Part shown: positions 1-64,000 of the stretch, in pieces
Numbering within the stretch: position 1 is the first letter of the stretch
Layout: every line of letters starts with the position of its first letter
Assembly: GCF_001427985.1 (NCBI RefSeq)
Contig: NZ_LMSA01000003.1
Coordinates: 1-64,000 of the forward strand
Direction of reading: 5' to 3'
Origin: Knoellia sp. Soil729
Lineage (GTDB): Bacteria > Actinomycetota > Actinomycetes > Actinomycetales > Dermatophilaceae
Length of the DNA: 64,000 nt
Made by a program: the position numbers and the translations under genes
The notes under the pieces: model-generated
What the model saw: the letters and a program-made list of their open reading frames with translations, nothing else
Told to the model about the DNA's origin: nothing
Database searches by the model: none

Positions 1-100
1 CACCAAGTACTCCGCCACCATCGACGCCTTCTCCACCGACGACCAGTTCCGCCGCATTCCAACCTCCCAAGTGACTCACACTCAGGTTGACAGGAAGGGT
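1..100. other. Left-edge fragment, possible 3' end of an upstream gene
   Basis: Read in frame 2 of the plus strand, the first ~55 bases give TKYSATIDAFSTDDQFRR with nearly every codon ending in C or G, as in real genes here. After about base 55 the third positions lose that bias, and the frame runs on without a nearby stop. This could be the tail of a gene broken by a frameshift, or an edge of a rearranged segment. The opposite strand also reads with high third-position GC, so even the strand is uncertain. I do not recognise the protein. Confidence 0.25.
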
Positions 101-574
101 TCATTCTTGAATAGGCCGTACGTGGCACTGTGCCTCAGTACTGCTGGATGGCTCTCTGGGAGTGAGCCCGAACATCTCGGGCAGGTGCGACGCACGGCCC
201 TCTGCCTCCAGGGCCTGGGCGACCGTGCTAACCGGCCGGGACCAGGGCCACACGTGCATTGCCATGATTGTCAGGGGCACGGCGGCGCCGACCGCGTAGG
301 TCAGGAGTCCGCCCTCAAGGGCACAGGGAACGACGAGCGACCCGATGGCGATGGCCTCGATCAGAGCGAGGTGGAGCATCATGGAGCTCTGCCAGCGCTG
401 CTGCACCCGTGTCTCGGCCTCTGCGTCGCTCATCGTCGAGTCGAGTGCCGGAACTCGGTAGCCAATGGCTTCGACGATGAGGTGGACGACACCCCCGGCG
501 AGCTGCGCGAGCACCAGCCACGCCGGGGAGACCAGCGACGCTTCGTGTGGTGTGGACGCTCGCCACGCGCCCAT
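101..574 (-). CDS. Small membrane protein of unknown function
   Basis: A protein of about 157 residues. I start it at the ATG at 574 because the longer reading would run across the aroC start on the other strand. Two or three hydrophobic stretches are visible: one around SPAWLVLAQLAGGVVHLIVEA, one around MLHLALIEAIAIGSLVV and one around LLTYAVGAAVPLTIMAM. A polar, acidic segment rich in D and E lies between the first two, which suggests a short loop. The C-terminus is hydrophilic. I recognise no family. It is transcribed divergently from aroC with only about 50 bp between the starts, so the two promoters must lie close together. Alternative: an over-called ORF, but the clean hydrophobic periodicity argues for a real protein. 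Confidence 0.5.
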   Translation of the reverse strand: MGAWRASTPHEASLVSPAWLVLAQLAGGVVHLIVEAIGYRVPALDSTMSDAEAETRVQQRWQSSMMLHLALIEAIAIGSLVVPCALEGGLLTYAVGAAVPLTIMAMHVWPWSRPVSTVAQALEAEGRASHLPEMFGLTPREPSSSTEAQCHVRPIQE

Positions 575-623
575 TGTCTGAGCACCACACGGGCACTGCG
601 ACTCACCGTGGGAGGATCTGGCC

Positions 624-1847
624 ATGCTTCGTTGGTTGACCGCAGGTGAGTCGCACGGCCCTGCCCTCCTGGCCACGATCGACGGCCTTCCAGCCGGCGT
701 CGAGGTGACTCGCGCGGATGTCGCCGAGGCACTGGCCCGTCGCCGGTTGGGCTATGGGCGAGGCGCTCGGATGAAGTTCGAGCAGGATGAGGTCGAGTTC
801 CTCGGCGGCGTCCGGCACGGGCTGACGATGGGGTCGCCCGTCGCGATCCGCATCGGCAACACGGAGTGGCCCAAGTGGCAGACCGTCATGTCGGCCGACC
901 CCGTCTCGGACGAGGCCTACGCCGCGTCCAACGACGTCAACGCCGACAAGGAGATCGCCCGCAACCGACCGCTGACTCGCCCCCGTCCGGGGCACGCGGA
1001 CCTCGTCGGGATGCAGAAGTACGGCTTCGACGATGCGCGCCCGGTGCTCGAACGCGCCTCCGCCCGCGAGACCGCCGCCCGGGTGGCGCTCGGTGAGGTC
1101 GCCTCGCGCTTCCTCGAGCAGGCCTACGGGATCCGGCTGGTGTCGCACACCGTGTCGATGGGCGGGGCCGGTGTCGCCGACGACGCGCCGTTGCCGACCC
1201 CCGACCAGGTCGCCGAGATCGACGCCAACCCGGTCCGGACCCTCGATGCGGACGGCGCGGCCGCGATGGTGGCCGAGGTCGAGGCCGCCAAGAAGGACGG
1301 CGACACCCTCGGCGGGGTCGTCGAGGTCGTCGCCTACGGACTGCCGCCTGGCCTGGGCTCGCACGTGCACTGGGACCGTCGCCTGGACGCGCGGCTCGCC
1401 GGAGCCCTCATGGGCATCCAGGCCATCAAGGGGGTCGAGGTCGGGGACGGCTTCCGCACGGCAGCCCGCCGGGGGTCGGCGGCGCACGACGAGATGGAGC
1501 GCGACGACTCGGGCACCATCCGACGCCGGACCGGACGCGCCGGCGGCACCGAGGGCGGCATGTCCAACGGCGACGTGCTGCGCGTGCGCGCCGCGATGAA
1601 GCCCATCTCCACCGTCCCGCGTGCCCTCGACACCATTGACACGACGGGTGAGGCGGAGGCCAAGGCCATCCACCAGCGCTCGGACGTGACCGCCGTGCCC
1701 GCAGCCGGGGTCGTCGCCGAGGCCATGGTCGCCCTCGTCCTGGCCGAGGCCTGCCTGGAGAAGTTCGGCGGCGACTCGGTCGAGGAGACGCGACGCAACC
1801 ACGCGGCATACCTTGCCGCCATCCCCGGGACGATGCGCTCATGGTGA
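624..1847 (+). CDS. aroC: Chorismate synthase
   Basis: Chorismate synthase turns 5-enolpyruvylshikimate-3-phosphate into chorismate, the last shikimate-pathway step, using reduced FMN without net redox change. The 407-residue product begins [15 protein letters not shown], which contains the GESHG signature, and carries RPGHADL and the arginine-rich [13 protein letters not shown] segment that builds the flavin and substrate pocket. Length is normal for the family. The ATG at 624 follows a strong GGAGG site at 611-615. The stop overlaps the aroK start by 7 bp, so aroC-aroK-aroB should be one transcript with coupled translation. The chorismate it makes is the substrate of trpE, found at 50157 in the same window. 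Confidence 0.97.
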
Positions 1848-2368
1848 CCACGGAGCAGGCGCGCCCGGCCGTCGTCCTCGTCGGCCCGCCCGGGGCAGGC
1901 AAGACGACCATCGGGCAGGCCCTCGCCGCGGCGCTGGGGGTGGACTTCCACGACACCGACACGGCGATCGAGGCAGACCAGGGGTGCTCGATCTCGGACA
2001 TCTTCGTCCTCCAGGGGGAGCCGGCCTTCCGCGCCCTCGAGCGGGCCGAGGTGGCTCGTGCCCTCAGTGCCGAACGTGGCGTCGTCGCCCTCGGCGGCGG
2101 CGCCCCGATGGATCCCGAGACCCGGGGAGTCCTCGAGGACCACGTCGTCGTGTTCCTCGACGTCGCCATCGCGGACTCAGCCAAGCGCGTGGGCTTCGAC
2201 GGGAGCCGGCCGCTGCTCGCCATCAACCCACGCGCCTCCTGGACCAAGCTCATGAACGAACGCCGGCCGACCTACGAGTCCGTCGCGACGCACCGCGTCG
2301 ACACGGCGGGGCGCGCCGTCGCCGACATCGTCGAGGAGATCGTCGGACGCCTGCAGGCTTCCCGATGA
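1841..2368 (+). CDS. aroK: Shikimate kinase
   Basis: ATP-dependent phosphorylation of shikimate at the 3-hydroxyl, cytoplasmic. The 175-residue protein has a P-loop GPPGAGKT at residues 15-22, the DTD segment just after it, and a GGG motif near residue 80 (LGGGAPM) that in the family binds shikimate. The LID arginine is in the [12 protein letters not shown] stretch. The start ATG lies inside the end of aroC and its stop forms ATGA with aroB, so both junctions are overlapping. Domain content and length are those of a monofunctional AroK. Confidence 0.96.
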
Positions 2369-3429
2369 GCGTGGTCTCCGTCGGTGGCGACTACGACGTC
2401 GTCATCGAGGCTGGGTGCTCGTCACGGGTCGCCGGCCTCGTCGGTGAGGGCGTGCAGCGTGCGCTCGTCGTCCATCCCGAGTCGATGCGCGCCCTGGGAG
2501 AGCAGGTCGCAACCTCCCTGCGGGACAGGGACATCGAGGCGTATGCCGTGTGCGTTCCTGACGCCGAGAACGCCAAGACCGCGGCCGTCGCGGCCGACCT
2601 GTGGGCCCTGCTCGGCCAGCACGGCTTCACCCGCACCGATGTCGTCGTCGGGGTCGGGGGAGGGACCGTGACCGACCTCGCGGGCTTCGTCGCCGCCACC
2701 TGGCTGCGCGGGGTCCCGGTGATCCAGGTGCCCACCACGCTGCTCGGCATGGTCGACGCTGCCGTTGGCGGCAAGACCGGCATCAACACCGCCGAGGGCA
2801 AGAACCTCGTTGGCTCGTTCCACCCGCCGCGCGCCGTACTGTGCGATGTCGACGTGCTGGCGACCCTGCCGCGGGCGGACTATGTCGCCGGCATGGCCGA
2901 GATCGTCAAGGCCGGCTTCATCGTCGACCCCGTCATCCTCGACCTCGTCGCGGCGGACCCCGAGGCAGCCACCCGACCCGATGGCCCGCACACCCTCGAG
3001 CTCATCGAGCGCGCGATCGTCGTCAAGGCCGACGTGGTGAGCCAGGACCTCAAGGAGTCCTCGCTGCGCGAGATCCTCAACTACGGGCACACGTTCGCCC
3101 ACGCCATCGAGCACGTGGAGCACTACCAGCGCCGCCACGGTGAGGCGGTCGCGATCGGCATGGTCTTCGCAGCCGAGCTGGCCTGTGCGGCAGGCATACT
3201 CGCACGCGAAGGCGTCGACCTCCACCGATCCGTGTTGCAGTCCGTGGGCCTTCCCACGTCCTACGAGCCCGGCCGGTGGCAGGAGCTCGAGACGGCGATG
3301 CGCCGCGACAAGAAGACCCGCGGCTCGCTGCTGCGCTTCGTCGTCCTCGAGGACCTCGCCCGACCCGTGCGGCTGGAAGGCCCCACGGACGAGCAGCTGC
3401 ACACGGCATACGTCGCAGTGAGCCGCTGA
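2365..3429 (+). CDS. aroB: 3-dehydroquinate synthase
   Basis: Converts DAHP to 3-dehydroquinate, the second shikimate step, using NAD and a divalent metal. The 354-residue product has the NAD-binding GGGTVTDLAGF segment, the VPTTLLGMVDAAVGGKTGIN signature region and the metal-ligand region that includes EIVKAGF and NYGHTFAHAIEH. The start ATG at 2365 shares ATGA with the aroK stop. A longer upstream reading is open in the same frame but would lie on top of aroK, so I reject it. In many relatives aroQ follows; here the next gene is on the opposite strand, and dehydroquinate dehydratase is not in the window. Confidence 0.96.
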   Translation: MSVVSVGGDYDVVIEAGCSSRVAGLVGEGVQRALVVHPESMRALGEQVATSLRDRDIEAYAVCVPDAENAKTAAVAADLWALLGQHGFTRTDVVVGVGGGTVTDLAGFVAATWLRGVPVIQVPTTLLGMVDAAVGGKTGINTAEGKNLVGSFHPPRAVLCDVDVLATLPRADYVAGMAEIVKAGFIVDPVILDLVAADPEAATRPDGPHTLELIERAIVVKADVVSQDLKESSLREILNYGHTFAHAIEHVEHYQRRHGEAVAIGMVFAAELACAAGILAREGVDLHRSVLQSVGLPTSYEPGRWQELETAMRRDKKTRGSLLRFVVLEDLARPVRLEGPTDEQLHTAYVAVSR

Positions 3430-3462
3430 ACCACCGGGTGCTCCGTCAAGCGGCCAGACGGG

Positions 3463-4200
3463 TCAACGACCTCGGCGCGCGCTCTCTGCGGGGGTGAGCA
3501 GGGCCTGGAACCGCTCCGCGTCACCGGTGCGCGGCAGGTTGTTGAACATGACGTAGGGCGAGGGCCGGTCGGCGACGAGGTCGCGCAGCCTGCGCAGCTC
3601 GACATCCGTGTGCACGTGCCGCGACCCCGAGGTGCCGTGCAGCCGGTAGTAGGTCCGGTCGGGGGTCACCGTCTCGGCATGCATGGGGTCGACGACGTGG
3701 ACGAGGTCCAGCTCCGCACACAGGTTCCCGACCAGCTGCGTGGGCCAGTCACCACGTGGCTCCCACAGCAGCCTCCCGGTGGGACGCTCCACCTGTGTCA
3801 GGAAGCTGCGCAGCCGGGCCACGTTCTCGCCCGTGGGGCGAAAGCTCCTCGGGCACTGCAGCAGCACCGCCGTGGCGTGCAGGATGCGCGCGCACTCGAG
3901 GGTGCGCTGCCAGGCCGCGAGGACGGGCGGTGTCGTGCGGAACCCTCCCACCTGTCCCATGGCGTCCTGCGGCAGGGGACGCTTGAGGCGCCGGTAGGTG
4001 GGACTGCTGGACTCGTGGGTGACGACCTGCCAGGCCTTCATCGTGAACTCGAACCCGGCCGGTACCTGGGTCCTCCAGCGCAAGAGCACGGCGTCCGACG
4101 GTGGGTCGTAGAAGGTGTGCTGCACCTCGAGCACCGGGAAGCGGCGCACATAGGCGGCTTGGGCGACCGTCCAGCCGCACAGCCCGACGCGCACGTCCAC
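3463..4200 (-). CDS. DUF72 family protein
   Basis: A protein of about 245 residues that begins VDVRVGLCGWTVAQAAYV and continues to VLEVQHTFYDPPSD, the pattern that opens DUF72 proteins (a TIM-barrel-like family of unknown biochemical role). Conserved blocks further on include FEFTMKAWQVVTH, VLLQCPRSFRPT, LLWEPRGDW and the C-terminal YYRLHGTSG and YVMFNNLPRTGDA. The start chosen is the GTG at 4200, only 14 bp after the stop of the helical protein upstream, so it is probably the last gene of the same minus-strand transcript. It is convergent with aroB. The biological function of the family is not established. Confidence 0.85.
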   Translation of the reverse strand: MDVRVGLCGWTVAQAAYVRRFPVLEVQHTFYDPPSDAVLLRWRTQVPAGFEFTMKAWQVVTHESSSPTYRRLKRPLPQDAMGQVGGFRTTPPVLAAWQRTLECARILHATAVLLQCPRSFRPTGENVARLRSFLTQVERPTGRLLWEPRGDWPTQLVGNLCAELDLVHVVDPMHAETVTPDRTYYRLHGTSGSRHVHTDVELRRLRDLVADRPSPYVMFNNLPRTGDAERFQALLTPAESARRGR

Positions 4201-4214
4201 GTGGCGCTCCGTCC

Positions 4215-4739
4215 TCAGCCGGTGACCATGATCTGGGCAGCAGTCTCCTTGACCTGGGCGTTGGCCCACCGCATCTGTCGCAGCGTCTGCGGATGGCAGT
4301 CCTCCGCCAGCTCGAGCAGCTCGACGTCGCGCATCGCCTGGGCCGTCTGCGCGAGAACCTCCCAGTCCAGGGACACGCCAGCCGCGACGCGGTGCAGGTG
4401 CCGCAGATCTGCGAGGAGCAGAAGGCCCGGCTCGTGGAACCGACCGGTGAGCTCGGAGGTCTTCTGCTTGAGCCGGGACAGCAGCGCCGTCTCGTCCTCG
4501 GGTTCCGGGTCGAGCTCGAGGTCGTGGTCGCGACCGATCTCGGCCAGCCGGCGGACATGCTCCTGCGACCAGCGCGCGACGTCGCGGGCAACGTAGAAGA
4601 TCTCGTGGTTGGCCTTCTGCTGGTCCGAGAGGTTGAGCAGTGCACCGGCCAGGTCGTTCTCGCTCCGGTGCAGCTCCTCGATGGCCATGCCGATCCTGGT
4701 CCCGCGCGAGGGCCGCCGGGGCGCGCTCGAGCCGCTCAT
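4215..4739 (-). CDS. Helical protein of unknown function paired with the molybdoenzyme
   Basis: A 174-residue, charged, largely alpha-helical soluble protein with no signal peptide and no hydrophobic segment. The N-terminal ~20 residues are basic and low in complexity. The rest looks like four or five amphipathic helices, with a conserved-looking core HRSENDLAGALLNLSDQQ followed by EIFYVARDVARWSQEHV. Histidines and acidic residues are frequent (IGRDHDLELDPEPED). I do not recognise the family; a ferritin-like or hemerythrin-like bundle is only a guess. Its ATG shares ATGA with the stop of the molybdopterin oxidoreductase upstream, which implies tight co-translation and a role as partner, chaperone or subunit of that enzyme. 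Confidence 0.65.
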   Translation of the reverse strand: MSGSSAPRRPSRGTRIGMAIEELHRSENDLAGALLNLSDQQKANHEIFYVARDVARWSQEHVRRLAEIGRDHDLELDPEPEDETALLSRLKQKTSELTGRFHEPGLLLLADLRHLHRVAAGVSLDWEVLAQTAQAMRDVELLELAEDCHPQTLRQMRWANAQVKETAAQIMVTG

Positions 4740-7201
4740 CGTGCCACCTCCTCTGTCTGGATCTGCTCTTCGGCCAGCGCAGCGTCGCCGCCTGTGGTCG
4801 GGGGCACGCTGGCAGGGTCGACCGGCCTCGATGCGGTGGTGGTCGGCGCCGGCGCCGCACGTCCCTGCGAGGCCTCCACGCGGGTCGCCGCTGCAGCAGC
4901 GGTCTTGAAGATGGGCTGCTTCGACGCGGGGTCCCAGTCCGTGAGGGTGAGCTCGTTGGCGGCGCGTCCCGAGTCCGTGGGGTGGTCGCCGCCGCTGGTG
5001 TCCCAGTAGCCGTAGTGGAAGGGCAGGAAGAGCGACCCCTCTCGAATCCCACTGATCCGCAGCCGGGCCGTGACCTCGCCGCGTGGCGTCGTCACGCGCA
5101 GGACGTCGCCCTCCTGCCAGCCGTGCTCCGCCGCGTCGACGGCCGAGGCCTCGACCCAGACGTCCGGGGCAGCGGCCTGCAGCTGCGGCGCCCGGCCTGT
5201 CTTGGTCCGGGTGTGGAAGTGGTAGAGCGTGCGCCCGGTGATGAGCTGGAACGGGTAGTCCTCTGAGGGCAGCTCGTGGGGAGGAAGGTACTCGGCGGCC
5301 TTGAGCACCGCCTTGCCCTGCGGGTTCAGCGCCTTGTACTCGGTGGGTGACACCGGTGCACCGGTGACGAGGTCGCGGCCATAGCTCTCGCAGTACTCCG
5401 GGTCCGACCAGAACTTCCCGTCGACGTAGATGCGTTCGGTGCCGTCCGGGTGCTCGTCGTTGCAGGGCCACTGGATGCCGCTGCCGCCCCGCAGCTTGTC
5501 GTAGGTGATGCCGGTGTAGTCGCAGGGCCGGCCACGGCTGCACTCCTTCCATCCCTCGAAGGCCTGCTCGGGCGTCGTCCACTTGACCAGTGGCTCGCCG
5601 TCCTTGTCGCGCAGGTCGAGCCTGCGGGCGTAGTCCACGAAGATGTCGAGGTCGCTGCGTGCCTCCCCGGGTGGGTCGACAGCCTTCTCCGAGAGGTGGA
5701 CCGTGCGGTCGACGTTGGTGAACGTGCCGGTCTTCTCGCCCCACGTCGCGGCGGGCAGAACGACGTCGGCGAGCTGGGCGGTCTCGGACAGGAAGATGTC
5801 CTGGACCACGAGGAAGAGTCGGTCCTGGGAGAGGATGCTGCGCATCCTCGCCAGCTCCGGCATGGACACCGCCGGGTTGGTCGCGCTCACGTAGAGGAAG
5901 CGCACGGAGCCGTCCTCGACATAACGCATGATCTGCATCGCGTGCGTGGGGGCGGTGTAGTGCGGGATGTCCATCGGGTCGATGTTCCACACCTTGGCGA
6001 GGTCCTTGACGTGGGAGTCGTTGGACCAGTTGCGGAAGCCGGCGAGGTCACCGTCAGCGCCGGCCTCGCGGGTGTTCTGGGCAGTCGGCTGGCCGTTCAT
6101 CTGCAGGACCCCGCACCCGGGCTTCCCGAGCATGCCGCGCACGATGTGGATGTTGTTGACCTGGACGGCGGCCGCTGTGGCCTGGTGCGACTGGTAGAAG
6201 CCCTGGAGCACGGTGGACATCAGCCGCTCGGAGGTGCCGATCAGCCGGGCCGCTTCACGCAGCTGCTCTGCCGGGACGCCGCAGACCTCGGCCGCCCGTT
6301 CGGTGGAGTAGTCCTTGAGCATCTTCTCGAGCTCGTCGAAGCCGACGGCATGGGCGTCGATGTAGTCGTGGTCCACCCAGTCCTGCTCCAGGATCTCGTG
6401 CAGGAGCGCGTTCATGAGCATCACGTTGGTGCCCGGTCGAGGTGCCAGGTGGATCGTGGCCGAGTCCGCGACGGGCGTCTGCCGTGGGTCGACACAGATG
6501 ACCTTCGGCGGGTTCGGTCCCGAGAGGCGGTCCAGGATGCGGCTCCACAGCACGGTCTGGGTCTCGGCCATGTTGTGGCCGTAGAGGCAGATGACGTCGG
6601 CGTGGTCGATGTCGGTGTAGGAGCCGGGCTGGCCGTCGGAGGCGAACGACTCCTTCAACGCCGCGGCGGCCGTCGCCGTGCACAGGCGCGTGTTGCCGTC
6701 GACGTGGCTGGTGCCGATGCCGCCGTGCGCGATGAGGCCCAGGGTGTAGTACTCCTCCAGGAACAGCTGGCCGGTGGTGTAGAACGCGATCGAGCTGGGT
6801 CCGCGCTCTGCCAGGAGCTCCTTGGTGCGGTTGGCGACGGCCGACATGGCGGTCTCCCAGTCGGTCTCCACCAGTTCTCCGTTGCGACGGATGAGGGGCT
6901 TGGTGAGCCGGTCCGGGGAGGAGTTCGCCTGCCAGCCGTAGAGGTCCTTGGGCCCGAGTCGTCCGTGGTTGACCCGGTCCACTGCCCGGCCCCGGACACC
7001 GACGATCTGCTCGTCCTTGACGGCGATGTCGAGGCCGTCGCCGTTGGAGTGCAGGATCGTCGCCGACTGCACCCACCGGTCGACGTCCTGCGGCGTCAGC
7101 CCGTCGGCGAGGAAGGAGTCGACGCGCACGGGCCACTCCTCCCCGGGTCCGTACGGCGTACGCGTGCCCCAGGGCTCGGCGATCCGGTCTGTTCGTCCCA
7201 T
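4736..7201 (-). CDS. Molybdopterin oxidoreductase, assimilatory nitrate reductase-like, lacking the N-terminal Fe-S cysteines
   Basis: An 821-residue cytoplasmic member of the DMSO-reductase superfamily; no Tat signal is present. The block HVDGNTRLCTATAAA puts a cysteine at residue 174 where NasA/NapA-type enzymes carry the molybdenum ligand, and motifs for the bis-MGD cofactor follow (VICVDPRQTP, QDIFLSETAQLADVVLPA, LITGRTLYHFHT). The N-terminal region that normally binds a [4Fe-4S] cluster is present in outline (VQSATILHSNGDGLDI ... NHGRLGPKD), but the four cysteines are replaced by T48, H51, D55 and G83. The last ~55 residues are a low-complexity A/P/T-rich tail. Its substrate is unknown. 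RBS AAGGAG precedes the ATG. It forms ATGA with the helical protein downstream. Confidence 0.85.
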   Translation of the reverse strand: MGRTDRIAEPWGTRTPYGPGEEWPVRVDSFLADGLTPQDVDRWVQSATILHSNGDGLDIAVKDEQIVGVRGRAVDRVNHGRLGPKDLYGWQANSSPDRLTKPLIRRNGELVETDWETAMSAVANRTKELLAERGPSSIAFYTTGQLFLEEYYTLGLIAHGGIGTSHVDGNTRLCTATAAAALKESFASDGQPGSYTDIDHADVICLYGHNMAETQTVLWSRILDRLSGPNPPKVICVDPRQTPVADSATIHLAPRPGTNVMLMNALLHEILEQDWVDHDYIDAHAVGFDELEKMLKDYSTERAAEVCGVPAEQLREAARLIGTSERLMSTVLQGFYQSHQATAAAVQVNNIHIVRGMLGKPGCGVLQMNGQPTAQNTREAGADGDLAGFRNWSNDSHVKDLAKVWNIDPMDIPHYTAPTHAMQIMRYVEDGSVRFLYVSATNPAVSMPELARMRSILSQDRLFLVVQDIFLSETAQLADVVLPAATWGEKTGTFTNVDRTVHLSEKAVDPPGEARSDLDIFVDYARRLDLRDKDGEPLVKWTTPEQAFEGWKECSRGRPCDYTGITYDKLRGGSGIQWPCNDEHPDGTERIYVDGKFWSDPEYCESYGRDLVTGAPVSPTEYKALNPQGKAVLKAAEYLPPHELPSEDYPFQLITGRTLYHFHTRTKTGRAPQLQAAAPDVWVEASAVDAAEHGWQEGDVLRVTTPRGEVTARLRISGIREGSLFLPFHYGYWDTSGGDHPTDSGRAANELTLTDWDPASKQPIFKTAAAAATRVEASQGRAAPAPTTTASRPVDPASVPPTTGGDAALAEEQIQTEEVAR

Positions 7202-7248
7202 GCCATCCGCTCCTTGTCCATTGCCGTACCGGTTGCGATTGCTGTGGT

Positions 7249-7268
7249 GGGCCCGCCAGATGGGGCCC
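7249..7268. terminator. Small GC hairpin between ABC genes and the molybdoenzyme gene
   Basis: Two GGGCCC blocks (7249-7254 and 7263-7268), each its own reverse complement, enclose 8 bases. This gives a 6-bp perfect stem in the 75-bp gap between the permease stop and the oxidoreductase start. No T-run follows on either strand, so it may be a weak terminator or attenuator, or may have no function. Confidence 0.25.
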
Positions 7269-7276
7269 GTGAGTGC

Positions 7277-8209
7277 TCAGCCCTGCTTCGCCGTCGTGGC
7301 GATGCCGTCGAGGATGTAGCGCTGGGCGAAGGCGAAGACCAGGACCATGGGCAGGGTCGCGAGGAGGGTCGCCGCCATCGCGATCTCCCAGTGGTACTCG
7401 CCGCTGAGCGCATAGCCGTCGACGATCTGCTTGAGGCCCCGGGGCATCGTGAAGTAGTCCGGCGTCTGCAGGTAGATCAGTGGCTTCATGAGGTCCGACC
7501 AGCTCGCCTTGAGCTCGAAGACGAAGACGATGATCAGCGCCGGCCGGCACAGCGGCAGCGCGATCCGCCAGAACATGCGCAGGTAGCCGCACCCGTCGAC
7601 GCGCGCGGCCTCGAACAGCTCCCGGGGGATGCCGAGGAAGAACTGCCTCAGCAGGAAGATGTAGAACGCGGTCCCGAAGAGGTTCGGCGCCCAGAGGGGG
7701 ATCTGGGTGTCGACGAAACCGAGCTTGTTCCAGATGAGGTAGACGGGGACCATCGTCACCGCGCCGGGCAGCATCATCGTCGACAGGACCAGCCCGAAGA
7801 GCACGTTCTTGCCACGGAACCTGAAGTAGGCGAAGCCGAACGCGACGAGGGCGCTCGAGAGGGTGACGGCGGTGGCCGCCATGAGGCCGACCGTCGTCGA
7901 GTTGAACAGCCAGCGCAGGACCGGCCCGGCGTTCCACACCTCCACGAAGTTCGACCACTGCACCTGCCTGGGGATGAGCCGGTTGTCGAAGACCTGGGAC
8001 TTCGGCTTGAGCGAGGCCGAGACGAGCCAGACGAGCGGGTAGACGAACATGGCCGTCGCCGCGAGCAGGATGAGCAGGTAGGCCGCCTGGGTGAGGCGCT
8101 CGCCGATGCTCGGTCGGCGGCCCGGGGACTCCTGGGGTTGGGCCGGGCGCAGGTCGGTTGCCGGTGGTGGGCCCGCCGGTACCGGCGGGGTCGTGACGTC
8201 GGTGCTCAT
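7277..8209 (-). CDS. Carbohydrate ABC transporter permease, MalG-like
   Basis: Inner membrane permease of a CUT1-type sugar importer, 310 residues. After a proline-rich cytoplasmic N-terminus of ~40 residues, six hydrophobic segments follow, starting with YLLILLAATAMFVYPLVWLVSA. The EAA loop that contacts the ATPase reads EAARVDGCGYLRMFWRIALP. The start ATG at 8209 shares ATGA with the stop of the MalF-like gene. A longer reading exists upstream in frame but it lies on top of that gene. No ATPase gene is present in the cluster; a shared MsiK-like ATPase elsewhere is the usual actinobacterial solution. Confidence 0.9.
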   Translation of the reverse strand: MSTDVTTPPVPAGPPPATDLRPAQPQESPGRRPSIGERLTQAAYLLILLAATAMFVYPLVWLVSASLKPKSQVFDNRLIPRQVQWSNFVEVWNAGPVLRWLFNSTTVGLMAATAVTLSSALVAFGFAYFRFRGKNVLFGLVLSTMMLPGAVTMVPVYLIWNKLGFVDTQIPLWAPNLFGTAFYIFLLRQFFLGIPRELFEAARVDGCGYLRMFWRIALPLCRPALIIVFVFELKASWSDLMKPLIYLQTPDYFTMPRGLKQIVDGYALSGEYHWEIAMAATLLATLPMVLVFAFAQRYILDGIATTAKQG

Positions 8210-9126
8210 GCCCTGTCCCCCTCGTAGTAGACCCAGCGGTTGCCGAGCTTGAGCTGGATGGCCGTGATGATCATGATGATTCCGAAGAGCAGCCAGGCCA
8301 TGGCCGACGCGAAGCCCATGTCGAAGAACTCGAAGGCGTTCTGGAACAGGTAGACCATGTAGACGAGGGACTCCTCGGACGCAGAGCTGGACTGCTGGGG
8401 CCCGTAGAACATCGTGTAGGCCTGGTCGAACATCTGCAGGGCCGCGATCGTGTTGGTGATGACGGCGAAGAAGACCGCACCGGAGATCATCGGCAGGGTC
8501 ACGTTGGTGAAGCGCCGCCAGGGTCCGGCTCCGTCGAGCAGGGCCGCTTCCTGCAGCTGTCGGGGGACGTTGGCCAGGGCTGCCAGCAGGATGACGACGG
8601 TGCCACCCATCGACCACAGGCTGACGACGGCCAGCGAGGGTTTGAGCCAAGCCGGGTCGGTGGTCCAGTTCGGGCCGGTGATGCCGAACCAGCCGAGCAC
8701 CGTGTTGACCAGCCCGGTCTGGCCGTTGAGGAGGAGCAGGAACAGCGCTCCAGCAGCCACGGCGGGCGTCATCTCAGGCAGGTAGAACGCGGTGCGGAAG
8801 AACCCGGCCGCTCGTCCGACCCGAGCCAGGAGCATCGCCAGCGCCAGCGCCACGACGGTGCCCAGCGGCACGAACATCAGGGCGTAGACGAACGTGTTGG
8901 TGAGTGACTTGGCGACGCGGGGGTCCTCGACGAGCCGGGCGTAGTTTGCCGTGCCCACTCCGTGGGTCTCACCGACGAGCGAGTAGTCGGTGAACGACAG
9001 CACCAGACTCGCGACCATGGGGCCGGCGGTGAAGATCACGAAGCCGAGGATCCATGGGCTGATGAACAGCCATCCGGCCCGGTTCTCGCCGGCCGCGCCA
9101 CCCCCGCCCCTGCGGGCGCGGCTCAC
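8206..9126 (-). CDS. Sugar ABC transporter permease, MalF-like
   Basis: A 306-residue membrane permease, partner of the MalG-like protein downstream. The N-terminal ~17 residues are basic and glycine-rich, then the first membrane segment WLFISPWILGFVIFTAG. The EAA loop EAALLDGAGPWRRFTNVTLP sits about two thirds along, as in CUT1 permeases. The GTG start at 9126 overlaps the TGA of the binding-protein gene (GTGA), so binding protein, MalF and MalG are translated in that order from one mRNA. The substrate cannot be read from sequence. Confidence 0.9.
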   Translation of the reverse strand: MSRARRGGGGAAGENRAGWLFISPWILGFVIFTAGPMVASLVLSFTDYSLVGETHGVGTANYARLVEDPRVAKSLTNTFVYALMFVPLGTVVALALAMLLARVGRAAGFFRTAFYLPEMTPAVAAGALFLLLLNGQTGLVNTVLGWFGITGPNWTTDPAWLKPSLAVVSLWSMGGTVVILLAALANVPRQLQEAALLDGAGPWRRFTNVTLPMISGAVFFAVITNTIAALQMFDQAYTMFYGPQQSSSASEESLVYMVYLFQNAFEFFDMGFASAMAWLLFGIIMIITAIQLKLGNRWVYYEGDRA

Positions 9127-10523
9127 TTCTTGGCCTTGTCAAAGGCTGCCTGGGCCTCCTTCTGGGCCTGGTCGAGCGCTGCCTGGGCTGACTGTCCACC
9201 CAGGGCCCGCCCCACGGCCGCCTTCCAGGCTGCGTCGATCTGTGCGCCGGCAGCCGATGCAGGCATCGCCTTCGCCGTGTCGAGGGTGTCGTAGAAGGCC
9301 TGGATGGCCTGCTCGAAGCCCGGCTTCGGCGCCGGCTCCTTGTAGGTCTCGCGGATCTTCTCGTCAGCCACCTTGTTGGCGGTGAAGAGCCCGGTGAAGA
9401 AGCTCTTGTCCGCCTTGGTCTTCGCGATGCGGGCTTCGGCGGCCTTCATCCACGTGTCCGTCGCCGTCATCTCGGCGGCCCAGGCGCAGGCAGCCGTCGG
9501 GTTCTTGGCGCCCTTGGGGATGGCCCAGGCCGAACCGCCCAGGGTGCTCACCGGGTTGCCCTGCCGGTCGGTGATCGGCTGCGCCGCGAGCTGCAAGCCG
9601 GCAGGGATCGAGTCGCGCAGCACGTTGACGTACCAGTTCTCCATCGGGAAGGCGGTGATCGTGCCCGTGGTCAGCGGGTTCTTGTCGCCGAAGATGTCGA
9701 AGGAGTCGCGGAAGGCCTTGAAGCTCGTCCAGCCGCCCTGGGCCTCGACCAGCGTGATCGCGTAGTCCAGCGCCTCGACCGCCTTGGGGTCGTTGAGGTT
9801 CGGGGCGCCACCGTCCTTGACGATCTGCGCGCCGTTGATCAATGCCCACAGGGGGAACGAGTCGGGGAGCTTGGGGTCGAAGCCGACCCGCTTGATCTTC
9901 GAGCCGTTGCTCTCGTAGAGCGAGGTGGCGGTGGACTTGAGGGCGGGCCAGTCCTTGGTCTGGATCTTCGAGGGATCGATCCCCTTGGACTTCAGCGTCT
10001 TGGCGTCGATGAGGTTGACCTGGACGACGTAGAACTCCGGGATGCCGTAGAGCTTGCCGTCGAGGGTGAGCGAGTTGATCGCCGCCTCCCGGTAGGCGCT
10101 CGTGTCGACCTTGCGTGCCTTGACGCAGTCGGTGAGCGGCACGACGGCACCCTGGGCGGCATACGTCCCGATGATGGCCCGGTCGACGTAGACGAGGTCG
10201 GGTGGGTTCCCCGCAGCGAGAGCGGTGAGGAACTGCTGGGCGTCGAACTCGCCCTTGGGGTGCGAGACCTTCACCGACGGGTGGGCCTTGGTGAAGGCGT
10301 CGACGCGAGCCTGCGCCACCTCGTCCTCGCCGCCGAAGCCCATGATGGTCAGGTTGCCGCTCGGGTCGCCGGCGAAGCTGTTGCCGCCGTCGCCTCCGGA
10401 CGAGCCGCTGCCGGAGGCCTCCTCACCCTTGCCTCCGACGCCGGCGCAGCCGCTGAGTGCCACCGCGGCGCTCAGTCCAGCCGCAGTGAGAGCGATCCTG
10501 GTTCGGTTCCGCGTGGTCCCCAT
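9123..10523 (-). CDS. Extracellular solute-binding lipoprotein, sugar ABC importer
   Basis: A 466-residue family 1 (CUT1) binding protein. A signal peptide with basic start (MGTTRNRTRIAL) leads to the lipobox LSGC, making Cys26 the lipidated residue. A Gly/Ser-rich tether of about 25 residues follows, then the mature two-lobe domain (DAFTKAHPSVKVSH, NPPDLVYVDRA, GKLYGIPEF, GGSAWAIPKGAKNPTAACAWA). The final 60 residues are alanine-rich and helical. First gene of the three-gene importer operon; RBS GAGGAG lies 9 bases before the ATG. Typical ligands of the family are oligosaccharides or glycosides, but the actual ligand is unknown. Confidence 0.9.
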   Translation of the reverse strand: MGTTRNRTRIALTAAGLSAAVALSGCAGVGGKGEEASGSGSSGGDGGNSFAGDPSGNLTIMGFGGEDEVAQARVDAFTKAHPSVKVSHPKGEFDAQQFLTALAAGNPPDLVYVDRAIIGTYAAQGAVVPLTDCVKARKVDTSAYREAAINSLTLDGKLYGIPEFYVVQVNLIDAKTLKSKGIDPSKIQTKDWPALKSTATSLYESNGSKIKRVGFDPKLPDSFPLWALINGAQIVKDGGAPNLNDPKAVEALDYAITLVEAQGGWTSFKAFRDSFDIFGDKNPLTTGTITAFPMENWYVNVLRDSIPAGLQLAAQPITDRQGNPVSTLGGSAWAIPKGAKNPTAACAWAAEMTATDTWMKAAEARIAKTKADKSFFTGLFTANKVADEKIRETYKEPAPKPGFEQAIQAFYDTLDTAKAMPASAAGAQIDAAWKAAVGRALGGQSAQAALDQAQKEAQAAFDKAKK

Positions 10524-10743
10524 AGCACAGTCTCCTCACCGCCACCACCCTGATGGCCTCCCTTCGCACCATAGCGGTGATGCGAGCAGAAGTGGAGAAA
10601 CGATCAGTGCAGGTCAGGGCATTTTTTTGGTGCGTCTGAGACGTTTAACGACGACGCTTCGGGGTAGCGCCGCCCGGGCGCGGCGCTGTCGCCCTGACCA
10701 TCGGCCGCAGGCCCCGCACCACCCGTGAGAGCATCCTGAGACT
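10524..10743. promoter_or_regulatory. Divergent control region between the ABC operon and the thrE-like gene
   Basis: A 220-bp gap between divergent genes. On the minus strand TATGGT (10573-10568) is a plausible -10 for the binding-protein gene. The dyad CGTT-T-AACG at 10642-10650 resembles the short symmetric sites of LacI/GntR-type sugar regulators, but only nine bases support it. A run of seven T at 10622-10628 has no good stem before it. No regulator gene is adjacent. Confidence 0.3.
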
Positions 10744-11985
10744 GTGAGCCCACTCCCTGCCACCCCTGACGACGCGGCCGAGATCCGGGCCCTGCTGGCC
10801 CATCTCGGCACCTCGCTGATCGCGGCCGGTCAGCCGGCCCACGAGATCGAGGAGGAGCTGGCCGAGGTGGCCGTTCGCCTCGGCTACCCCGAGGCCGAGT
10901 CAGCCGTCGGACCCACCGGACTGTTCGTCACCCTGACCGACGGCGGCCCCACGACGCATCGCTCCGCACCTCCTGGCCTGCGCCTGCACCAGTCGGCGAG
11001 CGTGCGCCGTATCCGTCACCAGCTGGCGCGCGGTGAGCTCGCAGCCGACGACGCCCGGGAACAGCTTGCGGTCGTCGCCCAGCGTCCGGTCGGGAACCCG
11101 CAGTGGCTCATCGCCCTGGCGTGGCCCGTGCTGGCCGCGGGCATCTCCCTCATCCTGCAACCGGGATGGGCCAACGTCGCAGCGGCCGTGGTGGGTGCTG
11201 GCGTCGTCCACGCCCTGGTGAGGCTGGCCGAGCACCACGAGGTGGTGAAGACCCTGCTCCCGACCCTGGCTGCCTTCCTGGTCTCCCTGGTCGTCTTCGG
11301 CGCAGCCAACGCCGGGCTCCTGGAGGGTCCGCTGCGCACCGTGCTGCCGCCGCTGGCCGTCCTCCTCCCGGGCGCCCTCGTCGTCAACGGCCTGTCCGAG
11401 CTCGCGGCCGGGCACATGCAGGCGGGGTCGGCCCGGCTCAGCTACGGACTGGTGCAGCTCGGGCTCTTCGCCCTGGGGCTGCTCATGGCCACGACCCTGC
11501 TGCGTGTCCCGTCCGCCCTGCTCGCCAACCTCCGGGTCGACGAGATCGGGTGGGCCGCAGCGCCGGTGGGCCTGCTCCTGATCGGGTTGTCCATCGGGCT
11601 GATGGAAGGGGTTCCGCTGGCCATGCAGGGCTGGGTGCTGCTCGTGCTGTCGCTGGCCTTCGGCGCGCAGGTCGCCGGACAACAGCTCGGCTCCATCGGA
11701 CTCGGTGGCTTCCTGGGAGCGATCTCGGCGAGCCTCGGGGCCAGCGTCGTGGAGCTGCGGCGACCCGAGCTCGCCCGCCTCGTCCTCTTCCTGCCCGCCT
11801 TCTGGCTCCTCGTCCCGGGAAGCCTGGGGCTGGTGGGCGTCACCGAGCTGGCAGCGGGCCACGAGTCGGGCACCGAGATGGCACTGGGCGTCCTCGGCGT
11901 CGCCATCGCGATCTCGCTGGGACTGCTCGTGGGATCGTCGCTCGGACGCTCCCTGCGCGGGCGTCTTGCCGCGACCCACGTCTAG
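10744..11985 (+). CDS. ThrE-family threonine/serine exporter
   Basis: A 413-residue integral membrane protein of the ThrE (DUF1212 plus DUF3815) family, which exports threonine and serine by proton antiport in Corynebacterium. A soluble N-terminal part of ~115 residues holds the family block AEIRALLAHLGTSLIAAGQPAHEIEE. About ten membrane segments follow, including LAWPVLAAGISLILQPG, LLPTLAAFLVSLVVFGA and LPPLAVLLPGALVVNGLSELAAG, which matches the conserved LPG..L..G pattern. The GTG start at 10744 is the first in-frame start after the divergent promoter region. Substrate assignment rests on family membership only. It stands alone, convergent with the flavoprotein gene. Confidence 0.82.
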   Translation: MSPLPATPDDAAEIRALLAHLGTSLIAAGQPAHEIEEELAEVAVRLGYPEAESAVGPTGLFVTLTDGGPTTHRSAPPGLRLHQSASVRRIRHQLARGELAADDAREQLAVVAQRPVGNPQWLIALAWPVLAAGISLILQPGWANVAAAVVGAGVVHALVRLAEHHEVVKTLLPTLAAFLVSLVVFGAANAGLLEGPLRTVLPPLAVLLPGALVVNGLSELAAGHMQAGSARLSYGLVQLGLFALGLLMATTLLRVPSALLANLRVDEIGWAAAPVGLLLIGLSIGLMEGVPLAMQGWVLLVLSLAFGAQVAGQQLGSIGLGGFLGAISASLGASVVELRRPELARLVLFLPAFWLLVPGSLGLVGVTELAAGHESGTEMALGVLGVAIAISLGLLVGSSLGRSLRGRLAATHV

Positions 11986-12049
11986 TCGTGGCGCGAAGCC
12001 CCGCGGCCGGGCTGAGAAGGTGGCCTCGGGCGGCCTGACACAGAAATGG

Positions 12050-12079
12050 TGACCCGCCCGCCGTGGGCACGTCGGGTCA
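12050..12079. terminator. Possible bidirectional terminator hairpin
   Basis: TGACCCG (12050-12056) pairs with CGGGTCA (12073-12079) around an inner GCCC/GGGC pair, in the 91-bp gap between two convergent genes. The right arm includes the stop codon of the minus-strand gene. There is no T-run. Confidence 0.35.
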
Positions 12080-13657
12080 GTCGGTGGCGGTGGCGGACTC
12101 AGGTGCCTCCGTGTCGTGGTCACGCTCGGGCCACATGATCGAGGTGATCTCACGCTCGAGCTCTGGGCCGAGCGCGCCCCAGCCGGGCTGGTAGCCGTAG
12201 ACCTCGCGAAGCGGCACCCCGCTGCGGTTGCCGTCGAGGATCTCGATGGAGTCGGCGTCGATGAGCCCGGGGTGCGCGACACCGCAGGCCTCCGAGACCT
12301 TGAGCAGGTCACGGCGCAGGGTCTGGATGTAGTTCGCGAGCCGCACGGACTTCAGGGCGGGGTCGAGGCCGTGGGCCAGCCACGTGTCCTGGGTTGCGAC
12401 GCCCGTCGGGCAGCGGTCGGTGTGGCACTTCTGGGCCTGGATGCAGCCCAGCGCGAGCATCGACTCACGGGCCACGTTGACCATGTCCGCCCCGAGGGCG
12501 AACGCGACGAGGGCGTTGTCCGGCAGGCCGAGCTTGCCACTGCCGATGAAGGCCACGTCGTCGGTGAGACCGGCGCGCGCAAATGTCGAGTAGACCCGGG
12601 CGAACCCCACCCGGAAGGGCAGCGCGACGGTGTCGGTGAACACGAGCGGAGCCGCGCCGGTCCCGCCCTCGCCGCCGTCGACCGTGATGAAGTCGACGCC
12701 GCGGGTTCGCCCGGACATCTGCTCGGCCAGCTGGTCCCAGAAGTCCTGCTCGCCGACGGCCGACTTGATGCCGACCGGCAGTCCGGTCTCGTCGGCGATG
12801 CGCTCGACCCAGTCGAGCATCGAGTCGACGCTGTCGAACTCGGCGTGCCGTGACGGGCTGGCACAGTCCACACCCATCGGTATTCCGCGAATCCGGCTGA
12901 TCTCCGGCGTGATCTTCGCGGCGGGGAGCAGTCCGCCGAGCCCTGGCTTGGCGCCCTGGCTGAGCTTGACCTCGATCGCCTTGACCGGCGCGCTCTGGAC
13001 GAGGTCCTTGAGGCGGGCGAGGTCGAACCGGCCCTGCTCGTCACGGCACCCGAAGTAGGCCGTGCCGACCTGGAAGATGAGGTCGCCACCGTTGCGGTGG
13101 TGCTCGGACAGCCCGCCCTCGCCCGTGTTGTGCAGGGCCCCGGCCAGCGCGACCCCCCGGTTGAGCGCCTCGATCGCGTTGCCCGACAGCGAGCCGAAGC
13201 TCATGGCCGAGACGTTGACGACGGAGGTCGGGCGGAAGGCGTGGGTGCGGCCCCGAGGACCACCCAGGACCTTGGCCGCAGGCAGCTCGATCTTCTCGTC
13301 GTGGTGCCCGTGCGCCACGGCCGTCGACGGGGCCGACACCGAGAAGGTGCGGTGCTTGACGATGGGGTAGTTGTGCAGGTGCTCGACGTCGTTGTCGGTG
13401 CCGAAGCCCGTGTAGTTGTTCTCGTTCTTGCTGCTGGCATAGACCCACGACCGCTGGTCCCGCGAGAACGGCCGGTCCTCGTCGTTGCTCGTGATGATGT
13501 ACTGCCGCAGCTCGGGGCCGATCTTCTCGAGCGTGAAACGCAGGTGCGCGATGACGGGGAAGTTGCGTGTCAGCGAGTGCTTCTTCTGGGTGAGGTCGCG
13601 CACCGCGACACCGGCCAGCCCGGCCACGGTGGCACCAAGGATCGACTTCGCTCTCAT
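12077..13657 (-). CDS. FMN-binding glutamate synthase-like protein
   Basis: A 526-residue stand-alone version of the glutamate synthase FMN/Fe-S domain (Glu_synthase family), without the amidotransferase domain of GltB. The N-terminus has one hydrophobic stretch (LGATVAGLAGVAVRDL) that may anchor it to the membrane. The barrel signatures VSAMSFGSLSGNAIEALN, HNTGEGGLSEHH, KLSQGAKPGLGG and VDGGEGGTGAAP are present. LGCIQAQKCHTDRCPTG carries the three cysteines of a 3Fe-4S cluster. I start at the ATG at 13657; longer readings run into the NYN gene region. The true reaction of these stand-alone proteins is generally unknown. The genuine GltB lies at 57759, so this is not the cell's main glutamate synthase. 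Confidence 0.88.
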   Translation of the reverse strand: MRAKSILGATVAGLAGVAVRDLTQKKHSLTRNFPVIAHLRFTLEKIGPELRQYIITSNDEDRPFSRDQRSWVYASSKNENNYTGFGTDNDVEHLHNYPIVKHRTFSVSAPSTAVAHGHHDEKIELPAAKVLGGPRGRTHAFRPTSVVNVSAMSFGSLSGNAIEALNRGVALAGALHNTGEGGLSEHHRNGGDLIFQVGTAYFGCRDEQGRFDLARLKDLVQSAPVKAIEVKLSQGAKPGLGGLLPAAKITPEISRIRGIPMGVDCASPSRHAEFDSVDSMLDWVERIADETGLPVGIKSAVGEQDFWDQLAEQMSGRTRGVDFITVDGGEGGTGAAPLVFTDTVALPFRVGFARVYSTFARAGLTDDVAFIGSGKLGLPDNALVAFALGADMVNVARESMLALGCIQAQKCHTDRCPTGVATQDTWLAHGLDPALKSVRLANYIQTLRRDLLKVSEACGVAHPGLIDADSIEILDGNRSGVPLREVYGYQPGWGALGPELEREITSIMWPERDHDTEAPESATATD

Positions 13658-13753
13658 GCCACGCAGTCTGCCGTGCCCGGCTCTCGTTCGGTGGAAACCC
13701 GGTATGCCGTGACGGGAGAGCGTGCGCCACCTCGCCTCGACCGGGTCGAGACC

Positions 13754-13759
13754 TAGACT
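13754..13759 (+). promoter_or_regulatory. -10 element TAGACT, leaderless start
   Basis: TAGACT ends 6 bases before the ATG of the NYN gene, which puts the expected transcription start at or next to the A of ATG. No Shine-Dalgarno sequence is seen. The same arrangement recurs before priA, fmt, rpe, hisE and hisF. Confidence 0.5.
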
Positions 13760-13765
13760 CCGAGC

Positions 13766-14329
13766 ATGTCCGACACCGAAGTGCTGACCTACGTCCTCGT
13801 CGACGGCGAGAACATCGACGCCACCCTCGGCACCTCGATCCTCGGCCGGCGCCCGCAGCCCGACGAGCGCCCGCGCTGGGACCGGCTCCTGTCCTTCGCC
13901 CGTGAGAAGTGGGAGCAGGACGTGCGCGGCCTGTTCTTCCTCAACGCGTCGACGAGCATGCCGATGTCGTTCATCCAGGCGCTCAACGCGCTCGGGTTCA
14001 CTCCGGTGCCGCTGTCCGGGTCGGCCGACGTCAAGGTCGTCGACGTCGCCATCCAGAAGACGCTGCGCGCCATCCGCGACCGTGACGCCGACGTCATGCT
14101 CGTCAGCCACGACGGCGACTTCCTCGAGGAGCTCGAGGCCCTGCTCGACGACGAGCGCCGCGTGGGGGTCATGGCGTTCCGCGAGTTCCGCAACAGCGGC
14201 TTCACGGCGCTCGAGGCCGACGGGCTCGAGAGCTTCGACCTCGAGTACGACGTCAGGGCCTTCACCTCGCCGCTGCCGCGCATCCGGGTCATCCCGATCG
14301 ACGAGTTCGACCCCTCGCAGTTCCTCTGA
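13766..14329 (+). CDS. NYN (PIN-like) domain protein
   Basis: A 187-residue soluble protein of the NYN/LabA-like PIN-fold group, in which a cluster of aspartates binds metal for RNA cleavage. Visible acidic positions are VLVDGENID near the start, SADVKVVDVAIQ in the middle and VMLVSHDGDFLEELEALL, the usual order for the fold. The C-terminal IDEFDPSQFL is a short acidic tail. It is probably an RNase or RNA-binding factor, but the target is unknown. The ATG at 13766 sits 6 bases behind TAGACT, so the mRNA is probably leaderless. The gene stands between the divergent flavoprotein gene and efp and ends just before a nested palindrome. Confidence 0.85.
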   Translation: MSDTEVLTYVLVDGENIDATLGTSILGRRPQPDERPRWDRLLSFAREKWEQDVRGLFFLNASTSMPMSFIQALNALGFTPVPLSGSADVKVVDVAIQKTLRAIRDRDADVMLVSHDGDFLEELEALLDDERRVGVMAFREFRNSGFTALEADGLESFDLEYDVRAFTSPLPRIRVIPIDEFDPSQFL

Positions 14330-14338
14330 GCGACCGAA

Positions 14339-14462
14339 CCCCACCCCGCCACACCTTTTCCGGCGCATCACGGATACGGAGGGTTCGGCCCGGAACGGTT
14401 CCCGGCCGAACGCTCCCTTGACGGGACCAGCCGGAAAAGGGGAGGTGTGGGGGAGGGGTGGG
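14339..14462. repeat. Nested inverted repeats with a G-rich arm
   Basis: The inner element, 14383-14411, has 14-base arms GTTCGGCCCGGAAC and GTTCCCGGCCGAAC around one G, with 13 of 14 positions pairing. The outer arms (14339-14364 and 14430-14462) share TTTTCCGGC, CCACACC and CCCACCCC blocks with short insertions. The right arm has four G-runs (14439-14462) that could form a quadruplex. It lies between the NYN gene and efp, so terminator, operator or repeated element are all possible. Confidence 0.7.
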
Positions 14463-14601
14463 AGCCGGTGGATTCGGGCGGGCGCGCCTTCGCGGATAGA
14501 CTCCCGACGAATCTTTTGCACCAGACGTCCGTGACTGTCCGCGCTCCGTGCGCAGGCGGCATACCGGATCCTTGAAAATTTCTCCTTGAAAGTGATGACA
14601 C

Positions 14602-15162
14602 GTGGCATCGACGAACGACCTCAAGAACGGCCTCGTCCTCAACCTCGAGGGCCAGCTCTGGACCGTGGTGGAGTTCCAGCACGTCAAGCCCGGCAAGGGC
14701 CCGGCCTTCGTGCGCACCAAGCTCAAGCACGTCCTCTCGGGCAAGGTCGTCGACAAGACGTTCAACGCCGGCACCAAGGTCGAGACCGCCAACGTCGACA
14801 AGCGCAACATGCAGTACCTCTACAACGACGGCACCGACTACGTGTTCATGGACGGTGACACCTACGACCAGATCACCGTGACGCCGGCCATCGTCGGTGA
14901 CGCGGCCAAGTTCATGCTCGAGAACCAGGACGCCATCGTCGCCCGCCATGAGGGCAACGTGCTCTTCATCGAGCTGCCCGCGTCGGTCGTCCTCGAGATC
15001 CAGTACACCGAGCCGGGCCTGCAGGGCGACCGCTCCACCGGTGGCACCAAGCCCGCCACCCTCGAGACCGGCGCCGAGATCGGTGTCCCGCTCTTCCTCA
15101 ACACCGGCGACAAGGTCAAGGTGGACACCCGCGACGGGTCCTACCTCGGCCGCGTCAACTGA
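14602..15162 (+). CDS. efp: Elongation factor P
   Basis: EF-P enters the ribosomal E site and helps form peptide bonds at polyproline stretches. The 186-residue product has the KOW-like first domain ([20 protein letters not shown]) and two OB domains ending [17 protein letters not shown]. The tip loop reads KPGKGPAF, with the lysine inside a PGKGP palindrome; in actinobacteria such as Corynebacterium this form is reported to work without lysine modification. The GTG at 14602 is the start that gives the normal family length. nusB follows after 18 bp, the conserved actinobacterial order. Confidence 0.96.
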
Positions 15163-15180
15163 TCGGCGGCTGCTCTCCAC

Positions 15181-15591
15181 ATGGGTGCCCGGACCAAGGC
15201 GCGCAGACGCGCCATCGACCTGCTCTTCGAGGCGGAGCAGCGTCAGCTCAACGCCAGTGAGCTGCTCAGGGAGCGCTTGGCCACGCCGGTGACCGAGGTC
15301 CCGCTCAACGAGTTCACCGCCGACCTGGTCACGGGGGTCGTGGGGCACTGGACGCAGATCAACGACCTGCTCACGACCTACTCGCAGGGTTGGTCGCTCG
15401 AGCGCATGCCGGCGGTCGACCGCGCGATCCTGCGGCTCGGCGCCTACGAGGTGCTCTTCTCCGAGGTGCCGGAGGCGGTGGCGATCAGCGAGGCCGTCGC
15501 GCTCGCGAAGGAGCTCTCGACCGACGACTCACCCAAGTTCGTCAACGGGCTGCTCGCCCGCCTGGCCGAGGTCAAGCCCACCCTGGTCTGA
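15181..15591 (+). CDS. nusB: Transcription antitermination factor NusB
   Basis: NusB pairs with NusE (S10) on boxA RNA to support rRNA transcription. The 136-residue all-helical protein starts GARTKARRRAIDLLFEAEQR, the basic first helix that contacts RNA, and includes AVDRAILRLGAYEVLF and the family ending ISEAVALAKELSTDDSPKFVNGLL. Length is typical. Its stop overlaps the next ATG by one base (TGATG), so the acetyltransferase is likely on the same transcript. The position directly behind efp is usual for actinobacteria. Confidence 0.95.
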   Translation: MGARTKARRRAIDLLFEAEQRQLNASELLRERLATPVTEVPLNEFTADLVTGVVGHWTQINDLLTTYSQGWSLERMPAVDRAILRLGAYEVLFSEVPEAVAISEAVALAKELSTDDSPKFVNGLLARLAEVKPTLV

Positions 15592-16091
15592 TGACCGACG
15601 TCCGGCTCGCCACGGCCGCCGACCTGCCCGGGTTGGCGGCCGTCGAGGCATCGGGGGACACGTTGTTCGAGACGGTCTTCGACGAGGTCCACTGGCCACC
15701 GCCGCCCTCCGGCAAGGAGCGAGCGGCCGAGCCCGGGTTCCTGCTCGTGACCGGCGAGCCCGTGGTGGGGTTCGCTCACGTCCTCGAGCTGGGTGGTGGG
15801 TGGCATCTCGAACAGCTCGTGGTCGACCCTGCCCACGGTCGGCGTGGTCTGGGCACCAGTCTCGTCGATGGCGTATGCCGGGAGGTCACTCTGCGTGGTG
15901 GCCGGGAGGTCACGTTGCGCACGTTTGCGGACGTGCCCTGGAACGCGCCGTTCTATGAGCGTCAGGGGTTCGTCGAGCTGGAGGCGGAGCCGGACTGGAT
16001 GGCGCCGCTGCGCGCAGCCGAGGAGCGGATCGGGCTGACGCGACTGGGGCGTCGCATCGCCATGGTGCGGACGTCGGCCCCGCTGGTCTGA
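15591..16091 (+). CDS. GNAT family N-acetyltransferase
   Basis: A 166-residue acetyl-CoA dependent acyltransferase. The acetyl-CoA binding motif A is LVVDPAHGRRGLGTSLVDG (R/Q-x-x-G-x-G/A form), and motif B is the DVPWNAPFYERQGFVEL segment. The N-terminal ~30 residues (RLATAADLPGLAAVE) form the usual first strand and helix. No substrate can be read. The start is TGATG-coupled to nusB. Gene content between nusB and pyrR varies in relatives, so this looks like an accessory addition. Confidence 0.88.
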   Translation: MTDVRLATAADLPGLAAVEASGDTLFETVFDEVHWPPPPSGKERAAEPGFLLVTGEPVVGFAHVLELGGGWHLEQLVVDPAHGRRGLGTSLVDGVCREVTLRGGREVTLRTFADVPWNAPFYERQGFVELEAEPDWMAPLRAAEERIGLTRLGRRIAMVRTSAPLV

Positions 16092-16152
16092 CAGCGACTC
16101 CTGGTCCGCGACTGCCCCCGTCGCTCGCCGCGCGCCCGTGCCGGTGCGTTGT

Positions 16153-16158
16153 TAGGGT
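16153..16158 (+). promoter_or_regulatory. Possible -10 (TAGGGT) for the APC permease gene
   Basis: TAGGGT lies 43 bases before the GTG start, with a GC-rich stem-like stretch (GCGAGCCCGCC to GCGGGC) and a purine-rich RBS (GGAAGAGGGGG) in between. No convincing -35 is seen. Confidence 0.3.
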
Positions 16159-16201
16159 CGACTGGGCGAGCCCGCCACGCGGGCAGGAAGAGGGGGACCC
16201 C

Positions 16202-17641
16202 GTGCTTGACGAGAGCGATGCGCCAGCCCTGGTGGGCGATGAGGACGACGGCCTCAAGAGGTCCATCACCGGGCGGCTCCTCTACTTCTACGTCCTGGGT
16301 GACGTCCTCGGATCGGGGATCTACGTCCTCATCGGGCTCGTCGCGGCGGCCGTGGGGGGCGCCTTCTGGATCGCGTTCGCGGTCGGCATCACCATCGCGA
16401 CGATCACCGGGCTGGCCTACGCCGAGCTGGTGACGAAGTTCCCCCAGGCGGCCGGGGCAGCCCTCTACGTCAACAAGGCCTTCGGCAACCGGGCGCTCAC
16501 GTTCCTCATCACCGTCTGCATGCTCTCGGCGAGCTTCGCGGCCGCAGGCTCACTCGCGACCGGGTTCTCCCACTACTTCAGTGAGGTCTGGGACCTCCCG
16601 CCGGCGCTGCTGGTCACGCTCGTGTTCATCCTCATCCTCGCCGTCGTGAACTTCATCGGCATCACGGAGTCGGTGGTGGCCAACATGGTCATGACCTTCG
16701 TCGAGATCGCCGGCCTGGTCATCGTGGTCATCATTGGCATCGTCTACGTCGCGCAGGGCAAGGCGGACTTCGGCACCCTGGCCCAGCTGGACACGGGTGA
16801 CCAGAGCCCGGTCTTTGCCATCATCGCCGGCGTGGCACTCGCGTTCTTCGCCATGACGGGCTTCGAGAACGCCGCCAACGTCGCCGAGGAGACGGTCGAG
16901 CCGTCCCGGACCTTCCCCAGAGCCCTCATCGGCGGCATGGTCACCGCCGGCCTCATCTACGTCGTCGTGGCGGCCACGGCCGCCCTCGTCGTGCCGGTGG
17001 GTACGCTCGCCAAGTCCGACGCCGCCCTGCTCGAGGTCGTCAAGGCGGGGGTCCTGCCCGTCCCCGTCGGCGTCATGACCATCCTCTTCGCCGTCATTGC
17101 GATGACGGCCATCACCAACACCACGCTCGTGGCCGTCGTCACCCAGTCGCGCATCCTCTACGGCATGTCCCGTGAGGACGTCGTGCCCGGCGTCTTCGGC
17201 CGCATCCACGCCAACCGGCGCAGTCCGTGGGTGGCGCTGAGCTTTGCCGCCGCCGTGGTGTGCGGCCTGCTCGTCGTCGGCGCAGCCCTCAACCGTGCCG
17301 GGGTCGGGGTCGACGTGGTCGAGCGGCTGGCGCTGGTCACCGTCGTCTTCACGTTGTTCATCTATGCCCTCGTCATCGTCTCGGCCCTCAAGCTGCGAGG
17401 TGAGGAGGAGCGGGAGGACGTCTACCACGCGCCGACCGTGCTGCTGTGGGTCGGCATCCTCGGCAACATTCTGCTGCTCGGCTACGTCGTCATCGACGAC
17501 CCCGGGTCCCTCATCTGGTGTGCCGGCCTGCTCGCCCTCGGCGGCATGCTGTTCGTGGCCGAGCTGCTCTTCGGGCGCTCGGGCGCACGCAGCAAGAACT
17601 CGGGCGAGCCCTCAGAACCCGACCCCACGCAGGAGGCCTGA
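16202..17641 (+). CDS. APC superfamily amino acid permease
   Basis: A 479-residue membrane protein with about 12-13 hydrophobic segments. The first membrane helix carries GDVLGSGIYVLIGLV, the substrate-binding G-S-G-I-Y/T pattern of amino acid/polyamine/organocation transporters. Helix 6 has AFFAMTGFENAANVAEE, the conserved F-x-G-F-E block, followed by PSRTFPRALI. The substrate cannot be told. The GTG at 16202 follows a purine-rich site. A universal stress protein gene begins 4 bases after its stop, a pairing often seen for APC transporters, where the Usp may sense ATP or AMP and tune transport. Confidence 0.9.
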   Translation: MLDESDAPALVGDEDDGLKRSITGRLLYFYVLGDVLGSGIYVLIGLVAAAVGGAFWIAFAVGITIATITGLAYAELVTKFPQAAGAALYVNKAFGNRALTFLITVCMLSASFAAAGSLATGFSHYFSEVWDLPPALLVTLVFILILAVVNFIGITESVVANMVMTFVEIAGLVIVVIIGIVYVAQGKADFGTLAQLDTGDQSPVFAIIAGVALAFFAMTGFENAANVAEETVEPSRTFPRALIGGMVTAGLIYVVVAATAALVVPVGTLAKSDAALLEVVKAGVLPVPVGVMTILFAVIAMTAITNTTLVAVVTQSRILYGMSREDVVPGVFGRIHANRRSPWVALSFAAAVVCGLLVVGAALNRAGVGVDVVERLALVTVVFTLFIYALVIVSALKLRGEEEREDVYHAPTVLLWVGILGNILLLGYVVIDDPGSLIWCAGLLALGGMLFVAELLFGRSGARSKNSGEPSEPDPTQEA

Positions 17642-17645
17642 CGAC

Positions 17646-18119
17646 ATGCACGTGATCATCGCCACCGACGGCTCCAAGCAGTCGCTCACGGCGGCCCGCT
17701 ACGCCACGACCGTGCTCGACGCCACGAAGGTCACCGACGTCTCGGTGCTCGCGGTGGTGCGGCCCCTGGCCGCTGTGTCCTTCTCCAACGAGCTCGGCCC
17801 GTCCTCGGCGGGGCGGGCAGCGGGCGAGGGCGCGTCCTTCCGCGCGGACGCCGAGGCCGCGATCGAGGTCGTGGCGCAGGTCTTCGCCGACTGGGGTCCC
17901 AAGGTGCACAAACGCACCCGCAGCGGCTCGCCGGCCAACGAGATCATCAAGGCCGCGACCCAGCTCCGCGCCGGCCTCATCGTCGTCGCCAGCGGGTCGC
18001 GCGGCATCAGCGAGACGGTGCTGCTGGGCAGCACGGCTCAGCGCGTGCAGCAGTACGCTCCCTGCCCGGTGCTCGTCGTGCGGCCGTCCAAGAAGCCGCG
18101 CCGAGCGGTCAGGTCCTGA
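17646..18119 (+). CDS. Universal stress protein (UspA family)
   Basis: A 157-residue single Usp domain: MHVIIATDGSKQSLTAARYA at the N-terminus (the D that contacts adenine), then IKAATQLRAGLIVVASGSRGISETVLLGSTAQRV and CPVLVVRP at the end. In ATP-binding members the pattern is G-x2-G-x9-G-S/T; here only seven residues separate the second and third glycines (GSRGISETVLLGS), so nucleotide binding is less certain. It sits 4 bp behind the permease and is probably cotranscribed. Its last 11 bases overlap the end of the small ORF on the other strand. Confidence 0.88.
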   Translation: MHVIIATDGSKQSLTAARYATTVLDATKVTDVSVLAVVRPLAAVSFSNELGPSSAGRAAGEGASFRADAEAAIEVVAQVFADWGPKVHKRTRSGSPANEIIKAATQLRAGLIVVASGSRGISETVLLGSTAQRVQQYAPCPVLVVRPSKKPRRAVRS

Positions 18120-18327
18120 CGCCGGCCGTCGCGGCTGTCGCAGTGATCGCGGTGGTCGCGGTCGGCAGCTGCGCGCCGAAGACCACCTCGGGCCACGCGG
18201 CACGGGCCAACCAGGCGCGGTAGGTGTCGGCGTCCGCGTCCTTGGGCGGGAAGAGCGCTGGTGCCCCATCCGTGCCGGTGGCGCACCTGTCGACGGATGG
18301 GGGCGGAGTCAGGGCGGGAGCGTGCAC
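18109..18327 (-). CDS. Small hypothetical protein, 72 residues
   Basis: The GTG at 18327 follows AAGGAGG with a 4-base spacer, one of the best ribosome binding sites in the window, and third positions are strongly G/C. The protein begins [15 protein letters not shown], has a short charged helix-like stretch [17 protein letters not shown], and ends in a low-complexity A/T-rich tail ([15 protein letters not shown]). There is no signal peptide or membrane segment. I recognise no family. It is convergent with the usp gene and divergent from the pyr operon. It could be a small regulator or an orphan. Confidence 0.5.
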
Positions 18328-18436
18328 GGTGCCTCCTTCGGCGGTCTGCGGGTCGAGCCATTGCATCACATGTTGTTTGGTCAGGCATAGTGAGTGCTTA
18401 TGGATCCCGAGTGCTGGACGGTCCGGGCAGGCCGGG

Positions 18437-18466
18437 TTGGGCGAGCGCGGACCCAGTCGCTACAGT
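18437..18466 (+). promoter_or_regulatory. Probable promoter of the pyrimidine operon
   Basis: TTGGGC (18437-18442), an 18-base spacer, then TACAGT (18461-18466). The predicted start near 18473 gives a leader of about 55 nt that begins just before the PyrR-binding hairpin. Confidence 0.5.
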
Positions 18467-18490
18467 GAGGCGACCGACATCCTTTAACGA

Positions 18491-18508
18491 CCTGTCCAGT
18501 GAGGCAGG
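18491..18508 (+). promoter_or_regulatory. PyrR-binding RNA hairpin in the pyr leader
   Basis: CCTG and CAGG close a loop containing TCCAGTGAGGC, matching the PyrR binding loop known from Bacillus (ARUCCNGNGAGGYU) at 12 of 14 positions; the outer A-U pair is swapped to U-A, so pairing is kept. The hairpin ends two bases before GGAAGGAGG, the pyrR ribosome binding site. This fits the mycobacterial type of control, where UMP-bound PyrR blocks translation rather than causing termination. Confidence 0.8.
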
Positions 18509-18527
18509 GAAGGAGGTCACGACACCG

Positions 18528-19124
18528 ATGTGTCCTGACGCAGCTGTGCCCGACCGCTCCTCGAGTGTGACCGACCCCGCGAACGACGACGGGAGGACGG
18601 TCCTCGGAGCCGCCGACATCTCTCGGGCGTTGCGCCGCATCGCCCACGAGATCCTCGAGGCCAACAAGGGCGCCGACGGCCTCGTCCTGCTCGGCATCCC
18701 CTCGCGAGGTGTGCCCCTCGCCCGCCGCCTCGCGGCGGTCATCGCCGAGTTCGAGGGCAGCGACATCCCCGTCGGCAGCCTCGACGTGACGATGTACCGC
18801 GACGACCTGCGGCGCCAGCCCACGAGGGCGCCGCTGCCCACCGAGATCCCCGAGGGTGGCGTCGACGGCAAGACGGTCGTCCTCGTCGACGACGTCCTCT
18901 ACAGCGGTCGCACGGTGCGGGCCGCGCTCGACGCGCTCGCGGACCACGGACGCCCCGGAGCGGTGCGGCTCGCGGTCCTCGTCGACCGCGGTCACCGGGA
19001 GCTCCCGATCCGGGCCGACCACGTCGGCAAGAACCTCCCGACGGCCCAGACCGAGAAGGTCCGCGTGCGCCTCGCCGACTTCGACGACGCCGACAGCGTG
19101 ACCATCACGGGGGGTGCGCGATGA
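18528..19124 (+). CDS. pyrR: PyrR, pyrimidine operon regulator / uracil phosphoribosyltransferase
   Basis: PyrR binds pyr leader RNA when UMP is high and also has uracil phosphoribosyltransferase activity. The 198-residue protein has the PRPP loop [13 protein letters not shown], the TMYRDDLRR segment, and the conserved [23 protein letters not shown] block. The N-terminus carries about 22 extra residues ([17 protein letters not shown]) before the conserved region; an internal start is possible, but the ATG at 18528 is the first after the strong RBS at 18510-18517. Its stop shares ATGA with pyrB. The presumed RNA target lies just upstream, so the gene is autoregulated. Confidence 0.95.
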
Positions 19125-20128
19125 CGATCACCATGCCGCGCCACCTCCTGTCGATGGCCGACCTGGACGCCGAGGGCATCCGCACCATCCTTGACACGGC
19201 CACCCAGATGCACGACGTGCAGAAGCGTGAGGTCAAGAAGATCCCGACCCTGCGGGGCCGCACGATCATCAACCTCTTCTTCGAGGACTCCACGCGCACC
19301 CGCAGCTCCTTCGAGATCGCGGGCAAGTGGATGAGCGCCGACACGATCAACATCACCGGCAAGGGCTCGTCCGCCTCCAAGGGTGAGTCCCTGCGCGACA
19401 CCGTGAGGACCATCGACGCGATGGGGGTCGACGCCATCGTCATGCGGCACGGCGCCTCGGGGGCGGCGCACCAGGTCGCGAGCTGGGTGCAGGCCCACGT
19501 CATCAACGCGGGTGACGGCACGCACGAGCACCCCACCCAGGCGCTGCTCGACGCCTACACGATGGAGCGCCGGCTCGGCTCGCTCGAGGGCAGGCACGTC
19601 GCCATCGTCGGAGACCTCACCCACTCACGGGTCGTGCGCTCCAACCTCATCTCGCTGCGCCGCCTCGGTGCCGACGTCACCGTGGTCGCGCCTCCCACCC
19701 TCATGCCCAGCGGCATCGGGACCTGGGCGCAGCGCGAGGGCTTCGCCCTCAGCCACGACCTCGACGAGGTGCTGCAGGCGCAGGGGCCGGGGCGCCCGGT
19801 CGACGCGCTCATGATGCTGCGGGTGCAGAAGGAGCGCATGAGCGGCGGCTACTTCCCGACCGCGCGCGAGTACACCGTCGGCTACGGCCTCACCAGGGAC
19901 CGGCTCATGCGGCTGACGGACGCCAACCCCCACCTCGTCATCTGCCACCCCGGCCCGATGAACCGTGGCCTCGAGATCAGCGCCGACGCCGCGGACGCGG
20001 CCCAGAGCCTGGTCCTGGACCAGGTGAGCGCCGGTGTGGCAGTGCGGATGTCGGTGCTCTACCACCTGCTCGCCGGGGCCGACGACCCCATCGGAGCGGT
20101 GGCCACGAACGAAGGGAGCGCCGCATGA
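19121..20128 (+). CDS. pyrB: Aspartate carbamoyltransferase catalytic subunit
   Basis: Joins carbamoyl phosphate and aspartate, the first committed pyrimidine step. The 335-residue protein has the carbamoyl phosphate site [13 protein letters not shown] near residue 50, the [13 protein letters not shown] block and the aspartate-side [11 protein letters not shown]. No regulatory chain gene (pyrI) is present, as expected in actinobacteria. Start and stop both overlap neighbours by 4 bp (ATGA with pyrR, ATGA with pyrC), so PyrR control of the first gene would extend down the operon by coupling. Confidence 0.97.
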
Positions 20129-21417
20129 GCGACCTGCTCATCACAGGGGCCAGGCTCCTCGGGGGCGAGGCCAAGGACGTCCTCGTTCTCGGGGGCACGA
20201 TCGCCGAGATCGGTGCCGCCCTCGACGCCCCGCGCGACGTGGAGACCGTCCAGGCCGAAGGCCTCGCGCTGCTGCCCGGACTCGTCGACCTCCACACGCA
20301 CCTGCGTGAGCCGGGTCGTGAGGACGCCGAGACCATCGCCACCGGAGCGGCTGCCGCCGCAGTGGGTGGTTTCACGGCGGTGCTCGCCATGGCCAACACG
20401 AGCCCGGTGACCGACACCGCCGAGGCCGCCGAGCGCATCCTCGACCTCGGCCGTGCCACGGGCCTGGCCGACGTGCAGCCCATCGGCGCCGTGACCAAGG
20501 GCCTGGAGGGTGCGGAGCTCGCCGAGCTGGCGCTCATGCACCGCTCGCGGGCCGTCGTCCGCGTCTTCTCCGACGACGGCCACTGCGTCCACGACGCACG
20601 CGTCATGCGCCGGGCCCTCGAGTACGTCCGCGCCTTCGGCGGCGTGGTGAGCCAGCACAGCCAGGACCCCGACCTCGCCGGCTCCAGCGCGTGCTGCCAC
20701 GAGGGCGAGCTCAGCGGCCGGCTGGGCCTGCCCGGCTGGCCCTCCGTCGCGGAGTCGACGATCATCGCCCGCGACGCCCAGCTCGCCCGCCACACGGGTT
20801 CGCGGGTCCACGTCGCGCACGTGAGCACCGCCGAAGGGGTCGAGGTGCTCCGCTGGGCAAAGGCGCAGGGCATCGACCTCACCGCCGAGGTGACACCCCA
20901 CCACCTGCTGCTCACCCAGGACCTCGTGAGCAGCTACGACCCGACCTTCAAGGTCAACCCGCCGTTGCGCCCGACCGAGGACGTCGAGGCACTGCGCGCC
21001 GCCCTCGTCGACGGCACGATCGACGCCGTCGCGACCGACCACGCGCCCCACGCCCGGCACGACAAGGAGCACGCCTTCGTCGACGCGGCCTTCGGCATGC
21101 TCGGGCTCGAGACCGCCTTCGCCGTCGTCCACGACACTCTGGTGCGCGGTGGGCAGCTCGACCTCGCCGGCCTCGCCGACCGCATGTCGGTCGCACCCGC
21201 CCGCATCGCCGGGCTGGCCGACCACGGTCAGCCCCTGGCGGTCGGTGCCCCGGCCAACCTCGTCCTCGTCGACACCGAGTCCACCCAGACGGTGGACGCC
21301 TCGGCATCGAAGTCGTTGTCCCGCAACAATCCATGGCACGGCATGAGCTTCACCGGTGCCGTCCACACGACGATCCTGCGCGGCAGGGTCACGGCTCGCC
21401 AGGGAGTAACCGAATGA
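20125..21417 (+). CDS. pyrC: Dihydroorotase
   Basis: Cyclises carbamoyl aspartate to dihydroorotate; a zinc amidohydrolase, class I type. The 430-residue product has the metal motif [10 protein letters not shown], the [11 protein letters not shown] block, and [12 protein letters not shown] with the catalytic aspartate. It ends with the [13 protein letters not shown] stretch seen in the family. ATGA overlap with carA follows directly. In several actinobacteria a small membrane or PH-like gene lies between pyrC and carA; here there is none. Confidence 0.97.
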
Positions 21418-22585
21418 CAGCTGCACTCCACCTGCGGGAACCGGCAGTGCTCGTCCTCGAGGACGGCCGCACCTTCACCGGACGGTCCTACGGCAGCCGC
21501 GGCGAGACCGTCGGGGAGGCCGTCTTCTGCACGGCCATGACCGGCTACCAGGAGACGCTCACCGACCCGAGCTACCACCGCCAGGTCGTGGTCATGACGG
21601 CCCCTCACGTCGGCAACACCGGCTGGAACGACGAGGACGACGAGTCCTCTCGCATCTGGGTGTCCGGCTACGTCGTGCGCGACCCCGCACTGCGCCCCTC
21701 CAGCTGGCGTTCCCAGCGCTCCCTCGAGGACGAGCTCGTCACCCAGGGCGTCGTCGGCATCTGCGACATCGACACGCGCGCCCTCACGCGCCACCTGCGC
21801 GAGCGCGGCGCGATGCGGGTCGGCATCTTCTCCGGCGAGGACGCCCGTATGCCGTCCGCCCACCTCCTCGAGCGCGTCACCGCCGCGCCCGCGATGGCGG
21901 GTGCCTCGCTCGCACAGGAGGTCAGCACCGACGAGGCCTACGTCGTGGAGGCGGTGGGGGAGAGGCGCTTCACCGTGGCCGCGATCGACCTCGGGATCAA
22001 GGCGATGACGCCGCACCAGATGGCGCAGCGCGGCATCGAGGTCCATGTTCTCCCGGCGACCTCGACGTTCGAGGACATCAATGCCATCGACGGCCTGGAT
22101 GGTGTCTTCTTCAGCAACGGTCCCGGTGATCCCTCGGCCGCCGACCACGAGGTCGGCGTCCTGCGCGAGACGTTGGCGGCCGGCATACCGTTCTTCGGCA
22201 TCTGCTTCGGCAACCAGCTGCTCGGACGCGCGCTCGGCTTCGGCACGTTCAAGCTCAAGTACGGCCACCGAGGCATCAACCAGCCGGTCATGGACCGCAG
22301 GACCCGCAAGGTCGAGGTCACCGCGCACAACCACGGGTTCGCGGTCGACGCTCCACTCGACAAGGACACCGAGACCGAGTTCGGGACCGCCAGTGTCTCG
22401 CACGTCTGTCTCAACGACGACGTCGTCGAGGGTCTCGAGCTGCGTTCTGCCTCAGGCGAACTCACCGCCTTCTCGGTGCAGTACCACCCGGAAGCCGCAG
22501 CGGGCCCGCACGACGCGGCCTACCTGTTCGACCGTTTCGTCGATCTCCTCCAACAGCAGACCACCAGCGAAGGGGCGAACGCCTG

Positions 22586-22586
<1 letters not shown>
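21414..22586 (+). CDS. carA: Carbamoyl phosphate synthase small subunit
   Basis: Glutaminase subunit supplying ammonia to CarB. The 390-residue protein has an N-terminal CPSase domain ([27 protein letters not shown]) and a C-terminal class I amidotransferase with the nucleophile cysteine in [16 protein letters not shown] and the His-Glu pair in [13 protein letters not shown]. The substrate-binding [11 protein letters not shown] is intact. The start overlaps pyrC by 4 bp and the stop overlaps carB by one base (TGATG). The product also feeds arginine synthesis, so pyrimidine control of this operon would affect both pathways. Confidence 0.97.
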
Positions 22587-25899
<3,313 letters not shown>

Positions 25900-25903
<4 letters not shown>

Positions 25904-26790
25904 GCACCGCCACGCGAGACAGCGGCGTCGTCCAGGTCCGGGGTGAGGTCATCGCCATCCGGCGGGCCGGTGCCTACCACCACCTGACGATCGTGGCGCC
26001 GGGCGTCGCCGAGCTGGCGCGTCCGGGGCAGTTCGCGGCCCTGGCCGTGGGCGGGCCGACGACCGGCAACCTGCTGCGCCGCTCCTTCTCGATCCACAAG
26101 GTCAGCCCGTCGGGCACCTACGGCGGCACGCTCGACCTCGTCATCGCTGCCAAGGGCGCCGGCACCGAGTGGCTCACCGCGCTGCGGGCCCACGACACGG
26201 TCGACGTCGTCGCACCGCTCGGCCGGCCGTTCCCGCTCCCGACCGAGGCCGTGCCGACCGTCCTCGTCGGTGGCGGCTACGGCTCCGCGCCGCTGTTCTG
26301 GCTGGCCGACGTCCTGCGCGAGCGCGGGTGCACCGTGGAGATGGTGCTCGGCGCTGCCTCCGAGGACCGGCTCTTCGGCGTCGTCGAGGCACGACGGGCC
26401 GCCGACCGGGTCACCGTGACCACTGACGACGGGTCCGCAGGCCAGCGTGGCTGGGTGAGCGACGTGCTGCCCGAGGTGTTCCGGCGCACGGGGGCCCCGG
26501 TGGCCTACGCCTGTGGGCCCATGGGCATGCTGCAGTCCGTCACCCGCGTCGCTGCCGAGCACGGTGCGGTGGCCCAGGTCGCCGTGGAGGAGTCGATGGC
26601 CTGTGGCGTCGGCGTCTGCATGACCTGCGTCATGCCGGTGCGGGGCAAGGACGGGGTCACCGCCATGGTGCGCTCCTGCGTCGAGGGTCCGGTCTTCCGC
26701 GGTGACCGCATCCGTTGGGAGGCCTTCCACGACGGGGTGTGTGGCGTGCCCGAGGACGCCGTGGGTGCCCCGAAGGTCGGAGGTCACTGA
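25900..26790 (+). CDS. pyrK: Dihydroorotate dehydrogenase electron transfer subunit
   Basis: A flavin and iron-sulfur subunit that passes electrons from PyrD to NAD+. The 296-residue protein has the FAD motif RRSFSIHK, the nucleotide-binding [12 protein letters not shown] and the C-terminal [2Fe-2S] ligands Cys235, Cys240, Cys243 ([10 protein letters not shown]) and Cys260. The pairing with a type 1B PyrD next door explains the role. Many actinobacteria use a quinone-linked class 2 PyrD instead, so this NAD-linked pair is a useful marker of the lineage. Overlaps carB by ATGA and pyrD by one base. Confidence 0.93.
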
Positions 26791-27752
26791 TGGCCGTCGA
26801 CCTGTCGGTGACCCTGTCCGGCCGCACCCTCCCCAACCCCGTCATGACGGCGTCCGGGTGCGCCGCCAACGGCCGCGAGCTGCACCGCTTCTTCGACGTG
26901 TCCACGCTCGGGGCCTTCGTCACCAAGACGGTGATGATGGACCCGCGCTCCGGTCGGGGCACGCCCCGCATGGCGGAGACGAGCTCGGGGATGCTCAACT
27001 CCATCGGGCTCCAGGGTCCGGGCATCCACGCCTTCGTCGCCAAGGACCTGCCGTGGCTGAAGTCGGTCGGGGCGCGCGTCCTCGTCTCCATCGCCGGCAA
27101 CACGGCCGGTGAGTTCGCCGACGTGGCCAAGGTGCTGGTCGACAGCGACGCGTTCGACTGCGTCGTCGGCGTCGAGGTCAACATCTCCTGCCCCAATGTC
27201 GCCAACCGTGGGCTGGTCTTCGCCTGCGACCCGCTGGCGTCGGGCAAGGTCATCGCCCTCGTGCGCGAGCAGCTGCCGCGCGACGTGCCGATGTTCGCCA
27301 AGCTCACCCCGGACGTCACCGACATCGTCTCGATCGCCGATGCGGCAGTGAAGTCGGGCGCGACCGGGCTGACGATGATCAACACCCTGCTCGGCATGGT
27401 CATCGACACCGACCGGCTGCGTCCCCAGCTCGGTGGGATCACGGGTGGGCTCTCGGGACCGTCGATCCGGCCCGTCGCCGTGCGGGCGCTGTGGCAGGTC
27501 ACCGCCGCCATGCGCGAGGGCCGCTTCCTGACCGTCCCCCTCATCGGGGTCGGGGGAGTGCGCACCGGTCGCGACGCGCTCGAGCTCATCGCCGCCGGGG
27601 CGACCGCCGTCCAGGTGGGCACCGCAACCTTCAACGACCCGACCGCTCCCCAGCGCGTCCTCACCGAGCTCGAGGCGCTCGCCGAGTCCCACGGCGTGGC
27701 CCGCATCAGCGAGCTCGTCGCGGTCGCGCACGACAGGATGGTGATCCCGTGA
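26790..27752 (+). CDS. pyrD: Dihydroorotate dehydrogenase, class 1B
   Basis: Oxidises dihydroorotate to orotate. The 320-residue FMN barrel begins SVTLSGRTLPNPVMTASGCAANG and has NSIGLQGPG, the active-site loop VNISCPNVANRG with the cysteine base of class 1 enzymes, and LIGVGGVRTGRDALE for phosphate binding. Absence of an N-terminal membrane helix and the adjoining pyrK indicate class 1B, cytoplasmic and NAD-linked. The start (TGATG) and the stop (GTGA with pyrF) both overlap. Confidence 0.95.
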   Translation: MAVDLSVTLSGRTLPNPVMTASGCAANGRELHRFFDVSTLGAFVTKTVMMDPRSGRGTPRMAETSSGMLNSIGLQGPGIHAFVAKDLPWLKSVGARVLVSIAGNTAGEFADVAKVLVDSDAFDCVVGVEVNISCPNVANRGLVFACDPLASGKVIALVREQLPRDVPMFAKLTPDVTDIVSIADAAVKSGATGLTMINTLLGMVIDTDRLRPQLGGITGGLSGPSIRPVAVRALWQVTAAMREGRFLTVPLIGVGGVRTGRDALELIAAGATAVQVGTATFNDPTAPQRVLTELEALAESHGVARISELVAVAHDRMVIP

Positions 27753-28612
27753 CTCCACCCACCACGCCGACCTTCGGTCAACGACTGCGTGCGGCGACCG
27801 CTCAGCACGGGCCCCTCTGTGCGGGCATCGACCCGCACCGGGCCCTGCTCGCGTCCTGGGGGCTGGGCCACGACCTCGACGGGCTGCGCGCCTTCACGTC
27901 CGCCTGCGTCGAGGCCTTCGGCGGCCACGTGGCCGTGGTCAAGCCCCAGTCCGCCTTCTTCGAGGTCTTCGGCTCGCCCGGTGTCGCTGTGCTCGAGGGC
28001 GCGATCACGGAGCTGCGCGAGCGTGGCACCGTCGTCCTGCTTGATGCCAAGCGCGGAGACATCGGCACGACCATGGACGCCTATGGGCAGGCCTTCCTGG
28101 GCAAGGACGCGGTCGACCCGCCGGACGCGATGACCCTGAGCCCCTACCTCGGCTACGGCTCGCTGCGGCCGGCGATCGACCTCGCCGAGCAGAACGGGCG
28201 AGGTGTCTTCGTCCTGGCGCTGACCTCGAACCCGGAGGGCGCGCAGGTCCAGCACGCGGTCCACGAGCACCGCTCGGTGGCCGGCTCGGTCGTCGACGGG
28301 GCAGCGGCGGACAACGCGGCGGCGCGGGCCCGTGGAGAGCTCGGCCATGTCGGCCTGGTCGTGGGTGCCACCGTCGGCACTGCGGTCCAGGACCTGGGCC
28401 TCGACCTCGCTGCCATGGGTGGCCCGATTCTCGCGCCGGGGGTGGGTGCGCAAGGCGGCACGGCAGACGACCTCAAGCGGGTCTTCGGGAACGCCCTGCC
28501 CCACGTCCTGCCCGCGAGCAGCCGTGAGGTGCTGTCGGCAGGGCCCGACGTCAGGGCGCTGCGAGCCCGTGCTGCCCGGTCCAACGAGGCGGTCGCAGCC
28601 CTGCTGGCCTGA
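27749..28612 (+). CDS. pyrF: Orotidine 5'-phosphate decarboxylase, type 2
   Basis: Forms UMP from OMP, the last de novo step. The 287-residue protein belongs to the longer mycobacterial-type PyrF: GPLCAGIDPHRALLASWG at the N-terminus and the catalytic LLDAKRGDIGTT (D-K-x-x-D). LAPGVGAQGGTADDL near the C-terminus binds the phosphate. The GTG start at 27749 overlaps the pyrD stop. This closes the operon: a 123-bp gap with its own leader precedes mihF. UMP, the product, is the co-repressor of PyrR. Confidence 0.95.
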   Translation: MTPPTTPTFGQRLRAATAQHGPLCAGIDPHRALLASWGLGHDLDGLRAFTSACVEAFGGHVAVVKPQSAFFEVFGSPGVAVLEGAITELRERGTVVLLDAKRGDIGTTMDAYGQAFLGKDAVDPPDAMTLSPYLGYGSLRPAIDLAEQNGRGVFVLALTSNPEGAQVQHAVHEHRSVAGSVVDGAAADNAAARARGELGHVGLVVGATVGTAVQDLGLDLAAMGGPILAPGVGAQGGTADDLKRVFGNALPHVLPASSREVLSAGPDVRALRARAARSNEAVAALLA

Positions 28613-28735
28613 GGTCCTCGTGCGTGGCGGTGATCGCACCCTCGTGCCAGTGGGATCCGTCCAGCTCAGCATGGTTAAATCGCCGGAGGCGTTGAGAAGC
28701 AGCGCCGCCCGAGATTTCCACGGAGGACTTCCGCC

Positions 28736-29053
28736 ATGGCACTCCCGCCACTCACACCGGATCAACGCGCCGCTGCACTGGGCAAGGCAGCCGAGGCCCG
28801 CCGCGAGCGGGCCGAGGTCAAGAACCGCCTCAAGTACGCACAGGGTGACCTCGGTGAGGTCATCGACCAGGGGAAGAAGAACGACGTGATCGGCAAGATG
28901 AGGGTCTCGGCCCTCCTCGAGTCCCTCCCCGGCGTCGGTCGCGTCAAGGCCAAGGCCCTCATGGAGGACATCGGCATCAGCCAGAGCCGTCGTGTCCGCG
29001 GTCTGGGGCAGAACCAGATCACTGCCCTGCTGGCGCGGTTCGACAAGGCGTGA
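28736..29053 (+). CDS. mihF: Integration host factor, actinobacterial type
   Basis: A 105-residue nucleoid protein (mIHF/sIHF family) that binds and bends DNA, unrelated to the IhfA/B heterodimer of proteobacteria. The N-terminus is helical and charged ([18 protein letters not shown]). The C-terminal part has the helix-hairpin-helix-like [19 protein letters not shown] and [23 protein letters not shown] lies 9 bases before the ATG. The gap upstream (28613-28735) contains GGTTAAAT near 28673, a possible promoter. The stop overlaps gmk by GTGA; mihF-gmk-rpoZ-coaBC is the normal actinobacterial order. Confidence 0.94.
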
Positions 29054-29628
29054 GCGGCCCCTCCCGTCTCACGGTGCTCGCCGGTCCGACCGCGGTCGGC
29101 AAGGGCACGGTGGCAGCCTTCGTGCGCGAGCACCATCCCGACGTCTGGCTGTCCGTGTCTGCGACCACGCGCCGGCCGCGGCCCACCGAGGTCGACGGAC
29201 GCCACTACCACTTCGTGTCCAACGAGGAGTTCGGCCGCATGGTCGACCAGGGCGACTTCCTCGAGTGGGCCACCGTGCACGGTCGCGCCCAGTACGGCAC
29301 GCCACGCGGGCCCGTCGAGGCGGCGCTGGCACAGGGTCGTCCGGCCCTGCTCGAGATCGACCTGCAGGGTGCCCGCCAGGTCCGCGAGACCATGCCGGAC
29401 GCGTTGTTCGTCTTCCTGGCGCCCCCGAGCTGGGACGAGCTGGTGCGCCGGCTCGTCGGCCGGGGCACCGAGTCGCCGGAGGAGCGCGAGGTGCGCCTCA
29501 CGACGGCCAGGGCGGAGCTCGCGGCCGCCGAGGAGTTCGACGTGACCCTCGTCAACGACGACGTTCGTCGCGTGGCCGACGAACTCGTATCATTGATGCG
29601 CACCCCCCAACAGACGAAACGAGACTGA
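29050..29628 (+). CDS. gmk: Guanylate kinase
   Basis: Phosphorylates GMP to GDP. The 192-residue protein has the P-loop [15 protein letters not shown], the GMP-binding segment [22 protein letters not shown], and [19 protein letters not shown]. Length is normal. The GTG start overlaps mihF (GTGA). rpoZ begins 4 bases after the stop, with no obvious ribosome binding site of its own, so translation of the two may be coupled. Confidence 0.96.
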
Positions 29629-29632
29629 TTCC

Positions 29633-29896
29633 GTGTCAGGCACCAAGGCCAACCCCATCGGCATCACCAACCCGCCGATCGACGAGCTCCTCACGCACGC
29701 CGACTCCAAGTACTCCCTGGTCCTCTACTCGGCCAAGCGCGCCCGTCAGATCAACGCCTACTACGCGCAGCTCCAGGACGGCCTCCTCGAGTACGTCGGC
29801 CCGCTGGTCGACTCCGAGGTCCACGAGAAGCCCCTGTCCATCGCGCTGCGCGAGATCAACAACAACCTGCTGACCTCAGAGAAGATCGAGGACTGA
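29633..29896 (+). CDS. rpoZ: RNA polymerase omega subunit
   Basis: An 87-residue subunit that helps assemble the beta-prime subunit into RNA polymerase and takes part in the stringent response in some bacteria. The sequence [35 protein letters not shown] contains the conserved core of the family. The actinobacterial C-terminus [15 protein letters not shown] follows. GTG start at 29633. It is in its normal place between gmk and coaBC. Confidence 0.95.
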
Positions 29897-29903
29897 GCTC
29901 CAC

Positions 29904-31199
29904 GTGCGCGTCGTCCTCGGTGTGGCGGGCGGCATCGCGGCCTACAAGGCATGTTCGCTCCTGCGCCTGCTCGCCGAGGCGGGTCATGACGTCACGGTCG
30001 TGCCGACCGCCGCTGCGCTGAGGTTCGTCGGAGCCCCTACCTGGGCGGCGTTGTCGGGCAAGCCGGTCAGCACCGACGTGTGGAGCGACGTGCACGAGGT
30101 GCCGCACGTGCGCCTCGGCCAGGAGGCCGACCTCGTCGTCGTGGCCCCGGCGACCGCCGACCTGCTGGCCCGGGCCGCGACCGGCCAGGCCGACGACCTG
30201 CTCACCAACGTCCTGCTCACCGCGCGCTGCCCGGTCGTCATGGCCCCGGCCATGCACACCGAGATGTGGGACCACCCTGCCACCCAGGCCAACGTCGCCA
30301 CCCTCTCCGAGCGCGGCGTGCACGTCGTACCCCCCGCCAGCGGGCGCCTCACCGGCAAGGACACGGGACCGGGACGGCTTCCCGACCCCGAAGAGCTGTA
30401 TGCCGTGTGCGAGCGCGAGCTCGCCCGCTCCGCTTCCGCGTCGGCCTCCGTTGCGCCTGCGGGTGCGGCGGCTCCAGCAACCCCATCCGCAGACGCTGCG
30501 AGGGGTGGGGGCGACCTCACCGGCCGTCGGGTCGTCGTGAGCGCCGGTGGCACGCGCGAGCCGCTCGACCCGGTGCGCTTCCTGGGCAACCGCAGCTCCG
30601 GCAAGCAGGGCCACGCCCTGGCTGTCGCCGCGGCGGCACGCGGTGCACTGGTGACGCTCGTGACCTCCGCGCCCACTGACGTGCCAGGCATCGACATCGT
30701 CCCGGTCGAGACCGCCCTGCAGATGCGTGAGGCCGTCCTCGAGGCCGCCGCACGCAGCGACGTGGTCGTCATGGCGGCCGCGGTCGCCGACTTCCGGCCG
30801 GCGACCTATGCCCCGTCGAAGATCAAGAAGACGCATGACGTGCAGGCGGACGGCGGCGAGGACGACTCCGCGCCGACGATCACGCTGGTGCGCAACCCCG
30901 ACATCCTCGCCGAGCTCGTCGCGACCCGTGGCGGCGCCAGCAGCCCGGTCATCGTCGGGTTCGCCGCCGAGACCGGCGACGCCGAGGGCTCAGTGCTCGA
31001 GCACGCCCGCGCCAAGCTTGAGCGCAAGGGCTGTGACGTGCTCGTCGTCAACGAGGTGGGCGAGGACAGGACCTTCGGCGCCGACGACAACACCGTGACG
31101 ATCCTGCGCCGCGTCTCCGACGAGGGCATCGAGGTCGGACCGGCGAGCAAGGCAGCGGTCTCCGACGCCGTCTGGGACGTTGTCGCACCCCTGCTCTGA
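29904..31199 (+). CDS. coaBC: Bifunctional phosphopantothenoylcysteine decarboxylase / phosphopantothenate-cysteine ligase
   Basis: Two consecutive coenzyme A steps in one 431-residue chain. The CoaC flavodoxin-like half runs from MRVVLGVAGGIAAYKACSLL and includes VPTAAALRFVG, the VVAPATADLLARAATG loop and the substrate motif PAMHTEMW. A low-complexity A/S/P linker near residues 172-203 leads to the CoaB half, which starts VVSAGGTREPLDPVRFLGNRSSG and has the KIKK lysines. The linker is longer than in many relatives. The start is the GTG at 29904, 7 bases behind rpoZ. Confidence 0.95.
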   Translation: MRVVLGVAGGIAAYKACSLLRLLAEAGHDVTVVPTAAALRFVGAPTWAALSGKPVSTDVWSDVHEVPHVRLGQEADLVVVAPATADLLARAATGQADDLLTNVLLTARCPVVMAPAMHTEMWDHPATQANVATLSERGVHVVPPASGRLTGKDTGPGRLPDPEELYAVCERELARSASASASVAPAGAAAPATPSADAARGGGDLTGRRVVVSAGGTREPLDPVRFLGNRSSGKQGHALAVAAAARGALVTLVTSAPTDVPGIDIVPVETALQMREAVLEAAARSDVVVMAAAVADFRPATYAPSKIKKTHDVQADGGEDDSAPTITLVRNPDILAELVATRGGASSPVIVGFAAETGDAEGSVLEHARAKLERKGCDVLVVNEVGEDRTFGADDNTVTILRRVSDEGIEVGPASKAAVSDAVWDVVAPLL

Positions 31200-31251
31200 G
31201 GCCCGGCCCTGCCGCCTCGTGGTCGCGTCCACGCGGCTGAGCCGGACACGT

Positions 31252-31314
31252 TAGATTTGACCGTCTCGCGCCGCGCGGCGCGGGGAACCGTTCCCGCACG
31301 AAGGAGTACCCCGG
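31252..31314 (+). promoter_or_regulatory. metK promoter and leader with two dyads
   Basis: TAGATT (31252-31257) is a likely -10. In the predicted leader a perfect 16-bp palindrome (31267-31282) is followed by GGGAAC-C-GTTCCC (31283-31295), then AAGGAG before the GTG. I see no SAM riboswitch core. The GGAACCGTTCC core also occurs, reverse complemented, inside the palindrome at 14392-14402. Confidence 0.45.
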
Positions 31315-32535
31315 GTGGCTGCACGCCTGTTCACGTCCGAGTCCGTCACCGAGGGGCACCCCGACAAGATCTGTGACCAGATCTCCGACTCGATCCTCGA
31401 CGCCATGCTCGACCAGGACCCACGCGCCCGGGTCGCGGTCGAGACGATGGTGACCACCGGGCTCGTCCACGTCGCCGGCGAGGTGACGACCGAGGCCTAC
31501 GTCGAGATCCCCAAGATCGTGCGCGACACCGTCCTCGGCATTGGCTACGACTCCTCCACCAAGGGCTTCGACGGCACCTCCTGCGGCGTCGAGGTCTCCA
31601 TCGGCCAGCAGAGTCCCGACATCGCCCAAGGTGTCGACACGGCATACGAGAGCCGCACCGGCGGCGTCGACCCCCTCGACAAGCAGGGCGCCGGCGACCA
31701 GGGCCTCATGTTCGGCTACGCCTGCGACGACACGGCCGAGCTCATGCCGCTGCCGATCTACCTCGCACACCGCCTCGCCGAGCAGCTCACGGCGGTGCGC
31801 AAGAGCGAGGCCCTGCCCTACCTGCGGCCCGACGGCAAGACCCAGGTGACCATCGGCTACGAGGGTGACAAGGCCGTCAGGCTCGACACCGTGGTCCTGT
31901 CGACGCAGCACGCCGACGGCATCTCCCTCGAGGGCCTGCTCAGCCCCGACATCGAGAAGCACGTCATCGCGCCCGTCCTGGCCGGTCTGGCCGAGGAGGG
32001 GACCGACCTCGACACCTCGAGCTACCGCTCGCTCATCAACCCCACCGGCACGTTCGTCATCGGCGGACCCATGGGAGACGCCGGACTGACCGGCCGCAAG
32101 ATCATCGTCGACACCTACGGCGGCATGGCGCGCCACGGCGGCGGCGCCTTCTCGGGCAAGGACCCGAGCAAGGTGGACCGCTCGGCCGCCTACGCCACTC
32201 GCTGGGTCGCCAAGAACGTCGTCGCCGCCGGCCTCGCCCGCCGCTGCGAGGTGCAGGTCGCCTACGCGATCGGCAAGGCCCAGCCGGTCGGCATCTACGT
32301 CGAGACGTTCGGCACCGAGACCGTCCCCGCGGACAAGATCCAGGACGCGATCCTCACGGTCTTCGACCTGCGGCCCGCAGCGATCCTCGACGCGCTCGAC
32401 CTGCTCCGGCCGATCTACAAGCCGACGGCTGCCTACGGCCACTTCGGTCGCACCACCGCCGAGGGCGTCCACAACCCCTTCACGTGGGAGCGCACCGACC
32501 GCGTCGAGGACCTCCAGCGCGCAGTCAAGGGCTGA
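31315..32535 (+). CDS. metK: S-adenosylmethionine synthetase
   Basis: Makes SAM from methionine and ATP. The 406-residue product opens [29 protein letters not shown], which holds the ATP and methionine residues, and contains [12 protein letters not shown] and the phosphate-binding [17 protein letters not shown] and [16 protein letters not shown] loops. All are intact. The GTG start at 31315 has a good RBS (AAGGAG). It begins a new transcription unit after a 115-bp gap; the hydrolase gene follows closely and may be cotranscribed. Confidence 0.97.
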
Positions 32536-32539
32536 TGAG

Positions 32540-33340
32540 ATGAGCTCCCGCGGTCGCGCGCCTCTCCTGGCTCACGACGACCGGGGGAGCGGCCCGGCCG
32601 TCGTGCTCCTGCACTCCGGGGTCACCGACCGCGGCATGTGGACTCCCGTCATGCCGGCCCTCAGCAATGCCCGCCGCGTCATCGCGCCGGACCTGCGGGG
32701 GTTCGGCGAGACGCCCGTGCCCGGCGGGCCCTACGCCGACGCCGACGACGTGGTCCACCTGCTCGATGCGCTCGGTGTCGGGCGCGCCGCGTTCGTCGGT
32801 GCCTCCTTCGGGGGCCGGGTCGCGCTCGAGGTGGCTGCCAGGCACCCGGACCGGGTGAGCTCCCTGGTCCTGCTGTGCACCGCCTACCGCGGGCTCGAGG
32901 TCACCGACCCAGTGGTCCAGGCCTTCGGCGAGCGCGAGGAGGAGCTGATCGAGGCCGGTGACGTCGACGGCGCAGTCGCCCTCAACGTGGCCACGTGGGT
33001 CGGGCCGCAGGCGAGCGAGCAGGCTCGTGCCGACGTCGCGCGGATGCAGCGCCGCGCCTTCGAGGTCCAGCTCGCCGCCGATGCGCTCGACCCGCCGCCA
33101 CAGCCCGAGCGGGTCGAGGTCGAGCCGGGCTCCATCCACGTGCCGACGCTCGTGGTGTCCGGCGCGCTCGACGTGGCCCACCACCGCGACATCGCCACCC
33201 TCCTCGCTCGCGAGATCGACGGCGCCGAGCTGGTCGAGCTGGACTGGGCCGGCCACCTGCCCTCGGTCGAGCGCCCCGACGAGACGGCCGCGCTCGTGCT
33301 CGAGCACCTGGACCGCGAGGGTGTCCGTCCGACCGGCTAG
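32540..33340 (+). CDS. Alpha/beta hydrolase
   Basis: A 266-residue alpha/beta-fold hydrolase. The oxyanion segment AVVLLHSGVTDRGMW comes first, the nucleophile elbow is FVGASFGGRVALE (serine in G-A-S-F-G), and the catalytic histidine is in LDWAGHLPSVERP. The acidic residue is probably the D in LVVSGALDVAHH. It resembles ester or enol-lactone hydrolases, but no substrate can be assigned. The ATG at 32540 lies 4 bases behind the metK stop. Its 3' end contains the -10 of priA. Confidence 0.85.
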   Translation: MSSRGRAPLLAHDDRGSGPAVVLLHSGVTDRGMWTPVMPALSNARRVIAPDLRGFGETPVPGGPYADADDVVHLLDALGVGRAAFVGASFGGRVALEVAARHPDRVSSLVLLCTAYRGLEVTDPVVQAFGEREEELIEAGDVDGAVALNVATWVGPQASEQARADVARMQRRAFEVQLAADALDPPPQPERVEVEPGSIHVPTLVVSGALDVAHHRDIATLLAREIDGAELVELDWAGHLPSVERPDETAALVLEHLDREGVRPTG

Positions 33341-33343
33341 TTT
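33338..33343 (+). promoter_or_regulatory. -10 element TAGTTT, leaderless start of priA
   Basis: TAGTTT starts on the last base of the TAG-terminated hydrolase reading and ends 7 bases before the priA ATG, so the transcript would begin at the start codon. No ribosome binding site is present. Confidence 0.5.
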
Positions 33344-33350
33344 CGGGGAC

Positions 33351-35402
33351 ATGACCGAGTCGGGTGAGGGAACGCAGCTGGAGCTCATCCAGCCCACGCG
33401 ACGTCCCCGGCCACGGCCGGTGTCCGGCGGCGAGCCGGTCGCAGAGGTGGACCCGGTCGCGGCTGTCCTCGTCGACACCGGGCTGGCCCACCTCGACCGG
33501 CCGTTCGAGTACCTCGTGCCCGCCGCCATGTCCGACGACGTCGTCGCCGGAGCGCGCATCAAGGTGCGTTTTGCCGGGCAGGACCTCGACGGCTTCGTCA
33601 TCTCCCGCTCGGCCCAGGCCGAGCACGAGGGCCGCCTCGCCACCATCCGCAGGGTCGTGTCGCCCGAGCCGGTGCTCACCCCCGAGGTCCTCGCGGCAGC
33701 GCGACAGGTCGCGCAGCACTACGGCGGTGTCGTCGGCGACGTCCTGCGCCTGGCCGTGCCACCTCGTCATGCGGCGGCCGAGAAGGCCCTGCCAGTCGAG
33801 TGCCCCGAGGTCGGCGACGTGCCCGACCTCGAGTCCCCAGCCTGGAGCCGGTATGCCGGTGGGCCGGCCTTCCTCGCACGCGTCACCTCCGGCGACGCTC
33901 CTGCCGCCTCCCTCCTGGCGGCGCCGTCGGTGGACGCGGAGGACGATTGGCCCGGACTGCTCGCCGATGCCGCGGCGGCAGCGCTCGCGGGAGGCCGGGG
34001 GAGCATCCTGCTCGTGCCCGATGCCCGTGACGTGGCCCGGGTCGAAGCGGCCCTGACCGCGCGCCTGGGCAAGGGGCACCACGTCCGGCTGACCGCGGAC
34101 CAGGGGCCGCAGGCTCGCTACACGGCATACCTCAAGGTTCTGCGCGGACACGTGAAGGTCGTCGTTGGCACCCGGGCCGCCGGGTTCGCCCCGGTGCACG
34201 ACCTGGGTCTCATCGCCTGGTGGGACGACGGCGACGACCTGCACGACGAGCCTCGCGCCCCCTATCCGCAGGTTCGCGAGGTGGCGCGTATCCGTGCCTC
34301 GCTGCACGGTGCGGCGCTGCTGTCCGCCGGCTTCACCCGCACCGCGGCCCTGGCCCAGTGGTGCGCCGAGGGTGTGGCCGTCCCCCTCGAGGCCGACCGG
34401 TCGCTGCTGCGCCGCACGGTGGCGCGGGTGCGCATCGCCGGCGAGGGCTCGGACCTCGCCCGGGACCCGGCGGCGGCGCGCGCGCACCTGCCGTCGTCGG
34501 CGTGGCAGGTGGCCAAGGAGGCGCTCACCCGCGGGCCGGTGCTCGTGCAGGTGCCTCGGCGCGGCTACCTTCCCTCGCTGTCGTGCCAGGAGTGCCGCCG
34601 GCCGGCGCGGTGCCGCGTGTGTTCTGGGCCGCTCGGGCTCAAGGGCCCCGGCCAGCCCCCGACCTGCCGCTGGTGCGGCGCGGTCGAGACCCACTTCGAG
34701 TGCCCGCACTGCGGTTCTCTGCGGCTGCGCTCGTCGGTGGTGGGCGCCCGGCGCACCGCCGAGGAGCTCGGCCGCGCCTTCCCGGGCGTGCCGGTCACGA
34801 CGTCCGGCGCCGGTGCCGTCGTCGACCACGTGGACTCCCGGCCGCGGCTCGTCATCTCGACGCCGGGGGCCGAGCCCGTGGCGGAGGGTGGCTTCGCCGC
34901 CTGCCTCCTGCTCGACGCGTGGGCGCTGCTCGACCGGCCATCCCTCGACGCGGGCGAGGAGTGCCTGCGACGCTGGACCAACGCCGTGGCGCTGACCAGG
35001 GGTGCCGGAGACGGGGGAGTGGCGGTGCTCGCGGGCGGCCCGACCCACACCACGGTGCCGGCGATCGAGGCGCTGGTGCGCTGGGACCCGGCGTGGTTCG
35101 CCGCACGTGAGCTGTCCGAGCGCGCCGACCTGTCGCTTCCGCCGACGGCCCGCGTGGCCACGCTGACCGGCCCCCGACAGGCACTGCAGGCCGCTGTGGG
35201 CGAGATGCGGCTCGGAGCGTCCGTGCGGGTGCTCGGGCCACTACCCGTCGCGGCCGAGACGGAGCGCCTGGTGCTCAGTGCGCCACTGCCGCAGGGTCCT
35301 GCGCTGGCGGTCGAGGTGGCCGCGATGCGTGCCCGGCACTCCGCCCGCAAGGAGACCTCACCGGTCGCGGCACGACTGGACCCCCGAGATCCCACGAGCT
35401 GA
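33351..35402 (+). CDS. priA: Probable primosomal protein N' (degenerate PriA)
   Basis: PriA recognises stalled forks and reloads the replisome. This 683-residue protein has the N-terminal 3'-DNA-end-binding domain (AAVLVDTGLAHLDRPFEYLVP) and the zinc cysteines as CQEC, CRVC, CRWC and CPHC pairs. The helicase core is decayed: no Walker A lysine is present where LAGGRGSILLVPDARD stands, and the DEAH box is WDDGDDLHDEP. Actinobacterial PriA is known to lack helicase motifs, so it probably acts as a structural recruiter only. The ATG at 33351 is behind a TAGTTT -10 with no leader. Next to fmt, as usual. Confidence 0.9.
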   Translation: MTESGEGTQLELIQPTRRPRPRPVSGGEPVAEVDPVAAVLVDTGLAHLDRPFEYLVPAAMSDDVVAGARIKVRFAGQDLDGFVISRSAQAEHEGRLATIRRVVSPEPVLTPEVLAAARQVAQHYGGVVGDVLRLAVPPRHAAAEKALPVECPEVGDVPDLESPAWSRYAGGPAFLARVTSGDAPAASLLAAPSVDAEDDWPGLLADAAAAALAGGRGSILLVPDARDVARVEAALTARLGKGHHVRLTADQGPQARYTAYLKVLRGHVKVVVGTRAAGFAPVHDLGLIAWWDDGDDLHDEPRAPYPQVREVARIRASLHGAALLSAGFTRTAALAQWCAEGVAVPLEADRSLLRRTVARVRIAGEGSDLARDPAAARAHLPSSAWQVAKEALTRGPVLVQVPRRGYLPSLSCQECRRPARCRVCSGPLGLKGPGQPPTCRWCGAVETHFECPHCGSLRLRSSVVGARRTAEELGRAFPGVPVTTSGAGAVVDHVDSRPRLVISTPGAEPVAEGGFAACLLLDAWALLDRPSLDAGEECLRRWTNAVALTRGAGDGGVAVLAGGPTHTTVPAIEALVRWDPAWFAARELSERADLSLPPTARVATLTGPRQALQAAVGEMRLGASVRVLGPLPVAAETERLVLSAPLPQGPALAVEVAAMRARHSARKETSPVAARLDPRDPTS

Positions 35403-35419
35403 GCCGCCCGTGCGGTTCG

Positions 35420-35425
35420 TAGACT
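35420..35425 (+). promoter_or_regulatory. -10 element TAGACT upstream of the fmt leader ORF
   Basis: TAGACT ends 7 bases before GTGATG (35433-35438). The transcript would begin directly on the start codons of the 8-codon leader ORF, not on fmt itself. Confidence 0.45.
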
Positions 35426-35435
35426 GCCCAGCGTG

Positions 35436-35462
35436 ATGAGCAACGTGCGGTGCGCCCGATGA
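35436..35462 (+). CDS. Possible 8-residue leader peptide coupled to fmt
   Basis: ATG at 35436 reads MSNVRCAR and stops at TGA 35460-35462, which overlaps the fmt ATG (35459) as ATGA. With the -10 TAGACT 10 bases upstream, this short frame would be translated first from a leaderless message (or from the GTG at 35433 in the same frame), and fmt would be reached by coupling. Short leaderless ORFs, some containing cysteine, are known in mycobacteria. No conservation data are available here. Confidence 0.35.
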
Positions 35463-36427
35463 GGCTGGTCTTCGCCGGCACCCCCGACACCGCGGTGCCC
35501 GCCCTCGAGGCCCTCCTGGACTCACCGCACCAGGTCGTCGCCGTCCTCACCCGTCCCGACGCGCGGTCAGGCCGCGGTCGAACCCTGCACCCCTCGCCGG
35601 TCAAGGCGGTCGCGGTGGAGCATGGCATCGAGGTGCTCACACCCGCCTCGCCGCGTGACCCGCAGTTCCAGGCACGGCTGCGTGAGATCGCGCCGGACGC
35701 CTGCCCGGTCGTGGCCTACGGCGCGCTGCTGCCTCGTGAGGTCCTCGACATCCCGGCCCACGGCTGGGTCAACCTGCACTTCTCGGTCCTGCCCGCGTGG
35801 CGCGGGGCGGCTCCCGTGCAGCGCGCGATCATGGCCGGTGACGAAGCCACGGGAGCCACGACCTTCGTCATCGAGGAGGGGCTCGACACCGGTCCCGTGC
35901 TGGGCGTCATGACCGAGACGATCCGTCCCGACGACACCTCAGGAGTCCTGCTGGACCGCCTCGCCCACGCGGGGGCCGGCCTGCTCCTCGCCACGATGGA
36001 CGGCCTCGAGAGCGGGGATCTCCAACCGGTCCCACAGCCCAGCCAGGGCGTCTCGCACGCCGCCAAGCTGACCACCGCCGACGCCGAGATTCCCTGGAAC
36101 ACCCCGGCGTATGCCGTGAGCCGCCACGTGCGCGGCTGCACCCCCGCGCCGGGAGCCTGGACGACTCTGCGTGGAGAACGTCTCGGCGTCGCCCCCGTGC
36201 GCCTGGCCGCCGAGGAGGACCTTGCCCTCCTCGGCGACGCGCCTGCACTGGCGCCGGGCGAGATCCACGCGACGAAGCGGTCGGTCCTCGTCGGCACGGC
36301 GTCCGGCGCGGTGACGCTGGGCGAGGTGCGGCCGCAGGGCAAGAAGCCGATGGCGGCCGCCGACTGGGCCAGAGGCGTGCGCCTCGGCGCCGGTGAGGCC
36401 TTCGCGCGCGCCACTACGCTGACCTGA
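35459..36427 (+). CDS. fmt: Methionyl-tRNA formyltransferase
   Basis: Formylates initiator Met-tRNA with 10-formyl-THF. The 322-residue protein starts [16 protein letters not shown] and has the tetrahydrofolate and catalytic block [24 protein letters not shown], followed by [16 protein letters not shown]. The C-terminal OB-like domain ([19 protein letters not shown]) contacts tRNA. I prefer the ATG at 35459 because it gives the conserved N-terminus and overlaps the leader stop; a GTG three codons upstream is also in frame. The stop overlaps rsmB by one base. Confidence 0.96.
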
Positions 36428-37932
36428 TGCCCGCCCCAGACTCCGCCCGACAGCCCCGACGCCCGCAGGGTCGTTCGGGCCCCCGTGGCAGCCAGCGTTC
36501 GTTGCAGAAGCCGAGCGAACGGGCCAAGCACGCCGAACCGGCACGCTTCGCGGCATACACGCTGCTGAGGGCGGTGGAGGAGGGCGCCTACGCCAACCTG
36601 GAGTTCCCGGCGATTCTTCGGCGCCACCGGCTCGACTCGCGGGACGCGGCGTTCGCGACCGAGCTGGCCTTCGGCACGCTGCGGATGCAGGGCTTCTACG
36701 ACGCCGTCATCCAGCGTGCAGCCGGTCGTCCCCTCGCCAAGATCGACGCCGGCGTCCTCGACGTCCTGCGGCTCGGCGCGCACCAGCTGCTCGGCATGCG
36801 CGTGCCGGCCCACGCCGCCGCCGACCAGACGGTCGGTCTCGCGCGCACCGTGAGCGGTGCCGGTGCCAGCGGCTTCGTCAACGCGGTGATGCGCCGCGTG
36901 AGCGAGCGGACGCGCGAGGAGTGGGTGCGCGAGGTCGTCCCCGGGGACGGCTCGACCGGGGCGCTCGCCACCGAGTACTCCCACCCCGAGTGGGTCGTCA
37001 GTGCGCTGCGCGGCGCGCTCCTGACGCAGGGCCGGGCCACCGCCGAGACCATCGACGGCGAGCTGCGCGCCCTCCTCGAGAGCGACAACACCCCTGCCAA
37101 GGTCAGTCTCGTCGCCCGCCCCGGGCTGGCGACGGTCGGCGAGCTCGTCGAGGCGGGTGCCACGGCGAGCGAGACCTCACCCTTCGGTGCCGTCCTCGAC
37201 CACGGCGACCCGGGCAACATCGCGGCCATCCGCGACCGCCGGGCGGCAGTGCAGGACGAGGGGTCGCAGCTGCTCGCAGCCGCACTGGCCCTCGCCCCGG
37301 TCGCCGACGACGCGCCCGAGCGCTGGCTCGACCTGTGCGCCGGACCCGGGGGCAAGAGCGGCGTCCTCGGCGCGCTCGCAGTCCAGGACGGTGCCGACCT
37401 CGTCGCCGTGGAGGTCAGCGACCACCGGGCTGAGCTCGTGCGGACGACGCTCGAGCCCGTCACCGCCATGGCCCGGGCAGCCGGGCGCCGCATCGAGGTG
37501 CGCACGACGGACGGGCGCGACATCGGGGAGGCCGAGCCGGCGGCCTACGGACGCGTTCTCGTCGACGCGCCGTGCACCGGGCTCGGTGCCCTGCGGCGCC
37601 GACCTGAGGCGAGGTGGCGGCGCCAGCCCGGCGACCTCGCGCAGCTCGCACCCCTGCAGCGCGACCTGCTCCGCAGCGCCCTCGACGCCGTGGCGCCCGG
37701 CGGAGTGGTCGGCTACGCCACGTGCAGCCCACACCCGGCCGAGACGACGTTCGTCGTGCGCGACGTGGTCAAGAAGCGCGACGACATCGAGGTCGTCGAT
37801 GCGCGCGAGTTCTTCCGCGACGCCTCGGGCGAGGTGCTCCACGACCTCGGTGACGGTCCCGAGGTCCAGCTGTGGCCGCACGTGCACGGCACCGACGCGA
37901 TGTTCTTCACGCTGCTGCGCAAGAAGGCCTGA
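36427..37932 (+). CDS. rsmB: 16S rRNA (cytosine-967-C5) methyltransferase
   Basis: SAM-dependent m5C methyltransferase of 16S rRNA. The 501-residue product has a basic, disordered ~35-residue start, a NusB-like RNA-binding domain (ARFAAYTLLRAVEEGAYANLE... LDVLRLGAHQLLGM) and a C-terminal methyltransferase with VQDEGSQLLA, the SAM loop DLCAGPGGKSG, and the two active-site cysteines in VDAPCTGLGALRRRPEARW and YATCSPHPAE. Fmt-RsmB pairs are widely conserved, linking initiator tRNA charging with ribosome maturation. TGATG overlap with fmt. Confidence 0.95.
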   Translation: MPAPDSARQPRRPQGRSGPRGSQRSLQKPSERAKHAEPARFAAYTLLRAVEEGAYANLEFPAILRRHRLDSRDAAFATELAFGTLRMQGFYDAVIQRAAGRPLAKIDAGVLDVLRLGAHQLLGMRVPAHAAADQTVGLARTVSGAGASGFVNAVMRRVSERTREEWVREVVPGDGSTGALATEYSHPEWVVSALRGALLTQGRATAETIDGELRALLESDNTPAKVSLVARPGLATVGELVEAGATASETSPFGAVLDHGDPGNIAAIRDRRAAVQDEGSQLLAAALALAPVADDAPERWLDLCAGPGGKSGVLGALAVQDGADLVAVEVSDHRAELVRTTLEPVTAMARAAGRRIEVRTTDGRDIGEAEPAAYGRVLVDAPCTGLGALRRRPEARWRRQPGDLAQLAPLQRDLLRSALDAVAPGGVVGYATCSPHPAETTFVVRDVVKKRDDIEVVDAREFFRDASGEVLHDLGDGPEVQLWPHVHGTDAMFFTLLRKKA

Positions 37933-37953
37933 GGGCTCGGCGCCGGCCACCCG

Positions 37954-37959
37954 TAGGCT
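37954..37959 (+). promoter_or_regulatory. -10 element TAGGCT, leaderless start of rpe
   Basis: TAGGCT ends 6 bases before the rpe GTG at 37966, with no ribosome binding site in between. Confidence 0.5.
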
Positions 37960-37965
37960 GGCGGC

Positions 37966-38622
37966 GTGCAGATCTCACCGTCGATCCTCTCCGCCGACTT
38001 CGCCAACCTCCAGTCCGAGCTCGACGCGATCTCGAACGCGGACTGGGCGCACGTCGACGTCATGGACAACCACTTCGTGCCCAACCTCACGCTCGGCCTG
38101 CCGATCGTCGAGGCGCTCCTCAAGGTCTCGCCGATCCCCCTGGACTGCCACCTCATGATCGAGGACCCCGACCGCTGGGCGCCGGGCTACGCCGAGGCCG
38201 GCGCGCAGTCGGTGACCTTCCACGTCGAGGCTGCCCGCGACCCGAGGGCGCTGGCGCGCACGCTGCGGGCCGCCGGGGCTCGCGCGGGCATGGCTCTCAA
38301 GCCCGGGACCCCGTGGGCTCCCCATGCCGACCTGCTGCCCGAGCTCGACATGGTCCTTGTCATGACGGTCGAGCCGGGCTTCGGTGGGCAGTCCTTCATG
38401 GCCGACCAGATGCCCAAGGTGGAGCAGGTGCGCCAGTCCGTGAAGCAGCACGGCGGCGAGGTGTGGATCCAGGTCGACGGGGGAGTGTCCGCCACAACCA
38501 TCGAGCAGTGCGCCGAGGCCGGGGCGGACGTCTTCGTCGCCGGGTCCGCGGTCTACGGGGCCGAGTCCGCCACGTCCGCGGTGGACGAGCTGCGCGAGCT
38601 CGCGGCCAGGCACGCGCACTGA
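37966..38622 (+). CDS. rpe: Ribulose-phosphate 3-epimerase
   Basis: Interconverts ribulose-5-phosphate and xylulose-5-phosphate in the pentose phosphate pathway, supplying precursors of PRPP, DAHP and riboflavin used by neighbouring operons. The 218-residue barrel begins [18 protein letters not shown] and has [16 protein letters not shown] (metal and acid residues), [22 protein letters not shown] and [12 protein letters not shown] start behind a TAGGCT -10. The pentapeptide gene starts 2 bases after its stop. Confidence 0.96.
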
Positions 38623-38624
38623 CC

Positions 38625-39188
38625 GTGGTCGACCAGCCGGTCACGTCCCTGCCACCCGGTGGGGTGCTGCGGGGGCGCGAGGTCACGGGGGAGGAGCTCA
38701 GCGGGCTGAGCTGGGAGAGTGCCACGCTGCTCGGCTGCACCTTCGAGGAGTGCACCTTCACGAGCTGCAACTTCTCGATGACGGCCCTCACCGACACCCG
38801 GTTCGTCGAGTGCACCTTCGTCGGCTGCAAGCTGCTCGCAGTCAACTGGGCCACGACGGCTGCGGGATCCCTTCTCGCACAGCCGCTCCGGTTCGAGCGC
38901 TGCCGGCTCGACGGGACGACCTTCGCCGGACTCGACCTCACCGGCTTCGTGTTCCGCGACTGCCAGCTCACTGACGTGGACTTCACCGAGGCCGACCTGC
39001 GGCGCGTCGACTTCGCCGGGTCCGAGCTCTCGGGTGCTCGCTTCGTGGGAAGCGACCTGCGCGACTGCGACCTGCGGGGCACCCGTGGCCTCGCGCTTGA
39101 CCCGCGCGAGAACCGGCTCAAGGGCGCCCGCCTCGACCTCGGCGCCGCACCAGGCCTGCTCGACGTCTTCGGCATCCAGATCTCCTGA
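38625..39188 (+). CDS. Pentapeptide repeat protein
   Basis: A 187-residue right-handed beta-helix of A-(D/N)-L-x-x type repeats, e.g. CTFEECTFTSCNFSM, FRDCQLTDVDFTEADLRRVDF and FVGSDLRDCDLRGT. The Cys-rich, Phe-centred repeats resemble Qnr/MfpA-type DNA mimics that protect gyrase from fluoroquinolones, but pentapeptide proteins also have other roles, so the function is open. The GTG at 38625 lies 2 bases behind the rpe stop, so it should be cotranscribed and possibly coupled. It ends just before the perfect 22-bp hairpin. Confidence 0.88.
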   Translation: MVDQPVTSLPPGGVLRGREVTGEELSGLSWESATLLGCTFEECTFTSCNFSMTALTDTRFVECTFVGCKLLAVNWATTAAGSLLAQPLRFERCRLDGTTFAGLDLTGFVFRDCQLTDVDFTEADLRRVDFAGSELSGARFVGSDLRDCDLRGTRGLALDPRENRLKGARLDLGAAPGLLDVFGIQIS

Positions 39189-39194
39189 ATCCTT

Positions 39195-39244
39195 GCCTTG
39201 TGTGTCTGAGCGCGAGGTGGGACTCGCGCTCAGACACACAAGGC
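39195..39244. terminator. Perfect 22-bp inverted repeat, strong hairpin
   Basis: Arms 39195-39216 and 39223-39244 are exact reverse complements, with a 6-base loop GTGGGA. The inner arm is GTGTGTCTGAGCGCGAG. It begins 7 bases after the pentapeptide gene stop and has no T-run. It is a very stable hairpin that may end the rpe transcript ahead of the rib leader. Its regularity suggests it could also be a repeated genomic element. Confidence 0.85.
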
Positions 39245-39321
39245 GGGGTTGGAGGGGTGGGGGACGTCACGGTGAGACGGCCTTCGGCTCGCGGGGTCGC
39301 TGCGGCATACTGGGTGGTGAC

Positions 39322-39444
39322 GTGCTCCGGGGTCGGTGCAATTCCGAACCGGCGGTGACAGTCCGCGACCCGACCGCAGCCAGCGGCCGGTTGACTGGGT
39401 GGAACTCCCAGACCGACGGTGAGAGTCCGGATGGTAGGCAGCAC
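39322..39444 (+). promoter_or_regulatory. FMN riboswitch (RFN element)
   Basis: The leader of the riboflavin operon contains GTGCTCCGGGGTCGGTG, ATTCCGAACCGGCGGTGACA, the segment TGGAACTCCCAGACCGACGG and GAGAGTCCGGATGG, closing with GCAGCAC, which pairs with GTGCT at the 5' end. These are the conserved junction sequences of the FMN aptamer. Bound FMN would switch off ribD and the genes after it. Between the aptamer and the ribD ATG there are about 108 bases for the expression platform, and I see no clear T-run terminator, so translational control is likely. A weak -10 (CATACT) lies at 39306-39311. Confidence 0.95.
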
Positions 39445-39552
39445 GCGACAGCGGGACCCCGAGGGGTCGCGCCGTCCGACGTCATGCGTCGACGGCATCC
39501 GCTGCACCTCCCGGAGCTCGACCCACAGGTCTCGAGCACGAGGGCAGGACAC

Positions 39553-40575
39553 ATGCAGCACGGCACGACCGACGCGCAGTGGATGCTGCGCGCGCTGGCC
39601 GTCGCCGCGAACGGGCCACAGGCCGATCCCAACCCGCGCGTCGGTTGCGTCATCGTCGACCCCGCAGGCACCCTCGTTGCCGAGGGATGGCACAACGGGG
39701 CGGGCACGCCGCACGCCGAGGCCGCCGCCCTCGAGGCCGCGGGTGCACGCGCCGCCGGCTGCACGGCATACGTGACCCTGGAGCCCTGCCACCACACCGG
39801 TCGCACGCTCCCGTGCTCTCGTGCCCTGGCCGCGTCGGGCGTTGCCCGTGTGGTGTATGCCGTGGCCGACCCCAACGTGTCGGCGGGGGGTGGCGGTGCC
39901 TGGCTGGCAGAGCAGGGAATCACGGTCGAGTCCGGCCTCCTCGAGGACGATGGGGAGACCCTCAACCGCAGCTGGCTGCACCTCATGCGCACCGGCCGGC
40001 CCTGGGTCACCTGGAAGCTCGCGTCGACCCTCGACGGCCGCAGCGCTGCCGCGGACGGCTCGAGCCGGTGGATCACCGGCCCCCTGGCCCGGCAGGACGT
40101 CCATGAGCACCGCGCCCGCTGCGGTGCCATCCTCGTCGGGACCGGGACCGCGCTCATCGACGACCCCAGCCTGACCGCCCGCCGCAGCGACGGCACCCTG
40201 CACGACTCCCAGCCCCTGCGCGTGGTCATGGGCCAGCGGGACCTGCTCACGGACGCCCGCATCCTCGACGAGTCCGCCGAGACAATCCACCTGCGCACCC
40301 GCAGCCCCCGCGAGGTGCTCGCACACCTCGCCGACCGCCAGATCCACCACGTCTGGCTCGAGGGCGGGCCCACGGTGGCCGCGGCGTTCATGGCCGACGG
40401 CTTCGTCGACGAGATCGTCGCCTACATCGCGCCCGTCCTGCTCGGGCGTGGACGGCCCTCGGTCAGCGACCTCGGCATCACGACCATCGATGACGCCCTG
40501 CGCCTGGAACCCACCGACATCCGGGTTCTCGGTCACGACATCCGCATCACCGCAACCCTCAAGGAGTCCTCCTGA
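39553..40575 (+). CDS. ribD: Riboflavin biosynthesis deaminase/reductase
   Basis: Two steps of riboflavin synthesis in a 340-residue chain. The N-terminal deaminase has the zinc site HAEAAALEAAG with CTAYVTLEPCHHTGRTLPC. The C-terminal reductase starts near WVTWKLASTLDGRSAAADGSSRWITG and has VWLEGGPTVAAAF. The ATG at 39553 gives the conserved start (DAQWMLRALAVAANG); an in-frame ATG 69 bases upstream (39484) is possible but adds an atypical extension. First gene of the FMN-riboswitch-controlled operon; TGATG overlap with ribE. Confidence 0.95.
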   Translation: MQHGTTDAQWMLRALAVAANGPQADPNPRVGCVIVDPAGTLVAEGWHNGAGTPHAEAAALEAAGARAAGCTAYVTLEPCHHTGRTLPCSRALAASGVARVVYAVADPNVSAGGGGAWLAEQGITVESGLLEDDGETLNRSWLHLMRTGRPWVTWKLASTLDGRSAAADGSSRWITGPLARQDVHEHRARCGAILVGTGTALIDDPSLTARRSDGTLHDSQPLRVVMGQRDLLTDARILDESAETIHLRTRSPREVLAHLADRQIHHVWLEGGPTVAAAFMADGFVDEIVAYIAPVLLGRGRPSVSDLGITTIDDALRLEPTDIRVLGHDIRITATLKESS

Positions 40576-41195
40576 TGTTCACCGGAATCGTCGAGGAGCT
40601 CGGCCGGGTCGAGCACCTCGACCTCGGCGAGACCTCCGCCCGGCTCACGCTGCGCGGGCCACTCGTGACCAGCGACGCCGTGCACGGCGCCTCGATCTCG
40701 GTCAACGGCGTCTGCCTCACAGTCGTCGACCCCGAGGTCACGGGCGACACCTTCACCGTCGACGTCATGGCCGAGACGCTGTCGCGCACCGGCCTCGGCG
40801 CGCTGTTCCCCGGCGCACCGGTCAACCTCGAACGTGCGATGGCTGCGGCCGGTCGCTTCGGCGGCCACATCGTCCAGGGGCACGTCGATGGCACCGCCAC
40901 CGTCGTCGAACGAGTCCCCGGCGACCGCTGGGAGGTCGTGACCTTCAGCCTCCCGCAGGCCCTCGCCCGCTACGTCGTCGAGAAGGGCTCCATCACGGTC
41001 GACGGGGTGAGCCTCACCGTCTCCGCCGTCGCTGCGACCACCTTCAGCGTCTCCCTCATCCCGACCACGCTGGAGCAGACGACCCTCGGCCAGCGCGCAG
41101 TGGGCGACACCGTCAACCTCGAGGTCGACGTCCTCGCGAAGTACGTCGAACGCATGCTCTCCACCCGCACCAGCACCACGGAGGTTCCGCAATGA
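40575..41195 (+). CDS. ribE: Riboflavin synthase alpha chain
   Basis: Dismutates two 6,7-dimethyl-8-ribityllumazine molecules into riboflavin. The 206-residue chain has two lumazine-binding repeats: MFTGIVEELGRVEHLD with VNGVCLTVVD, and GGHIVQGHVDGTATV with VDGVSLTVSAV. Residues of the family are conserved and length is typical. One-base overlap with ribD and ATGA with ribM. It works downstream of the RibH lumazine synthase encoded at the end of this operon. Confidence 0.96.
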   Translation: MFTGIVEELGRVEHLDLGETSARLTLRGPLVTSDAVHGASISVNGVCLTVVDPEVTGDTFTVDVMAETLSRTGLGALFPGAPVNLERAMAAAGRFGGHIVQGHVDGTATVVERVPGDRWEVVTFSLPQALARYVVEKGSITVDGVSLTVSAVAATTFSVSLIPTTLEQTTLGQRAVGDTVNLEVDVLAKYVERMLSTRTSTTEVPQ

Positions 41196-41893
41196 ACTGG
41201 CTCGAGCGCCTCTTCGAGGCCCAGCTGACCATCGGCAGCCAGCACATCCTCTGGCGCGAGGTCGTCGGCAACGTCTTCGGCTTCGCCTCCGCCATCGGTG
41301 GGATGCGGCGGCGCGTGTGGGCCTGGCCCGTCGGCATCGTCGGCAACGCGCTGCTGTTCACGGTGTTCTTCGGGGTCGCGTTCGCCAACCCGCAGCACCA
41401 GACCCTCTACGGACAGGCCGGGCGGCAGGTCTTCTTCATCCTCACGAGCATCTACGGCTGGTGGCGCTGGCAGGAGCACCGCAAGGCACGCGGGGCCGAC
41501 TCACCGGCGATCACGCCGCGCTGGGCGACGGTGCGTGAGCGGGCGGCCTACGTCGGTGTCTGGGCCGCAGGCCTCGTCGTCGGCCAGTGGGTCTTCGCGA
41601 CCATCGGTGCCGGGTGGCCCGCACCGCGCTGGTACTTCTGGTGCGACGCGTGGATCTTCGTGGGCTCGATGCTCGCGACCTATGCGATGGCCCGCGGGTG
41701 GAACGACTTCTGGCTCATGTGGATCGCGGTGGACCTCGTCGGCGTGCCCCTGTTGTGGCACTCGAAGTTCTACCCGTCCGCGGTCCTGTATGCCGTCTAC
41801 GGCGCCCTCGTGCTCTACGGCTTCACGGTGTGGCTCAAGGCCTCCCGCGAGGAGAGGGACCCCGACCGGGAGCTGACCGAGGTGATGTCATGA
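41192..41893 (+). CDS. ribM: PnuC-family riboflavin transporter (RibM-like)
   Basis: A 233-residue membrane protein with about seven hydrophobic segments, beginning WREVVGNVFGFASAIGGMRRRVWAWPVGIVGNALLFTVFF. Aromatic-rich helices carry the PnuC signature (TSIYGWWRWQEHR, WDFW-like NDFWLMWIAVDLVGVPLL). PnuC proteins proper take up nicotinamide riboside; the riboflavin-specific branch RibM (PnuX) sits in actinobacterial rib operons. The position inside an FMN-riboswitch operon between ribE and ribBA supports riboflavin uptake, which is inference from context. Overlaps at both ends by ATGA. Confidence 0.85.
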   Translation: MNWLERLFEAQLTIGSQHILWREVVGNVFGFASAIGGMRRRVWAWPVGIVGNALLFTVFFGVAFANPQHQTLYGQAGRQVFFILTSIYGWWRWQEHRKARGADSPAITPRWATVRERAAYVGVWAAGLVVGQWVFATIGAGWPAPRWYFWCDAWIFVGSMLATYAMARGWNDFWLMWIAVDLVGVPLLWHSKFYPSAVLYAVYGALVLYGFTVWLKASREERDPDRELTEVMS

Positions 41894-43119
41894 CCACCCT
41901 CTCCACCATCGAGCAGGCCCTCGAGGCCCTGCGCCGGGGCCGGCCGGTGCTGGTCACCGACGACGAGCACCGCGAGAACGAGGGCGACGTCATCATGGCC
42001 GCGCAGACCCTCACCGACGCGTGGATGGCGTGGACCATCAGGCACTCGTCCGGTTATGTCTGTGCCCCCACCACCGATGCCGTCGCCGACCGCCTGGGCC
42101 TGCCGCTCATGGTGAGCGAGAACGCAGACCGGTTGCGGACGGCATACACGGTCACCGTCGACGCCGCCGAAGGCGGGACAACGGGGATCAGTGCCGCCGA
42201 CCGCGCCCGCACGGTGCGCCTGCTCGCGTCACCGTCGGCCACCGCGGACTCCTTCGTCCGCCCGGGGCACGTGGTGCCGCTGCGTGCGCGCGAGGGCGGG
42301 GTGCTGGTGCGCCGCGGGCACACCGAGGCGGCGGTCGACCTCTGCCGTCTCGCCGGCCTCGAGCCCGTCGGCGCCATCGCCGAGCTCACCCACGACGACG
42401 GCACCATGATGCGGCTGCCTGCCGTCCTGCAGCTGGGTGCCGAGCACGACCTGCCGGTGGTGACCATCGAGCAGCTCGTGACCCACCGCCAGCGCCATGA
42501 CCGGGTCACCCGGCACGCCACGACGACCCTGCCGACGCCCGACGGGACGTTCACGGTGCACGCCTACCGGGACACCCTCACGGGCGACGAGCACCTCGCG
42601 CTGGTCAGCCCACGCGGCCTGGGGGATGGCCCGGTGCTCACCCGTCTGCACAGCGAGTGCCTCACCGGTGACGTCTTCGGGTCCGCTCGGTGCGACTGCG
42701 GTCCACAGCTGAACCGGGCCCGCGGCCGCGTCGCGCGCGAGGGCGGCGTCGTGGTCTACGTCCGCGGGCACGAGGGTCGCGGGGTCGGCCTGGCCGACAA
42801 GATCGCGGCGTATGCCGTGCAGGACAGGGGTGTCGACACCGTCGCGGCCCAGGAGGAGCTAGGTCTGCCGGTGGACGCGCGCGACTATGCCTCCGCGACG
42901 GCGATCCTGCACGACCTCGGCATCGCCGCCGTCCGGCTGCTCACGAACAACCCCGACAAGGTCGAGGCGGTCCGCGCTGCGGGCATCGACGTCGCCACGG
43001 TCGAGCGGCTGCAGGTCGCCCCGGTGGCGACGAACGCCGCCTACCTGCGCACCAAGCGTGACCGCCTCGGTCATGACCTCGTCCTCGGCTCCCACGACTC
43101 CACGGAGGCAAGCGCATGA
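41890..43119 (+). CDS. ribBA: Bifunctional DHBP synthase / GTP cyclohydrolase II
   Basis: A 409-residue fusion. The RibB half (residues ~1-205) starts [29 protein letters not shown] and makes the four-carbon unit from ribulose-5-phosphate. The RibA half opens GTP at [24 protein letters not shown], which holds the three zinc cysteines, followed by [15 protein letters not shown]. Both active sites look complete. It therefore supplies both substrates of the pathway. ATGA overlaps on both sides. Confidence 0.96.
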
Positions 43120-43601
43120 AGGCAGGAGCACCCGAGGTGCAGGCGGATGGACAGGGCCTGCGGGTCGCCATCGTCGCTGCGTCCTGGCACAAGGCGGTGA
43201 TGGACGGGCTCGTCGACGGCGCTGTGGCGGCCCTTGCCGGTGCCGGGCTGCCCGACGTGACCCTCGTGCGGGTCCCGGGAACGGTCGAGCTCTCGGTCGC
43301 CTGCGCGCGGCTCGCGCCCACCCACGACGCGCTGGTCGCGCTGGGTGTCGTCATCAGGGGCGGAACGCCCCACTTCGACTACGTGTGCAGCGGCGTGACC
43401 CACGGCCTCACCGACGTGAGTACTCGCACCGGTGTCCCCATCGGCTTCGGGGTGCTCACCTGTGACACGGCCGAGCAGGCCCTCGCCCGAGCCGGTCTGC
43501 CCGGCTCCAGCGAGGACAAGGGAGCCGAGGCGGCCCTGGCTGCCGTCGCCACGGCGGTGGCGTTGCGGCACCTCGCTCCGCGTACGCGTGCGGAGGCATG
43601 A
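43116..43601 (+). CDS. ribH: 6,7-dimethyl-8-ribityllumazine synthase
   Basis: Condenses the DHBP unit with the pyrimidine to give the lumazine used by RibE; forms icosahedral or pentameric shells. The 161-residue protein has [49 protein letters not shown] and [13 protein letters not shown]. Last gene of the rib operon: its stop is 25 bp before hisE, which has its own -10. The close rib/his junction is an actinobacterial habit. Confidence 0.95.
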
Positions 43602-43613
43602 CCCGGCCCCTCG

Positions 43614-43619
43614 TAGGAT
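43614..43619 (+). promoter_or_regulatory. -10 element TAGGAT, leaderless start of hisE
   Basis: TAGGAT ends 7 bases before the hisE GTG at 43627, with no ribosome binding site. Confidence 0.5.
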
Positions 43620-43626
43620 TGGCGCC

Positions 43627-43890
43627 GTGAAGACCTTCGACGCCCTGTTCGCCGAGCTCACCGACAAGGCCGCCACCCGCCCCGAGGGGTCCGGCACGGT
43701 GGCCGAGCTCGACGCCGGCGTGCATGCCATCGGCAAGAAGATCGTCGAGGAGGCCGCCGAGGTCTGGATGGCCGCCGAGCACGAGAGCGACGAGCGTGCA
43801 GCCGAGGAGATCTCCCAGCTGCTCTACCACCTGCAGGTCCTCATGGTCGCCAAGGGCCTCACCCTCGACGACGTCTACACCCACCTCTGA
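43627..43890 (+). CDS. hisE: Phosphoribosyl-ATP pyrophosphatase
   Basis: Hydrolyses phosphoribosyl-ATP to phosphoribosyl-AMP, second step of histidine synthesis. The 87-residue all-helical protein has the MazG-like acidic core [39 protein letters not shown] with E-E-x-x-E and D/E pairs for metal. GTG start behind a TAGGAT -10. It is 14 bases from hisG, which has a short upstream purine stretch (GAGACAGAGA). Confidence 0.95.
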
Positions 43891-43904
43891 GACAGAGACT
43901 CCCC

Positions 43905-44750
43905 ATGCTGCGCATTGCCGTCCCCAACAAGGGATCCCTCGCCGAGCCCGCCGCCGAGATGCTGCGCGAGGCGGGCTACCGCACGCGCCGCGACGCCAAG
44001 GAGCTCGTCGTCAACGACGAGGCCAACGGGGTCGAGCTGTTCTACCTCCGACCACGTGACATCGCCGTCTATGTCGGGTCGGGCACCGTCGACTGCGGCA
44101 TCACCGGTCGTGACCTGCTCCTCGACTCCGGCAGTGCTGCCACCGAGGCGATGACGCTCGGCTTCGGGGGCTCGACCTTCCGGTATGCCGGCCGGCCGGG
44201 AACCGTGTCCGCGGTCGCGGACATTGCCGGTCGCCGTGTGGCCACGAGCTACCAGGGCCTCGTCGAGAAGCACCTGGCCGACCACGGCGTGCAGGCCGAG
44301 GTCGTGCGCCTGGACGGCGCCGTCGAGACGGCGATCACCCTCGGCGTCGCCGACGTCATCGCCGATGTGGTCGAGACGGGCGCCACCCTGCGCAGCCAGG
44401 GGCTCGAGGTGTTCGGGGACCCGATCCTGCGCAGCGAGGCCGTGCTCATCCGCCGGGAGGGGAGCGACCAGGACGCCGGGATCGAGGTGCTGCGGCGCCG
44501 CATGCTCGGTGTCGTCACGGCACGCCACTACGTCATGCTCGACTACGACGTGCCCGCGGCCCTGGTCGACGAGGCCTGTGCGATCACGCCCGGCCTGGAG
44601 TCGCCCACGGTGTCGAGCCTGCAGAACAAGGACTGGAAGGCTGTGCGCGCCATGGTGCCGCGTGCGGTCACCAACCGTGTCATGGACCAGCTCTACGAGA
44701 TGGGCGCTCGAGCCATCCTCGTCACCGACATCGCCGCGTGCCGCCTGTGA
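43905..44750 (+). CDS. hisG: ATP phosphoribosyltransferase, long form
   Basis: First and feedback-regulated step of histidine synthesis, joining ATP and PRPP. The 281-residue length shows the long form with its own regulatory domain, so no HisZ is needed. The catalytic part opens LRIAVPNKGSLAEPAAEMLREAGYR and the PRPP loop is in ADVIADVVETGATLRSQGLEV. The C-terminal ACT-like regulatory domain begins near LDYDVPAALVDEACAITPGLESPTV. GTGA overlap with the PH-domain gene. Confidence 0.95.
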   Translation: MLRIAVPNKGSLAEPAAEMLREAGYRTRRDAKELVVNDEANGVELFYLRPRDIAVYVGSGTVDCGITGRDLLLDSGSAATEAMTLGFGGSTFRYAGRPGTVSAVADIAGRRVATSYQGLVEKHLADHGVQAEVVRLDGAVETAITLGVADVIADVVETGATLRSQGLEVFGDPILRSEAVLIRREGSDQDAGIEVLRRRMLGVVTARHYVMLDYDVPAALVDEACAITPGLESPTVSSLQNKDWKAVRAMVPRAVTNRVMDQLYEMGARAILVTDIAACRL

Positions 44751-45205
44751 CGGGTCAGGGGACGACCCACGGGTCGCTCGAGCCGTTCCGCTCGCGGCGC
44801 GGCCGCATCATGGCGAGCGTCATGGCGGTGGTGTCGGTGGTGCTGTTCACCGTGCTCGCCCTGCTCGTCGCGGGTGTCGACGAGGGTGGCTGGGTCGTCG
44901 CGGACCGCGTCATGATGGCCTTGCTGGGGGTGAGCCTGGCCCTCGTGCTGTGGCGCTGGGCCGCCATCAAGGCCGTCCCCGACGAGTCCGGCATCACCGT
45001 GCAGAACCTCGTCGGGCACCGGCACATCGCGTGGGCCGAGATCACCGACGTGACCTTCGACGACGGTGACCCGTGGGCGAGCCTGCACCTCAGGGACACC
45101 GAGACCGTTGCGGTCATGGCGATCCAGCGCGCAGACGGTGCCTCGTCCCGGGCCGAGGCGCAACGCCTCGCCGACCTCGTCGGCGCCTCCCGCACCCGCC
45201 GCTGA
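44747..45205 (+). CDS. Membrane protein with a bacterial PH-like domain
   Basis: A 152-residue protein: short basic N-terminus, two membrane segments (ASVMAVVSVVLFTVLALLVAG and MMALLGVSLALVLWRWAAI), then a PH_6-like domain with DESGITVQNLVGHRHIAWAEITDVTFDDGDPWASLHLRD. Such proteins are often encoded behind hisG in actinobacteria; their role is unknown. I use the GTG at 44747, which makes GTGA with the hisG stop; a GTG at 44738 is in frame too. The gene ends at the large palindrome. Confidence 0.82.
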   Translation: MTGQGTTHGSLEPFRSRRGRIMASVMAVVSVVLFTVLALLVAGVDEGGWVVADRVMMALLGVSLALVLWRWAAIKAVPDESGITVQNLVGHRHIAWAEITDVTFDDGDPWASLHLRDTETVAVMAIQRADGASSRAEAQRLADLVGASRTRR

Positions 45206-45233
45206 CGACCGACGACTGGCTCGGGACGCTCGC

Positions 45234-45335
45234 ATGTCGGCGCCCGTCGCGCGACCGGCGCAGAGGCTGACCACCGGCGTCCGCATGCGAGTGCCGGTCA
45301 CCAGCGTGAGCGCGGGTCGCGCGACCGGCGCACAT
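45234..45335. repeat. Large imperfect palindrome between convergent genes
   Basis: About 102 bp symmetric around 45285/45286. The centre is CGCATGCG (45282-45289), and both arms contain GTCGCGCGAC at mirrored places (45246-45255 and 45316-45325), itself palindromic. The rest of the arms match at roughly 60 percent. The 17-base unit GTCGCGCGACCGGCGCA is also present as a direct repeat (45246 and 45316). It lies between the PH gene stop and the end of the kinase-MFS gene. Confidence 0.75.
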
Positions 45336-45351
45336 CTGGAGGCGCAGCCGG

Positions 45352-47139
45352 TCAGCGGACGGGGGCTCGGCCCGGCTTCAGTGTCAGCGCCGCGCCCACC
45401 TGGGCCACCATCAGGAAGGCGAGCACCAGCCAGATCACCGAGTAGGAGCCGGTGAGGTCCCGCACGGCACCCATCGTCGTCGGACCCATCGACGCGATCG
45501 TGTAGGAGACGAGGAAGGCCATCGCGGTGAAGCGCGCCGCGGCGGCCGGGGACACGGCATACCGCACGAGCAGGACCAGCCCGATGGCGAAGGCGCTGCC
45601 CTGGGCGGCCCCGAGCAGGACCGCCCACACCCATGGCGCCGCCTCGGGTGCGGCCCAGATACCGGCCTGCCCGACCACCCCGCACAGGCCGGCGCCGACG
45701 AGCGGGATACGCCAGTCGCCCACGCGGTCGGTGAGCGCCGGCCCGACGAGCCCGGACACGAACTGTGCTCCGGTGAAGACGGACAGGAGCAAGCCGGCGT
45801 CCTGGGCCGACCAGCCATGGCTGACGTAGGTGGGGGAGAGCCAGGCCAGGCTCGAGTAGAACTGCCACGACTGGATGGCGAGGTAGGCCGCGACGAGCCA
45901 CGCCGTGGTGCTGCGCCACGGCAGGCGGTGGCTGAGGTCCGGCGGGTGCTGGTCATGGTCGCCGCCGCGGTGGACCGCGAGGTCGACGGGCGCCCACACG
46001 AGGAGGCCGGCGACCGCCACGAGTCCCCAGAACCCGAGGGAGAGGTTCCAGTCGCCGAGGGCAGCGGCCAACGGCACGGTGACGGCTGCGGCGAGGGCCG
46101 CACCGCCCATCATGGCCAGCATCTGCAGACCCGTGGCCAGGCCCGCGCGTCCGGCCGGGAAGGACGACTTCACGACGCCGGGCAGGAGCGTCCCCGCCAG
46201 GGCGATGCCCGCTCCGGCACAGAAGGTGCCGAGGTAGAGCGCGAAGACCTCGTGCCCGAAACCGCGGACGAGGTTGCCCACGGCGACGGCGACCATGGCG
46301 ATGGAGATGCACCGCGCGACCCCGAGCCGCAGGCCGAGCCGGGCGGAGGCCGGTGCCAGCAGCCCCATGCAGAGCACGGGCAGCGTGGTGAGGACGCCGA
46401 GCCACACCGAGCTCAGCCCCAGGTCCTCACGGATCTGGGGGAGCAGCGGCGGAACCGAGGTCATGAGGGTGCGCATGCTCAGGGCCACCGCGACCACCCC
46501 GGCGACGAGCAGGGTGAGGGACGGCCCTCCCGCAGCGTCGTGACCCGGAGCAGCGGCCTCGCCGGTGTCGACGCGAACGTCGGTGTCGACGCGGACGTCA
46601 GCGTCCTCCGCGACGGGGGAGGCGGCATAGAGCTGGCGTTCCTGGTCGGCCCACACGTCCCAGTGCGTCGCGAAGACCTCGCCGTCGCGGGAGAGCGACC
46701 GGTCGTGCCGGACCTCGGCCGGGGCGTCGAGCCACACCCTCGCCGTGGCCGCGTCCCCGGCGATGGCAAAGGCACCCACACCTTCGAGGACGACCAGGTC
46801 TGCCTGTGGCACGGCCCGGTCGGAGCCGCGCACGGAGTCCTCCCAGTCCCACGTGGGGTGGCTCGCGGCCTCGCCCCGGGTCCAGGCGTCCACCAGCGAG
46901 TGCCGGGCCAGCGCGACGGTCTCGAGCAGGCCGGTCCATCCCTGGTGCATGTCGTCGACGTGCAGGACGAGGGCGTCCAGGTCACCGCCGAGGTCGGCTG
47001 CGAGGGTGGTCTTGCCCGACCCGCTCGGGCCGTCGACGGCGATGACCGTGACGGCCCCCGCCCTCGGGCCGCGGTCCGCGAGGAGACGGCGGACCACGGG
47101 CGTCAGGTCGTCCAGGTCGGTCACTGCGTCGTTCGGCAC
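45352..47139 (-). CDS. Fusion of a uridine-kinase-like P-loop domain with a CynX/NimT-like MFS transporter
   Basis: One uninterrupted frame of ~595 residues. Residues 30-190 are a P-loop kinase of the uridine/cytidine kinase group: IAVDGPSGSGKTTLA (P-loop 37-44), LVLHVDDMHQGW, PTWDWEDS and DLVVLEGVGAFA. A hydrophilic linker with a doubled DVRVDT unit follows, then from about residue 205 twelve membrane helices. The transporter opens SMRTLMTSVPPLLPQIREDLGLSS, like CynX/NimT cyanate/nitroimidazole-type MFS carriers. I start at GTG 47139, just after the FUSC stop (47150); GTG 47124 is an alternative. There is no good RBS. Substrates of both parts are unknown. A fused sensor or kinase step for an imported nucleoside-like compound is possible. 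Confidence 0.78.
   Translation of the reverse strand: MPNDAVTDLDDLTPVVRRLLADRGPRAGAVTVIAVDGPSGSGKTTLAADLGGDLDALVLHVDDMHQGWTGLLETVALARHSLVDAWTRGEAASHPTWDWEDSVRGSDRAVPQADLVVLEGVGAFAIAGDAATARVWLDAPAEVRHDRSLSRDGEVFATHWDVWADQERQLYAASPVAEDADVRVDTDVRVDTGEAAAPGHDAAGGPSLTLLVAGVVAVALSMRTLMTSVPPLLPQIREDLGLSSVWLGVLTTLPVLCMGLLAPASARLGLRLGVARCISIAMVAVAVGNLVRGFGHEVFALYLGTFCAGAGIALAGTLLPGVVKSSFPAGRAGLATGLQMLAMMGGAALAAAVTVPLAAALGDWNLSLGFWGLVAVAGLLVWAPVDLAVHRGGDHDQHPPDLSHRLPWRSTTAWLVAAYLAIQSWQFYSSLAWLSPTYVSHGWSAQDAGLLLSVFTGAQFVSGLVGPALTDRVGDWRIPLVGAGLCGVVGQAGIWAAPEAAPWVWAVLLGAAQGSAFAIGLVLLVRYAVSPAAAARFTAMAFLVSYTIASMGPTTMGAVRDLTGSYSVIWLVLAFLMVAQVGAALTLKPGRAPVR
46563..46598. repeat. 18-bp tandem duplication in the linker of the fusion gene
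   Basis: CGGTGTCGACGCGAACGT (46563-46580) is followed at once by CGGTGTCGACGCGGACGT (46581-46598), 17 of 18 bases the same. It encodes the doubled DVRVDT hexapeptide that joins the kinase and transporter domains. Confidence 0.9.
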
Positions 47140-47149
47140 ACGGAGAACA

Positions 47150-48307
47150 CTAGGACGGGTCGGCGGGTCCCAGCTCGTCGCCGTCCCCATCGCGCACCGA
47201 GGCCGGCACATAGCTGCCCGCCTCATCGAGCGGAAGCCCCGTCAGGACGAGGAGGTCGACGACCATCGACCGGACCTGGGCGCGCATGACCTCGCCGGAC
47301 AGGCCGGAGCTGGGGTCGATGGCCGCGCTGCGCTCGCCGAGCCGCTGCAGGCCGGCACGGGCCGACACGGGCTGGTGGCGCTCGTGCAGCTCCCGGGCGA
47401 TGTCGTCGCACGACTGCGCGAGGTCCTGGACGAGGTCGACGTAGGCCGGAGGCACCACCTCATGGCGGCGAGCACCGACGCTGGCCCGGCGCACGAGCAC
47501 CCGCAGGTTGCGGATCGTGCGGTCCAGCGGCTCGAGCAGGTCCGCGATGGCCTGGGCGCCGGGGAGGTGACGGCGCCTGAAGGGTGACAGCCGCACGACC
47601 GCGACACCCTCGGAGGTGAGGTTCCGCAGCTCGTCGAGCATCGACTCGGACGCCCGCGCCCGCTCCAGGGTGCGAGCCGCCAGCGCCGTGTCCCCCGTGC
47701 GGATCACTGTGGCGCTCTCGCGCAGGATCGCCGAGATCTCCTCGACGACCCGGGCGGCCTGTTGCCGTGGGCGCTGCAGCCCGGTGGCCGGGACGAGGAC
47801 GCCGATGACGAGCGCGACGCTCCCGCCGATGACCGCGTCGAGCCAGCGCGTGAAGGCCTGCCCGGGGGCAGCCACGAGCGTGGTGATGATGGCTGCCTGG
47901 ACGCCGGCCTGGATCGTCAGCACGAGTCCGGCCCCGACGAGGGAGGCGATGGCCATGGCGACCATGACCACGAAGAGGAGCTGCAGCACGCCGCTGCCGA
48001 ACACGTGCGAGAACAGGTCACCGATGAGGACACCGAGGGCCACCCCGATCATCACCTCGACGGCCCGCCGCACCCGCTGCCCGTAGGACATGCCCAGCGT
48101 GATGATGGCAGTGACCGGGGCGAAGAACGGCATCGCATGGGCGAAGAGGTCGCGCGCCGCCCACCACGCGAGCGCCGCGCCGAACCCGCACTGGACGATG
48201 AAGGCGAGGCGCGAGCCGAGGCGGTCGGTGCGGATCCGGGCCTCGGACCGGGAGCGCGCGGCGACCCGTGCGGGCAGGTCGGAGGCGGACGGCATACGGG
48301 GCATCAT
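47150..48307 (-). CDS. FUSC family membrane protein
   Basis: A 385-residue protein related to aromatic acid exporters and YccS/FUSC proteins. About six membrane segments fill residues 30-180 (FIVQCGFGAALAWWAARDLF, APVTAIITLGMSYGQRVRR, VMIGVALGVLIGDLF and so on). A C-terminal cytoplasmic helical part of ~200 residues follows (ILRESATVIRTGDTALAARTLERA). GMSYGQRVRRAVEVMIGVALG resembles the conserved G-x-x-x-G-Q-R loop. The substrate is unknown. It is divergent from hisF with only 23 bp between starts and is followed by the kinase-MFS gene after 10 bp, so the two probably form an operon. Confidence 0.82.
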   Translation of the reverse strand: MMPRMPSASDLPARVAARSRSEARIRTDRLGSRLAFIVQCGFGAALAWWAARDLFAHAMPFFAPVTAIITLGMSYGQRVRRAVEVMIGVALGVLIGDLFSHVFGSGVLQLLFVVMVAMAIASLVGAGLVLTIQAGVQAAIITTLVAAPGQAFTRWLDAVIGGSVALVIGVLVPATGLQRPRQQAARVVEEISAILRESATVIRTGDTALAARTLERARASESMLDELRNLTSEGVAVVRLSPFRRRHLPGAQAIADLLEPLDRTIRNLRVLVRRASVGARRHEVVPPAYVDLVQDLAQSCDDIARELHERHQPVSARAGLQRLGERSAAIDPSSGLSGEVMRAQVRSMVVDLLVLTGLPLDEAGSYVPASVRDGDGDELGPADPS

Positions 48308-48318
48308 TCCCTGCCGGA

Positions 48319-48324
48319 TAGCCT
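48319..48324 (+). promoter_or_regulatory. -10 element TAGCCT, leaderless start of hisF
   Basis: TAGCCT ends 6 bases before the hisF GTG at 48331, inside the 23-bp gap to the divergent FUSC gene. Confidence 0.5.
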
Positions 48325-48330
48325 GCCTGC

Positions 48331-49104
48331 GTGAGTGTCGCCATCCGTGTCATCCCGTGTCTCGACGTCGACGCCGGCCGGGTCGTCAAGGGCGTGAACT
48401 TCGAGAACCTGCGCGACGCGGGCGACCCCGTCGAGCTGGCGCGGTCCTACGGCGAGCAGGGCGCCGACGAGCTGACCTTCCTCGACGTCACCGCGAGCAG
48501 CGGCGACCGCGCCACGACCTACGGCGTCGTGCGCCGGACCGCCGAGCAGGTGTTCATCCCGCTCACGGTCGGTGGTGGAGTACGCACCGTGGACGACGTC
48601 GACCGCCTGCTGCGCAGCGGTGCCGACAAGGTGGGCGTCAACACTGCGGCCATCGCCCGGCCCGAGCTCATCGCCGAGACCGCCGACCGGTTCGGCTCCC
48701 AGGTGCTCGTGCTGTCGGCCGACGTGCGTCGACGGCGCAACGACGACGGGACGCCCAGCGACGACGTCGAGGTCACGACGCACGGTGGCCGCACCAGCAC
48801 CGGTCTCGACGCGGTCGAGTGGTGCGTGCGCGCGGCCGAGCTGGGCGCCGGTGAGATCCTGCTCAACTCCATGGACGCCGACGGCACCAAGGCCGGCTTC
48901 GACCTCGACCTCATCGCCCGGGTGCGGCGTGAGGTGAGCATCCCGGTCATCGCCAGCGGTGGCGCGGGGGCCGTCGAGGACTTCGCGCCGGCCGTGCGGG
49001 CAGGAGCCGACGCGGTCCTTGCCGCCACGGTCTTCCACTTCGGCGAGCTCACCATCGGCCAGGTCAAGGACGCCCTGCGCGCCGACGGTCACCCGGTGCG
49101 CTGA
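48331..49104 (+). CDS. hisF: Imidazole glycerol phosphate synthase, cyclase subunit
   Basis: With HisH it makes imidazole glycerol phosphate and releases AICAR. The 257-residue barrel has the catalytic aspartates in [17 protein letters not shown] (Asp11-type) and [12 protein letters not shown] (Asp130-type), and phosphate loops [11 protein letters not shown] and [16 protein letters not shown] start behind a TAGCCT -10, no leader. Stop is directly adjacent to the end of the convergent gene, with no room for a terminator. hisH and the other his genes lie elsewhere. Confidence 0.96.
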
Positions 49105-49752
49105 TCAGATCCCGAGACGTGCCGTCTCGAAGCCTGCGATCGCGTCCTCGTCGCCCGTCACCTCGATCTGGGCCACCCCACGACGTCCGTATGCCGTGAG
49201 CAGCAGTTCCAGCGGATCTCCCGACACGTGGACGACGGTGTCGCCCCCGCGCACCGTGAGAGGGGCGCGCCCGGTGCTGTGCAGCTCGACCCCGTCGGGC
49301 GCCTTGCGGAAGAGCAGACGCCCCATCCGGGAGAGCAGCGACCACGTGGCGGCCTCGAGGGCAGGGGAGGGCTCGCGGCGGGGGCCGGGGACGCCGTCGC
49401 CACGCAGCACGTCCTCGTGGTGGACGACCATCTCGGCAAGGTTCACGGCGTCGTCGACGGCGGCGAGCCGGGTGGGGTGCCAGCGCGGCGGGCCAGTGCG
49501 CACGGCCTCGACGAGGTCCGGCCAGGGCTGGGCCGCGACCCTGGACTGCTCGCGCTCGGTGCGGGCGGCCAGGAACGGGAGCCAGATGCCGGAGGCCAGG
49601 TCGGGACGTCCCTCGCGGATCACGAGGTGTGCCGCGAGGTCGCGCGTGGTCCACGGCGTGCAGAGCGTGGGGGCATCCGGTCCGACGCGCTCGAAGGTCG
49701 CGCAGAGGTCGAGACGCTCGGTGCGCGCAATGTTGTCAGAGGTGGCCGTCAT
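49105..49752 (-). CDS. TIGR03085-type metal-binding protein (DinB/MPI-like)
   Basis: A 215-residue protein resembling the mycothiol-dependent maleylpyruvate isomerase/DinB-like superfamily. The N-terminal helix [38 protein letters not shown] holds an H in the metal-site position, and a second pair is [14 protein letters not shown]. The ending [31 protein letters not shown] is the SCP2-like C-terminal part. Many members need mycothiol, which actinobacteria make. The exact reaction is unknown. Convergent with hisF and divergent from hisI. Confidence 0.85.
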
Positions 49753-49784
49753 GGGCCCATCCTCATGCCTGGACCCTCTCGCGG

Positions 49785-49790
49785 CACAAT
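49785..49790 (+). promoter_or_regulatory. Possible -10 (CACAAT) for leaderless hisI
   Basis: CACAAT ends 7 bases before the GTG at 49798, matching the spacing of the other leaderless genes, though the hexamer is weaker. It overlaps the alternative ATG at 49789. Confidence 0.35.
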
Positions 49791-49797
49791 GGCGGGC

Positions 49798-50160
49798 GTG
49801 CCCGACCTCGACCCTGCCGTCTCCGACCGCCTTCGCTTCGACGACGCCGGCCTCGTCGCCGCGATCATCCAGCAGCACGACACCGGTGAGGTCCTCATGC
49901 TCGGCTGGATGGACGTCGAGGCCGTGCGCCGTACGCTCACCGAGGGTCGCGTGACCTTCTGGTCGCGCAGCCGTCAGGAGTACTGGCGCAAGGGCGACAC
50001 CTCGGGGCACGCGCAGTACGTCAAGTCCGTGGCGCTGGACTGCGACGGTGACGCCCTCCTCGTGCGCGTCGACCAGGTGGGGGCGGCCTGCCACACCGGC
50101 GACCGGACCTGCTTCGACGCGGGAGCGCTCGACGTCGTCGTGGGGGAGAGGGACCGGTGA
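49798..50160 (+). CDS. hisI: Phosphoribosyl-AMP cyclohydrolase
   Basis: Third histidine step, opening the purine ring. The 120-residue protein has [48 protein letters not shown] and the metal/cysteine block [27 protein letters not shown] with three conserved cysteines. Monofunctional, so HisE is separate (43627). The start may be the GTG at 49798, behind a -10-like element, or the ATG at 49789, three codons earlier; neither has a ribosome site. GTGA overlap joins it to trpE. Confidence 0.93.
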
Positions 50161-51719
50161 GCGCCCAGCCGCAGCCGTCACCCGACCTGTCGTTCGGCGC
50201 CACCTGGCCCTCGTTGCAGCTCTTCTCGGTTCTGGCCGAGGGGCGCCGGGTCATCCCCGTCACGCGTCGGCTCATGGCCGATGCCGAGACCCCGGTCGGC
50301 CTCTACCGCAAGCTCGCGCAGAACCGGCCGGGCACCTTCCTGCTGGAGTCGGCCGAGCACGGTGGGGTGTGGTCGCGCTACTCGATCATCGGCGTCTCCA
50401 GCCGGGCGACGCTGACCGAGAAGGACGGTGAGGCGCACTGGATCGGCGAGCCACCCGTCGGTGTCCCGACCTCCGGCCCCGCCACCGACGCCCTGCGCGA
50501 CACCGTCGCGGCGCTCGCGACGGACCCCATCCCGGGTCTGCCGCCGCTCACCGGCGGCATGGTCGGCATGATCGCCTACGACGCCGTGCGCCGGTGGGAG
50601 AAGGTTCCGTCGACGACGCCCGACGTGCTGCACCTGCCCGAGATCGCGATGATGCTCGCCACCGACCTCGCCGTGCTCGACCACTCCGACGGGTCGGTCC
50701 TGCTCATCGCCAACGCGGTGAACTACGACGCCACCGACGAGCGTGTCGAGGAGACGTGGGCCGACGCAGTGTCCCGCCTCGACACCATGACCCGTGACCT
50801 CGCCGCCCCGGCCGAGAGCACGGTGTCGGTCGTCGACAGCGATCTCGTCGACCAGGCCATGCGGACGGTCACCGGCAACCTGTCGCGCGACGACTACGAG
50901 GCGATGGTCGAGAGCGCCAAGGAGGACATCCGTGCCGGCGAGGTGTTCCAGGTCGTCCTCTCACAGCGGTTCTCGATGCCCTGCCCCGCGGACGCACTCG
51001 ACGTCTACCGGGCGCTGCGCGTGGGTAACCCCAGCCCCTACATGTACCTCTTCCGGTTCACGCGGCCGGACGGCACGGCATACGACGTCGTCGGCAGCTC
51101 ACCGGAGGCACTCGTCAAGGTGACGGGCACGCAGGCCATCACCCACCCCATCGCCGGGTCGCGACCGCGCGGCAAGTCTCCCGAGGACGACGTGCGCCTC
51201 GCCGAGGACCTCGTGGCCGACCCCAAGGAGCGGTCCGAGCACGTGATGCTCGTCGACCTCGGCCGCAACGACCTCGGACGCGTCTGCCAGCCGGGCACGG
51301 TGGACGTCGTCGAGTTCATGGACGTCCGCCGCTACAGCCACGTCATGCACCTCGAGTCCACGGTTGTGGGGGAGCTGCGTGAGGGGGTGCGTGCCTATGA
51401 CGTGCTCGTGTCGACGTTCCCGGCGGGGACGCTGTCCGGTGCGCCCAAGCCGCGGGCGCTGGCCCTCATCGAGGGCTATGAGCCGTCACGTCGTGGGGTC
51501 TACGGCGGTGTGGTCGGCTACCTCGACTTCCACGGTGATCTCGACATGGCGATCGCCATCCGCACCGCCCTCATCGACGGGGGCCTGGCTCACGTGCAGG
51601 CCGGTGCCGGGATCGTCGCGGACTCCGTCGCGGCCAGCGAGCACGACGAGTGCATCGCCAAGGCCACCGCTGCCCTGCGCGCCGTCGCGACCGCCGCCGC
51701 CCTGCGTACCGCGCGATGA
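50157..51719 (+). CDS. trpE: Anthranilate synthase component I
   Basis: Turns chorismate and ammonia/glutamine into anthranilate; feedback-inhibited by tryptophan. The 520-residue chain has the N-terminal regulatory half with the inhibitor-type segment [19 protein letters not shown] and the chorismate-binding half ([67 protein letters not shown]). The GTG start overlaps hisI. The glutaminase subunit trpG and trpD are not in the window, so the trp genes are split. ATGA with the next gene. Confidence 0.96.
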
Positions 51720-52288
51720 GCGTGCTGCGCCGTCGTGGCGTCCTCGTCCTCCTCGTGGTCCTCGGGGCCCTGCTCGTCGTGGTGACCGCTTCACGCACCT
51801 GGCTCACGGGTTCGGTCGACGACGTCGTCCTCGGTGCCCGGACGGTCGACGCCACCGGTGCGCAGGCGGCCGGCGGCGTCGTGGCCCTCGCACTGGTGGT
51901 CGTCGCCGGCGCCATCGCCTCCGCCACGGCCGGACCCCGGGCTCGCGTCGTCGCACTGGTCCTCACGGCCCTGGCCGTGCTCGCGGGAGTCGCGAGCATC
52001 GCCCGCGTCCTCCTCGACCCGGACGCGGTGATCGGGCCGATCGCCGCCGCCGCGGCCGGGCGCACCGGGTCCCTCGAGTCGCACTCCACGGTCAACGCCT
52101 GGCCGTGGGTGGCGGTGCTCGGCTTCGTGCTCGCCGGCCTGGCGCTCGCGGGCCTCACCAGGGCCCGACGGGTCGCCCCCGGCCTGTCCTCGCGTTACGA
52201 CGCGCCGGGCCGGGCGCCCGAGAGCGACTGGGACCAGCTCAGTGCCGGAGAGGACCCCACCGATGTGGGTCCCGCCCAGCACACCTGA
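51716..52288 (+). CDS. Trp biosynthesis-associated membrane protein
   Basis: A 190-residue protein of the Trp_oprn_chp family that regularly lies between trpE and trpC in actinobacteria. Four membrane segments are seen: VLVLLVVLGALLVVVTAS, AAGGVVALALVVVAGAIAS, VVALVLTALAVLAGVASIA and AVLGFVLAGLALAGLT. The WLTGS motif follows the first one, as in the family. The acidic C-terminal tail is ~35 residues. Function unknown. ATGA overlap with trpE implies coupled expression. Confidence 0.88.
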   Translation: MSVLRRRGVLVLLVVLGALLVVVTASRTWLTGSVDDVVLGARTVDATGAQAAGGVVALALVVVAGAIASATAGPRARVVALVLTALAVLAGVASIARVLLDPDAVIGPIAAAAAGRTGSLESHSTVNAWPWVAVLGFVLAGLALAGLTRARRVAPGLSSRYDAPGRAPESDWDQLSAGEDPTDVGPAQHT

Positions 52289-52329
52289 CACAATGGCGCC
52301 CGAACGCACATCTTTTCCGGGAGGCACTC

Positions 52330-52563
52330 ATGGCTGAGCACGACGACGACCACCACGGCAACAGCCTGGCGGCGTGGGTCATGGTGGGCATCGTGCTGCT
52401 GGGGGCCGCGATCATGGCTGTGGGCTTCGTCATTCCCAGCCTGGCGGTCATCATCGGGGGTGCGGTCGTGATGGTCATCGGCCTCATCGCCGGCAAGGTG
52501 CTGGCCCTCGCCGGTCACGGCGTCAACGGTGCCATCTCGCGCAGCGACACCAACATCTCCTGA
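52330..52563 (+). CDS. Small membrane protein of the HGxxPAAW type
   Basis: A 77-residue protein beginning [20 protein letters not shown], matching the HGxxPAAW motif that names this short actinobacterial family (here with L in place of P). Two membrane helices follow ([21 protein letters not shown] and [23 protein letters not shown]). RBS GGGAGG lies 6 bases before the ATG. It sits 10 bases before trpC. The family is usual at this place in the trp region; its role is unknown. Confidence 0.85.
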
Positions 52564-52573
52564 GCCGGCTGAC

Positions 52574-53380
52574 ATGACCACGGTGCTCGACGCCATCGTC
52601 GCCGGTGTGCGCGAGGACCTCGCGACGCGCGCCGAGCAGGTCACCCTGCCCGACCTCGAGCGTCGCGTCAGCGAGCTTCCGAGCGCCATCGACGCCGAGG
52701 AGCGGCTGCGCCGCGACGGTCTCTCGCTCATCGCGGAGGTCAAGCGAGCCAGCCCCAGCAAGGGCGCCCTCGCCGACATCCCCGACCCGGCATCCCTGGC
52801 CCGGACCTATGCCGAGGCGGGTGCCACCGCGATCAGCGTCCTCACCGAGCAGCGTCGCTTCGGCGGCAGCCTCGACGACCTCGATGCCGTGCGGGCGGCC
52901 GTGTCGGTCCCGGTGCTGCGCAAGGACTTCATGGTCACCGACTACCAACTGTGGGAGGCGCGAGCCCATGGCGCCGACATCATCCTGCTCATCGTCGCCT
53001 CACTCACCGACGCCGAGCTGCACCGCATGCACGCCCTGGCGCACGAGCTGGGCATGACCGCACTCGTCGAGGTGCACGACGAGGGCGAGACACAGCGCGC
53101 CGTCGACGCCGGCGCCCGGGTCATCGGTGTGAACGCCCGCAACCTCAAGACCCTGGAGATCCACCCCGACACGTTCTCGCGCCTGGTACCCCTCATCCCC
53201 CCGGGTGTGGTCACGGTGGCCGAGTCCGGCATCCGCGGCGCGGAGGACGCAGCCATGTATGCCGCCCAGGGAGCCGATGCCCTCCTCGTCGGCGAGACCC
53301 TCGTGCGCGGAGCCGATCGCACGGCGACGGTGCGCGAGCTCATCGCCGCCGGCTCCACCTCCACGGTGGGCCGGGCATGA
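52574..53380 (+). CDS. trpC: Indole-3-glycerol phosphate synthase
   Basis: Closes the indole ring from CdRP. The 268-residue barrel has [20 protein letters not shown] (the catalytic lysine region), [60 protein letters not shown] and the phosphate loop [11 protein letters not shown]. The ATG at 52574 is 10 bases behind the previous stop. ATGA with trpB; the order trpC-trpB-trpA is standard. Confidence 0.95.
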
Positions 53381-54624
53381 CGTCCGGACGTTTCGGCGAG
53401 TTCGGTGGACGCTACGTCCCCGAGGCGCTCATCCCGGCGCTCGAGCAGCTCGACGAGGCTCGCCTGTCGGCCATGGAGGACCCCACCTTCCAGGCCGAGC
53501 TCGCCGAGCTGCACCGCACCTACACCGGCCGGCCGAGCATCATCACCGAGGTCCCGCGGTTCGCCGCGCATGCGGGAGGGGCCCGCATCATCCTCAAGCG
53601 CGAGGACCTCAACCACACCGGCTCGCACAAGATCAACAACGTCATCGCGCAGGCACTGCTCACCAAGCGCATGGGCAAGACGCGCGTCATCGCCGAGACG
53701 GGCGCCGGTCAGCACGGAGTCGCCACCGCGACGGCCGCCGCGCTCATGGGCCTCGAGTGCCGCGTCTACATGGGCAAGGTCGACACCGAGCGCCAGGCCC
53801 TCAACGTGGCGCGCATGCGCATGCTCGGAGCCGAGGTCGTGGCCGTCGAGCACGGCAGCGCCACGCTGAAGGACGCGATCAACGAGGCGCTGCGCGACTG
53901 GGTCGCCAACGTCGAGCAGACGCACTATCTCATCGGCACGGTCACCGGACCGCACCCGTTCCCCGAGATGGTGCGCGACTTCCACCGCATCATCGGGGTC
54001 GAGGCGCGCGAGCAGGTCTTGGGGCTCACCGGGCGACTGCCCGACGCCGTCGTGGCCTGCGTCGGTGGCGGGTCCAACGCGATGGGCATCTTCCACCGCT
54101 TCCTCGAGGACGAGGGTGTGCGACTGATCGGCGTCGAGGCCGGTGGTGAGGGCCTCGACGGACGTCACGCCGCACGGTTCGCCACAGCCGTCCCCGGCGT
54201 GCTGCACGGGGCCATGAGCTATCTCATGCAGGACGAGGACGGGCAGACGGTCGACTCGCACTCGGTCTCGGCCGGGCTCGACTACCCGAGCGTGGGCCCC
54301 GAGCACGCCCACCTGCGCGACACCGGGCGGGCCGAGTACGTCCATGCCACCGACGAGCAGGCCATGGAGGCCTTCGCGCTGCTCTGCCGCACGGAGGGCA
54401 TCATCCCGGCCATCGAGTCGGCGCACGCCTTGGCCGGTGCGCTCGTCCTGGGCCGTGAGCTCGGTCCCGACGGCACCATCCTGGTGAACCTGTCCGGCCG
54501 CGGCGACAAGGACATGCACACCGCCGCCGAGTGGTTCAACCTCGTGGGCGACGACGCCGGGACCGTGCCGTCGGGGGAGTCCGACGACCCGGGCGCCACC
54601 GGCGACGGACGGACCCAGCTGTGA
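53377..54624 (+). CDS. trpB: Tryptophan synthase beta chain
   Basis: PLP enzyme joining indole and serine. The 415-residue protein starts [19 protein letters not shown] and has [16 protein letters not shown] with the PLP lysine at residue 85, then [20 protein letters not shown], the phosphate loop [12 protein letters not shown], and the C-terminal NLSGRGDKD. The ~25-residue C-terminal tail is low-complexity and variable. GTGA with trpA. Type TrpB1, working with the adjacent alpha chain. Confidence 0.96.
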
Positions 54625-55433
54625 GCACCGACCTCGGTGTCGCGGACGTCCTCGCCCGGTGCGGGGCCGAGGGTCGCGCCGCCCTCATCGGCTACCTGCC
54701 GGTCGGCTTCCCCGACGTCGAGGGCTCGATCCGCGCCATGGTCGCGATGGTCGAGTGCGGCGTCGACATCGTCGAGGTCGGACTGCCCTACTCCGACCCC
54801 CTCATGGACGGTCCGGTCATCCAGAACGCCGTCGAGGTGGCGCTCCAGGGTGGCGCGCACGTCGTCGACGGCTTCCGGGCGACCCGGGCGGTCCGCGACG
54901 CCGGTGCGCCGGCCCTGGTCATGAGCTACTGGAACCTCATCCTGCGTCGCGGCGTCGACCGCTACGCCGCGGAGCTGGCCGCTGCCGGCGGGGCCGGGCT
55001 CATCACGCCCGACCTCATCCCCGACGAGGCCGACGAGTGGATCGCTGCCAGCGAGCGCGAGGGGCTCGACCGCGTCTTCCTCGTCGCACCCAGCTCGACC
55101 CCCGAACGGCTGTCCCGGGTCACGGACTCCTGCCGCGGCTTCGTCTACGCCGCCTCGACGATGGGCGTCACGGGGGAGCGCACGAGCGTGGGCTCCGCTG
55201 CCCGCGACCTGGTCGACCGCACCAAGGCGCTCACGGACCTGCCGGTGTGCGTGGGCCTGGGGGTCAGCAACGGCGACCAGGCGGCCGAGCTCGCCCAGTA
55301 CGCCGATGGCGTCATCGTCGGCACGGCGTTCGTGCGCACGCTCAGCGGCGAGGGGGAGCTCGGAGCGCGTCTCGACGCGTTGCGGGAGCTCACGACCGAA
55401 CTGGCCAGAGGAGTGAGGGAAGGCGCGAGGTGA
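54621..55433 (+). CDS. trpA: Tryptophan synthase alpha chain
   Basis: Releases indole from indole-3-glycerol phosphate and channels it to TrpB. The 270-residue barrel has the catalytic glutamate and aspartate in [22 protein letters not shown], then [22 protein letters not shown], and the phosphate loop [41 protein letters not shown] closes the barrel. GTG start in GTGA with trpB, and GTGA with the MauE-like gene after it. Confidence 0.95.
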
Positions 55434-55900
55434 GCACTCGAGTCGCGGACGGCCTCGGGCTGGTCGCCCGTCTCGTCCTCGGCGCGGTGTTCCTCGTCGC
55501 CGGCGGGCTCAAGATCACCACGCCCGAAGCCCTTGCCAAGGCGACCCAGGCCTACCAGCTGCTCCCGCACGACCTCGCGGCCTACGTCGGGTACGCCCTG
55601 CCGATCATCGAGGTCATCCTCGGGTTGCTCCTCGTCCTGGGCCTCTTCACCCGGGTGTCGGCGGTGCTCACCTCCGTCATGCTCGTGGCCTTCATCGTCG
55701 GGATCGCCCAGGCCTGGGCACGCGGGCTGACCATCGACTGCGGCTGCTTCGGTGGTGGCGGCACGGTCGCGGCCGACGAGACCTCCTACCTCCCGCGCAT
55801 CCTCGAGGACCTGGGGATGCTCGCCTGCGGGCTCTGGCTCTCGTGGCGTCCCCGATCCCTGCTCTCCCTCGAGCGGCTGCTCTTCGGCACCGCCGACTGA
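55430..55900 (+). CDS. MauE/DoxX-type membrane protein
   Basis: A 156-residue protein with four membrane helices (VARLVLGAVFLVAGGLKI, YALPIIEVILGLLLVLGLF, VLTSVMLVAFIVGIAQAWA and ILEDLGMLACGLWLSW) and the motif IDCGCFGGGG between helices 3 and 4. The paired cysteines are typical of MauE/DoxX proteins that pass thiol redox equivalents across the membrane. The thioredoxin-fold gene downstream is its natural partner. GTG start overlaps trpA. Hence it is expressed with the trp operon, though it is unlikely to act in tryptophan synthesis. Confidence 0.83.
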   Translation: MSTRVADGLGLVARLVLGAVFLVAGGLKITTPEALAKATQAYQLLPHDLAAYVGYALPIIEVILGLLLVLGLFTRVSAVLTSVMLVAFIVGIAQAWARGLTIDCGCFGGGGTVAADETSYLPRILEDLGMLACGLWLSWRPRSLLSLERLLFGTAD

Positions 55901-55937
55901 CGCTCGACCCATCCGCACGACAAGGAGCTCGACCAGC

Positions 55938-56708
55938 ATGGCGAAGAAGACGACTGGCCCGCACACTGCGCGCCAGGCCAAGATCCAGGCCGTTCGCAAG
56001 GACACCGGCGGCGCGACGAACAAGATCATCGTCGGCGCGGTCGTGGCCGTCGTCGCGATCATCGCCGTCGTCGCGGGGGTGGTCATCGCCTCCCAGAAGA
56101 AGCAGGACCGCGTCGGCACGAGCACCGCCGTGCCGGCCGCGGCGGCCGGGATGGGTTCCGGCTTCGTCGCCAACAAGGACGTCACGCTCGTCGACGGGGC
56201 CCCGACCCTGGACATCTACGAGGACTTCCAGTGCCCGGCCTGCGCCCAGTTCGAACGCATCATGGGTCCGACCGTCGACGAGCTGGCCAAGCAGGGCAAG
56301 ATCAAGCTCGTCTACCACCTCAAGACGATCATCGACGCAAACTTCGGCGTCGACCACTCGCTGAGCATGGGCAACGCCTCCATGTGTGCCGCTGACGCGG
56401 GCGCGTTCCAGCCCTTCCACGACACGGTCTACGCGAACATGCCGGCGCAGGAGGGTCAGGGCTGGACTGCGGCCCAGACCAAGGGTTTTGCCGAGAAGGC
56501 CGGCATCACCGGCACGGCCCTCGACTCGTGGCAGACCTGTGTCGACGACCGCAAGTACGCCAAGTACGTCGAGTCCACCGAGGACGCGTCCAACAAGGCC
56601 GGGATCACCGGGACGCCGACCGTCATGCTCGGTGGCACGAAGGTCGACTTCAACCAGGTCTCGACCGCGGAGGCGCTCAAGGCAGCCGTCGAGGCAGCCA
56701 CCAAGTGA
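55938..56708 (+). CDS. Membrane-anchored DsbA-like thioredoxin-fold protein
   Basis: A 256-residue protein with a basic cytoplasmic start, one membrane helix (IIVGAVVAVVAIIAVVAGVVIA, about residues 30-51), then an extracellular DsbA-type domain. The redox motif is C99-P-A-C102 in YEDFQCPACAQF. TGTPTVMLGG gives the cis-proline loop. A second cysteine pair (CAADAG and TCVDD) may form an extra disulfide. It probably oxidises or isomerises exported proteins, with the MauE-like protein recycling it. RBS AAGGAG 11 bases before the ATG. Stop overlaps lgt by one base. Confidence 0.9.
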   Translation: MAKKTTGPHTARQAKIQAVRKDTGGATNKIIVGAVVAVVAIIAVVAGVVIASQKKQDRVGTSTAVPAAAAGMGSGFVANKDVTLVDGAPTLDIYEDFQCPACAQFERIMGPTVDELAKQGKIKLVYHLKTIIDANFGVDHSLSMGNASMCAADAGAFQPFHDTVYANMPAQEGQGWTAAQTKGFAEKAGITGTALDSWQTCVDDRKYAKYVESTEDASNKAGITGTPTVMLGGTKVDFNQVSTAEALKAAVEAATK

Positions 56709-57613
56709 TGTTCCCGGCGACGATCCCGAGCCCCACCGCGGGGGTGCTCCACCTGGGGCCCCTGCCCATCCGTGGGTACGCCCTGTGCATCCTGCTCGGG
56801 ATCGTCGTCGCCGTCTGGATCGCCGACCGCCGGCTGCGCGACCGTGGAGGTGAGCCGGGGCAGGTCCTGGACGTCGCGGCATACGCCGTCGTCTCCGGGA
56901 TCATCGGCGGGCGGCTCTACCACGTCATCACCACCCCGGAGCCCTACTGGGGCAAGGACGGGCACCCGCTCAACGCCCTGAAGATCTGGGAGGGCGGGCT
57001 CGGGATCTGGGGTGCTGTCGCGCTCGGCGCGCTCGGTGCGTGGGTCGGGTGCCGGCGGGCCGGTGTGAGATATCTCGACTTCGCCGATGCCGCGGCCCCC
57101 GGCATCGCGGTGGCGCAGGGCATCGGCCGATGGGGGAACTGGTTCAACAACGAGCTCTACGGCGGACCGACCGACCTGCCGTGGGGGCTGGAGATCCACA
57201 CGTGGGACGCGTCTGCGGGGCGCGCCGTGACCGATGCCAACGGTGACGCGATCGTGCAGGGGATCTATCACCCGACCTTCCTCTACGAGTCGCTGTTCGT
57301 CATGCTCCTGGCGGTCGTGCTGCTCCTCATCGAGCGGCAGAGGTCACTGGCACGGGGGCAGCTGTTCGGCCTCTACGTCGCGGGCTACCCGATCGGGCGG
57401 ATCCTCATCGAGAAGATGCGCACCGACGAGGCAGAGCTCATCCTCGGGCAGCGCCTCAACGTGTGGACCAGCATCGTGGTGTTCCTCATCGGGGTGGCGA
57501 TCGTGCTCTACACCGGACACCGCGCCCGGGCGACGCCGACGGACGTGGCCCCCGCCGACGACCCCGCCGCGCCGACCGACTCGGGCGCGTCCACATCGTC
57601 GTCCACGATGTGA
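56708..57613 (+). CDS. lgt: Prolipoprotein diacylglyceryl transferase
   Basis: Adds diacylglycerol to the lipobox cysteine of prolipoproteins, including the binding protein at 9123. The 301-residue membrane protein has about seven helices and the signature IAVAQGIGRWGNWFNNELYGG (the conserved G-R-x-G-N-x-x-N-x-E). PIRGYALCILLGIVVAVW and the ending LFGLYVAGYPIGRILIEKMRTDEAELILG also match. A ~30-residue acidic, proline-rich C-terminal tail follows. TGATG overlap with the DsbA-like gene. A 145-bp gap then leads to gltB. Confidence 0.94.
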   Translation: MFPATIPSPTAGVLHLGPLPIRGYALCILLGIVVAVWIADRRLRDRGGEPGQVLDVAAYAVVSGIIGGRLYHVITTPEPYWGKDGHPLNALKIWEGGLGIWGAVALGALGAWVGCRRAGVRYLDFADAAAPGIAVAQGIGRWGNWFNNELYGGPTDLPWGLEIHTWDASAGRAVTDANGDAIVQGIYHPTFLYESLFVMLLAVVLLLIERQRSLARGQLFGLYVAGYPIGRILIEKMRTDEAELILGQRLNVWTSIVVFLIGVAIVLYTGHRARATPTDVAPADDPAAPTDSGASTSSSTM

Positions 57614-57758
57614 GATTCGTGCGCTCGCATTGCAAGACACCCGTGGGATAACATCCGTCCACACGTGGCCAGCGCTGTCCGCGTCCGATGACCATTCCGC
57701 GCCCGGACTGACGTGCCACCACGTGTCCGGCCCCGACCCCTGAGGACGGTGACCCGAC

Positions 57759-60700
57759 GTGTCCCTGACGCGCTTCTCCGCCCATCCGGCCGACACCGGT
57801 CTCTACCGGCGCGACCACGAGCACGATGCCTGTGGCGTGGCCATGGTCGCGACCATGCGCGGCACGCCGGGGCACGACATCGTCGACCACGCCCTCACGG
57901 CACTGCGCAACCTCGACCACCGGGGCGCCACCGGCGCGGACCCGCTCGTCGGTGACGGCGCGGGCATCCTGACGCAGCTCCCCGACGCGTTCTTCCGGGG
58001 CGTGCTCGACGTGCAGCTGCCCGTCGCGGGCTCGTATGCGGCGGGCATGGCCTACCTGCCCCAGGACGAGTCCGAGCGCGCCGCGGCACAGGAGCGGATC
58101 GCGCAGATCGCCTCCGAGGAGGGTCTGGAGATCCTCGCCTGGCGCGACGTCCCCGTGGCCCCCGACCTCGTCGGTGACGCTGCGCGAGCCTGTATGCCGT
58201 TCTTCCGCCAGCTCTTCGTCTCCGCGACCGACCGCTCCGTCTCGGGGATCGAGCTCGACCGGCTCGCGTTCTGCCTGCGCAAGCGTGCGGAGCGGCAGGC
58301 CGAGGTCTACTTCCCGTCGCTGTCGGCTCGCACCATCGTCTACAAGGGCATGCTCACGACCGGACAGCTCGAGCCGTTCTTCCCCGACCTGTCGGACGAG
58401 CGGTTCGCGAGCGAGCTCGCCCTCGTGCACTCGCGCTTCTCGACCAACACCTTCCCGAGCTGGCCGCTGGCCCACCCCTACCGGCTCATGGCGCACAACG
58501 GTGAGATCAACACCGTCAAGGGCAACCGCAACTGGATGCGCGCCCGCGAGAGCCAGCTGGTCTCCGACGTCTTCGGCGGCGACCTCGAGCGGCTCTTCCC
58601 GGTCTGCACCCCCGACGCGTCCGACTCGGCGAGCTTCGACGAGGTCCTCGAGCTCATCCACCTCGGTGGCCGGTCGCTGCCGCACGCGGTCCTCATGATG
58701 ATCCCCGAGGCGTGGGAGAACCACGCGGAGATGGACCCGGCCCGCCGCGCGTTCTACGAGTTCCACTCCACCTTCATGGAGCCGTGGGACGGACCGGCCT
58801 GCGTCGCCTTCACCGACGGCACCCTCATCGGTGCGGTCCTGGACCGCAACGGCCTGCGTCCAGGCCGCTACTGGGTCACCGAGGACGGGCTCGTCGTCCT
58901 CGCCTCCGAGGCGGGCGTGCTCGACATCCCCTCCGAGAAGGTCGTCAAGCGCGGTCGGCTGCAGCCGGGCCGCATGTTCCTCATCGACACCGCTGCCGGT
59001 CGCATCGTCAGCGACGACGAGGTCAAGACGCAGCTCGCCGCCGAGAACCCCTACGAGGAGTGGCTGCACGCCGGCCTGCTCAGCCTCAAGGACCTGCCGG
59101 AGCGGGAGCACATCATCCACACCTCATCGTCGGTGGCGCGCCGGCAGCGCACCTTCGGCTACACCGAGGAGGAGCTCAAGATCCTGCTCGCGCCGATGGC
59201 CCGCACCGGGGGAGAGGCGCTCGGGTCGATGGGCACCGACACGCCGGTGGCCGTGCTGTCCGACAAGCCGCGCCTGCTCTTCGACTACTTCACCCAGCTC
59301 TTCGCGCAGGTGACGAACCCGCCGCTCGACGCGATTCGCGAGGAGCTGGTCACCTCGCTCGGCACGAGCATCGGGCCCGAGGGCAACATGCTCGAGGCGA
59401 CCCCGGTGCACGCCCGCCAGGTCGTCCTGCCCTTCCCGGTCATCGACAACGACGAGCTCGCCAAGATCGTGCACATCAACGCCGACGGCGACCTGCCCGG
59501 CTACGCCACGCACGTGGTGCGCGGCACCTACCTCGTCGCGGACGGCGAGGAGGCGCTGCGCAGCCGCCTGCGCGACATCTGCACCGAGGTCAGCGAGGCG
59601 ATCGCCGCAGGCGCGCGGTTCGTGGTCCTGTCCGACCGGGACTCCGACCGTGACCACGCACCGATCCCGTCGCTGCTGCTCACGTCCGCGGTGCACCACC
59701 ACCTCATCCGAGAGAAGACCCGCAACATGGTGGGCCTCCTCGTCGAGGCCGGTGACGTGCGGGAGGTGCACCACGTCGCCCTGCTCGTCGGCTACGGCGC
59801 CGCGGCGATCAACCCCTACCTCGCCATGGAGACGGTCGAGGACATGGTCCGCACCGGGGCCATCACCGGCGTCACCGCGGAGCAGGCCGTCAAGAACCTC
59901 ATCAAGGCCCTGGGCAAGGGCATTCTCAAGGTGATGTCCAAGATGGGCATCTCAACGGTGGCCTCCTACCGCGGCGCCCAGGTCTTCGAGGCGCTCGGGC
60001 TCTCGCAGGAGCTCGTCGACGAGTACTTCACGGGCACGGTCTCCCAGCTCGGCGGCATCGGGCTCGACGTCCTCGCCGCCGAGACGGCGGCCCGCCACGA
60101 CTCGGCCTACCCCACCGACGGCGTGATCCTGTCCCACCGCAAGCTCAAGATCGGTGGCGAGTACCAGTGGCGGCGCGAGGGTGAGCCCCACCTCTTCGAC
60201 CCCGACACGGTCTTCCGGCTGCAGCACGCGACGCGTGAGCGCCGTTACGACATCTTCAAGCAGTACACCGCGCGCATCGACAACCAGGCCGAACGCCTCA
60301 TGACCCTGCGTGGGCTCTTCGAGCTCGGCGGCCCCGCCCGGCGCGAGCCGATCCCGCTCGACGAGGTCGAGCCCGTGAGCGAGATCGTCAAGCGCTTCAG
60401 CACCGGTGCGATGAGCTATGGCTCGATCAGCCAGGAGGCCCACGAGACCATGGCGGTCGCGATGAACCGCCTGGGTGGCCGATCCAACACGGGCGAGGGC
60501 GGCGAGGACGTGGACCGCCTGCTCGACCCCGAGCGACGCTCGGCGATCAAGCAGGTGGCCTCGGGCCGGTTCGGGGTGACCTCGGCCTACCTCACCCACG
60601 CCGACGACATCCAGATCAAGATGGCCCAGGGCGCCAAGCCCGGTGAGGGCGGCCAGCTGCCCGGCCCCAAGGTCTACCCGTGGGTGGCGCGCACGCGCCA

Positions 60701-62303
60701 CAGCACCCCCGGCGTCGGCCTCATCAGCCCGCCACCGCACCACGACATCTACTCGATCGAGGACCTCGCCCAGCTGATCCACGACCTCAAGAACGCCAAC
60801 CCCCAGGCCCGGATCCACGTCAAGCTGGTGTCCGAGGTCGGTGTCGGGACCGTGGCGGCGGGCGTGTCCAAGGCGCACGCCGACGTCGTCCTCATCTCGG
60901 GTCACGACGGTGGGACCGGCGCCTCGCCGCTCACCTCGCTCAAGCACGCCGGCGGGCCATGGGAGCTTGGGCTCGCCGAGACCCAGCAGACGCTCGTCCT
61001 CAACGGACTGCGCGACCGCATCGTCGTGCAGGTCGACGGCCAGATCAAGACCGGCCGGGACGTCGTCGTCGCGGCGCTGCTCGGAGCCGAGGAGTTCGGC
61101 TTCGCCACGGCGCCGCTCGTGGTGAGCGGCTGCATCCTCATGCGCGTCTGCCACCTCGACACCTGCCCCGTCGGCATCGCGACCCAGAACCCCGAGCTGC
61201 GTGCGCGCTACTCCGGCAAGCCGGAGTTCGTCGAGACGTTCTTCGAGTACATCGCCGAGGAGGTCCGCGAACACCTCGCGTCGCTGGGCTACCGCAGCAT
61301 CGAGGAGGCGATCGGCCAGATCGGCGCCCTCGACACGACCAAGGCGATCAGCCACTGGAAGGCGTCGGGGCTCGACCTCTCGCCGATCCTCACCGAGGTC
61401 GACAGCCCGGACGGGTCCGCCCGCCGCCACACGGTCAGCCAGGACCACGGACTCGAGAAGGCCCTGGACCACCAGCTCATCGCCATCGCCCGAGAGGCCA
61501 TCGACGACGGCATCCCCGTGACCGGGACGGTGGCCATCCGCAACGTCAACCGGACCGTCGGCACGATGCTCGGGCACGAGGTGACCCGGGCGCACGCCGC
61601 CGGGCTGCCCGACGACACGATCGACCTCACCCTGCGTGGGTCGGCCGGCCAGAGCTTCGGCGCCTTCGTGCCCAGGGGAGTGACCCTGCGGCTCGTCGGC
61701 GACGCCAACGACTACGTCGGCAAGGGCCTGTCGGGCGGACGCATCATCGTGGCGCCCGCACCTGATGCACCGCTCGCCGCCGAGGACAACGTCATCGCCG
61801 GCAACGTCATCGGCTACGGCGCGACCTCGGGCGAGATCTTCCTCAGGGGCCGGGTCGGCGAACGCTTCTGCGTGCGCAACTCGGGCATCACCGCCGTCGT
61901 CGAGGGTGTGGGTGACCACGGCCTCGAGTACATGACCGGCGGCACCGTCCTCATCCTCGGGTCGACCGGGCGCAACGTCGCCGCCGGCATGTCCGGTGGC
62001 GTGGCCTACGTCCTCGACCTCGACGCCTCGAGGGTCAACGGGGAGCTGGTTGACGTGTCGCCACTGCGCGACAGCGACAACGACGTCGTGCGCGACCTGC
62101 TTCAGCGCCACCTGGCCCACACGGGATCGGCTGTCGCCTCCCGCCTGCTCGAGAGCTGGGAGTCCGCCCGTGGGCGCTTCTCCCTCGTCCTTCCCCGCGA
62201 CTACCAGCGAGTCCTCGACGTCCGCGCCACCGCCGAGGCCGAGGGCCTCGACCTCGAGGGCGCAGAGGTCTGGGACCGGATCATGGAGGCTTCCCGTGGC
62301 TGA
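57759..62303 (+). CDS. gltB: Glutamate synthase large subunit
   Basis: Makes glutamate from glutamine and 2-oxoglutarate, using electrons from GltD. The 1514-residue chain has the N-terminal nucleophile Cys25 ([11 protein letters not shown]), exposed after removal of a ~24-residue propeptide, the amidotransferase domain, the central domain, the FMN barrel ([39 protein letters not shown]) and the 3Fe-4S ligands [13 protein letters not shown]. The GXGXG C-terminal helix-like domain ([17 protein letters not shown]) completes it. The largest gene of the window. GTG start at 57759; the preceding 145 bp contain TAACAT (57649-57654) as a possible -10. Overlaps gltD by 8 bp. Confidence 0.97.
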
Positions 62304-63759
62304 CCCCCAAGGCTTTCTCAAGACCCGCGAGCGTGAGCTCCCTGCCCGCCGCCCCGTGCCGGTCCGCATCAAGGACTGGCGCGAGGTCTACGAGGAGCAG
62401 GAGCTCGGACAGCTGCAGCGCCAGGCCGGCCGGTGCATGGACTGCGGCATCCCGTTCTGCCACAGCGGCTGCCCGCTGGGCAACCTCATCCCCGAGTGGA
62501 ACGACCTCGCCTGGAAGGGCGACTGGAAGTCCGCGATCGAGCGCCTGCACGCGACCAACAACTTCCCGGAGTTCACCGGCCGCCTGTGCCCGGCTCCCTG
62601 TGAGACGGCGTGCGTCCTGGGCATCAACCAGCCCGCCGTGACGATCAAGCAGGTCGAGGTGACCACCATCGAGAAGGCCTTCGCCGACGGTGGTGTCACG
62701 CCCCGCCCGCCGGAGCGCCTCTCCGGCAAGACGGTCGCCGTCGTGGGCTCCGGACCGGCTGGCCTCGCTGCGGCGCAGCAGCTGACCCGCGCCGGCCACA
62801 CGGTCGCGGTCTACGAGCGTGCGGACCGCCCCGGTGGCCTGCTGCGCTACGGCATCCCCGAGTTCAAGATGGAGAAGTCGGTCGTGGACCGTCGCCTCCA
62901 GCAGATGCAGGCCGAGGGCACGCGCTTCCGCAGCTCGGTCGACGTCGGCGCGGACGTCACCTGGGAGCAGCTGCGCGCCCGCTACGACGCCGTGGTCATC
63001 GCCATGGGCGCCACGGTGGCCCGTGACCTCGACGTACCCGGGCGGCGCGACGCCTCGGGCGTGCTCCAGGCCATGGACTTCCTCCCGCCCGCCAACCGGG
63101 CTGCGCTCGGCGAGACCGTCGACGGGCAGGTCACGGCCCAGGGCAAGGACGTCATCGTCATCGGCGGTGGCGACACCGGGGCGGACTGCATCGGCACCTC
63201 GCACCGACAGGGCGCCAGGTCCGTCACGAGCCTCGAGATTCTGCCCCAGCCGGGGGAGGAGCGTGCCCCGGGCCAGCCCTGGCCGACCTACCCGATGACC
63301 TTCCGGGTCGCCTCCGCCCACGAGGAGGGCGGCGACCGCCTGTATGCCGTGAGCACCCAGGAGGTCGTCACCGACGCCGAGGGCCGGGTGAGCGGCCTGC
63401 GGGTCCACGAGGTCCGTCGTGTCGAGAACGGCTTCGAGCCGGTCGAGGCGACCGAGAAGGTCATCCCCGCCCAGCTGGTGCTGCTGGCCATGGGCTTCCT
63501 CGGCCCTCAGACCGAGACCCTCGTGGCCCAGCTGGGCGTCGAGCTCGACGAGCGGTCCAACGTCCGCCGTGGCGCCGACTACATGTCGTCGGTCCCCGGC
63601 GTCTTCGTCGCCGGCGACGCCGGTCGTGGCCAGTCACTCATCGTGTGGGCCATCGCGGAGGGTCGCGCCGCGGCCCACCACGTCGACGCCTGGCTCTCGG
63701 GCAAGCCCTCCCGCCTGCCCCGACCGGTCAACCCGACCGACCGCCCTCTCACGGTGTGA
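62296..63759 (+). CDS. gltD: Glutamate synthase small subunit
   Basis: NAD(P)H-dependent flavoprotein that supplies electrons to GltB. The 487-residue chain has two 4Fe-4S-type cysteine groups near the N-terminus ([18 protein letters not shown] and [14 protein letters not shown]), the FAD loop [17 protein letters not shown], and the NAD(P) loop [16 protein letters not shown]. The C-terminal [25 protein letters not shown] closes the FAD site. The GTG start at 62296 is inside the end of gltB with a GGAGG site upstream. Canonical length. Confidence 0.96.
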
Positions 63760-63789
63760 CCCGCGTCACCGCGTAACCGTTTGCATCGA

Positions 63790-63795
63790 TACGAT
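63790..63795 (+). promoter_or_regulatory. -10 element TACGAT before pyk
   Basis: TACGAT ends 7 bases before the pyk ATG, so a leaderless or nearly leaderless transcript is predicted. The 43-bp gap behind gltD holds no convincing -35. Confidence 0.45.
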
Positions 63796-63802
63796 TGCCG
63801 GC

Positions 63803-64000
63803 ATGCGTCGCGCCAAGATCGTCTGCACCCTCGGCCCCGCCACCTCCACCCCCGAACGGCTTCGCGAGCTCGTGCGTGCCGGGATGGATGTGGCGAGGTT
63901 CAACCTCTCGCACGGTGACCTCGAGGACCACGCCAAGGTCTACCTGGACGTGCGCCGGGCCAGTGACGAGCTCGGCCACGCGGTGGGCATCCTCGCCGAC
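63803..64000 (+). CDS. pyk: Pyruvate kinase, N-terminal part (cut by the window edge)
   Basis: The first 66 codons of a pyruvate kinase: [43 protein letters not shown] includes the conserved K-I-V-C-T-L-G-P-A and the R-F-N-x-S-H-G block with substrate and potassium residues. It catalyses the last glycolytic step, PEP to pyruvate with ATP. The remaining ~400 codons lie outside the window. The ATG lies behind a TACGAT element with no ribosome binding site. Confidence 0.93.

What the first reader, a model, noticed from the sequence alone, without database searches (positions are those of the whole stretch)
1804..63349. A short octamer (CGGCATAC/GTATGCCG) is strongly over-used on both strands
I count 33 copies in 64 kb, 17 in one orientation and 16 in the other. 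For independent bases at about 70 percent GC I would expect roughly 2-3 (my own estimate). The copies fall in unrelated genes and in gaps, and they read in different codon frames: Ala-Tyr (GCA TAC), Tyr-Ala (TAT GCC), Arg-Met-Pro (CGT ATG CCG at 21847 and 24096) and Gly-Ile-Pro with the rare ATA codon (22181). Because rare codons GCA, TAT and ATA are accepted to keep the word, selection or a DNA process seems to act on the nucleotide sequence, not the protein. Possible meanings are a HIP1-like element, a DNA uptake or recombination word, or a methylation site. I know of no published description, but cannot search.
Basis: seen in the sequence. Interest (0 to 1): 0.8.

Follow-up and report, generated by a model that had tools for sequence, protein, structure and literature searches.

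The report
Probable DNA-uptake word in Knoellia-like actinobacterium
An actinobacterium and many of its relatives carry thousands of copies of one short DNA word, in related 'dialects', which looks like the self-recognition tags that some naturally transformable bacteria use to choose which DNA to take up; such tags were so far known to us only from Gram-negative bacteria.

Summary
The window has 33 copies; dinucleotide shuffles expect 0.64. The 3.6 Mb genome has 2138, the reversed word 89. Under a synonymous-shuffle null it ranks first of 20,406 octamers (195 vs 18.8). Copies show no strand preference, are spaced more evenly than random, are denser between genes, and form close inverted pairs just behind genes. 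25 of 28 aligned sites are intact in a congener, against 32% of control octamers. An extended motif (A-11, A-1, T+15) surrounds the word. Among the genomes searched it is confined to one family; some genera use one-base dialects, two of which keep the A-11 flank. It is scarce in four mobile inserts. The genome encodes ComEA, ComEC and a Tad/Flp operon that serine-recombinase elements split in relatives. Best reading: a DNA uptake sequence of a Tad-pilus competence system. Uptake is untested, no receptor was found, and 12 of 22 word-less genomes keep that operon's tadC. Our literature searches (capped lists) showed no such sequence in actinobacteria.

The parts
1804..1811 (+). word copy
   Evidence: in gene 636-1847+, GCG-GCA-TAC
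2541..2548 (-). word copy
   Evidence: in gene 2365-3429+, TAT-GCC
3404..3411 (+). word copy
   Evidence: in gene 2365-3429+, GCA-TAC
10157..10164 (+). word copy
   Evidence: in gene 9123-10463-, TAT-GCC
13702..13709 (-). word copy, intergenic
14557..14564 (+). word copy, intergenic
15873..15880 (-). word copy
   Evidence: in gene 15591-16091+, GTA-TGC-CGG
21847..21854 (-). word copy
   Evidence: CGT-ATG-CCG
22181..22188 (+). word copy with rare ATA codon
   Evidence: GGC-ATA-CCG
24096..24103 (-). word copy
   Evidence: CGT-ATG-CCG
24666..24673 (+). word copy
   Evidence: GCA-TAC
25431..25438 (+). word copy
   Evidence: GCA-TAC
30398..30405 (-). word copy
   Evidence: TAT-GCC
31640..31647 (+). 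word copy
   Evidence: GCA-TAC
33851..33858 (-). word copy
   Evidence: TAT-GCC
34123..34130 (+). word copy
   Evidence: GCA-TAC
36109..36116 (-). word copy
   Evidence: TAT-GCC
36551..36558 (+). word copy
   Evidence: GCA-TAC
39303..39310 (+). word copy, intergenic, just before an FMN riboswitch
39764..39771 (+). word copy
   Evidence: GCA-TAC
39855..39862 (-). word copy
   Evidence: TAT-GCC
41788..41795 (-). word copy
   Evidence: TAT-GCC
42140..42147 (+). word copy
   Evidence: GCA-TAC
42810..42817 (-). word copy
   Evidence: TAT-GCC
44183..44190 (-). word copy
   Evidence: TAT-GCC
45555..45562 (+). word copy
   Evidence: TAT-GCC in gene 45352-47139-
48290..48297 (+). word copy
   Evidence: CGT-ATG-CCG in gene 47150-48307-
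49189..49196 (-). word copy
   Evidence: GCA-TAC in gene 49105-50094-
51076..51083 (+). word copy
   Evidence: GCA-TAC
53257..53264 (-). word copy
   Evidence: TAT-GCC
56877..56884 (+). word copy
   Evidence: GCA-TAC
58192..58199 (-). word copy
   Evidence: TGT-ATG-CCG
63342..63349 (-). word copy
   Evidence: TAT-GCC

Best explanation
CGGCATAC, inside a longer motif with A at -11, A at -1 and T around +15, is the core of a DNA uptake sequence. The proposed working: cells make a Tad/Flp-type competence pilus (the seven-gene tad operon on contig C2) that, itself or through a partner such as ComEA, prefers double-stranded DNA carrying the word; ComEA and ComEC bring one strand in; recombination then spreads word-bearing alleles and purges word-less ones. 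The word therefore accumulates to about one copy per 1.7 kb, is kept at conserved sites, is scarce in mobile DNA, and shifts by single bases (dialects) between genera. Shown here: enrichment, selection at the DNA level, flanking motif, dialects, scarcity in four presumed mobile inserts, and presence of the genes. Inferred: that the cells are naturally competent, that uptake prefers the word, and that this Tad pilus is the apparatus.
For: Enrichment beyond a codon-aware null. No strand preference: 113+ and 113- on 400 kb whose 363 predicted genes are 236- and 127+. Even spacing: CV 0.774 against 0.963 for random, 0 of 5000 simulations as even, pairs under 60 bp merged. Intergenic density 1.32 per kb against 0.46 in genes on C1. 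All 14 neighbouring copies under 60 bp apart on C1 are inverted pairs; the 8 of them that are spaced 25-32 bp and lie outside genes all sit 17-32 bp from a predicted gene's 3' end. Site conservation 25 of 28 against 0.317 of 3083 control octamers. Codon-corrected flanks in 283 coding and 91 intergenic copies: A-1 142/62 and 47/16, A-11 79/24 and 40/16, T+15 91/54 and 47/16, seen/expected; the three recur around 379 copies of 21 other sequence sets of the family (57/38, 121/77, 96/65). Dialects CGGCATCC, CGTCATAC and CGGCGTAC at whole-genome scale, SCGCATAC and CGGCATTC in samples. A-11 recurs with CGGCATCC (35/20) and CGGCGTAC (31/13) in dialect genera, not in control genomes (31/30; 5/5; 11/14). 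Words in four presumed mobile inserts: 2 against about 26 expected from flanking DNA. comEC matched in 72 and comEA in 71 of 74 family genomes at E 1e-3. Elements with large serine recombinases border split tadC genes in G121, G027, G056 and G057, as other mobile elements disrupt comYC, comM and comK (PMC4774983, passages). No strong TadC match in 10 of 22 word-less against 2 of 47 word-bearing genomes. In Micrococcus luteus, tad genes are needed for transformation (PMC4322843, passages).
Against: No experiment shows competence or word-dependent uptake in this family. No receptor was identified: the pilin that first seemed missing from word-less genomes was found there by tblastn. comEC, comEA and TadA-type ATPases occur in word-less genomes too. 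12 of 22 word-less genomes keep TadC, and G008, with 2535 word copies, gave no strong TadC match (only 31 of its 41 first-look candidates were scored). The ten word-less genomes without TadC come from seven genera, and the association is not corrected for relatedness. One-mismatch neighbours are mostly not elevated. In dialect genera the picture is less complete: T+15 is not kept with CGGCATCC (24/23) or CGGCGTAC (26/22), A-1 not with CGGCGTAC (20/23); CGTCATAC shows none of the three clearly, SCGCATAC only A-1; and intergenic enrichment is absent in G047, G024, G009 and G055 and slight in G032. Scarcity in inserts could also reflect their young age. The M. luteus papers I searched do not mention an uptake sequence.
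Confidence: 0.72

Rival explanations
1. A Chi-like recombination word: a helicase-nuclease at DNA ends reads CGGCATAC and switches to recombination, so selection for repair keeps the word frequent.
For: Short, non-palindromic, genome-wide and frequent like Chi; even spacing would help repair.
Against: RecC has no match in this genome and none in 36 of 47 word-bearing family genomes; it is commoner in word-less ones (14 of 22). No strand bias relative to gene orientation. Flanking positions 11 bp upstream and 7-8 bp past the core and scarcity in mobile DNA are not known Chi features (recalled). AdnAB and AddAB were not tested.
Confidence: 0.1
2. A binding site of a nucleoid-associated or chromosome-organising protein spread evenly over the chromosome.
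For: Even spacing, both strands, conserved sites and an extended flanking motif suggest a protein that reads about 30 bp.
Against: Gives no reason for scarcity in inserted elements other than young age, nor for the Tad association; one-base dialects between genera would need a changing reader.
Confidence: 0.1
3. A methylation or restriction-linked word (HIP1-like): an orphan methyltransferase modifies it and the mark is used in repair or regulation.
For: HIP1 also is an octamer in high copy, linked to orphan methyltransferases (PMC4390886, abstract start in search listing).
Against: The word is not a palindrome, its information extends beyond 8 bp, and close inverted pairs behind genes are not expected. 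No methyltransferase search was made.
Confidence: 0.05
4. Mutation bias, codon-pair preference or a dispersed repeat element makes the word common without function.
For: Most coding copies read Ala-Tyr or Tyr-Ala, and CGGCGTAC does exceed the codon null in unrelated Kribbella, Nocardioides and Hamadaea.
Against: Synonymous shuffling gives 18.8 for 195 observed; intergenic copies are denser; 25 of 28 sites conserved against 32%; flanks are shared by coding and intergenic copies.
Confidence: 0.02

Closest known systems
DNA uptake sequence (DUS) of Neisseriaceae and its dialects
   Same: Thousands of copies, lineage dialects that differ by few bases, two dialects side by side in one genome, family members without any (PMC3630211, abstract and dialect section); atypical DUS distribution in mobile elements (PMC7371117, abstract); inverted pairs as terminators (recalled).
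   Different: Different word: the conserved CTG core of DUS dialects is absent. The reverse complement GTATGCCGT shares only ATGCCGT with AT-DUS (10-mer, the two extra bases recalled), probably by chance. The host is an actinobacterium with no PilM match; ComP was not searched.
Uptake signal sequence (USS) of Pasteurellaceae
   Same: Short core with flanking AT-preferring positions (PMC7811141, passages).
   Different: Unrelated core; AT-preferring positions here lie on both sides of the core (A-11, T+15) and are weaker; organism and pilus type differ.
Flp/Tad-pilus competence of Micrococcus luteus
   Same: Same phylum; tad gene clusters of similar order together with comEA/comEC (PMC4322843, passages).
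   Different: No uptake sequence is mentioned in the passages searched; orthology of the tad operons was not tested.
HIP1 of cyanobacteria
   Same: Octamer in high copy.
   Different: HIP1 is a palindrome linked to methyltransferases (listing); this word is not palindromic and is not limited to 8 bp.

Membership tests
DNA uptake sequence (DUS/USS) | Copy number far above a codon-aware expectation across the genome | tested here: met
   (codon-aware null on 464 kb)
DNA uptake sequence (DUS/USS) | Non-palindromic, equal on both strands | tested here: met
DNA uptake sequence (DUS/USS) | Intergenic enrichment and inverted pairs downstream of genes | tested here: met
   for this genome; not in every dialect genome
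DNA uptake sequence (DUS/USS) | Dialects differing by single bases among relatives | tested here: met
DNA uptake sequence (DUS/USS) | Scarce in mobile DNA | tested here: met
   2 copies against about 26 expected, four presumed inserts in relatives only; none tested in this genome
DNA uptake sequence (DUS/USS) | Host encodes DNA uptake machinery | tested here: met
   comEC, comEA, Tad operon:
DNA uptake sequence (DUS/USS) | Presence of the word tracks presence of the uptake pilus | tested here: inconclusive
   no strong TadC match in 10 of 22 word-less and 2 of 47 word-bearing genomes; not corrected for phylogeny; 12 word-less genomes keep TadC
DNA uptake sequence (DUS/USS) | DNA with the word is taken up better | not testable with these tools
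   needs uptake or transformation assays
DNA uptake sequence (DUS/USS) | A surface receptor binds the word | not testable with these tools
   no candidate discriminated word-bearing from word-less genomes
Neisserial DUS proper | Conserved CTG core | tested here: not met
   word and dialects lack it; the feature is from PMC3630211
Chi (RecBCD) | RecBCD present | tested here: not met
   no RecC match in this genome
Chi or FtsK-orienting (KOPS-like) word | Skewed orientation along a replichore | tested here: not met
   113:113 over 400 kb with 236:127 gene strands; origin and terminus were not mapped
HIP1 | Palindromic octamer | tested here: not met
   sequence itself
HIP1 | Cognate methyltransferase | not tested
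   no search made

The most novel reading that the evidence does not exclude
A self-recognition system for natural transformation that arose independently in actinobacteria: a Tad/Flp competence pilus with sequence-specific DNA choice, with lineage dialects that act as mating barriers, and with mobile elements that defend themselves by inserting into tadC.
Probability: 0.6. Interest if true: 0.93.

Novelty: new variant of a known kind. Interest (0 to 1): 0.85.

Why it matters
If true, sequence-specific DNA uptake is not a peculiarity of a few Gram-negative families; it evolved again with another pilus type and another cell envelope. That would allow the old question of why uptake sequences exist (drive through uptake bias, or selection for sex with kin) to be asked in an independent case with dozens of genera and several dialects. 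It would also tell genetic engineers of this family, which includes polyphosphate accumulators of wastewater plants (PMC9123174, abstract start in a search listing), to add the word to donor DNA. Even if uptake is not the function, a family-wide DNA word with dialects, conserved sites and an extended flanking motif must have an unknown reader.

Tried and rejected
Competence genes as the discriminating factor: at E 1e-3 comEC matched in 72 and comEA in 71 of 74 family genomes (7 and 40 of them over the curated cut-offs; the comEC match of G041 is short and weak), so they do not separate word-bearing from word-less genomes. Type IVa pili: PilM matched in 4 of 74 and not in this genome. The TadA family TIGR03819 matched in 74 of 74, in 65 over its cut-off, and its list was cut.

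Receptor by presence or absence: the seventh gene of the Tad operon seemed absent from word-less G017, G064 and G010, but tblastn found it in all three, weakly in G017. Rejected.

Dialect switch within one genus: 6 of 14 CGGCATAC sites of G032 read CGGCGTAC in G121, none is conserved; control 30 of 638. I first took this as proof of a dialect switch. But CGGCGTAC in the G121 sample's coding sequence is only 23 against 11.6 expected, its Tad operon carries an insert and A-11 is not enriched (1/1), so decay of abandoned sites to the preferred codon GCG is as likely. Not counted as support. CGGCGTAC is also enriched in other orders; I accept it as a dialect only for G030, G047 and G055, tested pooled, because of the A-11 flank.

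Flank tests that failed: CGTCATAC (52 sites) showed neither A-11 nor A-1 and only 13/8 for T+15; SCGCATAC (34 sites) showed A-1 only; A-12, T+14 and T+17, enriched in Knoellia, were not enriched in the other CGGCATAC genera. Unplanned positions reached z 4.5 in control sets, so z values near 3.5 are modest.

Inverted pairs: of 4 pairs 60-80 bp apart on C1, 3 are direct; G006 has 4 inverted and 2 direct close pairs, and CGGCGTAC in Hamadaea, Kribbella and Nocardioides also gives a few inverted ones.

Literature: the octamer as a string gave 3142 papers, of which 30 were listed, all unrelated by title. Searches for an uptake sequence in actinobacteria showed none by title or abstract start, but the lists were capped: 25 of 32, 15 of 205, 7 of 7, 12 of 146, 8 of 26. 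Most subscription papers and all bioRxiv preprints are outside that library.

Rows dropped or labelled by hand: G022 had no gene models and was not evaluated, 66 of 80 loci were long enough and 61 were used. In the tables the word-bearing (47), word-less (22) and unassigned (5: G118, G119, G120, G123, G124) labels were set by hand; G009, G031, G061 and G121 are the weakest word-bearing calls. Dialect labels on the tree were typed too. Gene models come from my own simple finder, not a published one.


Full report
What was checked. The 33 copies are there, 17 and 16 by strand. On 464 kb of the same genome (400 kb of contig C1 and the window) the word is the most over-represented 8-mer under a third-order Markov model (259 against 10.9). 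Shuffling synonymous codons within each of 425 predicted genes, which keeps every protein and each gene's codon usage, gives 18.8 copies (sd 3.8, largest 27 in 40 runs) where 195 are seen; the word ranks first of 20,406 strand-collapsed octamers, and ranks 2 to 8 overlap it. Genome-wide there are 2138 copies against 89 of the reversed word, one per 1.7 kb.

Where it lies. In 400 kb of C1 the copies are 113 on each strand although 236 of 363 predicted genes point one way. Spacing is more even than random (CV 0.774 against a mean of 0.963, none of 5000 simulations as low; pairs under 60 bp merged). Density on C1 is 1.32 per kb between genes and 0.46 in genes. Of 165 copies inside C1 genes, 53 read GCA-TAC (Ala-Tyr), 87 read TAT-GCC (Tyr-Ala), and 1 each is in the frames CGG-CAT and GTA-TGC. 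All 14 neighbouring copies under 60 bp apart are in opposite orientation; of 4 pairs 60-80 bp apart, 3 are direct. Eight of the 14 are spaced 25-32 bp and lie outside predicted genes, and all eight sit 17-32 bp from a predicted gene's 3' end. Several are long perfect inverted repeats, so they look like terminators; transcription was not tested.

The motif is longer than eight bases. With expectations set for each codon position, 283 coding and 91 intergenic copies share A at -1 (142 seen, 62 expected; 47 and 16), A at -11 (79 and 24; 40 and 16), A at -12, C at -4, and T at +14 to +18 with a peak at +15/+16 (at +15 91 and 54; 47 and 16). These copies come from G000 and from 100 kb of congener G006, part of which is homologous to the G000 stretch used, so not all are independent. 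A-11 and T+15 hold in 66 intergenic copies without a close partner (0.45 and 0.50). Some intergenic G at -20 and -27 is probably the other arm of hairpins. A-11, A-1 and T+15 recur around 379 copies from 21 other sequence sets of the family (57/38, 121/77, 96/65), where G-7 and C-2 are stronger and A-12, T+14 and T+17 are not enriched. In the window 7 of 33 copies have A-11 and 14 have T+15.

Selection. Between this genome and congener G006, in about 41 kb aligned at 82% identity, 25 of 28 word sites are intact against 0.317 of 3083 octamers of the same composition (Fisher 4e-10). In the other direction 24 of 36 are intact against 0.305 of 3146, so G006 has gained or this genome has lost about a third. 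Of 50 copies in 100 kb here, 28 lie in the 41% that aligns (p 0.04).

Who has it. By ComEC the nearest named relative in the list is Knoellia remsis (74%; the tool may leave out the genome itself or one very near), and contigs of identical length name several family members: Intrasporangium oryzae, Humibacillus xanthopallidus, Dermacoccus abyssi, Intrasporangium flavum. The family would be Dermatophilaceae (my inference from these names). All 9 genomes of the genus that were searched carry 1971 to 3277 copies; in the rest of the family 31 of 62 genomes carry at least 939 and the other 31 at most 293; the 46 genomes of other families carry at most 167. Among word-poor genera several use a one-base variant. 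CGGCATCC: G024 3816, G117 3838, G033 3949, G051 2195 (beside 1217 CGGCATAC), G009 1336, the other 69 genomes 241 to 1038. CGGCGTAC: G047 3903, G055 2618, G030 2216, then G121 1463, G031 1359, G061 1125, the rest at most 752. CGTCATAC: 12 of 74 genomes have over 300 (G122 1966, G034 1954, G011 1557 the most); the ten of them whose CGGCATAC was counted have at least 939 of that too. Samples add SCGCATAC in G027 (25 against 3.5 in coding sequence, 3 inverted close pairs) and CGGCATTC in a Phycicoccus MAG (14 against 0.7). The A-11 flank is kept for CGGCATCC (35/20; 5 genomes) and CGGCGTAC (31/13; 3 genomes) and is not enriched around the same octamers in controls (31/30; 5/5; 11/14), while T+15 is not kept in either and A-1 not with CGGCGTAC; CGTCATAC and SCGCATAC lack A-11. 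Intergenic enrichment is clear for G030, G033 and G027 but not for G047, G024, G009 or G055. On a ComEC tree of 32 genomes with 9 unresolved forks, the seven labels need 13 changes (6 would be the least possible, shuffled labels 16.0), so dialects changed or were lost more than once.

Mobile DNA. Four presumed inserts in or beside tadC hold 2 words where flanking DNA predicts about 26: G121 37 kb (2, about 11.6), G027 17 kb (0, about 8.4), G033 5.9 kb (0, about 5), G057 4.5 kb (0, about 1.3) (the expectations are my arithmetic on its counts). Without G121, whose word status is doubtful, it is 0 against about 15. The limits of the inserts are judged from gene content; youth of the inserts could also explain this.

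Machinery. This genome has a comEC match (C4:200655-202313) and a comEA match (C4:202982-203167), no PilM match, and a seven-gene Tad operon at about C2:165697-170270. Pfam supports TadA (T2SSE), TadC (T2SSF), two TadE-like proteins and a TadE/G-like protein; TadB was not scanned and is named by position, and the 69-residue Flp-like protein by position and look only. TadC has a strong match in 62 of 74 family genomes. It is missing in 10 of 22 word-less and 2 of 47 word-bearing genomes (Fisher 8e-5, without correction for relatedness). Of the two, G054 has a tadC fragment beside pilin-like genes (the latter by eye) and G008 may have been missed (31 of 41 candidates scored). In relatives tadC is split: in G121 both parts lie on one contig 37 kb apart, in G027 and G057 on two contigs, in G056 only the 3' fragment was seen; each time a large serine recombinase (Resolvase plus Recombinase domains) is next to the break. 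Elements in comYC, comM and comK disrupt competence in other bacteria (PMC4774983, passages), so this supports, without proving, a role of this Tad pilus in DNA uptake. In M. luteus tad genes are required for transformation (PMC4322843, passages).

Rivals. RecC has no match in this genome, in G006 or in G008, nor in 36 of 47 word-bearing genomes, and orientation is balanced, so a RecBCD-Chi role is unlikely; AdnAB was not tested. A palindromic HIP1-like or simple methylation word does not explain the flanks, but no methylation data exist here. A nucleoid protein remains possible. Mutation or codon bias is contradicted by the intergenic copies, the conservation and the flanks.

Comparison with the known. 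The pattern matches DUS of Neisseriaceae in copy number, dialects, co-occurring dialects in one genome and family members without any (PMC3630211, abstract and dialect section), and resembles the USS of Haemophilus in having AT-preferring flanks around a core (PMC7811141, passages). It looks as if it works like them; it is not a member of neisserial DUS, since the CTG core is absent. Uptake itself was not tested, so 'DNA uptake sequence' remains an inference at about 0.72. The capped lists of searches showed no report of one in actinobacteria.

Noticed in passing
G121 (L232-L233), G027 (L207, L234), G056 (L236), G057 (L237, L238): Elements with large serine recombinases sit at split tadC genes; the G121 insert is about 37 kb and seems by eye to bear a type I restriction gene set. 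It looks like a recurrent insertion hotspot.
   Followed up: partly
G044 (L043, L171, L172): A different word, CCCCTTCG (52 against 6.4 in 60 kb, 25 of them intergenic), is over-used in a genome without a TadC match.
   Followed up: no
L098, L104, L110, L136, L092 (Nocardioides, Kribbella), L120 (Hamadaea): Words of the form CGNCGTAC or CGTACGNN exceed the codon-aware null in other orders of actinobacteria, without the A-11 flank. Possibly another family of words, or codon context.
   Followed up: partly
L074 (Phycicoccus MAG): CGGCATTC, a further one-base variant, is the top octamer (14 against 0.7).
   Followed up: no
   Followed up: no
window 39318-39448: FMN riboswitch aptamer (88.4 bits), with a word copy ending 7 bases before it.
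   Followed up: no
G032 (L225-L228, L067): CGGCGTAC is depleted in coding sequence, 2 against 11.6 expected, as if Ala-Tyr sites had been recruited to CGGCATAC.
   Followed up: partly
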